From Allacma fusca (taxonomy: Eukaryota; Arthropoda; Collembola; Symphypleona; Sminthuridae), in assembly GCA_947179485.1 (NCBI GenBank), contig OX359249.1:248001-312000 (forward strand): DNA of 64,000 nucleotides, written 5' to 3'. The position numbers and the translations under genes are program-made. Under the pieces are notes generated by a model. It saw only the letters and a list, made by a program, of their open reading frames with translations, was not told where the DNA came from and made no database searches. Shown here piece by piece: positions 1 through 64,000 of the stretch (positions are counted from its first letter, which is position 1; every line of letters starts with the position of its first letter).

Positions 1-548
1 AAAGTGCCTGGCAAACGAAAATTTTATTGCGTAAACTTTGTTCATGGGTTTGCTTGCTTTCATACATGTAAGATTTTTAATTAAATAATTTCGTCACGTA
101 ACACAAATACAGAAATGCATATATTATTGGTGGATTTGTAATAATTCAAATCAGATGGTTTCTCTATTGTATGAACGGATTACACTGATCCAACAATGCA
201 ATAATCTACTTTAATCTGTGTAAGGGAATTAAACCTTATACTAAACTATTTGAATATACATACATATTTTGATAATTCATTCATTGGACGGTCAGTCTGT
301 CATTGTAAATCATGCACTCCAAATTTACCCGGACCAATCTGTTCATCCAAAACAAATGTTTAAATTCTACTTACTCAAATCACTAATCCAATTCGAGCTT
401 TCAGATTTTTTGTCAATTCTCAAATCCAATTCAGGTTTTCGGAATTCATTTCGATAATCCGCTAATCCAGTCCGGAATTTCAGATTTTTATTCTTTAATC
501 TGTTAATTCAATCCAGTTAAATTGATTTTTTGTTATTAATCCCTTAAT
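1..548. repeat. Degenerate AATCCAATTC-word repeat fragment
   Basis: From about 130, and densely at 390-545, the sequence repeats variants of AATCCAATTC/TTTCAGATTTT. It looks like one more word-array element, but no terminal repeats were found in the window. Positions 1-120 show nothing recognisable. Confidence 0.4.
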
Positions 549-1516
549 CAGTGCTCGGCAAGGGTATGGGTAATACTCGGCTAAACGGGTATGGGTACTA
601 CCCGGGTACTTATTTTGTGTACCCAAACGATTCAGGGTACTACCCGTGTACACTTGTATCGGCTCAAAATTTTGGGTACGGATACGGGTATGGGTAATGG
701 GTACAGGTACAATGATTTGAAAATGAGTACAGTAAAAATGTATATAATGGCCGTTCATATAATGGATTCCTGTTAATAGTGGACACATTTTAATTCCCGG
801 TCCCACCTCCTATCCTTTAACATAGGAAACTCCCTCCATATAATGGTTTTCTATATAGTGGAAACCTGCTCATAGTGGACTACTGATTATACCCCTTCGG
901 TTAAAAATGCAGCTTGAAGGACCTGTATATAGTGGTCAACCAGTCAGAACGAAGGGATACAACTCGCGCGAACCCGAACCAATACCACAGCTGCTTGAGT
1001 TTAACTCAATTAAAGGCATTTGGACTACGTTTTTAAGTATTTGCAGCGGTTTCGTGTTGTATGTATATCTATGTACTACATCCTATTCTTATTTATATAT
1101 TAGGTCCATTGTGTTTAAGTACCTTGTTTCTTATTAGTGCTTTGCTATTGTGCTTATTTTAAATTACTTACTAGTGGCTTTCATGCATCATAATATACAT
1201 AATTATTAGTTGCGTTGCAAGTAATCAAATAATTTAGTAATGAGAGTTATCTTGCTGAAAAGCTAAAAATGGCCAAAAAAAACTTTGTCAGATTCGTGCT
1301 AGTATGCCTGTATGTGTATGTATTTATACAGTGACCCCTGACCACTATATACTTATATAGTGGTCCCTGTCTATAGTGGACAAATTTTGGTGTCCCTAGG
1401 AAAACCATTATATACAGGTTTTACTGTATATACCAACCGGGTACGGGTATAATGTGGTCATTTACTCGTACCCGCCAACGCCAACAGTGTACTCGAGTAT
1501 TTGAATACGTTGAGAA
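549..1516. mobile_element. GTACCCG-word hAT-like element, left end, interrupted
   Basis: The left end is CAGTGCTCGG at 549, followed by reiterated GGGTAC/GTACCCG to about 715. A Tigger-like element (730-1426) interrupts it, and the word array resumes at 1431-1480. The same terminal decamer starts the element at 26797. The matching right end was not found, so the 3' part is truncated or rearranged near 1490-1516. The right boundary given here is approximate. Confidence 0.6.
730..1426. mobile_element. Tigger/pogo-like non-autonomous element, TA-flanked
   Basis: The termini are inverted: left CAGTAAAAATGTATATAATGG and right, read inward, CAGTAAAACCTGTATATAATGG. Each is flanked by TA (728-729 and 1427-1428). 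The interior repeats TATAGTGG/CCACTATA words and has no transposase. A related copy lies at 30029-30916. TA target choice and CAGTA ends are typical of the Tigger/pogo branch of Tc1/mariner. Confidence 0.85.
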
Positions 1517-2846
1517 CAGTGATGCGATCGAACCGATTATTTCAAAACTCGATGTTGGTTCGTATTCGAATTCGGATTACCGATTCGAAGTATGTCTTCA
1601 AATCGAAGTTGGTTTTACAAAACCAAATCGAATAAATCAAGAATTCGAACAATTTATTCGAATCAAATATCAAAACTAGGTATCGATTGTTATTTCTTTC
1701 GAGTTATTCGGTTCGAAGTTGGTATCGAATCGGTTTTTTCGATTAATCGGTTAAGTATATCCATTCCTCAATTTATTTAGATAACAAAGTCTAAGATTTA
1801 ACAATTCTTGAAAATGATTTCGTAGCGACGAAGTGTTCTTTCGGCCCGAACTGTCGCGTCAATTGTCTGATACAATTGACTAAGAACTAATTGCTTTTGG
1901 GTTTTTATTTCTTAAACGAATCATAAAGTTGCTCGTGGTCCCGGATGACAATTTAACAAAGCTTGATCTATGTATATAAAAGTATTACCTACCATTAAAC
2001 GTTAGACACCTTGAGAATACTATGGAGGAGGTTAGGGCTTCTTTCGGGACTTGACGTCCCGAGGTTTTCAGGACGGGACCGGGATCGGCACAGTTTCGGG
2101 ACAAAATCTTTGTCCCCATTTTATTTCGGGACTGAATGGCGACGAACGTTTTTGTCCCGAGGATTTCGGGACTGAACAGAATTGTCGACCGGACAAAAAA
2201 TTGTCCCAGTAGAAGCCCTACTGGAGGGTTACAGTATAAGTATGTCTATTAAGTAATTTCAAAATATTTAGGAAGCTTATTTGCATTAAAATCTTACTTG
2301 AAGTATTTGCAATGATGTAAATTTTCTTTTAACGTAAAATGATTCTGGGCAACGGATAGGTTTTTTTCGGCGTTGCGGAGTATTCTCACAGCTTTCAGCG
2401 TCACTGGTGACAATATCAATGATATTTGCTTCCATGTATGTAATTTTAAATTTACGAAAATTAATTTTCAAGACGTTCAAAGTGTTGAGGTTGAGACTCT
2501 ACTTCCTCACTACATTCCTCATCAGCCAACGGTTACTCTCCTCGTGGTAAAAATACCGTGGGGTGTATAATTCGTTTATGGAATTTAAACTGTGGCGGGA
2601 ATTTGATTGTTCGAAAAACCAATTTCGAATACAAAGCGATTAAAAACAGAATCGGTATCGAAATTGGATTTTTAGTTTAACTAATCGGTTCGAACTTTAA
2701 TCGGTTTGATAAACCAACTTCGATTGTTCATTCCATTCGAATTATGTTCGGATTAACGCAACCGAACCGATAGCTCTTGGCTAATCGATTCGGTTCGTAT
2801 TCGAAATCGAACATTTCGATTATAATCGTAATCGGTCGCATCACTG
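1517..2846. mobile_element. hAT-like element with TTCGAATCGG word arrays; TSD GTTGAGAA
   Basis: The termini are CAGTGATGCGATCG at 1517 and CGGTCGCATCACTG ending at 2846, inverted. A perfect 8-bp duplication GTTGAGAA lies at 1509-1516 and 2847-2854. Both ends (1517-1780 and 2590-2835) are filled with variants of CGATTCGAA/TTCGAATCGG. There is no transposase. It carries a nested second element (2033-2220). It is the oldest layer at this site. Confidence 0.92.
2033..2220. mobile_element. GGGAC-word hAT-like element, 188 bp, nested
   Basis: The ends are TAGGGCTTCT and AGAAGCCCTA, inverted. The interior is made almost entirely of CGGGACxxxx and TTGTCCCG words. Flanking octamers match only partly (GAGGAGGT and CTGGAGGG, 5 of 8). 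It sits inside the element at 1517-2846, so it inserted later. Confidence 0.75.
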
Positions 2847-2854
2847 GTTGAGAA

Positions 2855-3975
2855 TTGAGACATTTTGATGAACTTTATAACCATCATGCCCGTACGTTGG
2901 AAACTTCTGTTATACTCTAACGTTTTTAGCCTTACAACCTACAGTACGTGTATTTTTTACTGTGTAGCTTTTAGGAAAAACGATTTAGAAAGTATAAATA
3001 AATAAACACGGAACAGGAATTATTATAACAAAATTGAAGTGGAGAAAAGGATTCACCGACGTTTTGTTTATAATGTAGTATTTTGTCACTAATTACATAA
3101 AGAGAAATACGTGCATGTTACTTCATTAGCCACAATGAATAAAATGTACACATAAGAGTTCTGGTGAGTAGGCTGGCTAATTGTAAGTTATTTTGTGTTA
3201 TTGGTAGTTGATTATCAGAAGGCGGACATTTGTAAAGAGATTCATGAGTTATATGTAGACAGATCTATTGAGGTGAGAAATTGAGTGGAAAGGGCCGTAT
3301 AAATTAAGAAGTGAAAAGTCGAGTCGAGAATCCCAAACAAAAACTGCAAATCGGGTATATCTGTGTACACAAGTGCATTTACGTATGAATCGGGTGCCAT
3401 AAAACGCTTCTCCCATAAGCCTATAAACAATCAAAGGGGAAATATATTTGACTTCCCTAATTTTTTGCAGTTTTTTTTAAAAGATTTTCTAAAATTAGTT
3501 CTATACTTGTAGCTCGAAACCATACAGCGGTCAAGAAAATAAAACAAAAACTTTGTTTTGCTATTTTGCTCACAAGTTTTGAAATCATTTAAAAGAAAAC
3601 GCTTGATGTCCTCATCTATCATAACATTTCCACGTTTATTAGCCTAGGGACCTGTTTGGTAATTGAAAGTCCGTGAAATTTTACGAATACAACAGAGGGT
3701 ATTTTACTTTTGAAAATTCAATAAAGAACTAAACCTTTAAAAGCATTCTTTTGGATAAAATACCGTGACAAAATTTGAGCAGCAAACGGGGAATATTTGG
3801 AAATGTGATATTTATTTTACCTCTACTCCTATGCCTATGAGGCAAATGTTTTACAATTTGTAAATATTTAGTGTATGTGGGGCATACTAAAAGACGTAAT
3901 ACTATGTAGTAATTCAATTTACTTTAAAGATCTTCACCTATTCCATTCTACTTTTTGTTTTTAAACACTTCTATG
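2855..3975. other. Unassigned intergenic DNA
   Basis: No gene, inverted termini or tandem array was recognised here. Open frames are short and AT-driven. Confidence 0.5.
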
Positions 3976-3978
3976 GGC

Positions 3979-4373
3979 AGTCGTTTGACGGATCTGCATG
4001 CATACAAGTTAATTTTATTTCTAATCGAAAACGCTTCTAGCTAGTCAAAATTACACATTAAGGTGTCATACATTATTACATACATATAACGCACTATTAC
4101 ATTTAAAAAAAAATCTGGATAAAGTACCCAGGTACGAGTACGGGTACGACACTGAGATACCCGAGTATGGGTACAATTTTCGAGTATTTTTCGGGTACGG
4201 GTACAATGCGAGTACAGGTACATGGTTTGAAATTACATTGCAGGTACATGTACGAAAAATGTGTACCCGGATACTCGGGTAGGGGTATGGATATCGATGC
4301 CAGATATTACAATACCCGCACTTCGGGTACGGATACGGGTACGGGTACCGAAATGTTAGTCAAACGATACTTA
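3979..4373. mobile_element. GTACCCG-word element, ends uncertain
   Basis: A dense array of GGGTACGGGTAC-type words lies at 4125-4352. Possible inverted ends are CAGTCGTTTGAC at 3979 and GTCAAACGATACTT near 4359-4372. No 8-bp duplication fits these ends, so the boundaries are provisional. Confidence 0.5.
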
Positions 4374-4375
4374 GC

Positions 4376-4740
4376 TCTTTTGGACTGAGCGAAAACACAG
4401 GGAGTGGAGTGAGAGTGGGACTGGTATGTATGAAAACTGTTGGGACTGAGACGGAGTGGGACTGTCGGATTGAAATGACTCAAGTGCAGGGACTGACCAC
4501 TGATTCGCCTACAATTACAATATTAAGCAATTTTAAATTTTAGCACCATATATTAAGGCCCAAGGATGGAAATTAGCGCCATTTTGTATCCTTGGGGACT
4601 GAGTGGGAGTTTGACGCAAGACTTTCATTGGGACTGACCTGAGCTAGACTCACACTGTCACTGTGGATAGCATAGGACTGCGTGGACTAAGTCTTCTACA
4701 GCGCTTCTTTCTGGGACTGATTGGGAGTGGGAGTTGGGAT
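4376..4740. repeat. GGGACTGAG-word array, left half
   Basis: Degenerate repeats of GGGACTGAG/GGGAGTG run up to the left duplication of the next element. They resume with inverse-oriented ACTCA/AGTCC words after 5548. The element at 4741-5547 therefore landed inside an older element of this word family. Confidence 0.6.
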
Positions 4741-5547
4741 CAGAGCTTCTGCCGGGGACGGGACGTCGGGACACTCGACGGACCGGGACGGGAGGGAGGG
4801 ACGGGACGGGGACAAAAAAAATGTCCCCATTATACCAGGGACGGGACGGCGACAAAACAAATTGTCCCCACTATATTCGGGACGGGACGGGGACAAAAAC
4901 AATTGTCCCTATTATATTCGGGACGGGACATGCTTTTTGGTTGTGTGTATAACGGGACGGGACGAGCAAGCATAGCAGAACAAGGATAACGTTTCAGCTT
5001 TAATGCTCATGAGTAAACTATTCTGTGAACACTATTTCACCGAATGTAAGACATTCGATTTTAGGTTGTAGAAAATGAGGCTTGCTGCTCAAAAAGTTAA
5101 GGAAGAATCTTGGAGCCACGATTCTATAAATGTGTTTTTTATGTTTTTGGTACAAATATTTTTTGTACGAAGTTTTCCTCATGTTCCGATTTTCGGTATG
5201 AGAATGTCGACAACTGTTTTCAGTAATTATCGGGACGGTACAGGAATTTTGTTCACATGCCACGATTTTCGGGACCGGGAACAATATTTTTGTTAAATTT
5301 TGGGGGCGGGACCGGGGACAACGTTTTTTAAAAATTTTGGGGACGGGACGGGGACAAGATTTTTGTCCCCATGTCCCGACTTTCGGGACGGGACCGGGGA
5401 CAACGTTTTTATAATTTTTTGGGGACGGGACGGGGACATAGTTTTTGTCACCGTGTCCCGATTGTCGGGACGGGACTGGGGACAAATGTTTTGAAAAAAT
5501 ATCGGGACGGGGACGGGACAAGAATTTTGTCCCCAACAGAAGCTCTG
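4741..5547. mobile_element. GGGACGGGGACA-word hAT-like element; TSD GTTGGGA(T/G)
   Basis: The ends are CAGAGCTTCTG (4741) and CAGAAGCTCTG (to 5547), perfectly inverted. The flanking octamers are GTTGGGAT and GTTGGGAG (7 of 8). The left arm (4755-4960) and right arm (5230-5535) are packed with CGGGACGGGGACA and TTGTCCCC words. The interior of about 250 bp is unrelated. Long open frames here are a by-product of the repeats. Confidence 0.9.
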
Positions 5548-5770
5548 GTTGGGAGTGACAAACTTGAGACTTTACTAACATTAAACTCGAATAAGGACTG
5601 AAACATATGAAGACTATGCATTACTCATGTCCGCTACTAGTAGGGAGTATGTAGGTGTACAGATTGCAAATTTTTGATTACACTTTACACACTATGACAC
5701 AATACACACGGAGTCCAACTGCATCTCAAACTCATCTGAGGTCCTCAACTGACTCCATACGCACTCACAA
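5548..5770. repeat. ACTCAGTCC-word array, right half
   Basis: The continuation of the array interrupted by the element at 4741-5547. Words such as GGACTGA, ACTCAT, GGAGTCC and TGACTCC recur loosely. No terminus was found. Confidence 0.4.
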
Positions 5771-5971
5771 GTTTGTATGTACATTAAATGGAGTACTGTT
5801 TTAAAGAAGGTCAGGTCTTCTCACGTTCACACTCCAATGTGATGCACTATATAGAATGCAGATACTTCATAGATATGCAACACTAGACGAAAACCTTGCG
5901 TCATAGGGTCTTTACTCCGGGGGATGGGGTACAAACCTTATTTTGTAATAAAAGGTATTATGTATTATCCT

Positions 5972-6100
5972 CAGGGGTGGGTTTACGGGGAGGCCCACCC
6001 TGGCCCAGCCAGGGTAAAAAATTGTACGATGTGTAAAGGTCCACAGATCTATTTTGAGGGTTAGGGCCAGGGTAAAAATTCTTTTATTAATCCACCCCTG
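5972..6100. mobile_element. 129-bp hAT-like MITE; TSD ATTATCCT
   Basis: The ends are CAGGGGTGGGTTTA and TTAATCCACCCCTG. A perfect 8-bp duplication ATTATCCT lies at 5964-5971 and 6101-6108. The interior has GGCCCACCCTGG and AGGGCCAGGGTAAAAA. A second copy lies at 44401-44568. Confidence 0.93.
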
Positions 6101-6289
6101 ATTATCCTTGTATTTGGCATGCCGGGGTCGTAAAACCTATCGTGAACTTTATTCATTCAACCCCACTACAACGTAATTATGAGAGTCATCGCACGGACGT
6201 TATGTCAGAGCGGTCAGGGGGATACAGAGACCTGCTCGAAATGGTCCATAACTTAAAGAGTGTCCGATAGCCCAGATTTACCTTGGTTC

Positions 6290-6735
6290 TTTAATTAAAA
6301 GGGGAATGAAGCTTGCTGATCTTGTGTTGTATCAAAAAATTACTGGTTTTCACACTTTTTAAATTTAAAAATCGTCACTTCGCAACCATTTATTGGTCCC
6401 CTGAAGGGGTGATACTACGAAGGAGCTGCGCTAGCGCTGTGTAACTCCGAAAAGACTTGATCGATTAAGTTCGTATAAAAACTTCCAACATTTATTCCTG
6501 GAGACAGCATGTACCAATTTCAAACAAAATCGAATAACGGGTATCTGAGTTTTCAAAAAACCCGAATAAGTCCAAAACGGTTTGATCTATTCAGTTCATC
6601 TAAAAATTTTCAAAATGCCTGGACACTGTGTGTGCCAACTTTCAAGAAAATTTAATAACGGGGTTTTGAGCTATAATGTAGCTGTTCCTAAAAATCCGGG
6701 TAAGGGAGTGTGCACATATTACGTTTCATTTATAG
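6290..6735. repeat. Dispersed repeat resembling a retroelement tail
   Basis: Two loosely repeated units (about 6440-6550 and 6560-6680) share 'caatttcaaacaaaatcg-aataacggg' type text with GATC-TATTCAGTT context. Similar 'accgatttcaa...gaaattggt' text occurs at 10040-10130 and 43140-43560. No coding part was seen. Confidence 0.4.
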
Positions 6736-6744
6736 GGGAGGGAG

Positions 6745-7912
6745 CAGTGGTCGGACTTTGACTCATCAATACAATACTGTATCGCTATTTTTGTACAGTT
6801 GCCTTTTCCTGTGCTGTGCTTTAGTGTAGTCTGGATATGATAATTGTTTCAATACAATGCTTTACTGTTAAAAGCACATCGGAATATTTGTCAATACTCT
6901 GCTGTACTCTAACTAGTTTTGCAAAAAAAGCCATCAACACACTTCTGTACTATACTAGTTGTACAAAAATAGTTATCAATACTGTACTTGACCCATAGCT
7001 GTAAGTATATATTTCTCAATATGGTATTATTGACCAGCAACATTCGACTAATATTCTGCAGTAGAAGCTGTTTTTGGATGAATGCAATGAAATATTTAAT
7101 ATTTTGGTGGTACATGAAAGTACATGTTAACGTAATAAAACGCTTAATTTAGTTATTAGGAAAACCGAGTCTTAAGACAAGTAAACATGCACATCGCTTG
7201 ACGTTGCTTTCGAACACATTAATGACTAACCCTTTGATGGTATTTAGCTTTGAAAATTCGATGTAAAGGAAAATAGCTCCTTGTACACTTTGGGGAGTTT
7301 CACAGATGCTCCATCAACTCTGTTTTCATTTTCTTTTAAAGTATACCTTTGATCTTCATGATCAGATGTATTTATTTTTATTTGTATTATCTTGTTTTAT
7401 AATGTGGTCCTTAGTTTGACGTTTCCTAATATTTGCAGAATTATCAAGTACTTTTTTAATAGATTTGCCTCCATTTCTTGGGAAGTTATAGGTTAAAACT
7501 TATTTATGGCTGAATATTCTGTACGGAGTGTCTCAGACTCTTTCAGAATTACAGCAATAATCACAAATATTGTCCGCTTGTCATGCTGCTTTCGATTGTC
7601 GTTTTAATGTCGTATGCTAATTGTCTGACATAAGTTGTTCGCCAGTAAATTTACTAGATGGGGTCCTTTGCATGTATCAATAATTTGCTGTACTTTATAT
7701 GATTTTGTATTATTTACATCAATACGTTCCTTTGCTTTACTTGTTTTTATGGCTACAGCGGCTTTTCAATACTGTGCCAATAGTTCATGTTATGAATAGG
7801 TGTAGATACTGTACTCTGCTTTATTTACGAAACATAATGATCATACGTTGCTGTAACAATGCTGTACTTTTATCAATACTGTACTTAAAAGTACAGTACA
7901 GTCCGACCATTG
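6745..7912. mobile_element. hAT-like element with CAATACTGTACT word arrays; TSD GGAGGGAG
   Basis: The left end is CAGTGGTCGGACT and the right end is AGTCCGACCATTG. A perfect 8-bp duplication GGAGGGAG lies at 6737-6744 and 7913-7920. The arms (6765-7010 and 7670-7900) repeat CAATACTGTACT/AGTACAGTA words. The interior of about 650 bp has no recognised coding sequence. Confidence 0.9.
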
Positions 7913-7955
7913 GGAGGGAGGGGGGCTTGAAGCTGATGATTTTGTGTATACCAAG

Positions 7956-8827
7956 TAGGGTTGGTCATATCGTTACCTTTCGAAATATCGTTAATATCGT
8001 TATCGTTCACAAAAATAATCCCGATAACGATATGGTAGAACGATAAAAACGATATACAATATAAATTGAAATAATAATGAAATTAAGCAGTAAACGTATT
8101 CAATAAGTATTTAATTTATTAAAAGTTACATAAGCAATGTAAATAAGCCGAAATAATGCCTCATTTTCACTTATTCATTTTTCCAAATATCTGTTTAACC
8201 ATTCCTTCTAGTGCTCGGGCTAATCCAATTCTGAATTGGAAATTTTCGGTTCAGTTCAATTCAATTCACTAATTTTTCGATTTAGTTCAAGATGAAACTG
8301 AATCGATTGATTCAGTTCATAACATTGAATTAAATTGAATCGTTTTCCTTGAAAGTTCAAACGATTCATTCTGCCCCAAAAATTTAAGCAACAGATTTAC
8401 CGTTTACAAGCTGTCCAGATCCTAAAAGTAACGATCTGTACCCTTAGTTTAACTTCCTTGTGTTGTGTGCTTGGAAAATACTGCTTTCGTGTCTAGAAAG
8501 CGTATTCTTTAAGTTTACATGCGAAAACCGTTGTTTTCGATTCAGTTAAATTCAAAAATTTGAACTGAAATGAAATGAATTAATTTTTACTGAACTGAAT
8601 TGAACGGTTTTGACCACTCCTTCCGGTTCAGATGACACTTTCTAGGGCATGAAATACGTCAGATGGTCACAGTATGCAATTTTTGACTATTTTACCTTCT
8701 TAGAACGATATTAAAGTAGCCCGATATATCGTGTGAAATATACGAGAATTATCGTAGCATATCGTTCCTCCAAATCGGACGATATTAACGATAATATCGT
8801 ATCGTTATATCGGTATGACCAACCCTA
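7956..8827. mobile_element. hAT-like element with CGATATCGTT word arrays; TSD ATACCAAG
   Basis: The ends are TAGGGTTGGTCAT and ATGACCAACCCTA, perfectly inverted. A perfect 8-bp duplication ATACCAAG lies at 7948-7955 and 8828-8835. The arms (7968-8055 and 8700-8815) consist of ATATCGTTATCGTT words in both orientations. A GAACTGAA-word element (8209-8615) is nested inside. Confidence 0.95.
8209..8615. mobile_element. GAACTGAA-word hAT-like element, nested
   Basis: It starts TAGTGCTCGGGC. Near-matching octamers ATTCCTTC (8201-8208) and ACTCCTTC (8616-8623) flank it. The right terminus (TTTTGACCACT) is eroded and may extend to 8618. The interior repeats GGTTCAGTTCAATTCA and GAACTGAAATGAA words. 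The start resembles the elements at 38713 and 42159. Confidence 0.75.
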
Positions 8828-8835
8828 ATACCAAG

Positions 8836-10760
8836 GCGGGATGGGGGTAACCTTGATGATGATGTTTCACATATTCTCACAAAAGTGCAAGGAATGAACA
8901 GGGATAATTGATAGACTCAGTGTTTTTTGCAGCAAACTTTTATTGCTGAAAGACCACTGATACATTTTATAAACATACGTAAGTGATACATTAGTTCAAA
9001 TCTCTGGCAACCATGAGCATCTCCAAAACTTTTGGCTTACGCAGGAATGGTTACAAAATCATGTCTGTCAATCTCAGTGTGTTTTGAAAATAATTCGTTC
9101 TCACGATCCAAGTTACGTCGCCTTTGCCCTAACAATACTACAAGCACAAGCGCTGACAGTGTCAACTGTGAACAAGCTCGTGACATTACAGGAAGTGTTG
9201 AAATAAAGGAAGCCAGCCAGCATGTGTTATGCATTTTACAATTATTCCTGTAAGCACCACAATCATAACAAACTTGTGATCCTAAAAATTCTCAAAAAAT
9301 TAGTTTAGAATGGCGCCAAAATATACTTTAGACAAACTGTTGGCCAAAATAAATTTGGTGTGCCTAAAATACAAATTCTCAGTATGTTTTGCAAATAATG
9401 TGTTGTCATCCCAGTTGCTGTAGTCCCTGGCGAGGAACTTCTACTGAACTTTATCCCGGCTCCCGTGCTCTTTAAGCAGGATGTTTCTGGAATTCTAATT
9501 TGTAACTATCGATTCATCTGTCTACTTTGGCTGTTTGTCATGCTAAATGTCTGAAAACTATCTCCTATGTCTACTACTACCCGAGCATTCAAGACAACCT
9601 TGAAAGTTAAACCTTGCATATATGCAATCACTATTTTTCTAGCCAAATTGGATATGAATCCCACAAAACAGCCGGTCATAGAAGTTCGTTAGAAAGCATC
9701 TCGAAAAGCATTGAATATGTTACTCAAAGTTATCAAATGTGGGGTTAGACAGCATGTGTAGCAGAGTATTCGTCGGACTCACCGGTGGAAATAATTGGAA
9801 ATGTTGCTGACTGGAATCAGATCGAATTTGCCCATATTACTGACGTTAAAAGTTCATTTTAAAGAAATAATAATAGGCTCTTTGCAAAAACAGCAATTGC
9901 TATTTTGCGTTTGTCTGCGAAGGGGAAACTAAAATAATATGGCCGCGATCTCAAGTTTCCCCACCTGTAATCATTTATTGGTCTTTTTTATTATTTTCCT
10001 TTTTCTTCCTTCAAAATTTATTTTTTTCGCACGAACACGCTGACCGATTTCAATCAATAACTAACTACACGTTTTTGACACCAACAATGATAAAAAAAAT
10101 TTTGAACGAAATTGGTCAAGTAGTTTTTGTCTGTGTTTTTGCTTTGATGACGTTTACAGGGGAGGGGGGGTCAAGGAAAAATGACTTTAGGTCCAAAAAT
10201 GTTTGACACAATGAGTTCAATGTAAATCGAGTTTAATCGAGTTTGCACACGTCGGTCATACGGACGTACATAATAAAGGCGCTGTGCTGATTGTGAGTGC
10301 TGCCCTAAGAAAATAAGAAGCTACCCCACACGCACGCCAGCACATTTTATAACAGCATACAGACACAAATTGCAAAACAGAAGTCACTCCATCATTTTAC
10401 AACTTCTTCAAATTATTTTCGATCCTATACAGCGAGTAGTTTGCCCACGAGATACAATAGCTTAATGTAAGTTAAACACATGCAAATACATACATACAGA
10501 CACTGGGATGTTAAGCTTGCGACATAATCAGATCTGTCGCTTAAATTAAACTGTCTTTCATATTAACCGACAGATGACACGCGAACTCGCACCTCGCACA
10601 GGCGTATTTTCAATATGAGTGTAAACGATTAAAAAAAACGAGCAATTTTACATTGCTTTAAAAATTGTGTGTGCATACTGATTGCGATTATAAAGCGGAA
10701 ATTTTAGTTAACTGTTAGATCAATATAATACCAATACTGCAAAATGGGTTGTGTATGTAC
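8836..10760. other. Unassigned intergenic DNA
   Basis: No gene was supported. A G-rich run occurs at 8837-8850. A retroelement-tail-like text (accgatttcaa ... attggtcaagtagtttttg) lies at about 10040-10130. The small open frames around 9030-9250 on both strands have no recognisable motif. Confidence 0.5.
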
Positions 10761-10769
10761 CGTAGGGTA

Positions 10770-11090
10770 TGAATATGCCCTGCAGTTTTTGCCCGCATAG
10801 CTAAAAATGCCTGCCCACAAGTCCAGTTTATTTGAATGTGGACAGCTTTTGAAAATGCCCTGTTTTTCGGCATTTTTGACATTTTAATTCCGTGTGTTAC
10901 TGAAAAATAGTTTTCTGAGCACCAAAATTGAATGACTAGCTTAGATTCAGTATATTCAGCCAAACATATGTAGGGGGCGCAGCGCAGGTAAAGTCACAAA
11001 TGTGAATGTCTCTGCTTGTTCGTTAATGTTATAGCTGTAGCTGTAGAAACAATGACAGCCAATTCAATTTATTTTCAATGGCTTGAGGTG
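10770..11090. repeat. Dispersed repeat, copy 1
   Basis: It shares long blocks with 23700-23925: 'agcttttgaaaat', 'tagcttagattcagt' and 'gacagccaattcaatttattttcaatg'-type text in the same order. Neither copy shows coding sequence or clear termini. Confidence 0.65.
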
Positions 11091-11990
11091 ATATAATTTA
11101 TCACGCTCATGAAAATAATATTGCACACATAGTTACAGTTACATCATCATTGACGTTTTCTTTCGGACGTTGATGATTTCCCGTGAAGTAAAAATATCTG
11201 AGACTGCAACGGTGTTTACATTATTTGTATTAATCAATAATTATTTCAGTTTAGTAAACATATGTTTAGTCTGCATCTTTTAACTGTACAAATATACAAG
11301 CCCCAATAATTAAGCGGGGATTTTGTTATCTATGTTAACATTGAACTTACAATTAGCGTTACAGTTGTTAATTTTAGTTTTTGCTCTAACTTTACAGTAT
11401 TTCCATATTTATTGCCCTTTGATTCAATTGTAAGTTAATCCCTCCACAATGGCATCCTCTCTTCTAATTTGTCTTTAATAATTAATTACTAATAACTATC
11501 AGTATTATTACTTGAGCTTTCGCTCAAAGTTTACTGGGCCTTTATATTCAGTGCTTTATGATTGATTTTCTTATGTTTATGACTCCTGAAAGGCATGAGC
11601 TCAATGACTACGTTACTTTACGTTAAATGTTCAAATACTTACTTGACAGAGCATGCTTCGGGAGCGACTGTCAAAATCAAAAAACTACAATACATTTTTA
11701 TTCGGATTCCTAAATTTCCCCATCAATTCTAGCTTATTCCCAATGTATTTAAAATGTTCCCTTATCCCTATCGCATTAAGTTTTCCCTGTCTTAACGCAT
11801 TAATCCACTCTTATCTCTAACACGACATTCGCTATCAATAAGGCAAAAAGCTGTCCCTATCAAAAGCTCAATAAGCTGTTCGTTTCAATAGCGCAAAAAG
11901 CTCTCCTTGTCAATAGCGTAAAGTTACAATTAGTGCGACAGACGCACGTCTACACGCACCCGCATTTTATAATATTAAAGATAGTGAAAA
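11091..11990. other. Unassigned DNA with loose repeats
   Basis: The stretch 11820-11940 repeats a loose unit of 'caataagctgtcc/caatagcgcaaaaagct'. No gene or element ends were recognised. Confidence 0.4.
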
Positions 11991-12145
11991 CGTAATAACG
12001 GTACAGGTACAGGTTCAAGAAAATTGTGCTCAGATACTCAAGTACGGGGTATGGGTACAGGTTCAAAAAATCCATGTACCCATGATTCAGGTACAGGTTC
12101 AGTACCAGCTACAACATTTTTGTACCCATACGAGGCACTAGTCTG
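11991..12145. repeat. GTACCCG-word fragment
   Basis: An array of GGTACAGGTTCA and GTACCCAT words. It ends near 12141 with CGAGGCACTA, a plausible right terminus (inverse TAGTGCCTCG). No duplication was found. Confidence 0.5.
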
Positions 12146-12314
12146 ACGATTACATCATAACATTTATAACATACGTTATACATATATTATATTAAAACAG
12201 ATGTGGTAGCGTAGTAGTAATCATGAAATTAGTGCAATTACTTTGATTAGTCCTTAGTTACCTACATATTTAGTTCGTTTACTCATAAACTTCTGGAGCT
12301 ATCAATAAGATTAA

Positions 12315-12554
12315 CAGTAACGCTTGGTTCAGGTTTGGGCCGGGTTCGGGCCTGGTTCCATCGGATCCGAACTTCAGGTAATTTTTCAGGTACGGGGAAC
12401 CTAGTAATACCCGATGAAAAATACCTGACTTGTAACGTATTTGCTCGGATTCGACTAAGCAAGTTCGAACCGAAGAAAATTTTTACCTGAAATGTCAGAT
12501 ATCGGTCGGGTTCAGGTGCGGATCCTGATTTTTTGATACCTGAAAGCAGCTCTG
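12315..12554. mobile_element. CAGGTTCGGGT-word element, likely hAT-like
   Basis: Possible ends are CAGTAACGCTTGGTTCAGG and, inverted, CAGAGCTGCTTTCAGG. The interior consists of CAGGTTCGGG/TACCTGA words. No clear 8-bp duplication was seen. Confidence 0.5.
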
Positions 12555-13306
12555 TTATATTAGGCATCTATCTATGGTCAAAATCTCTGAACATCTTCAT
12601 GTCAGTACGGCGAAAGAACAGTAGGATGAAAAACAATGAATTTCCTATGAAATGGTGAGTTTCCCGGCTATATTTAATTCCCAAAAAAGTCAATTATGTC
12701 ATGTAGCAAAGGTATTTGGATTTTTTTTTGCTTTTACTTTCATGCAAGGGGAAAGGTGGCTTCTTCCGGGGTAATAATAATTGTTGAACGATTCCTTTGA
12801 ATTATTTTTTTCCTATTCAGAATAAGTAATAATCTCTTACAATTAAGTAGCATGATTAGAGCTTAAAAAACCAACGTAGGTAAAGGTTACTGACAACACA
12901 ACCCTGTACATGTGGGAACGGGTACGGGTTCAGGTTTTCAGTGGTTTGGGAATGGCTTGATGGTGTGGTCACAGATGACAAAGTAAGCTATTTCTCATTG
13001 AATACTGCTAACCGTCCATAATTATAACCGCGAGGGGTCAACAAAGCAAAACAAGATTCTCCAATGCTCCGCTCCATGCAATACTGTTGCGAACTCAAGG
13101 CTCTTGCATAACGAAGTGGTTGAAGCTAGCTCTGCTCCTGTAGGTTTACTTGCAATAGTTGCACTTAGTATACTGATTAAATGTAACCTAATTCCTCTAT
13201 GCCAAGAAGAATTAAAAATACCAATCCCTAGAAAAGACTGAAACTGTACTATTAATGCACATCCAAGCCAAAGTATTGTCTTATTTTTGTGTCTTGTAAC
13301 AATTAT
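12555..13306. other. Sin1 3' flank
   Basis: No gene was recognised. A short GGTACGGGTTCAGG fragment lies at 12909-12935. Confidence 0.5.
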
Positions 13307-13312
13307 TTATTT
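13307..13312 (-). terminator. Possible Sin1 poly(A) signal overlapping the stop codon
   Basis: On the minus strand the Sin1 reading frame ends ...AAA TAA ATAATT, so an AATAAA overlaps the stop codon. No second canonical hexamer was noticed in the next 100 bases. If used, the 3' UTR would be only a few tens of bases. Confidence 0.4.
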
Positions 13313-16300
13313 AGATTTCGTTGTTAAAATGGAATTCAAATGATGGTATAACTCAGTGGCAATACGTAATTCAGTAGTTGTAAAAGTCAAATGACTCGAA
13401 TTGGACAAAATATGACTACCAACACTCGCAGCGGATAACTGGTTTATGGACACCACAACCCTCATTTTGGCGGCATCCAATTTCACTCCCGTGATGGAAC
13501 TCAATGGATAACTTTTGGTTTTGTGCTGCATTTCCAGGTCCATTCGGTCTCCTCCCCAGATAACTGCGTTTTCATAATAAACCACAATTTAATTGCACAA
13601 GGATATTTACATACACTTATAGAATCAATAGCGCAGTTTAGTACTCAACAAGTATACAGATATTTAATTTACCACAAAGAGCATTTTTGAGTTTATTGAA
13701 TCGACCAGTTGAAACCATTACAGGGTATAAATCTGATCGACTTGGGGACTCTGCAGAACCAGCTTGAGCTTTTCTGTAGCGATATTCAAACACAAAATAT
13801 CAGATTCAATCTAGATTTTTAATTAAATGTAGATAATAAATTGCTACCTAGTGCCTACGAACAATTGCATAAAATAAAACACTCTTCTCTTGATCAAATA
13901 TTGGACTCTAATGTGCATCAATTGTAGAGGTTTAATATATTATGAGAAACCGGCTACTTACCCATAAATCTGATCTAGTCCCATAACATTCTGAACACTT
14001 TTCGCTCCATCACGTACGAGGCAGAATTCTTTACACTTGCACTGGTTTAGAGGTAGGTTCATATCATTAAATGTTGTATTAGGATCACCCAACTTTTCCA
14101 AATGGTAGGCCACTGAAACCGACTTCGAGGAAATACTACTTGAACCCCAGCCAGAATCGGTCAAAACAAGACTTATAAGCTGACCCACGGTGAGTTCTCC
14201 ATCCTCAATGATTATTTGATAAGTCGAGCCATTTGGAAGAAGAAAAGAAAGACCCACTTTTGGCTTTTGTGGCTGATCTGGATGAGCACGCTCAGAACGA
14301 AGCAGGGCTAAATGAGAGAAGGAAAACTTCGACACTAACTCTTCACTGTCTAGTGGTGGGAAGTCCGTATCCCATTCTCCGTCTTCATCTGCTATGAGTA
14401 AACTGTGAACCCAAAAATCAAATGAAAGTTCAGAATATTGAATATTGTTTGCCCACCAGAACACACTTTGGTCTACAATCCATACTCCGTAGATTTTATA
14501 AAGAAATTCCAATGCAACATATGACTGAATTACTTACTTATAGTAATGAGGTGGGAACAATTCAATCTCAGGATGATTCTGCGACGTCATCCACAATGTC
14601 AGTCCTATGAGATCACTAATTTTGGCCGATGCCACAATCACTACCCTAACAGGATACGACCGGTGTTTAGGAGGTAGAAAAGGAAGAAATATTGCTATCC
14701 TCTTGCTAGCCGCTGTCGGCTGACAGCTTGCTTCGTAACGAGCATACGTAGAAAACGGCATCGAACTTGGATGCGGACCAGAACTACAGCAAAAACCCCA
14801 AAATATCATTTAAACATACGACTAATCACAACTGACGTATGTAAGTAAGTGTACAGGAAGACTTAATTGATGAATACTAACATGTAACATGCTGGATGAT
14901 ATGGGCGCCGCCCGAAAAGATTCCTTAATACTAATAAATTAAATTAAATTAAATTAAGTGTACAGGAAGGAAATGTATTTCAAAAACACTTACTCTAATA
15001 ACTTTTTTATAGAAAAAACTCGCTGCCTTTGCTGCTTCTTTTTGTCAGCATACTCCCCATCTCTAGCAAAAACTAATTCATTTTTTCCAATGTCCCCCGG
15101 ATTGACACGAATATGAATTGTTTCTGTGTGTGCCTTTCGTTGTTTTTCTAAGCGTTCTAGTCTAATTGCTGTGTTGGAGCGACTTCTGTGACCCGCATCA
15201 ACCCCCTCTGAAATTAATCCAACATAGGTAAAGACCACGAAAAGTCGAAAATAATATAAAGCTCCATCACACATCACACCTCTCCCTTTGCACATACGAG
15301 TTTTTGACAGTACACCTTTTGCTATTTTTAAGTACACCCATAAGCTGTAACGCAGGTTAACACTACATGCATTGCTACAAAGCTTACTTAATAATAACTG
15401 GCTCATTTTGGCAACACCTTGCCCATTCACAAGCTGAAAAACTGAAAATATCGAATTGTGAAATTCGAATAAAGACACTTCAGCGTCCTGCAGCACTGGG
15501 TGCCAGCATACACGTGGTAGGTCAGTACAGAAATGACCGAAATCTGGATAATATGACTCGTTAAAGAATTTAAAGAGGACTATTTTAACAGTAGATTAAA
15601 AATCTGAAAAATATTTTTATCAAATACTTCTACTGTCGAAAACACGAAAGGTCAAATGTCTCATTCACCGGCAATGGTTCAAGAAGTAAGTATATATAAA
15701 CATTTATAAGAACCTACATAACAAATATGTCAAAAATTAAGGTCGAATGTGTCACTCACTTCAATTATGTGCCGATTTTAATCAAAAATGAAAAATTTAA
15801 TCCATATACATATGGACTATGCGTAATCCAGAGTCGAAGAGGGGGGTGCCTACACATATGTCTATATGTGCATGTTAAGCATGGCGGCAGTGGTTACGGA
15901 AACATTGCTATTGCGACAAAAAACAGCCATTTCGACATTTGAATCACCCGTCACCCCTCCTTCTGTTTTTGCCATATTCGATCAGGGTCCCCGGGAAGGC
16001 TGACTCCAGGAACACGCTTAATAATGTGTTTATTCAATCATTATGACTCTGAGCTGAAATCTTGGCAAGCCCATCAGTCCTACCCTGTTAAAATAACATT
16101 TTCAAAACAAGGATGTTAATGCTAGCTTGAATCAAATTTTTTGAGCGTCATCGAATAGAGGAGGTCTCCGCGCTGAGCAATCTGGACGGGCAGGATTGCA
16201 GGAAAAGGACACGGGCAAGTCCGAAATCGGACGTGGATTAGAACATTAGCGGTAATTTTTAATATAACAAACAACAACCAGTGTTCCAAAGCCCCACATC

Positions 16301-18818
16301 TTATGGATTTGCCCACTCTACACATAACGTTGACCGAATATTTTAAAAGGAAACAAACACTGAACCGATAAGATGCAAACGTATTGATAGCGTTTTTTCA
16401 TTTGATTTTCATATTAAGTTGATTTACCATTTTGTTGGTAAACCTTACTCGACACGTTTACCTCCTAAGCCCAAAGTATTAAACACAGGAGTCTTATACA
16501 GACTGTGATGGTTTGTGAAGACTTGTAACTTTACTACGTACGAACATGTATTTTTCTTAATTTTGAAAGAGTAAACAATCTCAAACTTTCAAAATTTCAC
16601 TTTTTCCAAACATACAATCCTGTCCTCCACCTTCTTGACTTTGGACTCAGTAGTGTTCTCTGACTTCGCACGGGATAGAAGGCGTACTAAAAGAGGTTAC
16701 AAATTTTAACGCAAGGAGACCAGGAAGAATCCTTATGGAATGTACTCTCACAATCAGTCGCATCAGACTAAGACCACTGTCAAAATAGGTCCAACGTCTC
16801 ATTGTCAGAACCTTTAAGGCATGAGGGCAGTGGTGTCAGCCAGAGCGTAGATTGACATTGACATTAGGCATGAGCACATCGAGACAGCAAATCGAGATTC
16901 TCGATATTCTCGATCTTTTTTTACCATCGAGACTAATCGAGACATCTCGATAATTTATCGAGAATCTTGTTAATTTTTCGTTTCGATAAAATGCGCATAC
17001 GCGTCAAAAAAGCGGATACTCTGTATAAGAATGCTGAACTCATAGAGTCTGAACAATGGTGGAAAAATTTTTACTGAATTCAGATGTTAACTCTTCAATG
17101 AAAAAAATATTGCTGCAGTGAATTTACGGTGGAGAAAATTAATTTCATATCACATCCAAGAGGACCAGGAGAAAATTATATCGAGAGAACTACATTAATA
17201 TTATAGTTTTAAATAAGTTGTGGTTTTAATGAATACGGGGACTTGCAAAATTAACCACAATGTACATTTTTGTCCCCTTATTCAATAATTTTGGGCTGTC
17301 TCGATTGTCTCGATATGAATGTGTTCTCGATGTCTCGATTTATAAAATTCTAGATCTCGATATTTTGTTCTAAAACAAGAACAAGACTATCGAGAATTTT
17401 AAATGATTCGAGACACTCATGCCTAATTGACATATTAGTATTAGTGAGAACTTCCGTCTTACTAGCACTGGCCTTATTTCATACTGGGTTTCGGACTGAC
17501 TTGAGAACCGCGTTAACAGTGAGGTTGGATCCAGAAGGAGTGATTGAGGCTTTCGCGTACTAACGCTTCAAGACTACGAGTACTGAGGAATTTTAGCACA
17601 GTGAAGTACTTACGGCTTGTAGTGTAGTCGTTCCACTAAAGCAACTTTGGAGACCAGCATAATTATTTGCTATTTAATTCGGAAAATGATCCTGGGTTTA
17701 AAATTTACACCCTGAAAAAGAGACTGAGTTAGCGGATTTGATTGAGACGCCGGAAGGGTATTAAAAAGGTCTAAATCTCAAAGTCATTTCCAGCTTGTGA
17801 AAACATAGGGAAGTTAGGGCTAAAGTTAGTGCATAAAAGCCCAATAGTTTACGGATTGAGATGAACCACATGTAACGGTGATTCTTACAGGGATATTAGC
17901 CCATGATACACTCACGAATTATGAACAAAACCGCGGACTGGATTTACAATCTCAGTTAATACAACTTCGTATGGATTTACTGATACACATATATCTACTT
18001 AGTTACTGCTTTGACCATTGCCGTGAATTAGGGATGCCAATGGTCTGGTCCAGACCATTTTTAATGGTCCGTTATTGGTCTGGTCCGGTCTGGTCCAACA
18101 CTTGGACCAGACCACATGCAATTGGTCCAGTATCAGGACCAGACCAGACCAGACCAAAGGACCATGGTCCTAACCTTTCGCAAAATGACATGGATTCACA
18201 AAATCCCATGTAATGTTTAAAATTGTCATTTTTAGTGATAAAAACATTTCGCTTAATAAAACTTGATTATTTAATTACTATTAATGGTATTCTGGACCAT
18301 GGTCTTTGGTCTGGTCTGGTCCGAAAAACTGGACCAGACCAATAGTCTGGTCTTACCTTTGGACCAGACCAGTTTCATAAATCATGGATCAGACCAGACC
18401 ATTGGCATCACTACCGTGAATGTGACATTTAACCGTTGGTATTTCGGAAAGTGGAAGCATTTGACATAAATACGTTTGAGATTGTTAATGTGAGCTAAAA
18501 CTAGTTTTGAAAATGTAAATGTGAAATGCAGTATTTTGACTGTACCTCTGATGTCCAATGAATCGTCGCTTGAGAAGGAATCTGAATCAACTCCAACATT
18601 ATCCCCTAAATACGGTCTCTGTTTGAGAATATTTTCACAGAATCCTGCAAAGAGAAAAAATGAACTAAAAAGTGTAAGATTCAGTGTGACTTAGGACACT
18701 TACTAGGTAAGTACATATTTGATATTAAGGAGAATGCTCACATACCCGAATCATCTTCTAAGGTAAATGCCGTTCTGATTAGACGGCACATCCACTTCTT
18801 GTCATCATAGAGGACCAT
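13307..18818 (-). CDS. Sin1: Sin1 (MAPKAP1), TORC2 subunit, 7 coding exons
   Basis: Sin1 is a core subunit of TOR complex 2. It presents Akt and other AGC kinases to the complex and binds Ras and membrane. Minus-strand coding exons by GT-AG splicing: 18818-18746, 18644-18546, 15207-14994, 14783-14538, 14402-13962, 13773-13673, 13563-13307. Phases match at every junction and give 476 aa (human about 520). Seen: an N-terminus like the family's, with LEDDSG then FCENIL; the RSRSNTAIRLERL block (exon 3); a CRIM region about residues 158-246 with ASAKISDLIGL and the hallmark ADEDGEWDTDFPPLD; a Ras-binding-like region about 260-340 ending EFCLVRDG; and a C-terminal PH region about 370-470. The first ATG is chosen because it aligns with the family start. 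The 3.3-kb second intron holds two hAT-like elements. The stop codon TAA lies inside an AATAAA. Identification is from recalled family sequence; the boundaries of exon 2 are the least certain. Confidence 0.9.
16440..17830. repeat. Diverged dispersed repeat in Sin1 intron 2, interrupted
   Basis: Sequence on both sides of the hAT-like element (16640-16860 and 17434-17800) is related to 34560-34890. Shared text includes CACTGGCC, CAGxAGGAGxGATTG, ATTTACACCCTxxA and GGTCTAAATCTC in the same order. The family is loosely rich in GGACTGA/AGACTAAG words. Confidence 0.5.
16865..17425. mobile_element. hAT-like element with TCTCGAT word arrays; TSD ATTGACAT
   Basis: The ends are TAGGCATGAG and CTCATGCCTA, perfectly inverted. 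A perfect 8-bp duplication ATTGACAT lies at 16857-16864 and 17426-17433. The arms repeat ATCGAGA/TCTCGATATTC words (16885-16985 and 17295-17415). It lies in Sin1 intron 2. There is no coding capacity. Confidence 0.95.
18029..18413. mobile_element. hAT-like element with GGTCTGGTCC word arrays; TSD CCGTGAAT
   Basis: The left end is TAGGGATGCCAATGGTC; the right end, read inward, is TAGTGATGCCAATGGTC. A perfect 8-bp duplication CCGTGAAT lies at 18021-18028 and 18414-18421. Most of the element is GGTCTGGTCCAGACC in both orientations around a short AT-rich core. It lies in Sin1 intron 2, close to exon 2. Confidence 0.96.
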
Positions 18819-19600
18819 AATTGCACGGAATGCGAACATGCAAAAACTCGGCGGAAGTTACATGTACATTAGGTGTGAAGATTTTTCAGGACAAAAATGA
18901 TTGAGGAAAATGTTTTGAATACGCATGGAATCATGGAAATGTAGAAAGAATTGAAGAGAGAGGACTCCTTGATGTGTCGTCCTGCACCAGAATTCAATGG
19001 GCTGTAGTAGTAATTAGTAATGATAATTTGTTACTTAAGTTTAATAAACAATGTATACTCATGCCCTAATACTGTTGACTGTTCATTATTACTTGTTTGA
19101 AGAGGACAGGAATGCGGATATTAAATGAGGAAATTTTCGAATTTTTCAATTAGGAAACGCTCTGCCTGACTATGAGTTTAGCGTGGAAATGTGACGGTAC
19201 TGACACTGACATTGACAACACGCGGACCGCACTTGACCGCAGACAAGTTGCACCTTCAACGTATGTACTTATTTACGTCGTGGAACTTTAAAAGTTGCTC
19301 CAATTAATTACGCCCTGAAAAGTAATGAATGAAACAAATATTATTGTAGGCACCAGTAAACTCTGGCATGCGGTGAATAATAGTTTGTGTAATGTGTAAG
19401 TAAGTAAGTACGTAAAGTGAAGTAAAGTAAAAGTGGAAGAGCAGGTTATTATAGCCAAAGAAAGTAAATAACTAAATGAAGATGAGAATTACCTTGGCCA
19501 GTGATGTACAGTGTTTGATGCGCTCCTTCTTCAGTTCCACGAGTCAGACTCCTCGGACTCCTCTTTCATTCACTCCTTCAGTTCTGCTAACATTCGACTC

Positions 19601-19636
19601 ATTGTCATTGTCATTGTCATTGTCATTGTCATTGTG
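19601..19636. repeat. ATTGTC hexanucleotide microsatellite
   Basis: About six perfect tandem copies of ATTGTC lie in the intergenic region between Sin1 and SRSF1. The length is likely to vary between individuals. Confidence 0.9.
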
Positions 19637-20018
19637 TTTTTGTGATTATCAGTCCTTTCCAAAACTAGTCCTAGTCAGTATGAGTAGTAGTGAGTGGAAA
19701 GTGGAAACTATTGTTGAAATTGAGGGATTTTTTAAATCTAGTGGTTAGAAGCCTTTGTATGTGATAAATCCAGGGAATATTAGGGAATTGTAATCCTTGT
19801 CTGTCGTTTTGAAAAACTCGTACCTCAAATTTAGTGGATGCCTTGTTTTTTGAGAAGGAGGCCTAAAAATTGTTGAGGAACCTAAGGGAGGCTGATTATG
19901 AATAAATAGACCTAGTGAGTCTTCCTGGAATATTTAAGTCCAAGTTATTATTAGTTAGTAATTATTATTTTGGATTTATCGAGTCCCACTGATTGTGGAG
20001 GAGTAGTTGTGAGTAAGT

Positions 20019-20058
20019 GGGAATAGTGGGAATAGTGGGAATAGTGGGAATAGTGGGA
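20019..20058. repeat. GTGGGAATA short tandem repeat
   Basis: Four to five copies of a 10-base GTGGGAATA-type unit in the shared upstream region of Sin1 and SRSF1, next to further GTGGA-rich sequence. Confidence 0.8.
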
Positions 20059-20099
20059 TGTCCAGGGATTGATTTGAGGAGTTAGTCTAGGAGTGGACA

Positions 20100-20832
20100 T
20101 CACTGGGATAGGACAGTATAACTATACATAAGTACTGTAGTAGCTGGGTTGTCCGTGCTAATCTGTTCTCTCGTGTCTTCTATTCACAGAGTTTGTTGTC
20201 AACGAGGAACGGGAAGGACGCGTCGCCGATAAGTCCACAATCCACAATCCACAATCATTGAGCCAAGTTCTTCCCCATTGTCTCGCACTGTCCTCACTGT
20301 ACTCACTGTCCTCTTTGAGGCTGCTTCACTTTTATTCCTGACGACGTGTAATTATAGTGCAATAGTGGAATTGTGGAATCCCTGTGGAAACGTGAGGAAA
20401 AGACTAGATTTTTCCAACATTTGTTTCCCTGCAGATTTTGCGTTGATCTGGAAGCGATCTCATCAATCTCATCAATCTTTTACCACAACCGGCGAGCAAG
20501 TCTAAGTAAAATGTAACCGTAACCTTTGACTTTGTTAATTCTTCGCTCCTCATCTAACACTTTTTACATTCTGCAGCACATCTTCCCACTTCCAACGTCC
20601 AACCCTCTCAGTCCGGACCTCTTAGTCGGATCTCATAATCAGCACCAGACTCACTACGAATTCCAGTCGGGAAAATTCAAGAGTAGGAATCAAGAGAGGA
20701 TTCGTCCGATCATCTGCTTCTGCTACAAAAGGAAACTCTTGTCGTCTTGTCATACAGGAGTTCATTTCTTCAGGACCAATAGTTTGGAGCGCGTGTGAGT
20801 TAAGCTCTTGTCAAACAAAGTTGTTGAAAGAG
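20100..20832 (+). promoter_or_regulatory. SRSF1 upstream region / probable 5' UTR
   Basis: The stretch before the SRSF1 ATG is pyrimidine-rich, with reiterated CACTGTCCTCACTGT-like runs at about 20283-20312. It contains a possible 5' UTR intron with donor GTAAAA near 20506 and acceptor TTCTGCAG near 20577 (about 70 bp). No TATA box was recognised. The promoter role is inferred only from position between two divergent genes. Confidence 0.35.
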
Positions 20833-22471
20833 ATGTCGAGGAACGAGTGTCGTGTTTACGTCGGAAACTTACCTCCGGACATTCGCACCAAAGATATTGA
20901 GGATCTCTTCTTCCGATTCGGCAAAATCTTGTATGTGGACCTCAAGAATCGACGGGGACCGCCCTTTGCCTTTGTAGAATTTGAAGACCCTAGGTAATAG
21001 TTCTGTCCATCAAAACACAAACAGTCCATTTTTTGGGTAAGGGAGGCTCAAATGCTCAAATACCACGAGACTACTCAACCAATAACCAACCAGGGGACTT
21101 ACAATGCTCTCAGTATTATAATTTTGGATTCAGGCCAATCAAAAAGGCATCTCAAACTTTGTCGCGTTAAGACGAAATTACAATTCTGTGGGTTACTACT
21201 GGTATTAGTAGCGAGGAAATGTTTTACGCTTTCCCCAAGTCCAAGTGGGGCAGTAAAATGAGTATCCTAATTTATTTCGACATTTATCATGTCGAAATAT
21301 TTGTTGGGTAAACGCGAGTCATTTCCTCATTGTGAGATATGCATCCATCCGGATGGTGTAGAAAGTATTCCGTCAAGAAGGAAAAGGAGGGTTTTTTAAT
21401 TCTATTCATCTCTGCGTCATTGACAGGGATGCTGAGGATGCTGTCAACAAGAGAGATGGTTACGACTACGATGGATACCGACTTCGCGTTGAATTCCCGC
21501 GTGGAGGTACTCGTGGAAGAGGAGCTGGAGGAAGAAGCGGTGGTAGTGGTGGTGGAGGTGGAAGTGGAGGGGATAGAGGAAGAGGAGCACCGGCTCGTCG
21601 TTCCCAGTATCGTGTCATCGTATCGGGTACGCACCTTCTTAGCTTCTTCTGCATTCGGAATCTTCGGACACTCTTTTTCTCGAATAGAATCTGCGTGGGA
21701 TGTGAATGGTTCGCGCGCGCCGCGGTTAGGCCTGTTCTATAGGAAACTTTTTTCGCGGAAAAAGTTCCGACTAAAGGAGACATCAGCTGTAGTGTGCACA
21801 AGTTTTTCAACATAAAATTTTCTATGGAATGGGATTTCATTTGTTTAATGCAACAAGCTTAACCGGTGCGCTCGAAACATCATGTGCAGACTTTGTGTTC
21901 GCATAAAGAGAGGAGAGTTGCCATGTGTGGTTGGTGGGCAATAGAGAGGAAAAGTCGAGTCTTTGGAGTGACAAAAATGGATTGTGGAAATTAAACCCGC
22001 AATAGGACTTCCACCGAGTGGGAGCTGGCAGGACCTTAAGGATCATATGAGAGAGGCCGGAGACGTCTGCTTTGCTGACACGTACAAGGATGGAACCGGG
22101 GTAGTAGAATTCCTTCGATACGAAGATATGAAGTATGCCGTCAAGAAACTGGACGACTCTAGATTTCGCTCTCATGAGGTAAGCCACGTCTTAAGCCCTA
22201 TCTTATTTACTTATTACTTGTATTATTCCCCTGGAGAACCACCTATAGTACTTATTTTACACTCATGACATTTTATTAGGGAGAAAGCTCATACATTCGG
22301 GTCAAAGAAGACTATGGAGGTGGCTCCAGTTCTGGAGGAGGTGAAAGCCGAGGAGGGAGGTCAAGAAGCCGAAGTTATACTCCCCGTAATCGCCGAGGGT
22401 CCCCGTCATACTCGCCAAAGCGAAGTGCTTCACGTAGTCGATCTCGATCGCGTTCATACGACCGACGCTGA
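20833..22471 (+). CDS. SRSF1: SRSF1 (SF2/ASF) serine/arginine-rich splicing factor, 4 exons
   Basis: Nuclear SR protein that binds exonic enhancers and recruits U1 and U2AF; it acts in constitutive and alternative splicing. Coding exons 20833-20993, 21427-21626, 22006-22178 and 22280-22471 join in phase to 241 aa (human 248). RRM1 starts near residue 7 with RNP2 VYVGNL (8-13) and RNP1 [10 protein letters not shown] (41-50). A glycine/arginine-rich linker (about 86-108) follows. RRM2 (about 112-186) carries the family signature SWQDLKDHM (127-135) and GDVCFAD. A short RS tail (about 199-241) has several RS dipeptides. Introns are 433, 379 and 101 bp, all GT-AG. The start ATG is followed at once by the RRM1 lead-in ([13 protein letters not shown]). 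No other frame in this interval gives a known protein. It is divergent from Sin1 upstream. Confidence 0.96.
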
Positions 22472-23453
22472 TTGGAAAATGTTGAGACAAAACCCTTTCC
22501 AGCAACTTCATATCACCAACCAACCAGTCTCATTTGATACTTCTACGTAATTATATCTAGGACGGTGGCATGAGCGTGTCCAAGAATAATAATTCCTACG
22601 TGAATGATGATAAAAGTGTTAGTGCGGGGAGGGAGGCGACATGGAGTTTTCACTTAACTATAAGACGTTCCACAGATAACATATTATTATTACTACTATT
22701 ATGATTATGATTGCTACAGTTATTATTATTGCGTACTATTATTACATGGAGACAAAATATCCAAATATAATATATGATTATATACAAGTACTAATGACAC
22801 AGATTTCTCTGTACTCTTTTATTCATCATGATTAAATCAATCAGGAAAAGTAAATCAACAACACGGCTACTTTAAAGGCCAGCGCAACGTGACGTATAAA
22901 ATAGGAAGGTTAGTGGAGTCGCTGGGCCGGGCCAACAATCGTTACTAGGTCTTGGGTTCTTCACGTTTCTCCTTTGGTTTCCGCAAAAACTCGGGGAAAA
23001 AGTAATCGATTTCGAGGAGGTTGTGAATTACCAGATCTCCACATGATACAACATACAAGTACAGTAATGCCAATGTGGGAAGGCCGAGGAAGTCTATACA
23101 TACTTACTTTGATCAAAATGCTTTATTTCAAATACATTTTGTATGTTATTCAAAGTAAGAAAATACAAAATAGTTTTGTACTTGGAATATTTTAAAGTGC
23201 TACGTATAAAATATTTTAAAATTCGAAGTTACATGTTGAGTGGTTGAGGAGCTCAAAATACAAACTACATTCCGGAGTCAAAATTCGTATTATCAAGTAC
23301 AGTATTTCAAAATGCTGTGTAGCTCTGGAGTTAAAAGTTGATTAAATATTGGAAAATAAAACAACATTCAAAAATGGACACGTTAGAAATTATTTATTTA
23401 TTTGAATTTGTTTATAATTTCCGGATTTATGAAACGGAAATATTCTTTTGTGG
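22472..23453. other. SRSF1 3' flank
   Basis: It includes the presumed SRSF1 3' UTR, an ATT/ATG-rich low-complexity stretch at about 22680-22750 and nothing else recognisable. No clear AATAAA follows closely, so the poly(A) site cannot be placed. Confidence 0.5.
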
Positions 23454-26345
23454 TTAAACCTTACTTCGCACTTTTCCCTTGTGTGCCCTGAAGTTGTCAA
23501 CCCATGTCTTCTTCACCGACGATATGATCTCAAAAAGATAAAATCTTACAACATTAAAATCATGAGAGGAAAACATTTATATCGCAGTTCATAAGCAAAT
23601 TTTATAGCAACCCATTTCAATGGAGCAGGTATTGAAATGTTGGACATTTTTTCTGACCGGAAGATTATTTGTTGAAGTTACCAGGCGACCATTGGTTGTC
23701 ATGGGTAGGGTATGTCGATAGAAAATGCCCGCCCATTTATCTAGTTTTGGGTCCGATGGCCAGCTTTTGAAAATACTGTTTTTGGCCATAATTATGGTTC
23801 AAATTCCTTGTGATTATGAAAACAAATGCTAAGCACCAAAACTGAATCATTAGCTTAGATTCAGTGTAACAGCAGAAACCGTGACAGCCAATTCAATTTA
23901 TTTTCAATGTTGTAGGACAGAGATGTCCAAATGACTCCGCCTAGCCGATATCCTTACTACATTTAAAATTTGGACCGAGCCTACAAATATGCCTGCTTTT
24001 TAAAGGCCGAATTAGTGAGTCTAGAGCCTACCCTAGATCCTTCTTATAAGGAAATTTTATATATAAGTTATAAGCCTACATTTTTTGACAAAATAGCTCA
24101 GTTTATTCTAGACACTTTCTACATTCCTGATACTTTCCACTACTAAAATGCGCTAATAATTACAAACCCGGCCTCAAGTTCCGGGTGTATGGGGTCGGAA
24201 TGAAATATATTCTGAGTTTAGTTACCTTGGCCAAAGACCGTAAGAGCACAACACTGTCGATCTCACCTTGGTTTGCGCCGAATATAGTACCAAATGTTTA
24301 CAACGTTGGTCAAAAGGCATGTAGCACTTAAAAATTCACAAACTAAATACCATAAGAAACATTTTTCATAGTCACTAAAGAAGACAATTGTGAATGTGCT
24401 ACTGGCTGACAGCATGACATAGTAAATCCCGTTTTAAAATTTGAATTGTGCTCAAACTCGAGTTTAAACTCCTGTTTAGTGAATATTTAGAACTAAATGG
24501 TGAGGTTTCGATGTTAAAACGCACGAGCTTTTGACACCTGATAAGCACCACAACATATACAATCTGGAAGTATCAGGCGAAGATTGTTATTTACCCATCC
24601 TAAATGCCATTATATGGAGATGGCATACTTCAGTAGCCTTAGCTTATATATATGCCTATAATTCTACGACGGCTAAGCCTACCTATTTTGCAGGCTAGGT
24701 TTTAGCGTATAATGCTGCACCCCAAGTAGAAAAGTTAATACATTGAACGTAAATACATCGGGAATTTCTGACGTAAGAACGTAAAAAGAACGTAAAAATA
24801 ATGCGTTTAATCTAGGCAAAAATGTCCGCTTCAAAGAGGACAGAACAACGCAAAATTTTAACGATAATTTACGGTATGAAGCTCGTTAAATAAACGTGCG
24901 CAAATAACGTTTGATATATTATTCCATTTTACCTAGAATAAATTATGTCTTACAGTTGCACGATACAATTAAATAAAATTTAGTGTCTTATAAATCCACG
25001 TTTAATCCATAAACATTTTCAGTAAGACTAAAAGCTTTTAAAGTAAGCTGTAATATGTTTAAAATGATTATATAAAAAAGATGTCAATTATAGTCGTCTG
25101 AGAACGCTCCTTTGCAAGTAGCATCGCGCCCTGGAGCCGTTTTTAGCCAGTATATATTTAGCCATTTCTTCCATACTCTTATGAGTTGCATCAGGAAAAA
25201 TTATACGAACTGAACCTGTGTGATTGAATATTGTAAATTAATTAATTTTTTGTTTTAGTGGGGTTTAATATTGTTGAAAAGTTGGATGCTTTAAAACGTA
25301 TAAATATTCCAAAAGATAAACAGGGTGCTAACCTTTCAAAAGTTAAACAATATTGCCAAACTTCAACAATCGTACTTTGGCGGTTTGGTTTTTTTCACTA
25401 TTCCTTTCCAATTCATCTTAGCTGCTAAACTGCCCTGGAACATATCCGCCAATGCTCGCTTCGCAGCTTCATCTTCACTTTTTCCTCCAGTTTTTGATAA
25501 AAACTGAACCCACAATTGAAATATTGAAAATTGATTATTTGAAAAATTGATTTCAAACATCAGTACGATTGGTACAATATAATTTTTAAACACCCAAAAT
25601 GTCTAGCACGAATAAGTTAATTATTTGAAACTGAAAATTTCTTCATTAAAATTGCAAACCAAAGTTTCGAGTTGATCGGCTTCCCCAACAATGGCATTCA
25701 ACAAATTTACTTCCCCCAGTGATTTCACAGGCAACCTTGGGCAATTTGTCGGAAACTATCCCCACCGGAAGAATGGTGAAACCCTTCAAAGCATTCTGAA
25801 TTGCATCAATCTTTCTCTCCATTCTTTCCATTCGGCGAAAAATTACCTTTTGGAATGCTGCAAAGAACAAATTAAAAAAGTATTTCAAACAAACCTGCAT
25901 ACAGTTGGAGTGATACAGGGCAATTATAATTTATCAATAATAATTACGTATATCACTGAGTTCGTTGTTATGACAGTTGGAAGAATCCTCATAAAAATTT
26001 GAAACAACTACCCCTGAGCTTTCAGATGTATGCTTGGAGGACGAAGATGTCTGGACAATGTCAATGACAAAAGGTTGGCTTCCATTTGTGAAGCTTACCT
26101 GAGAAGTTACAAGTTGAGGAAGCCCGTTCTCAAAATCAATGTGGGGTGCCTTTGCTAAGGAATTTACCCTTTTCCGTTTGGGTAGTAATTTCGCACCGAT
26201 CGGAATCCTCTGAACTGGATTGTGGTCTAGTAAACATTTTAGGCATTTAGGTCGGATTGGAGACACTTCTAATCGCGTTATCAGATTCTTCATTTCCAGT
26301 CGATTCAACCAAATAGCGATCCCCATCCATAGCCCTCCCAACTGC
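23454..26345 (-). CDS. DUF4806-domain gene, possibly decayed
   Basis: The pieces of a DUF4806 domain, a family of unknown function common in arthropods, are spread over the minus strand. Seen: a coiled, charged stretch from 25857 (acceptor TTTGCAG) with MERMERKIDAIQ; the domain's first half, LPVKSLGEVNLLN to NEEIF, at about 25740-25640; the core QLWVQFLSKTGGKSEDEAAKRAL to MNWKGIV at 25518-25376, ending at a GTACG donor; and a C-terminal piece FYLFEIISSVKKTWVDNF at 23544-23454 with stop. Upstream, 26341-25950 is open and lysine- and serine-rich, with a good donor at 26098. The coiled segment and the domain's first half lie in different frames with no normal-sized intron between them. No acceptor fits the core exon cleanly. 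It may be a pseudogene, or the assembly may have an indel. Domain assignment is from recalled consensus. Confidence 0.45.
23700..23925. repeat. Dispersed repeat, copy 2
   Basis: The counterpart of 10770-11090, in the same orientation. It lies in the long intron of the DUF4806 gene. Confidence 0.65.
23926..25370. other. Long intron of the DUF4806 gene
   Basis: AT-rich DNA with no recognised exon or element. If the gene model is right, this is the 3' part of a 1.8-kb intron. Confidence 0.4.
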
Positions 26346-26796
26346 TATTTGTACCTGGCTATTTGTACACGGGTACATATGTGTATACGCGTAGGATATG
26401 CGGACACCGTTATGATAGGGTGATGCACGGGGGTCCGCACATCCTTGGACGTTGGACAGTAACATCATGCTTAATAACTTTTAAAACGACAATAGGACAT
26501 TTTATATAATTTGGTATTTTGTTAGCAATAATATGTACAACGTGTGTAGCAAGTTTCATTGCGCTCCTCCGAAAACTTTACCCGCAAATACCTTAAAGGT
26601 TGAGGGGTCTATAACATACGTTTCTAGGTAACGTTTGACCTGGTGTCATAGCAGGGGTCGCTTATAATTTTGTATATTTTCAGAATGTGGTGATTATCCT
26701 ATACTAGAAAAGTAGCCCGCTCCGCAGATGTTGTACTATAAGAGGATTAGATTCCAGTAAAACCACTCATTTCAAATAGTTTACATTACATCACAT
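26346..26796. other. Upstream of the DUF4806 gene
   Basis: No gene was recognised beyond a possible upstream coding stretch on the minus strand around 26250-26360 (acidic, ending at an acceptor-like CAG). The remainder is unassigned DNA before the hAT-like end at 26797. Confidence 0.4.
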
Positions 26797-26883
26797 CAGT
26801 GCTCGGACTGGGTACTGGTAATACTCGGGTAAATAGGTACGGGTACAGATATGGGTACTACCCGGGTACAGAAGTTGCGTACT
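26797..26883. mobile_element. GTACCCG-word hAT-like element, left end only
   Basis: It starts CAGTGCTCGGACTGGGTAC and continues in GGTACGGGTACAG words. It is cut at about 26883 by the LTR element. The right end was not found. Confidence 0.65.
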
Positions 26884-27218
26884 GAAGAGGATGAGAACAA
26901 GTCATAATGTATGAGAGGCATAATTGACATTGGTTATGTAATGTAAGATGTAAATGATCAGGTGACAATGTAAACTATTCTATTTAGATGTAGTGAACTG
27001 AGGTAAAACTATGTAAACTAACTTCCTTATCACTTGGTAAAGTTTTCCTTTGTAGCTCTCTACAAAGTATAAACTACATAGTCTGTGATTGACTCTCCTC
27101 CGAATAGGAATAAAACTAAACCTAAAGAAGTCAATGCTAAGAATACTATGCTCATTTATTCATTGCATATCCTAACTCTACTGAGAGGGCATTAAAGAAC
27201 TAAGCAACATACACTACA
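26884..27218 (+). repeat. Putative 5' LTR
   Basis: The stretch begins TGAAGAGG and ends ACTACA, with AATAAA at about 27109. It is followed one base later by TGGCGATCCTGCCGAGG, which fits a primer-binding site (TGG complements tRNA CCA). The tRNA was not identified. No 3' LTR was found, so the call rests on TG...CA, the primer site and the gag ORF downstream. Confidence 0.55.
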
Positions 27219-27401
27219 GTGGCGATCCTGCCGAGGATATGCCAAGGATTTATTTTCTCAAATTCAAAAAGTTCAAAAAAAATAGTAATAATACAAAATT
27301 TTTTTTTCACTCAACATTGGAAAAACTATTTTGATTTTTTATATAGAACATTGCGTTCAGGCTGGATAGCTGGAACAGTTTTGTTTTAACAAAATAGCAA
27401 A

Positions 27402-28229
27402 ATGAGCTCCACAGGTTCAAACAATGACACAATGAGTACAGAGGAATTTGAAAAATTAGTAAAGGAAATAGAAATAAAGCATAGGGCTCTAAAAGCAGTC
27501 ACAGAAGGAGTGTACCCACAGGATTACGCGGGAACAAAGTTCGATGACACGCAAACTCCGCTATTAAGAGCATTGGTCAAGATAAGCGAAAAGTTATTGG
27601 ATCATTACAAGGCTCCTTTCCCCAAAGTCAAGGCTAAGGATAAAGCCCAGACTATAGTGCTGGGAGGAAATCTCAAAAACGAAGTTCCTATATTTGATCC
27701 TCAAGTAGTTTCAGGAGCCAATTTCTTGAAAAAAGTGGAGAGATTTTTTAAGATGAAAGGGATAGTGGAGGAGCACTGGATAGATGTCGTTGCGTTAATG
27801 TTAAAGGGAGATCAGGAATCTTGGTTCGAATGGAAGCAGGATTGTTTCTCGGACTGGGATGACTTTAAAGATGCCTTTTTAAACAAATACGACTCTGAAG
27901 AGCAACACATAGCTCGAAAAACATTACTGTATACCAGAAAGCAGAAGGTAACAGAGCCGTTTGAAGCGTTTGCATGGGAAATGGCAAATTTGCACAATCA
28001 AGTGCACCCCAACGCAAATGAAGAGGACATAGTAACACAAGTCAGAGAGGCACTTTATCCTGAAATTCGACATGAGTTGATGAATATAGCACCACTTACA
28101 ATGGATAATCTCATTTCTCAAGGGAAAACGGCATTAACCAGTCTTCGCATGATGGAGACAGTGAGAGGATATAAGACCTCCAGATTACCTCCGGTTTCAA
28201 ATACCATACACTTCAAGGTGCACGTGTGA
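27402..28229 (+). CDS. Retrotransposon Gag (Ty3/Metaviridae-type), capsid part
   Basis: 275 aa open frame that looks like an LTR retrotransposon Gag. It has a retrotrans_gag-type block (SWFEWKQDCFSDWDDFKDAF, then EPFEAFAWEMANLHNQV and LYPEIRHEL) at about residues 140-240. It would form the capsid of an intracellular particle. The frame ends at 28229. A nucleocapsid zinc knuckle continues in the +1 frame just after it, so the copy is broken or shifted here. No protease, RT or integrase follows. Confidence 0.85.
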   Translation: MSSTGSNNDTMSTEEFEKLVKEIEIKHRALKAVTEGVYPQDYAGTKFDDTQTPLLRALVKISEKLLDHYKAPFPKVKAKDKAQTIVLGGNLKNEVPIFDPQVVSGANFLKKVERFFKMKGIVEEHWIDVVALMLKGDQESWFEWKQDCFSDWDDFKDAFLNKYDSEEQHIARKTLLYTRKQKVTEPFEAFAWEMANLHNQVHPNANEEDIVTQVREALYPEIRHELMNIAPLTMDNLISQGKTALTSLRMMETVRGYKTSRLPPVSNTIHFKVHV

Positions 28230-28230
28230 A

Positions 28231-28508
28231 ATATGTAAAGCTGAAGTTGACAAGTCCAAGATAGATTCCACATCCAATGCAAAAGGGGAAATTGACAAGA
28301 TCAAGGCAAATGACAATACCAGTGGCTTTGTCAAATCAAATGGGAGCGGGCGAGGCGGTCATAACTCCAGAGGGACATTCAGGGGCAAATCTAATGCCAA
28401 CACAGGAAACAAGTCAAATGCAAAAGGCAGTGACAAGTGTTTTTTATGCGACAAAGCAGGGCATATTGCCCGATTTTGCCCGGATAAAAAGAAAGTGCTG
28501 TCGATAAT
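28231..28508 (+). pseudogene. Gag nucleocapsid remnant with CCHC zinc knuckle, shifted frame
   Basis: In the frame one base off the preceding Gag ORF, the sequence stays open and encodes lysine/serine/asparagine-rich text. A CCHC knuckle of the CX2CX4HX4C type (CFLCDKAGHIARFC) lies at 28438-28479. This is the usual C-terminal part of Gag. After about 28508 the sequence no longer resembles gag. A single indel near 28205-28227 would explain the split. Confidence 0.65.
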
Positions 28509-28739
28509 TAAGATGATGAATTCGCTGAGCAGAGCGGTACATAAGCTAGCTGTACTACAGCAAGGTACCTGGCTTCCTTTAAAGCCACGAGTGGTATGGG
28601 CTACTCCATCTGTAAAGGCGGCTGGGTTTTTTGACACCCATAATTCAAGGCTGAATACGAGCCCATCTGTAACCTCAACGCTGGCTTCTGTCTCCTGTTC
28701 TTCGGCTCCGATTTCTACCTCCAATTAATCACCTGTTGT

Positions 28740-30047
28740 TTGGACTACATTACAATGTGTGCCTCCCCGAAAGTTTGTGGAGTGTGTCAATTAAAGCCAC
28801 GAAAAAATGTGCTTTTGCTTTATTGTTGTAATTGTCTATGTTTGTTTCATAGAAAATGTCTTAATGTGAGTCTGTCAGTTTACAGAAGTATTGATGTGGA
28901 TCTTTGGCTTTGTAGTGTGTGTGTGAATAAGGATTCTAGCCTGTTTAATAGCAGTATTATAAATCCAGAATTTATGATAGAAACAAGTATAGAGGTTCCG
29001 TGTACGACATTGAAGGTACATACTCTTAATCAAAAAATTGTTCATATGTTATATCTGAATATTAACTGTTTCTCCATTCATAAAGTGGAAGAGCTAAAAT
29101 TGATTATGAGTGATCAGACTATTGACATTGCCGCATTGGTAGAGACATTTTTCGATGAAAACACAAATCTAAATCTTTACAGTATAACAGGATATAACAC
29201 AGTATTTAAGAATCGAAGTGGCAATAAGAAAGGAGGAGGAATATTACTGTACTTGCATAAAAGAGTCCGATATAATGTTATTGATATGAATGTAGAACGT
29301 TTTAACTCAGGCGTTGAACTCCTTGCCTGTAAAGTGGGCTTGACAGAGTTTCAAACAATTGTCCTTATTACCATTTACAGACCTCCGTCAGGATCAATAG
29401 AAAAGTTTCTCATGTTCTTGAGCAATTTACTTGAAAAGATAGCTGAGATTAAATATACATGCATAATTACAGGCGACATTAATGTAGATTTATCCAACTC
29501 CACACTTGAAACGGTCAAACTTTTAACATGCCTTAGTATGTATGATTATAAGCAAATAATAAATGTACAAACTAGACGGACTTGTGGAAAGCGTATGTCA
29601 AGTTCACTAATAGATCATTTATATGTACCCAATGCATTGTGCTTAGACTGTAGCATTCATACTACAGGTTTGTCTGACCATGATTATGTACGTCTAAATT
29701 ATAGCTTTAAAAAGACCACGGCACATGTTGTAAAAGAGATAGTTACCCGTGATCTTAAAAATATGAATGGGAATTTATTTAATGCTGAATTATGTAAACT
29801 CGGCTGGGACTTTCTGTTAAATGGTAAATATGACGTCGATTTTGTTTACAATGTGATATCCACGACAGTGAGGGTGCTCATTGAAGACTTTGTTGAAACA
29901 AAACGAAAGCGTGTAAGGTCTAACACAAAGTCTTGGGTAACTAATGATATACGTTTGCTGATTAAAGATAGGGATAGGGCAAAGAAATACGCCTGTATGT
30001 ATGGCTGCACGGACATGTGGAGTAAATACAGTAAAACCTGTATATAA
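28740..30047 (+). CDS. LINE ORF2, N-terminal part: PHD finger plus AP-type endonuclease
   Basis: 435 aa. A PHD-type finger lies at residues 13-61 (Cys 13, 16, 29/30, 32, His 37, Cys 40, 58, 61). It is followed by an endonuclease/exonuclease/phosphatase domain from about residue 100 with LNINC, VETFFDE, TGDINVD and the SDHDYV signature. This is the layout of CR1/L2-like non-LTR elements, in which the endonuclease nicks the target for reverse transcription. The RT domain is missing: the frame runs into the terminal repeat of a Tigger-like element at 30029 and stops seven codons later. The 5' UTR probably starts between 28508 and 28740. Inferred dead copy. Confidence 0.85.
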   Translation: MDYITMCASPKVCGVCQLKPRKNVLLLYCCNCLCLFHRKCLNVSLSVYRSIDVDLWLCSVCVNKDSSLFNSSIINPEFMIETSIEVPCTTLKVHTLNQKIVHMLYLNINCFSIHKVEELKLIMSDQTIDIAALVETFFDENTNLNLYSITGYNTVFKNRSGNKKGGGILLYLHKRVRYNVIDMNVERFNSGVELLACKVGLTEFQTIVLITIYRPPSGSIEKFLMFLSNLLEKIAEIKYTCIITGDINVDLSNSTLETVKLLTCLSMYDYKQIINVQTRRTCGKRMSSSLIDHLYVPNALCLDCSIHTTGLSDHDYVRLNYSFKKTTAHVVKEIVTRDLKNMNGNLFNAELCKLGWDFLLNGKYDVDFVYNVISTTVRVLIEDFVETKRKRVRSNTKSWVTNDIRLLIKDRDRAKKYACMYGCTDMWSKYSKTCI

Positions 30048-30916
30048 TGGTTTTCCTAGGGACGCCAAAATTTGACCACTATAGACAGGGACCACTGTAT
30101 AAACATATAGTGGTCAGAAGTCACTATATAAACACATACATATAGAGGCATACCAGCACGAATCCCTGCAAGTTTTAATTGCATGAGTTATTGAAAATCA
30201 GCAGTTTAATACTTTTTTAAAATAATAGCTGAAATTTTTCTGCTTCAGACTTTGAATTTTTTGCAATGAATGTTGTAATTGATAAACGCTGCAGTGACTT
30301 TCAAAGCACACCGTGTCTTGAGGCAGGTGTGAGGACTGTAACTTCTGTATAATCATTACTAGATTATTTGAAAACTTACAAAACAAGTAGTTTTTATTTT
30401 AAAATGATTAAAAGCACATAAATTAAAACAATAACTAATTGAAAATACTTCAATTCACCAACCAGAAGCACAGTACTTAAATATAATGGAATCAATGAAT
30501 TAACATTTAATACATATACATACAATATAAAACCGCTGCAAATAAAAACGTGGTTCAAATGCATAATTGAACCCTCCCATAGAATGGTTTCCTGTCAATA
30601 GTGGTCAAGTTTTGATTCCCGGTCCCACCTCCTATCCTTTATCATAGGGAATTTCCTCTATATAATGGTTTTCTATATAGTGGTAACCTGCTCATAGTGG
30701 TCTAATGACCAATCCCCTTCAGTTAAAAATACAGCTTGGAGTACCTGTATATAGTGGTCCACCAGTCAGAACGAAGGGATAAAACTCGCGCAACCCCAAA
30801 CCAATGACACAACTGCTTGAATTTAGTTCAATTATGCATTTGAACCACGTTTTTATTTGCAGCGGTTTTATATTGTATGTATATGTATTAAATGTTAATT
30901 CATTGATTCCATTATA
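30029..30916. mobile_element. Rearranged Tigger-like element(s) with a perfect 90-bp inverted repeat
   Basis: CAGTAAAACCTGTATATAATGG starts at 30029 after TA (30027-30028), inside the LINE ORF. The first half matches the element at 730-1426 in reverse orientation; from about 30572 the sequence matches the same element in forward orientation. The blocks 30482-30571 and 30827-30916 are exact reverse complements of each other. TATAGTGG words recur. Confidence 0.75.
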
Positions 30917-31495
30917 CAGTAAAACTTGTCTATAATGGTTTCTCTAGGGGAAAGAAAATTTGACCACTATTAACAGGGACCATTGTGCCGGATATAGTGG
31001 TCCTAACCACTATATACAGTACTTCAAATTAAATAATTCTCACGCACAATTAATGCATTAATGTTTACTCAGTATGCAATATTTTATTAGCAATTACACT
31101 TTATTACAGTAATTACTAATTTTTGAATGCTTTAGACTTTTAACATTGTTCCCTGCGAGAAATTCTTGAAGAAAATGTACAAATTGGAGGGACGTTAACT
31201 CAAGACGTCATAATTGTAATTCCCTTTAAAATAGCTTCGAAAACCAATCATACTGAGCACACTTTAGCACCACGCCAAGCCTCAACACAAGAAATGCATG
31301 TTATGAAATGTGCATGACGTTTTTGAAGTTGTCTAACTTCGCGCGATTTAAATTTACACCGATGTTTATTCGGACCACTGTATGCAGAGTTGAAAGCCTG
31401 CATTTCTATACGAATGGTCAAAAATCCAAGTCCATAATTGACAGGGGACCACTATATAAAAAACTATTATAAGCGGGGTGTACGTAATGGTAAAA
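30917..31495. mobile_element. Further Tigger-like left end, runs into gap
   Basis: CAGTAAAACTTGTCTATAATGG follows TA at 30915-30916. CCACTATATAC words occur near 31010 and again near 31447. The element cannot be closed because of the N gap. Confidence 0.6.
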
Positions 31496-31695
31496 NNNNN
31501 NNNNNNNNNNNNNNNNNNNNNNNNNNNNNNNNNNNNNNNNNNNNNNNNNNNNNNNNNNNNNNNNNNNNNNNNNNNNNNNNNNNNNNNNNNNNNNNNNNNN
31601 NNNNNNNNNNNNNNNNNNNNNNNNNNNNNNNNNNNNNNNNNNNNNNNNNNNNNNNNNNNNNNNNNNNNNNNNNNNNNNNNNNNNNNNNNNNNNNN
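31496..31695. other. Assembly gap, 200 N
   Basis: Exactly 200 N. Both flanks are repetitive, so the true size is unknown. Confidence 1.
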
Positions 31696-31885
31696 TGCCT
31701 CTGACCCACTAGTTGACCTGTACAGGTCAAATCATTTACCATAAGGTCACGGGCAAAAGTGACAATTTTGGGGTCGGATATTTGTTAAACCTCATCTACA
31801 CATGGTGTAGAACAATGTTTAAATGGACCACTTGTGCCTCTGACCCACTAGTTGACCTGTGCAGGTCAAGTCATTTACCATAGTG
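31696..31885. repeat. Tandem repeat with 139-bp period next to the gap
   Basis: A block beginning TGCCTCTGACCCACTAGTT and ending CATTTACCATA occurs at 31696 and again, with three changes or so, at 31835. The gap on the left probably contains more copies. Confidence 0.75.
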
Positions 31886-32733
31886 GCTTCAGCATATACA
31901 ATTCTAAAAGCGGTTGTACGTATTTTAATAAAAATATTCGCACTGATTCAAAAAATTATTAAATACAGCGTTTCATAAATCCGTTTTGTAAAAATGAGTA
32001 CATTGCCATTTTGTCTCAATATTCAAAAACATTTTTATGAACTTACTGTAATATTACTATAAATATGTATTATTGCATTTTTTCAGGCAAAACGTATTAA
32101 TAGGTGTTATTTTTCTTCCCATTGACACTATGTTCAGAGAGTGCACCGTATTTTGAGCTTGAGGTGACCCACAGCGTGACCTATGTCACGCAGGCCTCAA
32201 ACTTTGATCCGATTGAATTCTCTTGGCCTGTGGGCTTGTCCTGACCGTTTTTGGATAAAATCCAGGTCGTGCGTGATTTCGGCGGAAGGAAGCTCATAGA
32301 GTTATACAATATTATTTCTTGAGCGTTTTTAGAAAGTGAAACTTTCTTATGCACGAGTGTATTCCGTCCGTCCGTCACTACAAAATCTTGTGGTAGCCAT
32401 ATCTTTACAACGAATTGACATACGGACATGTGACTTTTACCAAAATATCGGCCATAAAATCTAGTTGTGCCTTCTGATAACTTCGGCGACAGGTTATCAA
32501 CCGTTTGACCTCAGAAAATTATTTTCTGAATAAAAAATCTTGCATTTGCTATATCTTTCCAATGGATTGACGTCCGGACATTCTACCTTTAGCGAAAAAA
32601 TCCAAATCTATTTCCCTACCTTATTATAAATCTTTTAATACAAGTTTCCCTTTCCTGCACATGCAAACAAAGTTTGCCCAAATCAGTGCAGTGCAGGGAT
32701 TTTTATTTCCCGATTTATGAAGCTGATTTACCA
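31886..32733. other. Unassigned DNA
   Basis: No gene or element ends were recognised. Text such as 'ttgcatttgctatatctttccaatggattgacgtccgga' repeats loosely at 32370-32430 and 32540-32590, suggesting a retroelement tail. Confidence 0.4.
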
Positions 32734-32741
32734 TTTTGTGG

Positions 32742-34439
32742 CAGTACTCGGACTGGGTACAGAAACCGTGTACCCGTACCCGAATATCGGGTACTACAAA
32801 ATGCTGTACCTATACCCGTAACCATACCCGGGTAAATTATTTCAGTACCCGTACCCGTACCTGAAAATACAATGTAGTACCTGTACCCAAAATTTACCCG
32901 TACACGTAATGTACCCAAAACCTGTACCCGTACCCGAGTATCTATTTTGTGTACCCGGGTATTACTCGGGTACTGGAAGTTTGGCCGATTTAAAATCCCC
33001 GACGACATTAGCCTGCCCAGCTGAAAAATTTTAAGTTGTCAATTTTTTGACCTCCATTAAAAGTGTCCGGGATTTTGGAAATTTTCCCTAGGCGTTAAAG
33101 ACATCCTATTTGAATTTTTGGAAAAAATTATTTAAGGCATTTTGGGATTTTTTTAATAAACACTGACGAAATTCAAATCCTACTACCCCAAAATAATAAC
33201 TTGCTGAATGAAATGAAATGTGTTCTCGCTTACTGGAATTGGGACGGATTCTTTAATACTAAACTCTCCATAACTTGCTTTTCAACTTGGAGAACAAGAA
33301 ACAATTTTTTTCCGGCTAATCGAACTCTGTGTATAGAAAATGTTTTACGAAAACATTGAGTTGATCATAATTTTTCCAAGTCAAATATTGCTTTTCAGGA
33401 AATAAATGCGGGAGGCAACATTGAATATTCATTTTATATTACAGCTTTATAAAAAAACATTCGTAAACTGTCTCTCACATTTATGAAGCCCGAGACGGAG
33501 ATTTTCGAAAAATGCAGGCAAAATAGGACTAAAATGCAACCCCATGGAAGTTTTGAACGCCAAGTTCAGATGTCTGTCAAGTTCTTTTAACATCAAAATT
33601 ATCAAGATTAATCAAAGGGACTGAAATATAAATATTGCGTGCAAGGAATGATATTTTTCATTCTAAAATGATATAAATATTCACCTCAATAAATACTCAA
33701 AGTGTCATAAATACCCAGAATTGAAAATGCTCAAATTGCCTGCATAAAATGCCTTGGCGTTTTCCAATGGACAACCCTGGGTACTTGTAACGTTAAGAAA
33801 TGGATCTGCTAATAAATGTATATTTATTCCGATCTTATCTCGTAATACGTCTTCAAATAATTGTAATGTTACGCTCCCAATGAAGCTAATTAAATTGAAT
33901 CCCAAGAACTTCCCTCTTGAAATTCTTCGTTGATGAGCTTCACTATTTAAGTCGATAAACAGATGATTTCACTGATTCTACGCTCTATTTCTTTATTAGA
34001 TTCCTTGGATGAATTATTAGAAGCGTTAGATTGCAACTACCAAGTAATCATAAATGAGACGAAGCCACTTGGCTCTGTCACTAACGCAAGTATCTGTATA
34101 CTACGAAATAAGCAACTCCACGGTTGGTAGGTCTTATTGTTAGCCATAGTAATCCATTCCATCAACAATCCTTGAAGTACCCAAAAATACTCGGGTACAG
34201 CACCCACGGGTACAGGCATTTTACATAGTGATACCCGTACCCATTGGGTACTACCCGATTGCCGCTGAGTGAGTACCCATACCCGTACCCGTACCTGTAC
34301 CCTGTTTATTGCCTAAAATCAAGAGTACGTGGGTAGTACCCACGTACTTGCGAGTACGCATCTTCTGTACCCGGGTAGTACCCATACCTGTACCCGTACC
34401 CATTTACCCGAGTATTACCCGTACCCATTCCGAGCACTG
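32742..34439. mobile_element. GTACCCG-word hAT-like element, 1.7 kb; TSD TTTGTGG(G)
   Basis: The left end is CAGTACTCGGACTGGG; the right end is CATTCCGAGCACTG. TTTGTGG precedes the left end and TTTGTGGG follows the right end. The arms 32750-32975 and 34180-34430 are GTACCCGTACCC words in both orientations. The unrelated interior (32980-34170) has no recognised ORF. The 8-bp duplication is short by one base on the left. Confidence 0.82.
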
Positions 34440-34539
34440 TTTGTGGGCTAACCTGACTTGACACGTGCCTGAATTAGCCAACGGAGGAGGCTTACAATTT
34501 CTAAAAACAATCCTGAATTCACCAAATTTTTTGACGGGG

Positions 34540-34900
34540 TGTCAGACTTGGGTCAATTGATTCCTCAACCAAGACCTCTATCCGCAAGGGACAGTGACAG
34601 TACAGGTTTCAAATCTCAAGTCGTAACATGGGACCTTGTGGAATGAGTGCTCTCACAGTAAGCATATATGAAGTTTCAATCTCCGACCTGTGGTGTCAGT
34701 AAGATTCAAATATTAGTCGGTCCACTGTCACTGGCCACATAGACTTCGGATTAAGACCCGTGCTGAAAGTAGTCCCAGCAGGAGCGATTGCAATTATTGT
34801 GGGTCATTGAGATTTACACCCTTGACGAGAGCACTGAAACCACGGACCAATGTCCTCTTTCCAATGGTCTAAATCTCGTACCCCTTTTCAGGAATGGAAC
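34540..34900. repeat. Diverged dispersed repeat
   Basis: Related to 16640-16860 plus 17434-17800 (shared blocks in order, including GATTTACACCCTTGA and GGTCTAAATCTC). No termini were identified. Confidence 0.5.
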
Positions 34901-35474
34901 ACTATAGTTATTACCCTGACACTACTTAAGGGTTTAACCTTCATTCTCCATTGTTTCTACAAGAATAATTTAATATTGATCTTGTTCAAACCAAATCTTC
35001 ATCCTTGGTTGGCACAAGGATCCAAGGTTCGCTATGAGAGTCGCATCTTCAGTTTTCCAGAAGACGGATGAAGGAAACTCACGGCTTGGATATGCGGAGT
35101 CAATTGAGGTACATATTTGTGGTTATCTTGGTTCCCCAGCAATGATCACAGATACCGAAAGCCGTGATCCCTTAGTCCTTGTAGTGACTCAGAACTGTTT
35201 GAATGTCTGCCTTAAATAGTTTTTTCATAGTCACCTTTTCCAGCCAAATATTCCCGCAGAACGTTCCAACTGCCAAAGATTTAAATCAACACAATTCCCC
35301 GAAATCACTCCGGCATAGCAACTCGATATCCTGCAGTAGACAATTTATCCGCAAATTGTTGGGTCACAGGATGGAATCAAAAATGTCATGCACACAAATG
35401 ATAACTGTCTTCGGTGTCTTGTCCACAGTCTCGTACATTTGAAGGTCTCCAAGGCTAAAGGTATTTCCTTGAGA

Positions 35475-35650
35475 GACGTAGGAAGATTTAATCTTGGTTC
35501 TCTGTACATGGTTCTTGTCCCCAGTTCTCTGTTGTGGGTTCTAGACGAAAGTGTTCTTGGTTCTTGCTACCTGTTCTCGGTGGTTCTTAGTTTTAGTCTG
35601 CTTGTTCTCTGTTCTTGATTTTAGACTGACCAATCTAACAATAAGAACCC
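35475..35650. repeat. GGTTCTTG-word array
   Basis: Degenerate copies of GGTTCTTG/GTTCTCTG make up most of this stretch. It resembles the arms of the word-array elements, but no inverted ends or duplication were recognised. Confidence 0.55.
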
Positions 35651-37605
35651 AGTATTAGACAGTTGGACCTTCACCGGGTAATCTTCTCCTCTAATTTGAA
35701 AGAGTGTGCCGTCGTCTTCGTCACCATACATGGGCACCGTAACAAGGGAAAGAGGGATGCCTTGCCCTTTATTTCGTCCTATCTCTCACAAAAAAACTAA
35801 AATCGAAATCAAAGCATTTTTTGCATGAATCTACTAATAATTGTAAAATCTCTATCTTTTTTTATATATATTTTTGTTTACTTGGACATGCTTAAGTTAT
35901 AGTAACCAAGTGTTACAACAACTTAATCCTGTCCAAATCATCAAAAAATAATGGCATTTTAGATTACAAAAAATAAATTTCATTAAAAAGGAGGGAAAAT
36001 AAATAACGCAATGTTAAGCAAATATTGAACAAGTTATCATCCACACAGAGTAGCCTATTCACTTACGTGTAGGTACTTGACTGGCTCATTTAACCATACA
36101 AATAATTAGCCCACCCGGTAATCTACTTGCTTATTGTTTATTGTGTACGCCTTGGAATATTTAGTACAGTGTAGCTAATCAGTTTAATATAATCTTTTAG
36201 CCACCACGATTAAACAGTAACTTTGGGTAATTCGTCCATCAACGCTTGTCAGACATACAATTAACGAGGGCACTCACAAGGGCGAGGGAGAGGGGTGTAT
36301 TTTAAAATTAGGACCTCACGAGGGTGAGGACGAGTACAATTCGTAACGTGACGTTTGATTGGGGACGAGAGAGAGAGTTTAGGTAAACTATAATCTATCC
36401 ATCGTACGAAGAGTCAGGGGTACATGAAAAGGCCCATCTATGCCGTTTGTTTGTCTTGGTGTAATACGGATTTGAGAATCAAATTTACGCGCTCTGTAGA
36501 TACATCGTCGACCATAGCACTGCCCAGTCAGCTATTGCATCCAACTATTTTACTGACTTCCCATTTCACATTTGACTTAACTGATTGGGTGAGTAATTGC
36601 TGGCTGTGCCTTATTGTGGTCACTGTGGTCAGTATATAATGAAGAGTAAAACTGACTAACGATAAGTGCGTTTGGAGTGGAAGGATGAAGGAGGCAGAGA
36701 TAACTGATAACACGGAGTAATAGTTGTAAATAATGTAAATGCAAAAATACTGACAATGAGTGGGCATTACGGACCCAGCTCACAAGGCGTTATAAAAGTA
36801 ATAGAGTCAACGTTTGCAAAAACCTGTATATAATTAATTGTATCATACCTGGAGCAACCAACCTTATTCATTGCATCATATCTAAGTGTTCAAGAGCATA
36901 ACCAATGCATTTTTGTTTGATGAGTGCAGTACTGATTGTGAGTACTGTCACTATATTTCAACCTTATATTCAGCATGAGAAACATCATTTCATCAGACAA
37001 GAGACTATATATGGTGTAAATACTATTACGTAAGGATTCTAATCAAGTAGTTCGTTTTGCTATACCATTTTGCCCATAATAGATTTAAACAATAATTCGT
37101 ATTTTAAAAACCACCATCTTCCCCCGTACCAGCTTAGAAAATACAATAATAATTATTCTAAAATCTTATTACATTGGATTCGGACCGAGACAGCGTTATT
37201 TCGTAACTAGTATGAATGTTACTTAAAAATTTCCATCAGCTAGTATGATATTTTCTTATGGGATTTAACATGTAAAATATCAAACCATACAGGGGGTGGT
37301 GAACCCCAATTAAAAATTTGAAAATAGGTCAAATTCCTCTGGGATTAATTTTAAAGGGATAATGCATGCTGAGGGATTTGAAAGCATATTAAAGAATCTT
37401 CGTAATGTTTACCACAAAAAATATACTTCTGACTTCCACTCCCCCCCCCCCGATGATGTGGCGCATAGGTAGTCTGTCCATTACGACAATATTGAGAGAA
37501 TTGACCTATTCTGCAATATTATATTCAAAGGTTTAGGGACAAGGCTGTACGCTCACACAAAGTTTCATTTCGATCCGAGACATCCACCCCGAGAGGTTCA
37601 CTTGT
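35651..37605. other. Unassigned DNA
   Basis: No gene was supported. There are GA-rich stretches at 36262-36380 and a C homopolymer at about 37440-37451. Open frames are short and lack motifs. Confidence 0.5.
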
Positions 37606-37609
37606 AAGC

Positions 37610-38110
37610 AGGGACGGGAATTCGAATTCAAATCGGAATTAGAATCGGAATTGTATTCAAAAAATTCGGGTATCCGAATCGATATTGAAATCGGAAAAAA
37701 ATTCATTAAGGTATTTGTATCCAAAATCGGATTCGAATAAAAACAAGAGTATTCGAATCGGTATTCGAATATTTTTTTATGAATTCCGATTCCAATAAAG
37801 TGTCAATTTCATTGGGTTTTATACTGCCACGTGCGAGAAAATGTTCATAGGAAGCATTTTTTAAAAGCCGCACACATAATATTATATAATCCAAAGACAA
37901 AGTAACGAACGTTTGGCAAAGGAAAAGTATATATTTAGCTTAGAAACGCTTAATGCGTTATGTATCGCTTATGTTTTTGCGATTAAATTGTTCCGTTGAA
38001 TAAATCCCCATTTTTTATAAGAATATCCGAAAAGTATTTGAATCGGAATCCAAATTCCGGAAGTATTCAAATATATTAGAATCCGTATCGGAATTCAAAT
38101 CAGGCACCAG
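37610..38110. mobile_element. GAATCGGAATTC-word element, probably hAT-like
   Basis: The start CAGGGACGGGAATTC resembles a hAT end. Words of ATTCGAATCGGAATT fill 37620-37795 and 38010-38100. The right end is unclear (CACCAG at 38105-38110) and no duplication was found. Confidence 0.6.
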
Positions 38111-38712
38111 AGGGGTCGGACCCAGTGGTCGTCATCAGGGTGCCCAGACTATTCGATTCGCAAATCAGGACTTCTAAGTAAGATTTTAAACAATCAAAAA
38201 CCAAATACGTTTCAAGAAATTTAACTATTTGTATTTGGCTTGCATATGCCAAAAACTTCATAAACATTTAGCAAAGTATCCTAATGCAAGAGATTTTTAT
38301 TTATTTCTTGCATCTAAATTTATAAAAAATTAACATTCCTGCGAGGTATTATTTCATTTATGAAAGCTTCAAATAAAAATGGAGCTAGAACATTCTGAAC
38401 TAAAGCTGCAACGCTGGTTTTTCCCAAAGTTAATGAAACCGATTTTAGAATATGTACATGTTTGTCTCACTACAAAACTGGAAAGACAATCCAAACTTCT
38501 GAAAGATTGGAGATGCTTTACTCCATGATACATTAGGGCTAATTCGACATATTTCATTCACTCGTGCACTTGGTCACAATATTTCCTTTCCTACTACACA
38601 TTGTAAAAACAGCTATTCTTAGGATTACGAAAATTTAATTAAGACAATTTTTACCGTACTTAACAACCAGAAGACAAATCTTCCAACTACACTTTTAACA
38701 TGGAACCATACG

Positions 38713-39015
38713 TAGTGCTCGGACAAATACAATTCTGAATTGGAAATTTTTGGTTCAATTCAATTCACTACTTTTTCGATTCAATTATTAAAGATGAAAT
38801 TGAACCGATTGTTTCGAAGTTCAAAACTATCATTATGCCCTATATACATTTCTATAGAAACCATTGGTTTTTGATTCAGGTCAATTTGGTTCAAAATATG
38901 ACCAACTGAAATGGTTTTTACTGAACTGAATCGAAAATTTAGTTTCAATTCAGTTCAGCATGTGAATTTAACTGAATTGAAAAACCTGATCGGAACTGAA
39001 CCGTTCCCAACACTG
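38713..39015. mobile_element. GAACTGAA-word hAT-like element, nested
   Basis: It starts TAGTGCTCGGAC and ends GTTCCCAACACTG (inverse CAGTGTTGGGAAC). The interior is TTCAATTCAGTT/GAACTGAATCG words. No clear duplication; the copy is eroded. Confidence 0.7.
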
Positions 39016-39037
39016 CATGTACCTGTGAGATATCTTA

Positions 39038-39374
39038 CTGTCGGGGCATTTGGAAATGACACTTGGCCAATTAAGGACAGGTGTGTTACGCACGTCTCTC
39101 TGGCCTCCGATAGGCTGATTATTTTTCAAGATTTTCAGCGCGAAATAAAAGCTTGTATGCAGATGCAATGTAAATCTCTTGCACGGATTTACAAATTGAA
39201 ACTCGATGGTTGACTCACTCATATTACCGATAAAGAGTCAATCTATGGTTGACAAGTAATCGATGGTTGACTGTCACTCTATGGTAGCAAGCACAAGCCT
39301 ATCGGAGGCAAGAGAGGTGTGCGTAACACACCTGTCCTTAATTGGCCAAGTGTCATTTCCAAATGCCCCGACAG
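39038..39374. mobile_element. TA-flanked foldback MITE, 337 bp
   Basis: Inverted arms of about 79 bp (39038-39116 and 39296-39374) start CTGTCGGGGCATTTGG and agree at nearly every base over the outer 56. TA flanks both sides (39036-39037, 39375-39376). The loop of about 180 bp has repeated 'atggttgac' text. Probably a Tc1/mariner-type MITE. Confidence 0.88.
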
Positions 39375-39707
39375 TAAACTGTTATTGGTAATTGTAAGTC
39401 AGCAGTGTCAGCACTAGAGAACTCTTTCGTACAACAGCAGTGTCAATCATTGCGATATTAAGCCGTTCAAAATTAAACCATTAAAACCATTTTACACAGG
39501 GCAGGATTTAGGTTCATATGTATACAGTTTATGTTATTGTTATAATGGACTTCATGATAAGTAATGACCAACTTTAGTCACTTTACCCCAAACTGCTCCA
39601 AAGTGATATTTTTCCTAGCTACTTTGAAATCAGGACTAAATTCAAGCTCATCAGGTCATCAGGTGACCCTACGTCAAATCAGGACTTGTGGGCACCCTGG
39701 TCGTCAT

Positions 39708-39965
39708 GGGTACAAAACGTTTGTTCCCGGTCCCGTTCCTGTTTCCACTCAATGGGTACTCCCCTTAAGTGTTCCCTTACCCGGGCCCGTTCCCGTTCCC
39801 GTGATAGTAGGAACAGTATTTTAGGTACCCGTTTCCATGAATTTAATAAAAATGTGTACCCGGACTCGTTCCTGTTCCCGTACCCAGAAATTAAAAATGT
39901 TGTGGACCCGTACCCGTTCCCACAGCTGGTGTTTCCGGTCCCGTTCCCTGGTCCAGGTCGTGTTG
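39708..39965. repeat. GTTCCCG/GTACCCG-word array
   Basis: Mixed GTTCCCGGTCCC and GTACCCG words. The element at 38136-39699 inserted just at its left side. A possible original left end is CAGTGGTCGTCA at about 38124, continuing after the insertion. The right end was not identified. Confidence 0.55.
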
Positions 39966-41465
39966 TTCTTAAATGTGGTAAAAATTATTATCAGGATTTC
40001 TGTAACTACCAAACCCTGCGTTTTGCAGAAAAAAATACAATGTGCAGGGCGGCTAAACGCACCCCTATAGCAAACGTAACAGTGTAAATTTTTTAATTCT
40101 TCAGAGATTATGTACCGAGTACACCGAATATCAACACTAACATGCCATACTAGGAAAGGATGCAACAATGAATGGAGCAGTGATGTTGCTTTTCCAACAA
40201 TAAAATTGAATGTTGATGACTGTTTCAAAATGGTACTTAACATTTAAGACCAATTGTTGGTCCATAGATAATTTTCTGCATGTACAAAATATCTGAATAA
40301 TATATGCCAGCACGGATTAATTTCCCTTTGTTAGGTTAGAAAAAACATTAATTCTAGCAATTAATTTTTCAAGAGTAAAACTTGCAACAAAAGAATAAAC
40401 TAATAATAATCAATTTAATATTTATTATATTAACTTGTAAAACTATTCTAGAAAACACTGCAATTGTACTGAAAAAGGAGTTCTAACATTATTATCTTTA
40501 AGGCAAGGATATGTGTGTAGAAATTGAAGGGAAAAAAGAATACAATGGAATATGCAAATTTAATTGTTTACATAAGTGAAATACTATCAAGTCTTCCAAG
40601 ATCAATTTTGAGTGTGTTCCTAGAAGATGGTGATGAGAAGAAGAGTCAAGAGTCGTACCCCAAGCAATATAATAAATATAATTATGCATGTATTGCTTGC
40701 GGTACGACCCTTCCTTAAAGTCTATCAAGTTTATTAAGTTTTCAATTCACAGATTTCTCGGTGATAAAATCCAATCAGTTTTCACCTACCCACCCTATGG
40801 TACTGAATTATCTTCGAAGCATATAACACATCCATCAAAGCTTGGTTACTTCGATACATTACCTTTAAACTGCTATTGTGTATTTTTACCTTGCGTCCTA
40901 CCATTCTCTACTACTATTTACCAAAGTATTTACTACTACTCTACTTTCACAAGCGTCCCGATTCTGGTAGCTACCACTACCCGTGTATAGTTAACTACCT
41001 ATTTTTACCGGTCATGCCAACGGTTCTGAGTCCAAAGAACTATCAAAACAATTTTTTAAGCACAAACGATTTTCCATCATCGAGCGTCAAATTACACCTC
41101 AAAAACAATATTGTTTACCTACAAAATGTATCAAAAATCCCATAACACAACACGCATCTGATCAACGCTTTTTTCCTGGCTATCTTTTCTTATTTGTTAC
41201 TCTCAAAATAGCAAATTGTGTATCAAGCAATTAGTCAAAAAGATAGCACTGCACTGTGGTGAATTGGTGTAGTCACAAGTTCTGAACGCGATTTCGTTAA
41301 AACATTTAATTACTTTTTGTTAAATTGGAGCTTTCCATAAAATACATTAAACTGGGATATTGTTTTATTCAACTAACTATTTTTTATTAATCTGATTCAT
41401 CAGTGTTAATTTTGTGACCAAATCCGATTCTGTAACATGATAACTTCGTGACAAAATCTTACTCG
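39966..41465. other. Unassigned AT-rich DNA
   Basis: No gene was recognised. Open frames at 40524-41145 are threonine/serine/tyrosine-rich by base composition and show no domain. Confidence 0.45.
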
Positions 41466-41579
41466 AAGAATAATTGTTTCGATTTTGGCTGTGCTAAATA
41501 TAAGAGATAGGCATGCGCAAGGTTTCCACTTGTTATGAGAATTGAAGCGAGAAGGCTATTAAATCTTTGGAAAATGGGT

Positions 41580-41760
41580 AGATAAAAAGATTTCAATTTA
41601 TTGACTCGAATTTGTTTCACAATAGTATTTGGCACTGTGCTGTAGGAAATTTCAATGGTTTTCAGAAGATCTATCCAAAAAGTCTACTTGAGAACTGTGA
41701 GTATGAATCGTGAGAAAACAACGGAATAAGTTTGGAGAAATTAATTTTCAGGAGTAAAGA
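41580..41760. repeat. Dispersed repeat, copy A
   Basis: Resembles 46815-46965: 'ttggcactgtgctgtaggaa', 'tctacttgagaactgtg' and 'ggagaaattaat' type blocks in the same order. Confidence 0.55.
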
Positions 41761-42158
41761 TGCGGAAATTACCATTTCTGATCTTGGCTTTTTTCATGAA
41801 CGGCCATTCGGAAAAATATTTTCGAAAATAATAGTTAAAAAATCTTTTGTCATCTAAAGTGAAATCAAAAATTGCCATCTCAGAAACTGGAAATGTGAGA
41901 CAAGGTTTACGAATTGATTTAAATCAATTCATAAACATTGCCTTAATTTTTGTTTGTTCGAATATTGCCTGAATGTTAAGTTCCCACGTTAGCATTTTTC
42001 GACTTCGGAAGATGTCATTACTACATCATTTCAAATTTCCTAGAAACACAATATTTTCAAATATTTTTGTATCTACACAAAGTCCAAGAAAAAATGGCAA
42101 GGTTAAAATGAGAAACACGTTTTTCCACATCGTTGATCTTGAAGATGAATATCCGAAA

Positions 42159-42871
42159 TAGTACTCGGACCAGTTCAGTTCAAAACCGAAAAATTCCGAT
42201 TCGGTTCAGTTCAGTTCAGTTTGATTCATTATAATTCAGTTCAGTTCAGCTGTTGAACTGAACTGAACAGTTCGATTCGGTATTTGAATCGAACTGAACC
42301 ATATAATGCAAACTGCAGTTCAGTCGGTTTGCAAGCGGGTTCCTTGCTGGAAACGTGCACAAACGTACATTCTTATCTTTCATTCTCATATATAGTTATT
42401 TAACGAATAATGAACAGTTTATTAACTACTTTATTATTATAAAAAAATCGTTTAATAATTCCATGGGACATTGCTGCTGCTGTACCAAGCTTGGGGCTCA
42501 AGAAGTTGCATTTCGCATTACTTTCTTTAGAACTTCAACAGCTACTTAAAATTCTGGCTTGATTACGGAGCTAAAAAAATTAAAATTGAGACGAATTAGG
42601 TTACTCGGAAAAAGAAATCAGTTTTTTCTGGGATTGACTCGGACGACTAAATTTGGAGCTCTATGTGTGTACATCCGCAATTGTTATTGTTTACCAAACA
42701 CTGCAACTGAACAGTTTGATTCACCGATTCAGTTCAGTTCATCGGGTGAAACTGAACTGAACTGAACTGTTTTTGCTTGAACTCAACCGAAACCAAATTT
42801 TCGTTTCAGTTCACTGCTCAAACTGAACTGAACTGCAAATTTTGAATCGAACTGAACTGTTCCGAGTACTA
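42159..42871. mobile_element. GAACTGAA-word hAT-like element, 713 bp; TSD ATCCGAAA
   Basis: The left end is TAGTACTCGGACCAGTTC; the right end is CTGTTCCGAGTACTA. A perfect 8-bp duplication ATCCGAAA lies at 42151-42158 and 42872-42879. The arms (42175-42330 and 42705-42860) are CAGTTCAGTTC/GAACTGAACTG words. The interior has no transposase. Confidence 0.95.
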
Positions 42872-43089
42872 ATCCGAAACCTTGCGCGCTGATTTTGCTC
42901 GTGCCCACATTCACAGATTTTGCACAGTTCAGTAACATAAGATATTTGAAAAACAAATTTGGCTGTAAAAGAAAATTTGAAATGTCTAAAAACCACAAAA
43001 AATCGGACATTGTTTTACGTTCTGGGCGATTATTACAGCAATTCTTATTGTTAGGCTTCCATGAAGGAAATATGGAAAACAATTTCTTT

Positions 43090-43560
43090 AAAAATCAATT
43101 CAATTTCAACCACATAGACAGTATCTATTACTATTTACATAAGCAATATTCACAAAAAGTTTCAATAACATCGATTCAGTAGTTTTAGAGATTACTGCCA
43201 TTTGACTTGAATTTCGAATTTTCAGATTTTTTGTTTCTAAAAAACTATCGAACCGATTTCAACCACATAGACAGTAGCCATTACTATTTACATAAGCAAT
43301 ATTCACAAAAAAATTCATTGAAATACATTCAGTAGTTGTGGAGATAACTATCATTTGACTTAAAGTGCAAATTTTCAAGAATTTTTTTCTAAAAAACTAA
43401 CCGGCCGATTTCAACCAAATACGAACTCAACCTTAATTTTGACACAAATAATGTCCATAAAAAATTTCATTGAAATCGGTTCCGTAGTTTTTGAATGATC
43501 GTGCGGAAGGACACACGGACGTACGGACGTAAGGATGTACGGACGTACGGACAAGGCTAT
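43090..43560. repeat. Tandemly duplicated retroelement-tail-like repeat
   Basis: Two close copies (about 43106-43250 and 43255-43400) and part of a third each contain 'accgatttcaaccacatagacagta', a TTACTATTTACATAAGC block and CAGTAGTT. The run ends in an ACGGACGTACGGACGT repeat (43510-43552), as at 3' tails of arthropod non-LTR elements. No RT was seen. Confidence 0.6.
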
Positions 43561-43636
43561 TTTACTAGGGGGCTGACGCCACCCTAAAAATGGAGGCAAT
43601 AGCATGTCGCGCCGTCATTCCTAATATGATTGAGAG

Positions 43637-44179
43637 TAGACATGTCAACTACGGTATTATAGTACGGTAATACCGTAATTACCGTAAAAAATTGAGGTAC
43701 GGTTTAGCTACGATAATTCTCGGTTTTTTGAAGCGATATCGTAACTCCATACGATATCGTCAGTCTAGCGGAAGGCTCATAAAATTGTGTTTTTTCCCTC
43801 TACAAGTCATGTCCAGAGCTAAAGCAACAATATTATACCCTAACCCAAGTCAAAGTGATATTTTTGTTGATAAAAATATGCGTACGGTACGTGCTGAATA
43901 AATACATACTACACTTTATTAAGTGTACGAACGTACGTACAAGCCCTGACATGCTACGATGATGACCTGACGACTGACGCTAAACTGATAGTTGAACAAT
44001 TCTGTTGAATTTTTACTACATCTATTTACACGCATAACATAAAAATCGACTTTTATTCACGGTTTCCCCAAAATCGGATTAATTTACGATATCGTACCTT
44101 AAAATTATTACCGGAGTTTTTCCACTTTACGGTAACGGTAATTACGGTATTTTAAACAAGAACGGTATGAACATCTCTA
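43637..44179. mobile_element. hAT-like element with TACGGTAAT word arrays; TSD ATTGAGAG
   Basis: The left end is TAGACATGTCAACTACGG; the right end, read inward, is TAGAGATGTTCATACCG. A perfect 8-bp duplication ATTGAGAG lies at 43629-43636 and 44180-44187. The arms carry TACGGTAATACCGTAATTACCG words. The interior is non-coding. Confidence 0.93.
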
Positions 44180-44187
44180 ATTGAGAG

Positions 44188-44392
44188 GGAGACAATGTAT
44201 ATGAGACACCCTATACATATGAATGGATTTATATGTGGCCTGTAAATGAATAAAAATATTTGTTTGGACGTTGCCAAGTGTCAAGTTCCTGAACACAAAT
44301 TTGCTATAGCATTAGCTATAGTAGTACAGTATACTACTACTTCTGCTTATCGGTTTAATGTCCTATCCTATTTTACCTCTACCGAACTAAAC
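44188..44392. repeat. Dispersed repeat, copy A
   Basis: Matches 46990-47215 in order: 'gagacaccct', 'gccaag...ttcctgaa', 'ctactact', and 'tgtcctatcctattttacctct'-like blocks. Confidence 0.6.
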
Positions 44393-44400
44393 GGAACATT

Positions 44401-44568
44401 CAGGGGTTGATTTACGGGGTGGCCCACCCTGTCCCTAAAAAAATTTAGGACCAGGGTAAAAAAAATGTTGACTAAGGCCCTCAGATTGCAGATATCGTGT
44501 GTAAAGGCCCACAAATCTATTTTGAGTGTTAGGGCCAGGGTAAAAATTATTTTATTAATCCACCCCTG
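44401..44568. mobile_element. 168-bp hAT-like MITE, second copy; TSD GGAACATT
   Basis: Ends CAGGGGTTGATTTA and TTAATCCACCCCTG. A perfect 8-bp duplication GGAACATT lies at 44393-44400 and 44569-44576. Same family as 5972-6100, with about 40 extra internal bases. Confidence 0.94.
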
Positions 44569-44576
44569 GGAACATT

Positions 44577-46810
44577 GATTTTACCATGCTTTCCTCTACT
44601 TACACAAACTCACTGTCTTTTTGCTACCGCCTCTATTTCTTTCCTGTGAGCAATTTTTAGGTACCACTATTTACTGACTATTTTTCCCTACCTCTAGTCT
44701 CAGTAGAGCAAAGGTCCCAGCAGTGCTGTGCAGTGATCGTTTTAGCACTAAAATGGCCGCGTCTTGGCACAAACAAAAAATAATTTTTAAACTTCGCTCT
44801 CTCCTAAACGCGCTTTATATGTTCGCGAGTATAAATTACCATTGGCTTAATACTGGTATCCCAAAGCATTATACAGTAGCAAGGGCGGTGATATTGTCAC
44901 GGGCTACATTTATAACAACATTTATAAACAGTGACTACCCATTTATATTAAAAAGAAGATATTCCTATTAAAGTAAGCTGTGCAAAGACGAGGGATAAGT
45001 CTAAATAAAATATGAAGGTCGTTGTAACTGATCCTGCTGAACAAGGTGAAATAATGGACAAAGGTAATTGTGTTTTTAAAGAAGTTTCGTAATTTGTTGC
45101 AATTTTAATTATTATAATATATTGGAGAAATTAAAATGCATTACTAAGGCTATTAGCTTTTTTAATACTAGAATTTGACGATGAGGGCATTTTTAAATCC
45201 TCACTCTCTCTCTCTTAAATGCGCTTTATAGGTTCACGAGTACAAATTGAAAATTCTGTATAAAAGGAGTTCTGTAATGTTAGATTATAATCATACGAAA
45301 CTTTATTTCAAAAGGTCATTATTTAAAAAATATTTAATTTGAAACAAAAATGATTTCGACTATGAAGTTTTAATACTGGCGCATCAAGCCACTATAGACT
45401 GCGTCAGTGTTCTCATTGGGAAATTAATTAAAATTATCCACCGACGCTGATAACATAATTTGAAGATGATGAAAATTAAATCTTGGCTCTCCCTCTCAAA
45501 GATTAAAACTCTTATTGGTTTTCAATTGCGATTACCATTTACCTTAATGGCTAATGATTTTTTCGATTAAAATCAAAATGTTGTACATCCAGTTTTACTA
45601 AATGCAAACTGGAATAGATGCATCAAGTTTTCAAAGCAAAATGGTCTACATACAATTTCACCTAAAAGCAGAATGGTCTCCATACAGAAACAAATGAGAG
45701 CGTAAGAAGAATATGAGTTTTGACTGAATATGATTAAACGACGAGAGTAATATGAATTTGCACAGAAAAACATGAATAAATGAAGTAAAAATTTTGTATT
45801 ATCTGAAGAAAGTTTGATTTGAAAGCAATGATTTGTGATCTGCATTATTTCAATTTATAGATACGTAATGATTACTTCTTAGTAGTGCCAAAACGTAATT
45901 GAATTTTGTTACGATTTCAGACCTTCCGAAAGGTATACCAAGAAATAAAAATCATAATGACTATAGTTTCAGTTTTACATGGACTTTAAGCCCTTTCGTG
46001 AACATTTCAGAATCATTGCTCGTTTCATTTATTCCGCCAACTCGTTTTAAAAGCGTAATAGTCTCACTATCACTACTATCGAAGAATACTCACATCATTT
46101 GTGTACGCTTTTCAACATTTCTTTTGTAAAAAGTTCATTAAAAATCTTTTAACTCAATTATCCTTCCGAAAAATGAAACAACACATTTACAGACTTTGAA
46201 TTCGGAATTTTATTAATATAGTAATTAGATCAAATTGATAATAACTAATTGATCATACAATAAGAAGAAAATATTAAGTAAGCAAGGTCAATTTAAGATA
46301 CGTTTCTATTACACAACACAAATACTTACCCAGGTTTAGTTTTCTCGGCCCATCCATTGTTTAATGCAACTAGCGTTTTACAGAGAATAGTTAATACTTA
46401 TAAGGACAGTAAAATAAACAAATTATTACTGGTTTCAAAAACTAAAATTTGAAATAATTAAGGCATTTTTAATTTCAGTTCAGCGTTATAAGAAACGTGG
46501 AAGATGTGAAGTACACATTGTGTACAAAGTTATCAGTGAGCAGAGCTATTTATAGTTCATGTGAATGCTGTAATTGACCTTCTGTAAATTTTCATAAAGA
46601 CAATTAGCAGTGTAACTTGGATTTTTTCGAAAAATAAAATTTAATATCACCGAGCTACCCAGTACACGGTTAATATCATGAACATGTCTCTATTCTTCAT
46701 CATACAGGTTATACAGATTATGTAGTCGAGTAGCACCTCATACTACCCTGTGATTTTAAAAGCAACTAATTTGTCTTATTTGACCACGTAATCATTTACT
46801 AGGTTTTATA
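44577..46810. other. Unassigned DNA with a local duplication
   Basis: A block with 'cgctctctcctaaacgcgctttatatgttcgcgagta'-like text near 44790-44835 recurs, diverged, near 45200-45245. No gene was supported. Confidence 0.45.
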
Positions 46811-46814
46811 GTTT

Positions 46815-47230
46815 AGTAGTAGTCACGTTTGAGACGCTTTTTTAAAATATTTGACACTGAGTTGTAGGAAACATTAGCTTTCAATAGAGCTAATCAATAA
46901 GACTACTTGAGAATTGTGGTCATGTCGTTTAAGAACAGATGGAATGGTTCGAGAAATTAATCTTTCTTATAATCTTCTTCTTCCTTATAAGGGATGGAGA
47001 GTGACAATATTTTATGAGACACCCTGTACACATGTAAGTACATAGGTTGCCCGAAAGTTTTTCTTTAATTAATTTTAAAAAAATTCGACAGTTTGTGAAC
47101 GCTGCCAAGTTCCTGAATACAAATATGCTACTACTACGTGTACATACATATGGGCTTACTGCCCTATCCTATTCTACCTCGACTGCTACCATATGATTCA
47201 AAATACCATTGCACAATTAGCATTTACCAA
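46815..47230. repeat. Dispersed repeat, copy B
   Basis: It joins counterparts of 41580-41760 and 44188-44392 in one continuous stretch. In copy A the same two blocks are separated by about 2.4 kb that includes two hAT-like insertions. Confidence 0.55.
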
Positions 47231-47341
47231 GGTTACAATCAAACGTTTTAGTGAATGATTGCGCGCATTACCAGTGCTATTCCAGTTAAATTTAAATCTG
47301 TCCTTGGATGTTCTAACTAAATTCTGTACAGAGGATCGTTC

Positions 47342-48125
47342 GGCTGAGTTTTACTTTCCCGGCCACAAAATGACCTTCCACCTTCCACTCACCCATATAT
47401 TAACACTGTAATACATAAGTAATTCCACCAGACTTTCCATCTAACCTTCCACCTTCCCTTTTATCATTCCACCTTCCCTTCCACGTGACAACCCAAATTA
47501 CCCATACGGACTCTGTAGTCTGGTTTTGACAATATTTACAAAGAGCTAACTAAAACAATACTATATTGCCCCCCTACATGAGTTACTGCATGGTCGAAGC
47601 TCATTTCTTTTGTGCCCATTCATTTGAAAATGACAGTCTAAGATCAATTTCGGTGTGTTAACTTATGTTTCGCATTTTTTATTCGTAAAATTAACACGGA
47701 GCTCAGTTGCCGTACTTACTGGTGAACTGATTTTAACAAAATTTTTAAAGCATTTTTAGCAAATTCCGTAATCACTAACGATTAATGCAAAACGCAAACT
47801 TTTTAGCGTTTCGACTTACTTTTCCGAATAAATTAAAACGCTGATTTATGGTTTGAATAGTCGCATACAGGGGGCAAATCATTAACTATCTCCAGTTCGC
47901 ACTTTGTGTTTTACCCACCAGAACACAGAGGGATACGTTAATTAACACCGGGAACCAGGTAGAAGGACCTTCCATCAGGTCAAATTTAGGTGAAAGATTT
48001 GTAAAATTTTGGTGGAATGTCAAGCGGAAGGTCAAGTGGAAGGTCAAGTGGAAGGTCTAGTGGAAGGTGGAAATCCTGGTGGAAGGTGGAATGTAATTTT
48101 GTGGCCGGGAAAGTAGAACTCAGCC
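47342..48125. mobile_element. Element with CCTTCCA word arrays; TSD GATCGTTC
   Basis: The ends are GGCTGAGTTTTAC and GTAGAACTCAGCC, and the inverted match extends through CTTTCCCGGCCACAAAAT on both sides. A perfect 8-bp duplication GATCGTTC lies at 47334-47341 and 48126-48133. The left arm has CCTTCCACCTTCC words; the right arm has the complement GGTGGAAGG. The terminal base differs from the CAG/TAG elements, so the superfamily is unsure (hAT, P-like or Merlin-like). The interior is non-coding. Confidence 0.88.
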
Positions 48126-48133
48126 GATCGTTC

Positions 48134-48913
48134 TGCCATAAAAATACATTCAAGATTGATGTCATATATCTGTGGTAAACTGTAGCTAAATTATAAGAGC
48201 TGGGATTTGGTCTTAACTTTTGGCCCGAACCCGAAAGAAACCCGTAAAAAAATTGTCAGCCTTTGGAACCTGCTGACAAGAAAGATTAAAGTCCAAGCCC
48301 CATCTCAGCCTGGTATCATTATTTATTTACAGCCCGTACCCAGTCGGAGCTCCACATCGATTTTTGTTAACTACCAAAGTTCGAGTAGTGTCCTTTAAAA
48401 TTCATCGACTTTCAGAAATTTATTGAGATTTGACATTGGAAAATTGAAGTTGGAAGGCGCGATTTCCCGTGGAAACTAACCCGAGATAGTCCGAACTTTG
48501 TTCACCTTGAGCCCAGGTTGCACATTTCATTGTGATCATGCAGGAGCATGGGAAAAGTGCAATTAGTCATTCATTTGAAATGGTGTTTTAATAATAGTAA
48601 TAATTCCCAAAATTAGAGCTTTAGGACACTACAAACTATTACTTGACTCCGTGGTTTAGGTTTGTTTATTGTTAGCACACATTTGTAGTAAGAAATACCG
48701 AGTCTGTGAGAAGATGTTATGAAATGCAATGGCTTGATTGAGAAATGAAGAGAGGATTGGAAGGTGAGAAATTTGTTTTAAAGTATTTGAATGTCCCTTT
48801 GAGGGAGAGAATAATAATTTGAAGACTGACCCAGTCTGGACTATAGCGAATGAATAGTTTAAAATAAAATATGGGAATAAAAGTTCGAGGTGTTAAGTTT
48901 ACATAATCCGACA
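48134..48913. other. SLC6 3' flank
   Basis: No gene was recognised. The SLC6 3' UTR probably ends near 48890. Confidence 0.45.
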
Positions 48914-48919
48914 TTTATT
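48914..48919 (-). terminator. SLC6 poly(A) signal
   Basis: AATAAA on the minus strand (TTTATT on plus), about 91 bases past the SLC6 stop codon at 49010-49012. It is the first canonical hexamer after the stop, so a short 3' UTR is likely. Confidence 0.65.
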
Positions 48920-49009
48920 GGCAGACTGCAAAACACAATAACAGATGTTGTTATTAACTAAATGAAATCTCATTTAATAATTACTATTTCAAATTACAGA
49001 GTCGGTCGT

Positions 49010-52000
49010 CTAATTATCGCGGGTGTATCTGTTAACGAGTCTGGCAAACCATGGCGCTCTCTCGTGTTCGAACCTCACCTCATAATCTTCCATCATGGGC
49101 CTTGTTGACGCTGAAGTGTCTATTCGCCGCATTGTGGTGGATGCGCTTCGTGGCCGGCCACTTGGTCCAAGTATATTAAACGTATTCATAATCGCAACCA
49201 CGATTATTGGCAACACACTTAACATAATAAGAACTAAAGCGATTCCCATAACCCATCCAGGGAACGGTAATTTATGCGTGTCTCCCTGCAAATCAATAAC
49301 AACACAACCATTTAATAGCAACACTCACATTTCCAAATCATACAACACCCATCCCAATAGCCAGTCCCCCGAACATCGAAACTTCCTCTACCTTTGACCA
49401 TTGTCACTTCTAATCTTTCCAAAAGTCAAACTCCAGGCTACGAAAAAACTTTCTACTCTGGGCATTACTCATACGTCAGGCAAACAAGTAACTTCTATCC
49501 CCTACTATACTCCACAATAGTAACTTAAGTAATAGTTCACTTCGTCCTTAACAAACAAGCATTGTCCCAGGATACCTTTCACATCCTCAAGCCCATGTAC
49601 ACAGGTAGGTATGGCAAGCGCAAATTCTCCCTAATTTACCAAATCCTAGCCCACATTTCCACATTTTCTTCATCCTGCTTCCCCACAAAGTCTCAATACA
49701 GGGATACAGGAAGTGGAACAATGTTTGGTTTTTTTGTAAAAACTAATATCTACTTTTCATGTTTGAAATTGTTTAATGCTGCTATTGCTTTGGAATTTTT
49801 TTCAAGAGAATTTTTACAGGTCGATATGAGCAGTCAAAAATAGAGTGCATGGTTGGGGAAAATCAGTTTCAGTTAAGACGTTAGGAATGACAGGGAGGAA
49901 GATGTGGAAGAGGAGGAATTCCTCATGTTCCCATAATATCGAAGCAAATCCTGGGTTACCATAAATATATCAGCACTCTGTGCTTGTAGCAAATTTCATA
50001 AGGATATATGTTTGATAGCTCGTTGAGAAGCCAAGCGTCAAAAGCTATTTTGAAAACAAAAGAGTACCTAAAATACTTTCATAATAATTTTAGTTTTCCC
50101 CCAAAAAATGCTTTTTCCACTGCCTTCGTTGCTGTATCGAAAGGTTTAGGTCTAGCTGAATAAAACAAATTTTGAAAAATCTAGGGAAATATTTCATAAA
50201 ACTTTGGAGAATAGCAGTCCATTGAAACCAAATTACGAACTAAAAAATACTGCTCGGCAGGGAAAATACAAATTACTTTAATACAGCACATTATCCCAAA
50301 CTACACACTACAAAATTCATTCATGAAAAAATATATTACAAAATACATTTTAAATATGTGCATGTATTCTGGATAACTCTGGAGAAGAGAGTATACATTT
50401 TTGCCACCCAATGTTTACATGGGCTAATTGGGATGGGTTTACAACTGACAAGGTTCCGTAACTATTGAGAACTATTGAGAACTATTGAGAACTATTGAGA
50501 ACTATTGAGAACTATTGAGAACTATTGAGAACTATTGAGAACTATTGAGAACTACTGAGAACTATTGAGAACTATTGAGAACTATTGAGAACTATTGAGA
50601 ACTATTGAGAACTATTGAGAACTACTGAGAACTATTGAGATTAGAATAATTGGGAGAAGAATAAAAATATCCGTTACCTCCTTCCTACTCCACGCCTGGT
50701 ATTCAGGACTGTTCTGGAGTTTATCGATAACCGAACCAATCAACAAAACAACCAACATTGTCGGGCCAATAAATCGCCAGGTTAACTGCCAGTAAAGCCC
50801 GGGATAATAGCCCGTCATATATTCAATATCCGCTGAAAATCTGAAAGGAAGGAAAGCGAGCATGATTAATGATTACTGTAGGTTGACATGTGGTGGCCTC
50901 TTTGGTCATACGTAATGGTGTGTCTACCAGCTCCTGCACTCTCACCACTCACTCCTCGCTGCCATCAAATGTTTTAGGGGAATAAATGAGGAAAGTTGGG
51001 TTGTTGAGTTGTCAAGTCCCGTGACCAAAGTCCTGCTGCTACTGGGAAACAACATGGGAAGGAATAAAAATTTACCTTTTGTGTCCATAAATGTACATGA
51101 CGCTGACGGTCTCCATTAAAGCGATGATGACTAGACCAGTAGTACTTGCGTAACCATCAAACAAAGTCAACCAATATTCACCAGCACCAGTGACAAATAT
51201 CAACCCGCCCAAAAATGAGAGCGCACAAATGATAGCTGTTAATGGAAATAACATGAGGATTAAAATAGGATTAAAGTGTGGGTGTTAAGTACTAATAAGT
51301 AGGTACTAACAATAAGTTAAAAGTAATAAGTTGGGCTCACCCGTCAGAACTTCCTTGCGAATGTGACTAAAGTAAGAGGCTCCGAATACTGTACTCACTA
51401 CACCTTCCATGGTGCCAATCTGGGAGCCGATTCCGAGAGCGAGGAGCATGAGAAAGAAAATGATAGACCAAAAGGGAGAGTAGGGCAGTTCCACAATGGC
51501 TTGTGTGAAGACGACAAATGCGAGTCCCGTTCCTTGAGCCGCATTATCCAACTCGTCCTCCAAATTACAACTCCGGAAGTCCGACTGATTTTTCTCAATC
51601 GGATGATCTTGGAAAAACTTATCGTACTCCTCACTCGTGATTCCCGAGGCATTCGGGAACAGCGTACTGTTCCACTCGTGCATCGCCAGTCTATTCCTGC
51701 AACACCAACATCAATCCCACCCTTCAATTAATCACACTTATTATTATTATTAATTATTATCATCATCATCATTATTATTATTACACTACCATTACACTAC
51801 CACTATTACCAAAACAAATCTCAACTACCAAAATTATTATCACATCCTCCTCATCCTCACTCACCTTTCCTTGCACCGCTCATGTATTTTCGTAGCTTTG
51901 AATCCAAGAACGGAGAAAATTACAGCAGATGCATAAATTGCAGTTAATGCGTTCGTCATGGTAATGAAGCAGACATCCTTGACGCAGTTATTTCTTGTTT

Positions 52001-55000
52001 TATTGTAAGACCCAAACGCTATTAGGGATCCAAATGCGAGTCCAAAGGAGTAAAACACCTGAGTTGCTGCTTCCAGCCACACTGACGGTTCCAGCAGTTT
52101 ATGATACTACACCAATCACAAAATCACATTTATTTCATTTACACAACCATTTCACCATCTTTCATATTATGTCCTGTACCAAACATTATCATCTCCATTT
52201 ACAACAATCCCGCACCAACCACCCACAAAATCCACCATTTCTAAACTTATTCAGACTCATTTAAAATTATACCAATTTATTCAATCTTCAATTAAACCAT
52301 CTATTGCAAATTATCATTTATTTTTATTCCATAGTATTGGCTAACTGACTGAGAAATTCCGCTGAGAAAATACCTAATTATTACTCTATTACTCCACAGT
52401 ATCCATCCCCATTTTCAAAACCCATTCTACTGTATCCGTCCCCAAGGGGTTCTCACTCTTTAATCCTTCTCCATAATCACTCGATACAAACAAGTCAAAC
52501 AATCACTTGTTAGTTCAACTTTCAACCTTTCAACCATTCATTACATACAGGTTGGCGCAAAACAACGGGGTTATTCATTTCAAAACGTTTTCAGCGGAAA
52601 CAATAATTTTGTCTTAATTTATAATAACAGTGTTGTAACAAATTATTGGGTCTTGCTCCCACAATTTTCTACTTTGACTCATCATATCACATTTACTTAA
52701 ATGGATCTCCATACTTCCTACAATCTCGTCCACTTCAAATATTTCCAATAGAAACACTGCAAAATCCAAATTTTCTAAAAGATCTTCATTTAAAGTGGGA
52801 AAAGATGACTCTATAAAGATATGCTCTTATGGGAAGAGTTATCCTTATTCGTTTAAACGGAATTCCCACGGTGGAAATAATTCTGTCCTGACACACTGAC
52901 CGAGGTCAATCACACAAATTTGAGGGTATCTGCAAAAGATTTTGCTACAAAATGGAGAACTTAAATAATTATTGATGAGTTACTAACGCAGGCAAGTGGG
53001 GAGCCACCATGTATAGGCATGTACATATGCATGTACATAGCTACATGTAAGACGCAAAAAGTCTGGATTTGTCATAATTCTCACAAATATTTGCTAACAT
53101 GGATTTCCAATTATTAGCCCTTAACATACAACATTTACAATTATTTCAGATTAACATTTCAATCTCATCTACTCTCCAAATACACGGACAATTGAATATT
53201 TAAAATAACTTGGATTTTGAGAGTGAATATGTGTGGGAGGAGGGGAAGAGAGGACTTAAATTGTCATTTACTTCAGGATCGGATTTATTCGGGACCTCTA
53301 GGGCCGGGGTCCCAGGGATTTTGCAAAAACTATCAATTTAAAAACTAAAACAGGGATTTTCCTTTCTGTTTCCTTCCACTTTATATTGAATTTTTTTCCT
53401 TGTACAAAACAAGGTCTTTTATTTTGTTGCTTGTAAAAAACGGGATTTGTTTGATTTTTCGTGTTTTTTGGTTGTGTAAAAGAGGGATTAAAGAAGATAT
53501 GAAAATTGAGGGGGGGGGATTTCATCTGTGGACCAGGGACTTTTGCAGAAATCCCACCCCTGCTTGATGGGAATTATTTTGAGGGGGAGGCGGGACCATG
53601 GATGGAACTGGACTACAGTTAAATAAAATATTCGAGACATAATGTGTTCCCGAATAATTCGCTAGATGAAAATCTCACCTTCGGAGTATACATGTGAAGT
53701 AAGCCAGCACCTGCACCTTCCAAGGTGATCCCTCGGATGAAAAATATAGTTAATACCATATATGGGAAGAGGGCAGTGAAGTACACCACCTAAAATTACA
53801 AAATGAATAGTGAGTGAACTTGAGTAAGGACAAATATCACCTACAATAATTAACCACAAAAAAACATATCCTACCAACCACTCACTTCTTGTCACTCAAC
53901 ACCTTTCTTTCACATTTACAAATAGCACCCAAACATTCATAATTACAAGGAAAGGTTTCTAATAAACATGAGGAAGGTAGAAAATCACTTGTACTGAAGT
54001 GAGCATTGACTAGGAGCATGTTGAGCCCTGTATTTTGGTGAATGTGAATATAGAGAATAATAATAGTATGGTTATTGTAAATTGTAATGTGTATTGGAGT
54101 TATTGTAATTTGAGAGAGTAGGAAGTGAGGTTCGGGGTTGTTTACTTTGCCAGATGATTGAATTCCTCTCTGGATGATGAGGTAGACCACGATCCAGGCA
54201 AGTAAGAGACACAGACACATCCACCATTTGATGCCATTTGGACTCTCAATGTCTTCTGAAATATCCAGTGCTTGGCGATACCAATAGTACGCCGTTTCCG
54301 AAGATTTCTCGCATTCCGGTTCAGTTGTATTCAAATAGGTTCCATTAGCAAGTAATTCTTTTGGACAGGTCTCCCACGGCAATGTTTTCTAACCAACACA
54401 AACAAAGTGAAATAAGTGAAATAAGTGAAATAAATGAGTGTGGAGGATAATTTGAGGAGACTACTTGGGTCTATAATTAGGGATGATGGTGGTTGTGATT
54501 GGGAGTGTAGGTTTTGTATTTTGTCCTTACCTGAAATGAGTTAAAGAGGTAGTAGAAGCACCAAGTAATGATGACATTGTAGTAAAGTCCCACGAGGAAG
54601 GCAACTATTGTGCTGGCAATTCCAATACCCCCAATCGAAGGATGAATCATGCTCCACGCTCGCATGGATCCTTGTCGTAGTCTTTGTCCGATTCCTAGCT
54701 CAATAAGCAGTAATGGTGCTCCCTCCAGCACAATCATTATTAGAAAAGGTATAAGAAACGCCCCTGCAAATTCAAACAAACTGTCATCCAAACCAATAGT
54801 CATCATTTTACTTTTACTTCTTTTTTGGCTCAAGCCTTTCTCCAAACATTGTCACACAATAAAGAAATATCCAGTCTTCACATCCACATCTTCTCAGGTT
54901 CAGGCGGCGCTCTCAAAAACCCTCCTACGAAAACACAACCCCTTCCCAGTAGCCCTCTTTCCCTTTCTATAATGTCATAATCTTTCTCCTTCCCAAACTT

Positions 55001-55109
55001 CTCATTCAGTTGCTACAACATGGAACTGGAAAATTACAAGGTGTAAAATGTTTACTTATAACAACCGGTTACCACGGTTCCCGGGCCAACTTCATATACT
55101 CACCTCCAC
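49010..55109 (-). CDS. SLC6 Na+-coupled neutral amino acid transporter (B0AT/NTT-like), 5' end missing
   Basis: SLC6 proteins are plasma-membrane symporters with 12 TM segments, driven by sodium. Visible minus-strand coding exons: 55109-55104, 54763-54531, 54388-54146, 53789-53679, 52106-51865, 51696-51341, 51235-51076, 50840-50678, 49285-49010. All junctions keep phase and give about 595 residues to the stop. TM2-TM3 has [18 protein letters not shown] and [12 protein letters not shown]. The EL2 loop has NGT and NTT glycosylation sites. TM6 has [19 protein letters not shown] large EL4 has NST and NAS. TM8 has [14 protein letters not shown] and [11 protein letters not shown]9-10 has [16 protein letters not shown]11 and TM12 follow, then a cytosolic tail ending YTRDN. 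EL4 length and the TM8 sequence point to the SLC6A15-A20 group; the substrate is inferred. The TM1 exon (WRFPY motif) was not found and is presumably upstream of 64000. Confidence 0.93.
50461..50640. repeat. 10-bp minisatellite in SLC6 intron
   Basis: Eighteen tandem units of ACTATTGAGA, exact except for ACTACTGAGA at 50551-50560 and 50621-50630. It lies in the last intron of the SLC6 gene, 37 bases past the donor of exon 50840-50678. Confidence 0.98.
52107..53678 (-). other. SLC6 intron between TM5 and TM6 exons
   Basis: About 1.6 kb, AT-rich. It contains a GG-rich run at 53509-53518 and partial text of the foldback family found further on (ACTGACCGAGGTCAAT near 52900). No exon was recognised. 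Confidence 0.6.
55104..55109 (-). other. 6-nt microexon of the SLC6 gene
   Basis: On the minus strand a T-rich tract plus CAG acceptor (55112-55110) is followed by GTGGAG and then a perfect GTGAGT donor (55103-55098). Adding these six bases between a preceding exon ending in G and the next exon (GG GCG TTT) gives three glycine codons before Ala-Phe. That matches the near-invariant SLC6 NGGGAF motif. Without the microexon the motif would lose two glycines. Splice sites and motif are seen; use of the exon is inferred. Confidence 0.8.
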
Positions 55110-55446
55110 CTGAAAAAAAAAACAAATCAACCATTAGAACGAGATAGCCCGCAAAATATCAATCAAAAAAATCAAAATATCTAAATACACCTTCAGTTAT
55201 CCACTAATTGCCAGTATTAAATAATGTGGTAGTAAGTCAAACTGGGATTTTTTAATCTCCTCGCAATTTCTCAATTACCCATTCCAAGCACTTAATAGTA
55301 TCTACTTCCTAATTCATTTTCATTTATTATATATTCCATAATTACATGAAGTAGTCATTATCACTCTTCATTCTCCTCCATTCTGGCGGCTCAAACTTTG
55401 CTCTTTTATTAGTTTTTTATTTTTTAAATTAATTCACAGGCTCCCT

Positions 55447-56016
55447 CATATGTATATCCCTTTTCTCCCCCTAGCCCACATAAGGGACTAACACATACAA
55501 AATTTCATTCCCCCAGTTTTTTCAAAATCCTTTTCCACATTTCCTGTAATTATTTGTTTCACTGACCTAGTTCAATTTTTAGTGTCACAGGGGACACGGA
55601 TAGGAACCGAACTCACGGAATTTGAGTTCATCTGCTGATTATTTGAGCGCAGAATGTTTCTGAAAACCTTTTTTGACACTTACTTGTAGAAAAGTTGATT
55701 AGCTGTTCTTACGTGAGGTGTCCACAATATTCTTAAAAAAGAGACATGCGTGATAGCTCCCTGGAAAGCTAATCAAATTTCTTACAAATAAGTGCCAAAA
55801 AAGGTTTTCAACAACATTCTGCGCTCAAATAATCAGCAGATGAACTCAAATTCCGTGATTTTAGTTCCTATCCGTGTCCCCTGTGACACTAAAAATTGAC
55901 CCAGGTCAATGAATCAAATTGCAGAAAATTTGGAAAAGAATTTTCAAAAACTGGGGGAATGAAATGTTTTATGAGTTGGTCCCTTAAGTGGGTTAGGGGG
56001 GAAAAAAGGATATGGA
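55447..56016. mobile_element. Long-arm foldback element in the SLC6 5' region
   Basis: Arms of roughly 240-280 bp pair across the element: left 'ctagcccacataagggact...', 'tttcattcccccag', 'gtgtcacaggggacacgg', 'tgatttgagcgcagaatg' and the complements in reverse order on the right, ending near 'aaaggatatgg'. The spacer near 55700-55760 is short. No coding sequence. Related partial copies occur downstream. Confidence 0.85.
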
Positions 56017-57439
56017 TAATTATACATACATACATACGTTGTACACAAATAAAACATGTTTTTCTTTCTAGATGAAATTAGTACAGTCACTACTTTAGAG
56101 ATCCATAGGAAATTATTTTAGTTTTTATTACAATAATAATTATTTAAATAATGGGTAGGAAGGAAAGAATTTCTGCTTTATTCGTTGATTCGTAGCGTGA
56201 GCTTTGAAGTTATTCATTCACACATAGGATACGAGTATTTAATTTTCTTTGAGTAAACAATTTAAGGGAAGGTTTCCTTCCAATCATCCTAATACGTATG
56301 TGCATTAGGGACGCCCCACAAACTACTTCATCACGAAATCGGGGATTTTCGGAGCAACTGCCCCCCTAATAGTCACTTTCTCCAATGTTGAAGCATAGGG
56401 AGAAAGCAAAAGTTGTGTATGACCCACTGACCCTAATGATAAGAGAACAAGTGGAATGTCCCTTATTATTGAGCGGGTTCAAAAGTTGATGGGAGATCCC
56501 ACTCTCTGCACAAGAAGTTACAGGAGCATTAGTTAGTACTTACTATTATTACTAGATACGCATATATAACACATAGAGCATCCAGTCAAGTATTCCTCAA
56601 CAGCCAACAATTGCTTTCGGTGAATCGGAATGTTTACTCTAAAGCTCCGCTACCCATAACATCCATAAATATCTGGTGATAAAAGTGATGTCAAACAAAT
56701 ACAAGGGGCGTGAAGGCAGTGCCAATACTCAAATGAGCATTTACTTTACGTTCTTTACGCTCTCCAACCTCTAAGTCTTTTAATGCTTAATGTCCCACTC
56801 GGAAGGTTTGTGCACAACCAAAGTAGAAATCCAAAGTATTTCAAATGCATTCAAAATAATTACTTTCGCAATATTTTTTCCCACTTAACCTTGGGATGGG
56901 CGTCCTCTGAAATACATAACAATTGTCATGTGAACCTTGGTTTAATTACTTGTATACATTTCATAACGGCGGAATCCTTAATATGTATCCTCCCAATATT
57001 TCCACTTGAAATACTCTTTCTGCTATTTTATATTCTTCATGGAGTCGCGGATATGCATTTTCTGCATCTAAACAAGAGGCCTTTTGGGTGGGGACATTGT
57101 CATCGTCTGGAAACATTTTATTTTTACACTAATATTCTTTTAAAAGTTTGTTCTTCCTTACATATTTGTTTAGAATTTAGTTTACTCATTTACTTTTATT
57201 TCTGATTACATTTCCATTTTAGTTTTTATTTCCGCTAAAAATAAGTGTAGTAGTTTCTATTTATCTTGACTGAGCATCCTGGTTTAGATTATTTCCTCAT
57301 ATTATAACATAAATGTGGGAATTAAGTAATAATTATACTCGAAATATTCACTACTCCGATCAGTAGTCAATTTTGCAGGAGATTTTCAAAATATTCCTCA
57401 AAAAAATTAAACCATGGTCACTAGAAATTGTTGTGTGTG

Positions 57440-58270
57440 CCTCACACACATTTTTCTTCCCCTCTAGCCAATAGAAAGGGTCATGGTAAAAATAAAGTGG
57501 AGTTCGCCATTTTATAGCAAATTTTGTTTCCCAGTTTTTTCTAAATTTGTCCCATCACTCTACAGGAAAAATCCCGGAATACAGCCTTCAAGGAAATGGA
57601 ACAAAGTTAGGATTGTTTTTGGAAAAATTGAAAGTGTGAATTTCTTTTTCACTTTTACTTAAGTTTTAAAAAGTCATAAAAATATAATTATTTAAACTCG
57701 TTCTAGTGAATTTTTCAAGGGCTTTCAGATGAGTGGGACTAAAGATGACTACGCTGAATAGTTTAGACAAAGGACGTAATAAATAAGTGAAGTAAGGTTT
57801 AAACTTGAAATGTTGGGTCACGTCTTGACTTTGTTAAAAAGAGGACAGGACCTAACCGTTCCCTTTGGAAACAATGACTTCTGATAAGGAGTCAAAACGT
57901 TCCATTCCTACCCTCCTCCTCCTCTGACGCAGTACGGGCAGGATCAACGCTTCTTCACAATACAAATTCCTCAACAACATAACATTCATAAAGTTTTAAA
58001 ATTCCAGTGACAATTCGAAAACTTTTCAAATAAGTCCTGACTTTTCTTTCAACGCTATATAATCAAAGTTTTTGGGCTAAGGGGATGGAAATTTTTTTTA
58101 AATATCTGGACAAAATTACCAATAAAATGGGGAATCGAATATTTTTTACTCATCCCTTTTCCGGGGCTACGGGAATATTCTGAGACACCTTCTATGAGTG
58201 ATTCATATTCATTTTCTCTTACTCCTAGCCTATATGAGCAAATGTGTGAGAAATTCTTCATCAAGATTTA
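57440..58270. repeat. Diverged relatives of the foldback family
   Basis: Text such as 'ttcttcccctctagcca', 'gtttcccagttttttctaaat' (57455-57550) and 'gggctaaggggatgg' (58075-58090) matches the ends of the 55447 element loosely and in inverted sense. Limits are approximate. Confidence 0.45.
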
Positions 58271-58489
58271 TCCAAATTATCTCATTGAACTAGGTCAAAT
58301 CATATCCTCAAGCTGTCAAATAAGTGGAGCATTTTTTTTCCAGAAAAGTTTTATTTCGATTTTTAATTTCCATACTATCATCATATTTGATATCATTGAG
58401 GTGAATGCGCTGAGAACTGTGAACACAGGGGGGGGGGGAAACGTGTGGGAAGGTCATCATCATCTTCATTTATTCATTTAGACTCAACT

Positions 58490-60310
58490 GAATATTTTAC
58501 TGTTTTAGGGCTAAAAAGTTATTTACTTTGAATGACCAAGGAGTATGGGGAATCCTGGGAACCTGACCTAACGTTATATTCGAAAAACTACGTTTTTGAT
58601 ACACCATTAAAAACAGAATTGTTGTTTTTATAATCTAGAGGTCATTGCTAACAAATGTCAAAGCATATTTTTAAAACAAGAAAGAATGTAATTATTTGAA
58701 AGGCAAGATACTGTAAAGCACTGGATGATGATGGCAGTTTTTATTTTATGTAATAATTAAATGAGTAATAATAAATTATTACTATTGAATTTATTTTTAA
58801 TGAATGCGGGGGGAGGGAATTTTGTTGTAGTTTTTGCTGTTTACTTGCGGGAGCATTACGTCCGAACCCGTAATATGTTGAGTGGCTTCATGGCTCAACA
58901 CAAATGACGTTTCAATAACAAAATATGTAAGTACAGACAGGGATCCGGTTCCTGCTAATGTCCACGGTCTAAGGATTCTCCGTATCCTTATTTCAGGAAT
59001 GAAAAGATAAAATCTATTTTTATGTTCCTAATTCCCTAAATTAATGTGGTTTTCAAAATTTATTTTACTTACGCAAAAGAACGAAAATTCTTAAAACCCT
59101 GTTTCGCACAAGGAAAAAAATTAAAATTCCAAAAAATACGTTTTTGAGTTTTAAAAAGATTTCTGTGAAAATTCCGCTGACTAGACAGAAATCCCTAGCC
59201 TTCCTGTCAAAAGCATACTATTGTAAGATGGCGAATGCTTAATAATTAATTCGTATATTAGTTAAGTGTTAATAAGGAAGGCAAAAGCACTGTATGTATA
59301 TGTATGTAATATATTTATATTATTAACCCATATATTTATAGGTTGAAAAGTAGAGCTTCTAAAAACTGAAAATCCTCACGTTGCTTTTGGTTCGGAGATT
59401 TGTAGTAATCCAAATTAAGAATATCATCAAGTCATTTCAAAATGAGTCCTATAATCAAACTAACTCTTAAATGCTTTTCCAACCGATCATTTATATGCAT
59501 AGAAAGGAGCTCTTTCTAAGCTTTTTTCCCCATTATTTTATATGTAGGACATGAGAGGAAATTGGTAGAGTTATCAGTCAACTTATATAATTACTACAGA
59601 TATACACACGGAGTTCTTATTCACAATGAGTAAATTGGAGAGGAGATAGTATCACGCAATATATTTGTAGTATGTAGGGTCTAAACAACAGGTCTGCCCC
59701 CCCCCACTTTTCTACCCAATTTTACTATTTAACGGATATTAAAAGTCTAATGTATTTTTTGTAAGAGAGAATTTAATTTTCACATGCATAATGTTGTATA
59801 AAAAACTGTCACATGTTATTAAGTTTTATTTGATATGAAATTTGTATTTTGGTATTTATTTGCTGTGTGTGAGAGGCTAGTTCTAGTTAGTTGGACTCAA
59901 AAGGATGGTTTATATTAAGAGCTCTGACTACAGCATAAATATAGGATTTATCTACTCCGAGTATTCACTGCCAAGTATTCATTGGGAGGAAGTTTTCTTG
60001 ATGCTTTAAAAAAATCTCATGGCCTAAATCAATTTTCTTCTCACACTGGGACGAAAACTGAAGTAATTGGGGATGTAGGATTTGACGCATTTCTCATTAC
60101 ATGTCAGGGACAGTTCAGGAATTTTTTTACAGTTGAAATCAAATCAAATATTTATCTATATATCTCAAATCCTTCATAGACCCTAGTCCGGAATTTTTGG
60201 CTTGGGAAGGACGCAATTATTTATAATTATATGTATAGATAGATACATGTATGTAATTATATATAATTATGTATTGATTTCATGTCTATTGAATTAATCC
60301 CATGAAATTC
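58490..60310. other. Unassigned AT-rich DNA upstream of the SLC6 visible exons
   Basis: No exon with the SLC6 TM1 motif was found on the minus strand. There is a C run at about 59697-59706. Open frames show no motif. Confidence 0.5.
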
Positions 60311-60319
60311 CCTTAAAAA

Positions 60320-61800
60320 CAGTATTTTCTCAACATCAGAGCGCACATTGAAAATTGACACGATGGGAAATTCCTAATTTTCAGCAGATTTTTCACATTT
60401 GCTCATGAAGCTCCATTTCCCCAACCTTGCTGTGTGCTTTTACGAATCATATTTCTAAATTATAGGTACCTCTTGGAAAGCTCCCTGGAAAGTCAATAAA
60501 ATTTAGAACACACTGGAGACAAATATCTATACTTCAGAAACTTTTAGCTGGAAATCTAGTTTCTAAAAAAATCTAATTTTGTTGTTTTTGATGACTGTGA
60601 CGGGAACTGTTGACCCACATCAATGAGGAAAATTTTGAAAAATTCAGAAAAGAATTTCCTTAAAAATAAATGAACCACGTAATCTCTTAATTCGCTAGGG
60701 GAAAGAATTTATGAAACAAGTTATGTATAGGTAGTGTGCAGGGAATAGGAGGGTGTTTCATAACATTTCCTATCCTATCTGAACATAAGGAAGTAACTCA
60801 ACAAATATTTCTGCGCATCACATTATAGAAAAGTAGTTTTCACATTTTCAATTTGCCAAAAGGTCTGGGTCAAATTTTAAGAATACGTGGGTCATGGACA
60901 TGAACCATTTCCGAATGTTTTACGGATTTTGAAGTAAGTAATTGTGTATTTGAACACCAGATTTTCTCACGTATGTTAGACTAATTTTTAGTAAATGTTA
61001 TGAGCTTTCCAGCAAGTCATCTCATAGGGTTCTAATATAAGAACAGCTTTAGGAACAAAGGCGACAAAGCTAAGAGGAAAAAGATTTTCTAATCATGCCA
61101 TTATTTCATATTGGTCCTGGCAATCTTAAAAATATTTCAGAAAATTTTAATAAATTTATCGTAATTGAATATTGAGAATTTAAATAAATGATGCGTACTT
61201 GTATTTTGAGGGAATATCGTCGAGACAAAAATTACGGTTTCTGGACGGAAGAATTTGCAGATAAATCTATCAACTCCTTCAAAGTCCTGGAATAAAAATA
61301 AAAATTGTTTCCCTGTTTCAGTCTTCCCACACAGTCTAAGGTCCTCAGACTGTCATTTTTGACTCCGGAGATCTTATTAGACTAAATGCCCCTAAAATTT
61401 GTGACAATTTCCAATCGTCCGAAATATTTTTATCAACTCCTGGCCATCCATCGAAAAATCTTTTGACCCACATTTTTGTCGCATTTGCTCCTGAAACCTG
61501 AAGCTATTCTTAACTAAGAGACCCATCAAATTTCCTACACAATACCTATAAAAATATTGAAAAAAAAGAAAACATTTTGAATAGGGAATATGGAAAAACT
61601 GCTAGATAGTTTAACGAATTCCGACTTTGGTTCCACGCCTGTGCCCTGTGACTGGAAAAGAGGTCAATGAGAAAATATTGAGAAAATCTGGACGAGAATT
61701 TGCTAGAAACTGGGGGAAGGAAATAATATATTTTATGAGTAACTCCCTTATGCGGGCTAAAGGGGAAGAAAAAGGATTTGAAAGAACCTGTATACTACTA
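60320..61800. repeat. Diverged foldback-family copies
   Basis: Blocks like 'ttgacccacatcaatgaggaaaatttt', 'cgctaggggaaag' (60610-60715) and 'aactgggggaaggaaa', 'taactcccttatgcgggctaaaggggaag' (61705-61770) repeat the arm text of the 55447 element. They are interspersed with unrelated AT-rich DNA. Confidence 0.5.
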
Positions 61801-62374
61801 TACCTATTTCCTACATATGTACATATTTATGCATAACTTGAGAAAAATGAAAAGAGATCCTAAAACTAATAAAACGAAAGAATAATAAAAAAGTAGTACA
61901 CTGAGTTCCATTGCTTTATGTCTTTGGGCAGATGATTTGAAAATGTATTCGGAGAGTGAGAATACATGAAATAATTGTGGATGTACACGCTTAGCTTAAG
62001 ATCTTCCTCATACGGTCAACTATGGAGGATTGGAGGATTGGAAGTTATTCTAAAATCTCTATTTAGCTGGCCTAAGGAAAATTATGCAGTGTGTGTTAAA
62101 ATTGCGATGTCATAAGGTGGCTTAGGAAAACCTTTCACTCCATCAATATTCTGTAGTCAAGTAATTATGTATGTCTAGCTAAATACATAGCTATTTTTTT
62201 ATGAACTCTTACTCCCTAGAATCTCCCTAGAATAAGAACAAATCTCTGACATTCTTTACATAAAGCTCCATTTTTCCACAATCCTGGCTAATAGATGGCA
62301 AACACTTGAGCCTAAGGAGCTGAACCAATTGGCGGTGTCTTGGAATCATGGGCTCCTTACAACAAATATTTTAC

Positions 62375-62545
62375 ATGAATTGTGAAAAATCCTCGGTCCC
62401 AGTCGGGCGGAACGATCCGGAGACAAAATATGTTGCCCCAAAAATGATTGTGTTGGGATGGGACGGGGACAGAAAAATGGTTCTCGTGGATAACCGGGAC
62501 GGATATATAAAAACTGTCCAGTAGAAATTCCATACCATCCATATC
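62375..62545. repeat. GGGAC-word fragment
   Basis: GGGACGGGGACAGAAAAATGG and related words end in CCAGTAGAAATTCCATA. That resembles the right end (CCCAGTAGAAGCCCTA) of the element at 2033-2220. A further fragment lies at 62770-62835. Confidence 0.6.
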
Positions 62546-62769
62546 CATGAAGGGGCAATGTCATCCATATAAATACATGTTCTCAATCATTTTACGCATA
62601 AAGTTTATTTTCCTACAGTAAAATTGGATGTACAAGAATTTGTTTTTATTTAAAATTATATCTAGATGTAGAGCATATATATTCCCTCGTCCTTAGTTAG
62701 CACCGCTTGCTTCTCAACAACTACGTCCCAGGAAATTCTTGAAATGCTCTAATTCTTATAAATTATGTT

Positions 62770-62835
62770 AAAGGAATGGGACGGAACATTGCCCAGAAAT
62801 AATAGGGACGGTTAGGGAGCGGTGACGGGACGGAA
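62770..62835. repeat. GGGAC-word fragment, second
   Basis: A short array of GGGACGG words ending near CATAGAAACTCTA, possibly a decayed right terminus of the same family. Confidence 0.45.
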
Positions 62836-63234
62836 GTTCATAGAAACTCTAAACGAGCAATCAAATAGCAACGTTCCTCCACAAAGCTACTCTTTTCCTA
62901 TTTCCTAGCCAACTGAGAAACTGAGAATTTATAAAAAAAAAATGGCAGAAGGATTTTATAAATTTCATTATCACTCCAATCAGTAATGCGCCATTCTAGA
63001 AAAACATTTTCATTCATCAAAAGCAAATCCTATTCCGTCTTATGTGTTATACTAGAAAAAGGTGAAGATCATTTTTCCATGTAGGATTCCAATTCTTTAC
63101 TCATTCGTCTTTTCCCTGTCCCACTTGGAACATGAGCACCGAAGGTAAATAATAATAATAATTACGCATTGTAGGATTGGTAGTTGGAAATTATGAAAAT
63201 AGGAATAAATGTTTGTGAGAAGACGTATGGTCTA

Positions 63235-63378
63235 GTACGTGTCCGGCCAACTGCCACCCCCACAACTGCCACCGCGGCCAACTGCCACTAGGCCAACTGC
63301 CCTATGACCAACTGCCACCACCTCGCGAATTCGAGGCCAACTGCCCCTAAGCCCAACTGCCCCTAGGCCAACTGCCTC
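63235..63378. repeat. GGCCAACTGCC-word array
   Basis: About nine degenerate copies of GGCCAACTGCCxC. It may begin with TAGTACGTGTCC at 63233, which would fit a hAT-like left end. The array runs straight into the 25-bp satellite. Confidence 0.7.
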
Positions 63379-63389
63379 ATAATTCCTCA

Positions 63390-64000
63390 AGTCACATGTT
63401 AAAGTAATATGCTCAGTCACATGTTAAAATCCTATGCTCAGTCACATGTTAAAGTCCTATGCTCAGTCACATGTTAAAGTCCTATGCTCAGTCACATGTT
63501 AAAGTCCTATGCTCAGTCACATGTTAAAGTCCTATGCTCAGTCACATGTTAAAGTCCTATGCTCAGTCACATGTTAAAGTCCTATGCTCAGTCACATGTT
63601 AAAGTCCTATGCTCAGTCACATGTTAAAGTCATATGCTCAGTCACATGTTAAAGTCCTATGCTCAGTCACATGTTAAAGTCATATGCTCAGTCACATGTT
63701 AAAGTCATATGCTCAGTCACATGTTAAAGTCATATGCTCAGTCACATGTTAAAGTCCTATGCTCAGTCACATGTTAAAGTCCTATGCTCAGTCACATGTT
63801 AAAGTCCTATGCTCAGTCACATGTTAAAGTCCTATGCTCAGTCACATGTTACAGTCCTATGCTCAGTCACCTGTTAAAGTCCTATGCTCAGTCACATGTT
63901 ACAGTCCTATGCTCAGTCACCTGTTAAAGTCCTATGCTCAGTCACATGTTACAGTCCTATGCTCATAAGCAGTCACATTATAATGTCCCATGCTCAGTCA
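63390..64000. repeat. 25-bp tandem satellite, runs off the window
   Basis: About 24 units of AGTCACATGTTAAAG + TCCTATGCTC. Most units are identical. Early variants carry TCATATG instead of TCCTATG. From about 63840 two unit types alternate (ATGTTACAG and CTGTTAAAG), giving a 50-bp higher-order repeat. There are no spacers, so it is not a CRISPR. Confidence 0.97.

Follow-up and report, generated by a model that had tools for sequence, protein, structure and literature searches.

The window, i.e. the whole 64,000-nucleotide stretch of Allacma fusca DNA that was analysed, holds a series of elements with flanking duplications (TSD) and inverted termini (TIR), which are listed in Table 1. The observation of TSD-flanked elements, most of them with word-enriched arms, was confirmed. 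All 11 perfect 8-bp duplications quoted in the sequence-only reading were found as pairs, and inverted termini begin immediately inside them. The duplication GGAGGGAG is real, but it occurs five times, and the pair framing an element is the one at 6737/7913, which gives the F3 position in Table 1. F2 and F10 belong to one family, so the 11 elements of that reading represent 10 families rather than 11. F12 was detected in a lax window scan with an arm cosine of 0.86; its relative sits in locus L021 with the TSD CTTGCTGC, and L022 is the matching empty site. Short TIRs starting with CA or TA and an 8-bp TSD were found in F1, F3, F9, F2/F10, F7 and F12 (for the latter 7/8 in the window and 8-bp in L021).

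Table 1. Elements of the window with their flanking duplications, inverted termini and arm words.
Element	Position	TSD	TIR	Word	Remarks
F1	1517..2846	GTTGAGAA	CAGTGATGCGAYCGA	ATTCGAA/AACCGATT	
F12	4741..5547	GTTGGGAT/GTTGGGAG (7/8)	CAGAGCTTCTG	CGGGAC	Overlooked in the sequence-only reading
F2	5972..6100	ATTATCCT	CAGGGGTGG	No clear array (p 0.09)	129 bp
F3	6745..7912	GGAGGGAG	CARTGGTCGGAC	AGTACAG/CAATACTG	
F4	7956..8827	ATACCAAG	TAGGGTTGGTCATA	AACGATAT	Broken hAT partner L029
F5	16865..17425	ATTGACAT	TAGGCATGAG	ATCGAGA	hAT partners L054, L055
F6	18029..18413	CCGTGAAT	TAGKGATGCCAATGGTC	GACCAGACC	hAT partner is the L014 outer element
F7	38136..39699	GTCGTCAT	CAGGGTGCCCA	Wordless arms (p 0.72)	Arm cosine 0.04
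F8	42159..42871	ATCCGAAA	TAGTACTCGGAMCAGTTC	CAGTTCAGTTC	hAT partner L052
F9	43637..44179	ATTGAGAG	TAGASATGT (9/12)	TACCGTAA and CGATATCG	
F10	44401..44568	GGAACATT		p 0.20	Second copy of the F2 family
F11	47342..48125	GATCGTTC	Over 30 bp, starting GGCTGAGTTYTACTTTCCCGGCC	ACCTTCCAC	Possibly of another superfamily

With a perfect 8-bp repeat, an inverted match of at least 10/12 and a spacing of 80-2500 bp as the criterion, 12 TSD and TIR pairs were detected in the window, compared with a mean of 0.5 in 10 Markov shuffles. Ten of these pairs are elements of the sequence-only reading and two lie inside F7. F9, due to its 9/12 TIR, fell under the strict cut-off and was recovered by the laxer scan (TSD at least 7/8, TIR at least 9/12, ends YA), in which arms were regarded as similar at a cosine of at least 0.3. 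The laxer scan resulted in 17 pairs in the true register, 9 of them similar-armed; the five shifted registers gave 8-16 pairs with 1, 0, 3, 0 and 0 similar-armed ones.

Genome-wide searches with seven TIR patterns resulted in 132-868 matches each. The exact matches (reversed-pattern controls in brackets) were 68+64 for F1 (0+0), 88+84 for F3 (7+4) and 450+418 for F6 (0+0). With up to one mismatch, 101+104 matches were obtained for F5 (4+2), 124+121 for F8 (0+0), 290+283 for F11 (0+0) and 263+245 for F4 (71+50), the F4 figure thus including a sizeable chance share. The controls therefore totalled 0-11 for six of the seven patterns and 121 against 508 for F4. Duplications of 8 bp were expected to accompany the copies across the genome, and they were perfect in 24 of the 28 copies checked, all of which were preselected as convergent TIR pairs, a choice that favours intact copies. 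By family, perfect TSDs were found in 3/3 (F1), 7/9 (F4), 3/3 (F5), 4/5 (F6), 5/5 (F8) and 2/3 (F11) further copies. The close neighbours among the first 100 F6 TIR places formed 28 convergent pairs, no same-strand pairs and one divergent pair. Additional long TIR pairs were seen for F1, F4, F5, F6, F8 and F11.

To study the outer arms, their top 7-mer was compared with shuffles. The statement that most arms are saturated with a word held for F1, F3, F4, F5, F6, F8, F9 and F11 (8/11, p<=0.01), but by this test word enrichment was absent in F2, F10 and F7 (p values in Table 1). As these elements have a TSD and TIR without words, the arrays are either dispensable for some elements or have decayed. 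With partner-type elements, p<=0.025 was reached in just 11 of 17. Words in both orientations were detected in 25 of 27 elements, the exceptions being F9, whose counted word is self-complementary, and L027, with its word in one orientation; the near-palindromic character attributed to the words is not true of every one. Among the sampled autonomous-type copies, about 16 different words were distinguished by eye.

The left and right arms shared their words with a cosine of 0.40-0.88 in 29 of 30 elements (a set without F2, F10, F12, L054, L055 and L059), compared with a between-element median of -0.01 and a 95th percentile of 0.23; in addition to near-identical copies, the same-family class of this comparison took in L013/L014 inner and L025/L028. 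Past the TIR, the two arms were only 17-34% identical in an ungapped comparison of 27 elements, from which, among others, L010, L024, L048, L049, L055, L059, F2, F7 and F10 were omitted. Arms consisting of long inverted repeats were ruled out, as no left-right match past the TIR was found in the ungapped comparison. Words common to both arms without alignment are what is expected of binding-site arrays. The interior word density was 0-1.1 per kb in 17 of the 22 elements with a countable interior. Words were also found inside interiors, beyond the outer 250 bp, of the F4 window copy (8.1 per kb), F12 (6.5), L013 (4.6), L015 (3.9) and L014 inner (1.9).

Word arrays should not be common without a TIR if they belong to transposon ends. 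This was the case for F6, the family tested: 19 of the 22 word pairs within C1 0-28.9 Mb lay no more than 400 bp from an exact F6 TIR, a zone which makes up 0.24% of that DNA. The F6 word-pair search gave 167+167 matches and its reversed pattern 107+107, perhaps because the reversed pattern fits the same period-5 arrays. Tandem half-sites of period 5 were seen by eye in F6 (GACCA), F8 (GAACT) and L023 (GGATC).

The sequence-only reading had anticipated several hAT transposases in the genome, and many hAT families, each with different words, were found. Long copies were available for six window families. In those of F4, F5, F6 and F8 a hAT transposase was detected, enclosed by the TIRs and words of the family, but not in those of F1 and F11; such genes were also located in about a dozen other families. 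The scores for PF05699, the hAT C-terminal dimerisation domain, were 26.6, 25.4, 39.2 and 50.5 bits for L029, L054, L014 outer and L052, respectively, with a cut-off of 21.4. The Pfam zf-BED score of the F5 partner, in a single open frame, was 21.6 (cut-off 20.6), and that of the F8 partner, with two exons joined by hand, was also over the cut-off (28.3). The N-terminus of the F6 partner had no Pfam zf-BED match, and its BED alignment keeps both C and the H. For the F4 partner the N-terminus was aligned to F5 by tblastn, and the alignment is interrupted by a stop; no TSD flanks the element that carries this broken transposase. The window copies of F4, F5, F6 and F8 all carry an 8-bp TSD (4/4). 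The TIRs of these four families are short. The hAT TIR consensus is YARNG, with which F4 (TAGGG) and F6 (TAGKG) agree, while F5 (TAGGC) and F8 (TAGTA) deviate at the fifth base.

TSD and TIR ends were assigned to 16 of the 20 first-fetched hAT loci, taking the best candidate of a lax scan as judged by eye. A profile of 17 BED fingers matched ZBED1 at 3e-7, and the L026 transposase matched the Hermes chain 8edg at 8e-11. The L011 exon as a single sequence gave a weak Hermes match (0.02), and the L020 finger as a single query against structures matched no BED protein. L056 and L057 are L011-family copies whose ends were not found by the scan; L058 and L059 represent another clade with the word AGTAAGTA. 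Two long copies were dropped as partners: L060, the sole one fetched for F1, in which a mariner-like ORF and no hAT gene were seen by eye, and L053, in which a LINE-like ORF lies within an F8 element. Two other F1 TIR pairs lie about 3-4 kb apart.

F11, and perhaps other elements with atypical ends, may by a slight preference be assigned to another superfamily that makes duplications of about 8 bp and uses end arrays. The F11 TIR exceeds 30 bp and starts with GGCTGAG (GGCTGAGTT), and a GG start is not hAT-like. In the single long copy fetched, L061, no hAT gene was seen by eye, and a different word lies behind the F11 TIR; this locus was dropped as a partner. In contrast, the 8-bp TSDs of the window copy and of two of three further copies, together with arms filled with words as in the hAT families, speak for a hAT origin.

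Most of the elements are very probably non-autonomous, MITE-like hAT copies, the arm words of which are most likely read by the BED finger of their own transposase. The earlier interpretation of hAT ends with transposase-binding arrays is supported, the words being putative binding sites as judged from the sequences; hAT elements with subterminal repeats are an already known kind. In the proposed mechanism, the short TIRs of each family would be cut and joined, giving the 8-bp duplications. Its arms of 100-250 bp contain a short word repeated as an array, in most cases in both orientations. This word would most likely be the site for the N-terminal BED zinc finger of the family's own transposase, and in a multimer of the transposase several such fingers may bind the array cooperatively. 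Where TIRs look much alike, the word could supply the family specificity.

It is unlikely that the words, though real and selected, serve a role other than transposase binding, be it as promoters or sites for host transcription factors, in nucleosome exclusion or in a secondary structure. ZBED1, a BED protein, is described as working also as a host DNA-binding factor (PMC6179265), but the words occupy both ends, for the most part in both orientations, persist in copies that are non-coding and follow the transposon family, in a layout like that of known hAT binding sites. Still less probable are arrays arising as neutral by-products, in which slippage or gene conversion spreads a motif near the ends and transposition copies it. 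The period-5 half-sites look slippage-prone by eye; against this, both arms hold the same word without aligning, words are kept in three pairs at 52-64% transposase identity, and the AGT content follows BED residues. A chance origin, with inverted 10-mers happening to pair around microsatellites or DNA of low complexity, to which some arms registering as tandem repeats and some window islands of CGGGTA/GGGTAC words with no ends assigned would lend themselves, was rejected as having a negligible probability on the shuffle scan (12 against 0.5 pairs), the F6 TIR and word neighbourhood (19/22) and the copy TSDs (24/28), together with the low reversed controls for all TIR patterns except F4, the F12-family empty site and the presence of TSD-bearing copies at unrelated places.

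A new and only suggestive relation is that the words track the BED-finger residues which contact DNA in Hermes. These residues, 66, 67 and 70, were numbered by counting back from the zinc histidine. Families with an S/T-N..R/K helix have AGT-rich arms (4 versus 15 families, p=5e-4, post hoc; L012, L050 and L058, with one arm each, were left out). L021 and L026 have nearly identical TIRs, their words are TTTTGTAC and TTTTGTTG, and residue 70 is K and D, respectively. In six family pairs at 52-64% transposase identity, words were kept in three and changed in three, and the contrast was not significant (Fisher p 0.10); L012/L019 (52%) was omitted from it, as L012 shows one arm. In this pair residues 67 and 70 are unchanged and the middle of the word differs, which is partly at odds with the rule. 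CAGTTC is the word of both F8 and L020 despite differing TIRs and helices (G-S..N and S-N..R). We infer that words change as a result of changes in the BED helix; that the three residues set the family word, with the arms as a natural record of binding sites, is a tentative proposal from these sequence comparisons and somewhat doubtful. If true, one genome holds enough families for reading a BED recognition code, and a transposase and dozens of its sites would be seen changing in concert, with the TIR remaining fixed. Further clade-D transposases are predicted to carry GTANNGG words that follow residue 66, and S/T-N..R/K helices are predicted for F3 and the ACTTGA family.

Individual hAT elements that have been studied well are known to carry subterminal repeats, whereas here about 16 words, assigned by eye, occur in one genome, which makes it a ready panel for how DNA-binding transposases pick their words. 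A candidate parallel is offered by the Arabidopsis SIMPLEHAT/SIMPLEGUY repeats, which are non-autonomous elements of the hAT type with abundant simple repeats. As transposase and word are linked in the same element, the DNA reading of BED fingers becomes testable, and so does a joint change in the specificity of a transposase and its many sites. This would help to explain which transposase mobilises which non-autonomous family, and it is a warning that some stretches of 'simple repeat' are transposon ends.

The BED domain of Hermes is described as binding AAGT repeats in the arms, and the families studied here resemble Hermes, as far as it is presented in that source, in their short TIRs, repeats concentrated at the tips (AAGT/AAGC in Hermes), an N-terminal BED finger and a quasi-palindrome immediately internal to the left TIR (PMC10368747). 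Unlike what is described there for Hermes, many families are present here in one genome, each with another and often longer word, and the arrays fill the arms. Herves is reported to bind CRATTCAT (PMC3143072). The Ac transposase binds AAACGG repeats, and the likeness to maize Ac/Ds, according to the account of that system, includes autonomous and non-autonomous copies, some of which share little beyond the TIR and repeats, and multiple cooperative sites, which are proposed here; Ac/Ds has one repeat, AAACGG, in subterminal regions of about 200 bp, compared with the many words above (PMC3260210). For hAT-type BED proteins diverse motifs are reported, those of four hAT proteins matching their own subterminal regions. 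CGGBP and hAT-19 are similar to the present families in having hAT-derived BED-type domains and diverse motifs, which for CGGBP and hAT-19 were measured; they are presented as mostly domesticated, whereas here the word and the transposase still reside in one element (PMC8097297).

All eleven 8-bp target-site duplications (TSDs) listed by the sequence-only reading were present as pairs, with inverted termini starting directly inside; only the coordinates of element F3 were corrected, GGAGGGAG occurring 5 times. Perfect 8-bp repeats spaced 80-2500 bp, with termini matching in inverted orientation at 10 or more of 12 bases, numbered 12 pairs in the window versus 0.5 on average over ten Markov shuffles. 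These comprised ten of the eleven listed elements and two pairs inside F7. F9, with a weaker terminal inverted repeat (TIR, 9/12), was recovered by a laxer scan, as was a twelfth element, F12. The summed length of the twelve elements was ~9.0 kb of the 64-kb window. A relative of F12 breaks the hAT gene of genomic locus L021 with the TSD CTTGCTGC, and the same point is uninterrupted in L022.

Coordinates of features in the window and at other loci
Feature	Position	Strand	Detail
F3	window 6745-7912		framed by the pair 6737/7913
F12	window 4741-5547		TSD 7/8, arm cosine 0.86
CGGGTA/GGGTAC word islands	window 551-750, 4101-4450, 11951-12150, 32651-33050, 34101-34500		no assigned ends
SRSF1-like splicing factor exons	window 20626-22547	+	ORFs, by eye
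LINE-type retrotransposon	window 27390-30044		gag-like ORF, then endonuclease ORF with PHD-like finger, by eye
Assembly gap	window 31496-31695		200 N
SLC6-like transporter exons	window 49013-54851	-	ORFs, by eye
Tandem array	window 50460-50640		10-bp unit AACTATTGAG, 18 copies
Tandem array	window 63390-63965		25-bp unit, 23 copies
Nested hATs	L014:2326-9915		CCTTC-word hAT inside F6 hAT, each with own TSD and TIR
ACTTGA-word element	L012 ~2430-3670		TIR CAGTGCTGCG, adjoins transposase
Five F6 copies	G000 C1:14677396-14700803		spaced ~5.75 kb

The genome holding the window comprises 392.7 Mb in 91 contigs, and the window ORFs look by eye like animal genes. Perfect, in-register 8-bp duplications were found genome-wide in 24 of 28 copies, all chosen as convergent TIR pairs, which favours intact copies. 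Among close neighbours in the first 100 places of the F6 TIR, 28 pairs were convergent, none same-strand and 1 divergent. Word arrays were not common away from TIRs in F6, the family covered: in C1 0-28.9 Mb, 19 of 22 palindromic word pairs had an exact F6 TIR no more than 400 bp away, and such TIR flanks make up 0.24% of that DNA. The reversed F6 word pattern scored 107+107 versus 167+167 for the true one, perhaps because the reversed pattern also fits these period-5 arrays. The run of five F6 copies in C1 is probably a tandem array with a unit carrying the F6 element.

Window families: arm words, genome-wide TIR matches (forward+reverse; control, reversed pattern) and copies with perfect in-register TSDs
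Family	Word	TIR pattern	Matches	Control	TSDs
F1		exact	68+64	0+0	3/3
F3		exact	88+84	7+4	
F4	AACGATAT	<=1 mismatch	263+245	71+50	7/9
F5	ATCGAGA	<=1 mismatch	101+104	4+2	3/3
F6	GACCAGACC	exact	450+418	0+0	4/5
F8	CAGTTCAGTTC	<=1 mismatch	124+121	0+0	5/5
F9	TACCGTAA				
F11	ACCTTCCAC	<=1 mismatch	290+283	0+0	2/3

The claim that the arms are filled with family-specific words held for 8 of the 11 elements (commonest 7-mer of the outer arms against dinucleotide shuffles, p<=0.01); F2 and F10, which belong to one family, and F7 showed none. With partner-type elements, 11 of 17 gave p<=0.025. The arms of 30 elements (autonomous-type copies and all window families except F2/F10 and F12) were compared by 5-mer cosine. 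The left and right arms of one element scored 0.40-0.88 in 29 of 30 (F7, 0.04), arms of different elements a median of -0.01 with a 95th percentile of 0.23, and for 28 elements the closest right arm came from their own family or word group. Past the TIR, the left and right arms of 27 elements had 17-34% ungapped identity, i.e. no positional match; a common word with no alignment is the pattern expected from a binding-site array. Of 22 elements whose interior was of countable length, 17 held 0-1.1 words per kb there; the other five (the window copy of F4, F12, L013, L015 and the inner L014 element) held 1.9-8.1 per kb. Some CGGGTA/GGGTAC islands bear, by eye, CAGTGCTCGG-like termini, and the islands are perhaps another hAT family.

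hAT dimerisation domains were abundant, with 860 candidates, and all 150 scored were above cut-off. When the ends were defined by the top-ranking candidate of a lax scan and judged by eye, with words also assigned by eye, TSD and TIR flanked the gene in 16 of 20 fetched hAT places of 10 kb each (L025, TSD 7/8); the scan gave no end pair at L009, L012, L016 and L018. No partner was found for the ACTTGA-word element that adjoins the L012 transposase. In the next four places, L048 (L023 family) and L049 (L017 family) were further copies with ends; one arm was visible at L050 and none at L051. Four more resulted in both ends at L059, one at L058, and none by the scan at L056 and L057.

Autonomous-type partners, predicted to share TIR and words with the window families around a hAT transposase, were found for four of six families (F4, F5, F6, F8), and not for F1 and F11. 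The F6 partner, found among the hAT loci, is the 7590-bp outer element of L014, its transposase lying on the other strand (39.2 bits). The F8 partner L052 (3028 bp, perfect TSD CCCCTCAC) was selected because a hAT place adjoins an F8 TIR; wide TIR spacing was the sole criterion for choosing the long copies of F4, F5, F1 and F11 and a second copy of F8. Both F5 partners, L054 and L055, had perfect TSDs, and L054 exceeded the cut-offs for both a hAT and a BED domain. The F4 partner L029 has a hAT domain above cut-off, but its frame is broken and it lacks a TSD. The second F8 copy, L053, was rejected since it carries a LINE-like ORF. The one long F1 copy examined (L060, 3605 bp, TSD 7/8) had no hAT and, by eye, a mariner-like ORF instead; the one F11 copy examined, L061, had no hAT. 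The F11 TIR is common to copies with different words, ACCTTCCACC versus TACCTACCACC (window 47342-48125, L061), so a change of word is possible behind an unchanged TIR.

The 17 BED fingers aligned, several joined by hand from two exons, retained both cysteines and the histidine, and their profile found ZBED1 at 3e-7. The L026 transposase matched Hermes at 8e-11, the L011 exon only at 0.02, and the L020 finger searched alone found no BED protein.

Finger residues (Hermes positions 66/67/70, counted back from the zinc histidine) and arm words
Locus or family	Residues	Word
L013	K/N/R	CCTTC
L014 inner	C/N/R	CCTTC
L015	T/N/N	CCTTGCC
L010	A/A/E	GCCTA
L017	Y/N/R	TGAGGG
L011	F/N/K	CCTCTAC (GTAGAGG)
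L012	S/N/K	GTAGTGG, one arm
L019	A/N/K	CGTTAC (GTAACGG)
L020	S/N/R	CAGTTC
F8	G/S/N	CAGTTC
F6	S/A/K	GACCAGACC
L023	G/N/Y (from copy L048)	TATCCG, also L024
L050	S/N/Y	TATCCG, one arm
L021	T/N/K	TTTTGTAC, also L022
L026	T/N/D	TTTTGTTG
L027	T/N/R	GACTGACT
L025	G/N/T	AACGTTAT
L028	G/N/S	AACGTTAT
F5	K/G/H	ATCGAGA
F4	T/G/N	AACGATAT
L059	S/N/R (one cysteine seen before helix)	AGTAAGTA

Arm AGT was 1.42-3.18 times the expected in the four families that have a Hermes-like S/T-N..R/K helix (L020, L021, L027, L059) and 0.07-1.64 times in the other 15 (Mann-Whitney p 5e-4), a grouping made post hoc, after looking, from families of which those of the same clade are not independent. AGT ranked first among 32 trinucleotides; when 400 four-family groups were drawn at random, 7 equalled it with any trinucleotide, none with AGT. 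Counting against the association, F8 (1.64), L011 (1.36) and L026 (1.23), outside the group, were AGT-rich too. In six family pairs with 52-64% C-terminal identity, L012/L019 being left out for its one arm, the word and residues 67/70 were kept in three (L013/L014 inner, L023/L050 and, with T for S, L025/L028), and the word and residue 70 changed in three (L010/L015, L021/L026, F4/F5; Fisher p 0.10). The cleanest case is L021 versus L026 (61% identity), with TIRs TAGTGCTGTAAT versus TAGTGCTGTAAT/TAATGCTGTAAT, word end AC versus TG and residue 70 K versus D. In contrast, F8 and L020 share a word with different finger residues, which counts against a residue-word rule, and L012/L019 partly contradicts it.

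The proposal that the arms are putative transposase-binding arrays was supported, hAT transposases sharing elements with the words in the four partnered families. The words are most likely arrays of sites that would be read by BED fingers in a multimer of the transposase. The observation of hAT-like elements is right, and their kind, hAT elements with subterminal repeats, is already known. The valuable part is the number of different-word families in one genome, together with their linkage to transposases; searches covering open-licence PMC papers turned up none that describes a BED code deduced from the arms of transposons. According to published reports, the Hermes BED finger binds AAGT/AAGC end repeats via S66, N67 and R70, H71 being a zinc ligand (PMC10368747), Ac transposase shows cooperative binding to AAACGG repeats (PMC3260210) and Herves binds CRATTCAT (PMC3143072). 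The motifs measured for hAT-derived BED domains are diverse, and for four hAT proteins they match the protein's own subterminal regions (PMC8097297). ZBED1, whose finger aligns as S-N..Y, is reported to bind TGTCGYGAYA (PMC6179265), which, as a lead only, loosely resembles the TATCCGAT seen here in families with S/N/Y or G/N/Y fingers.
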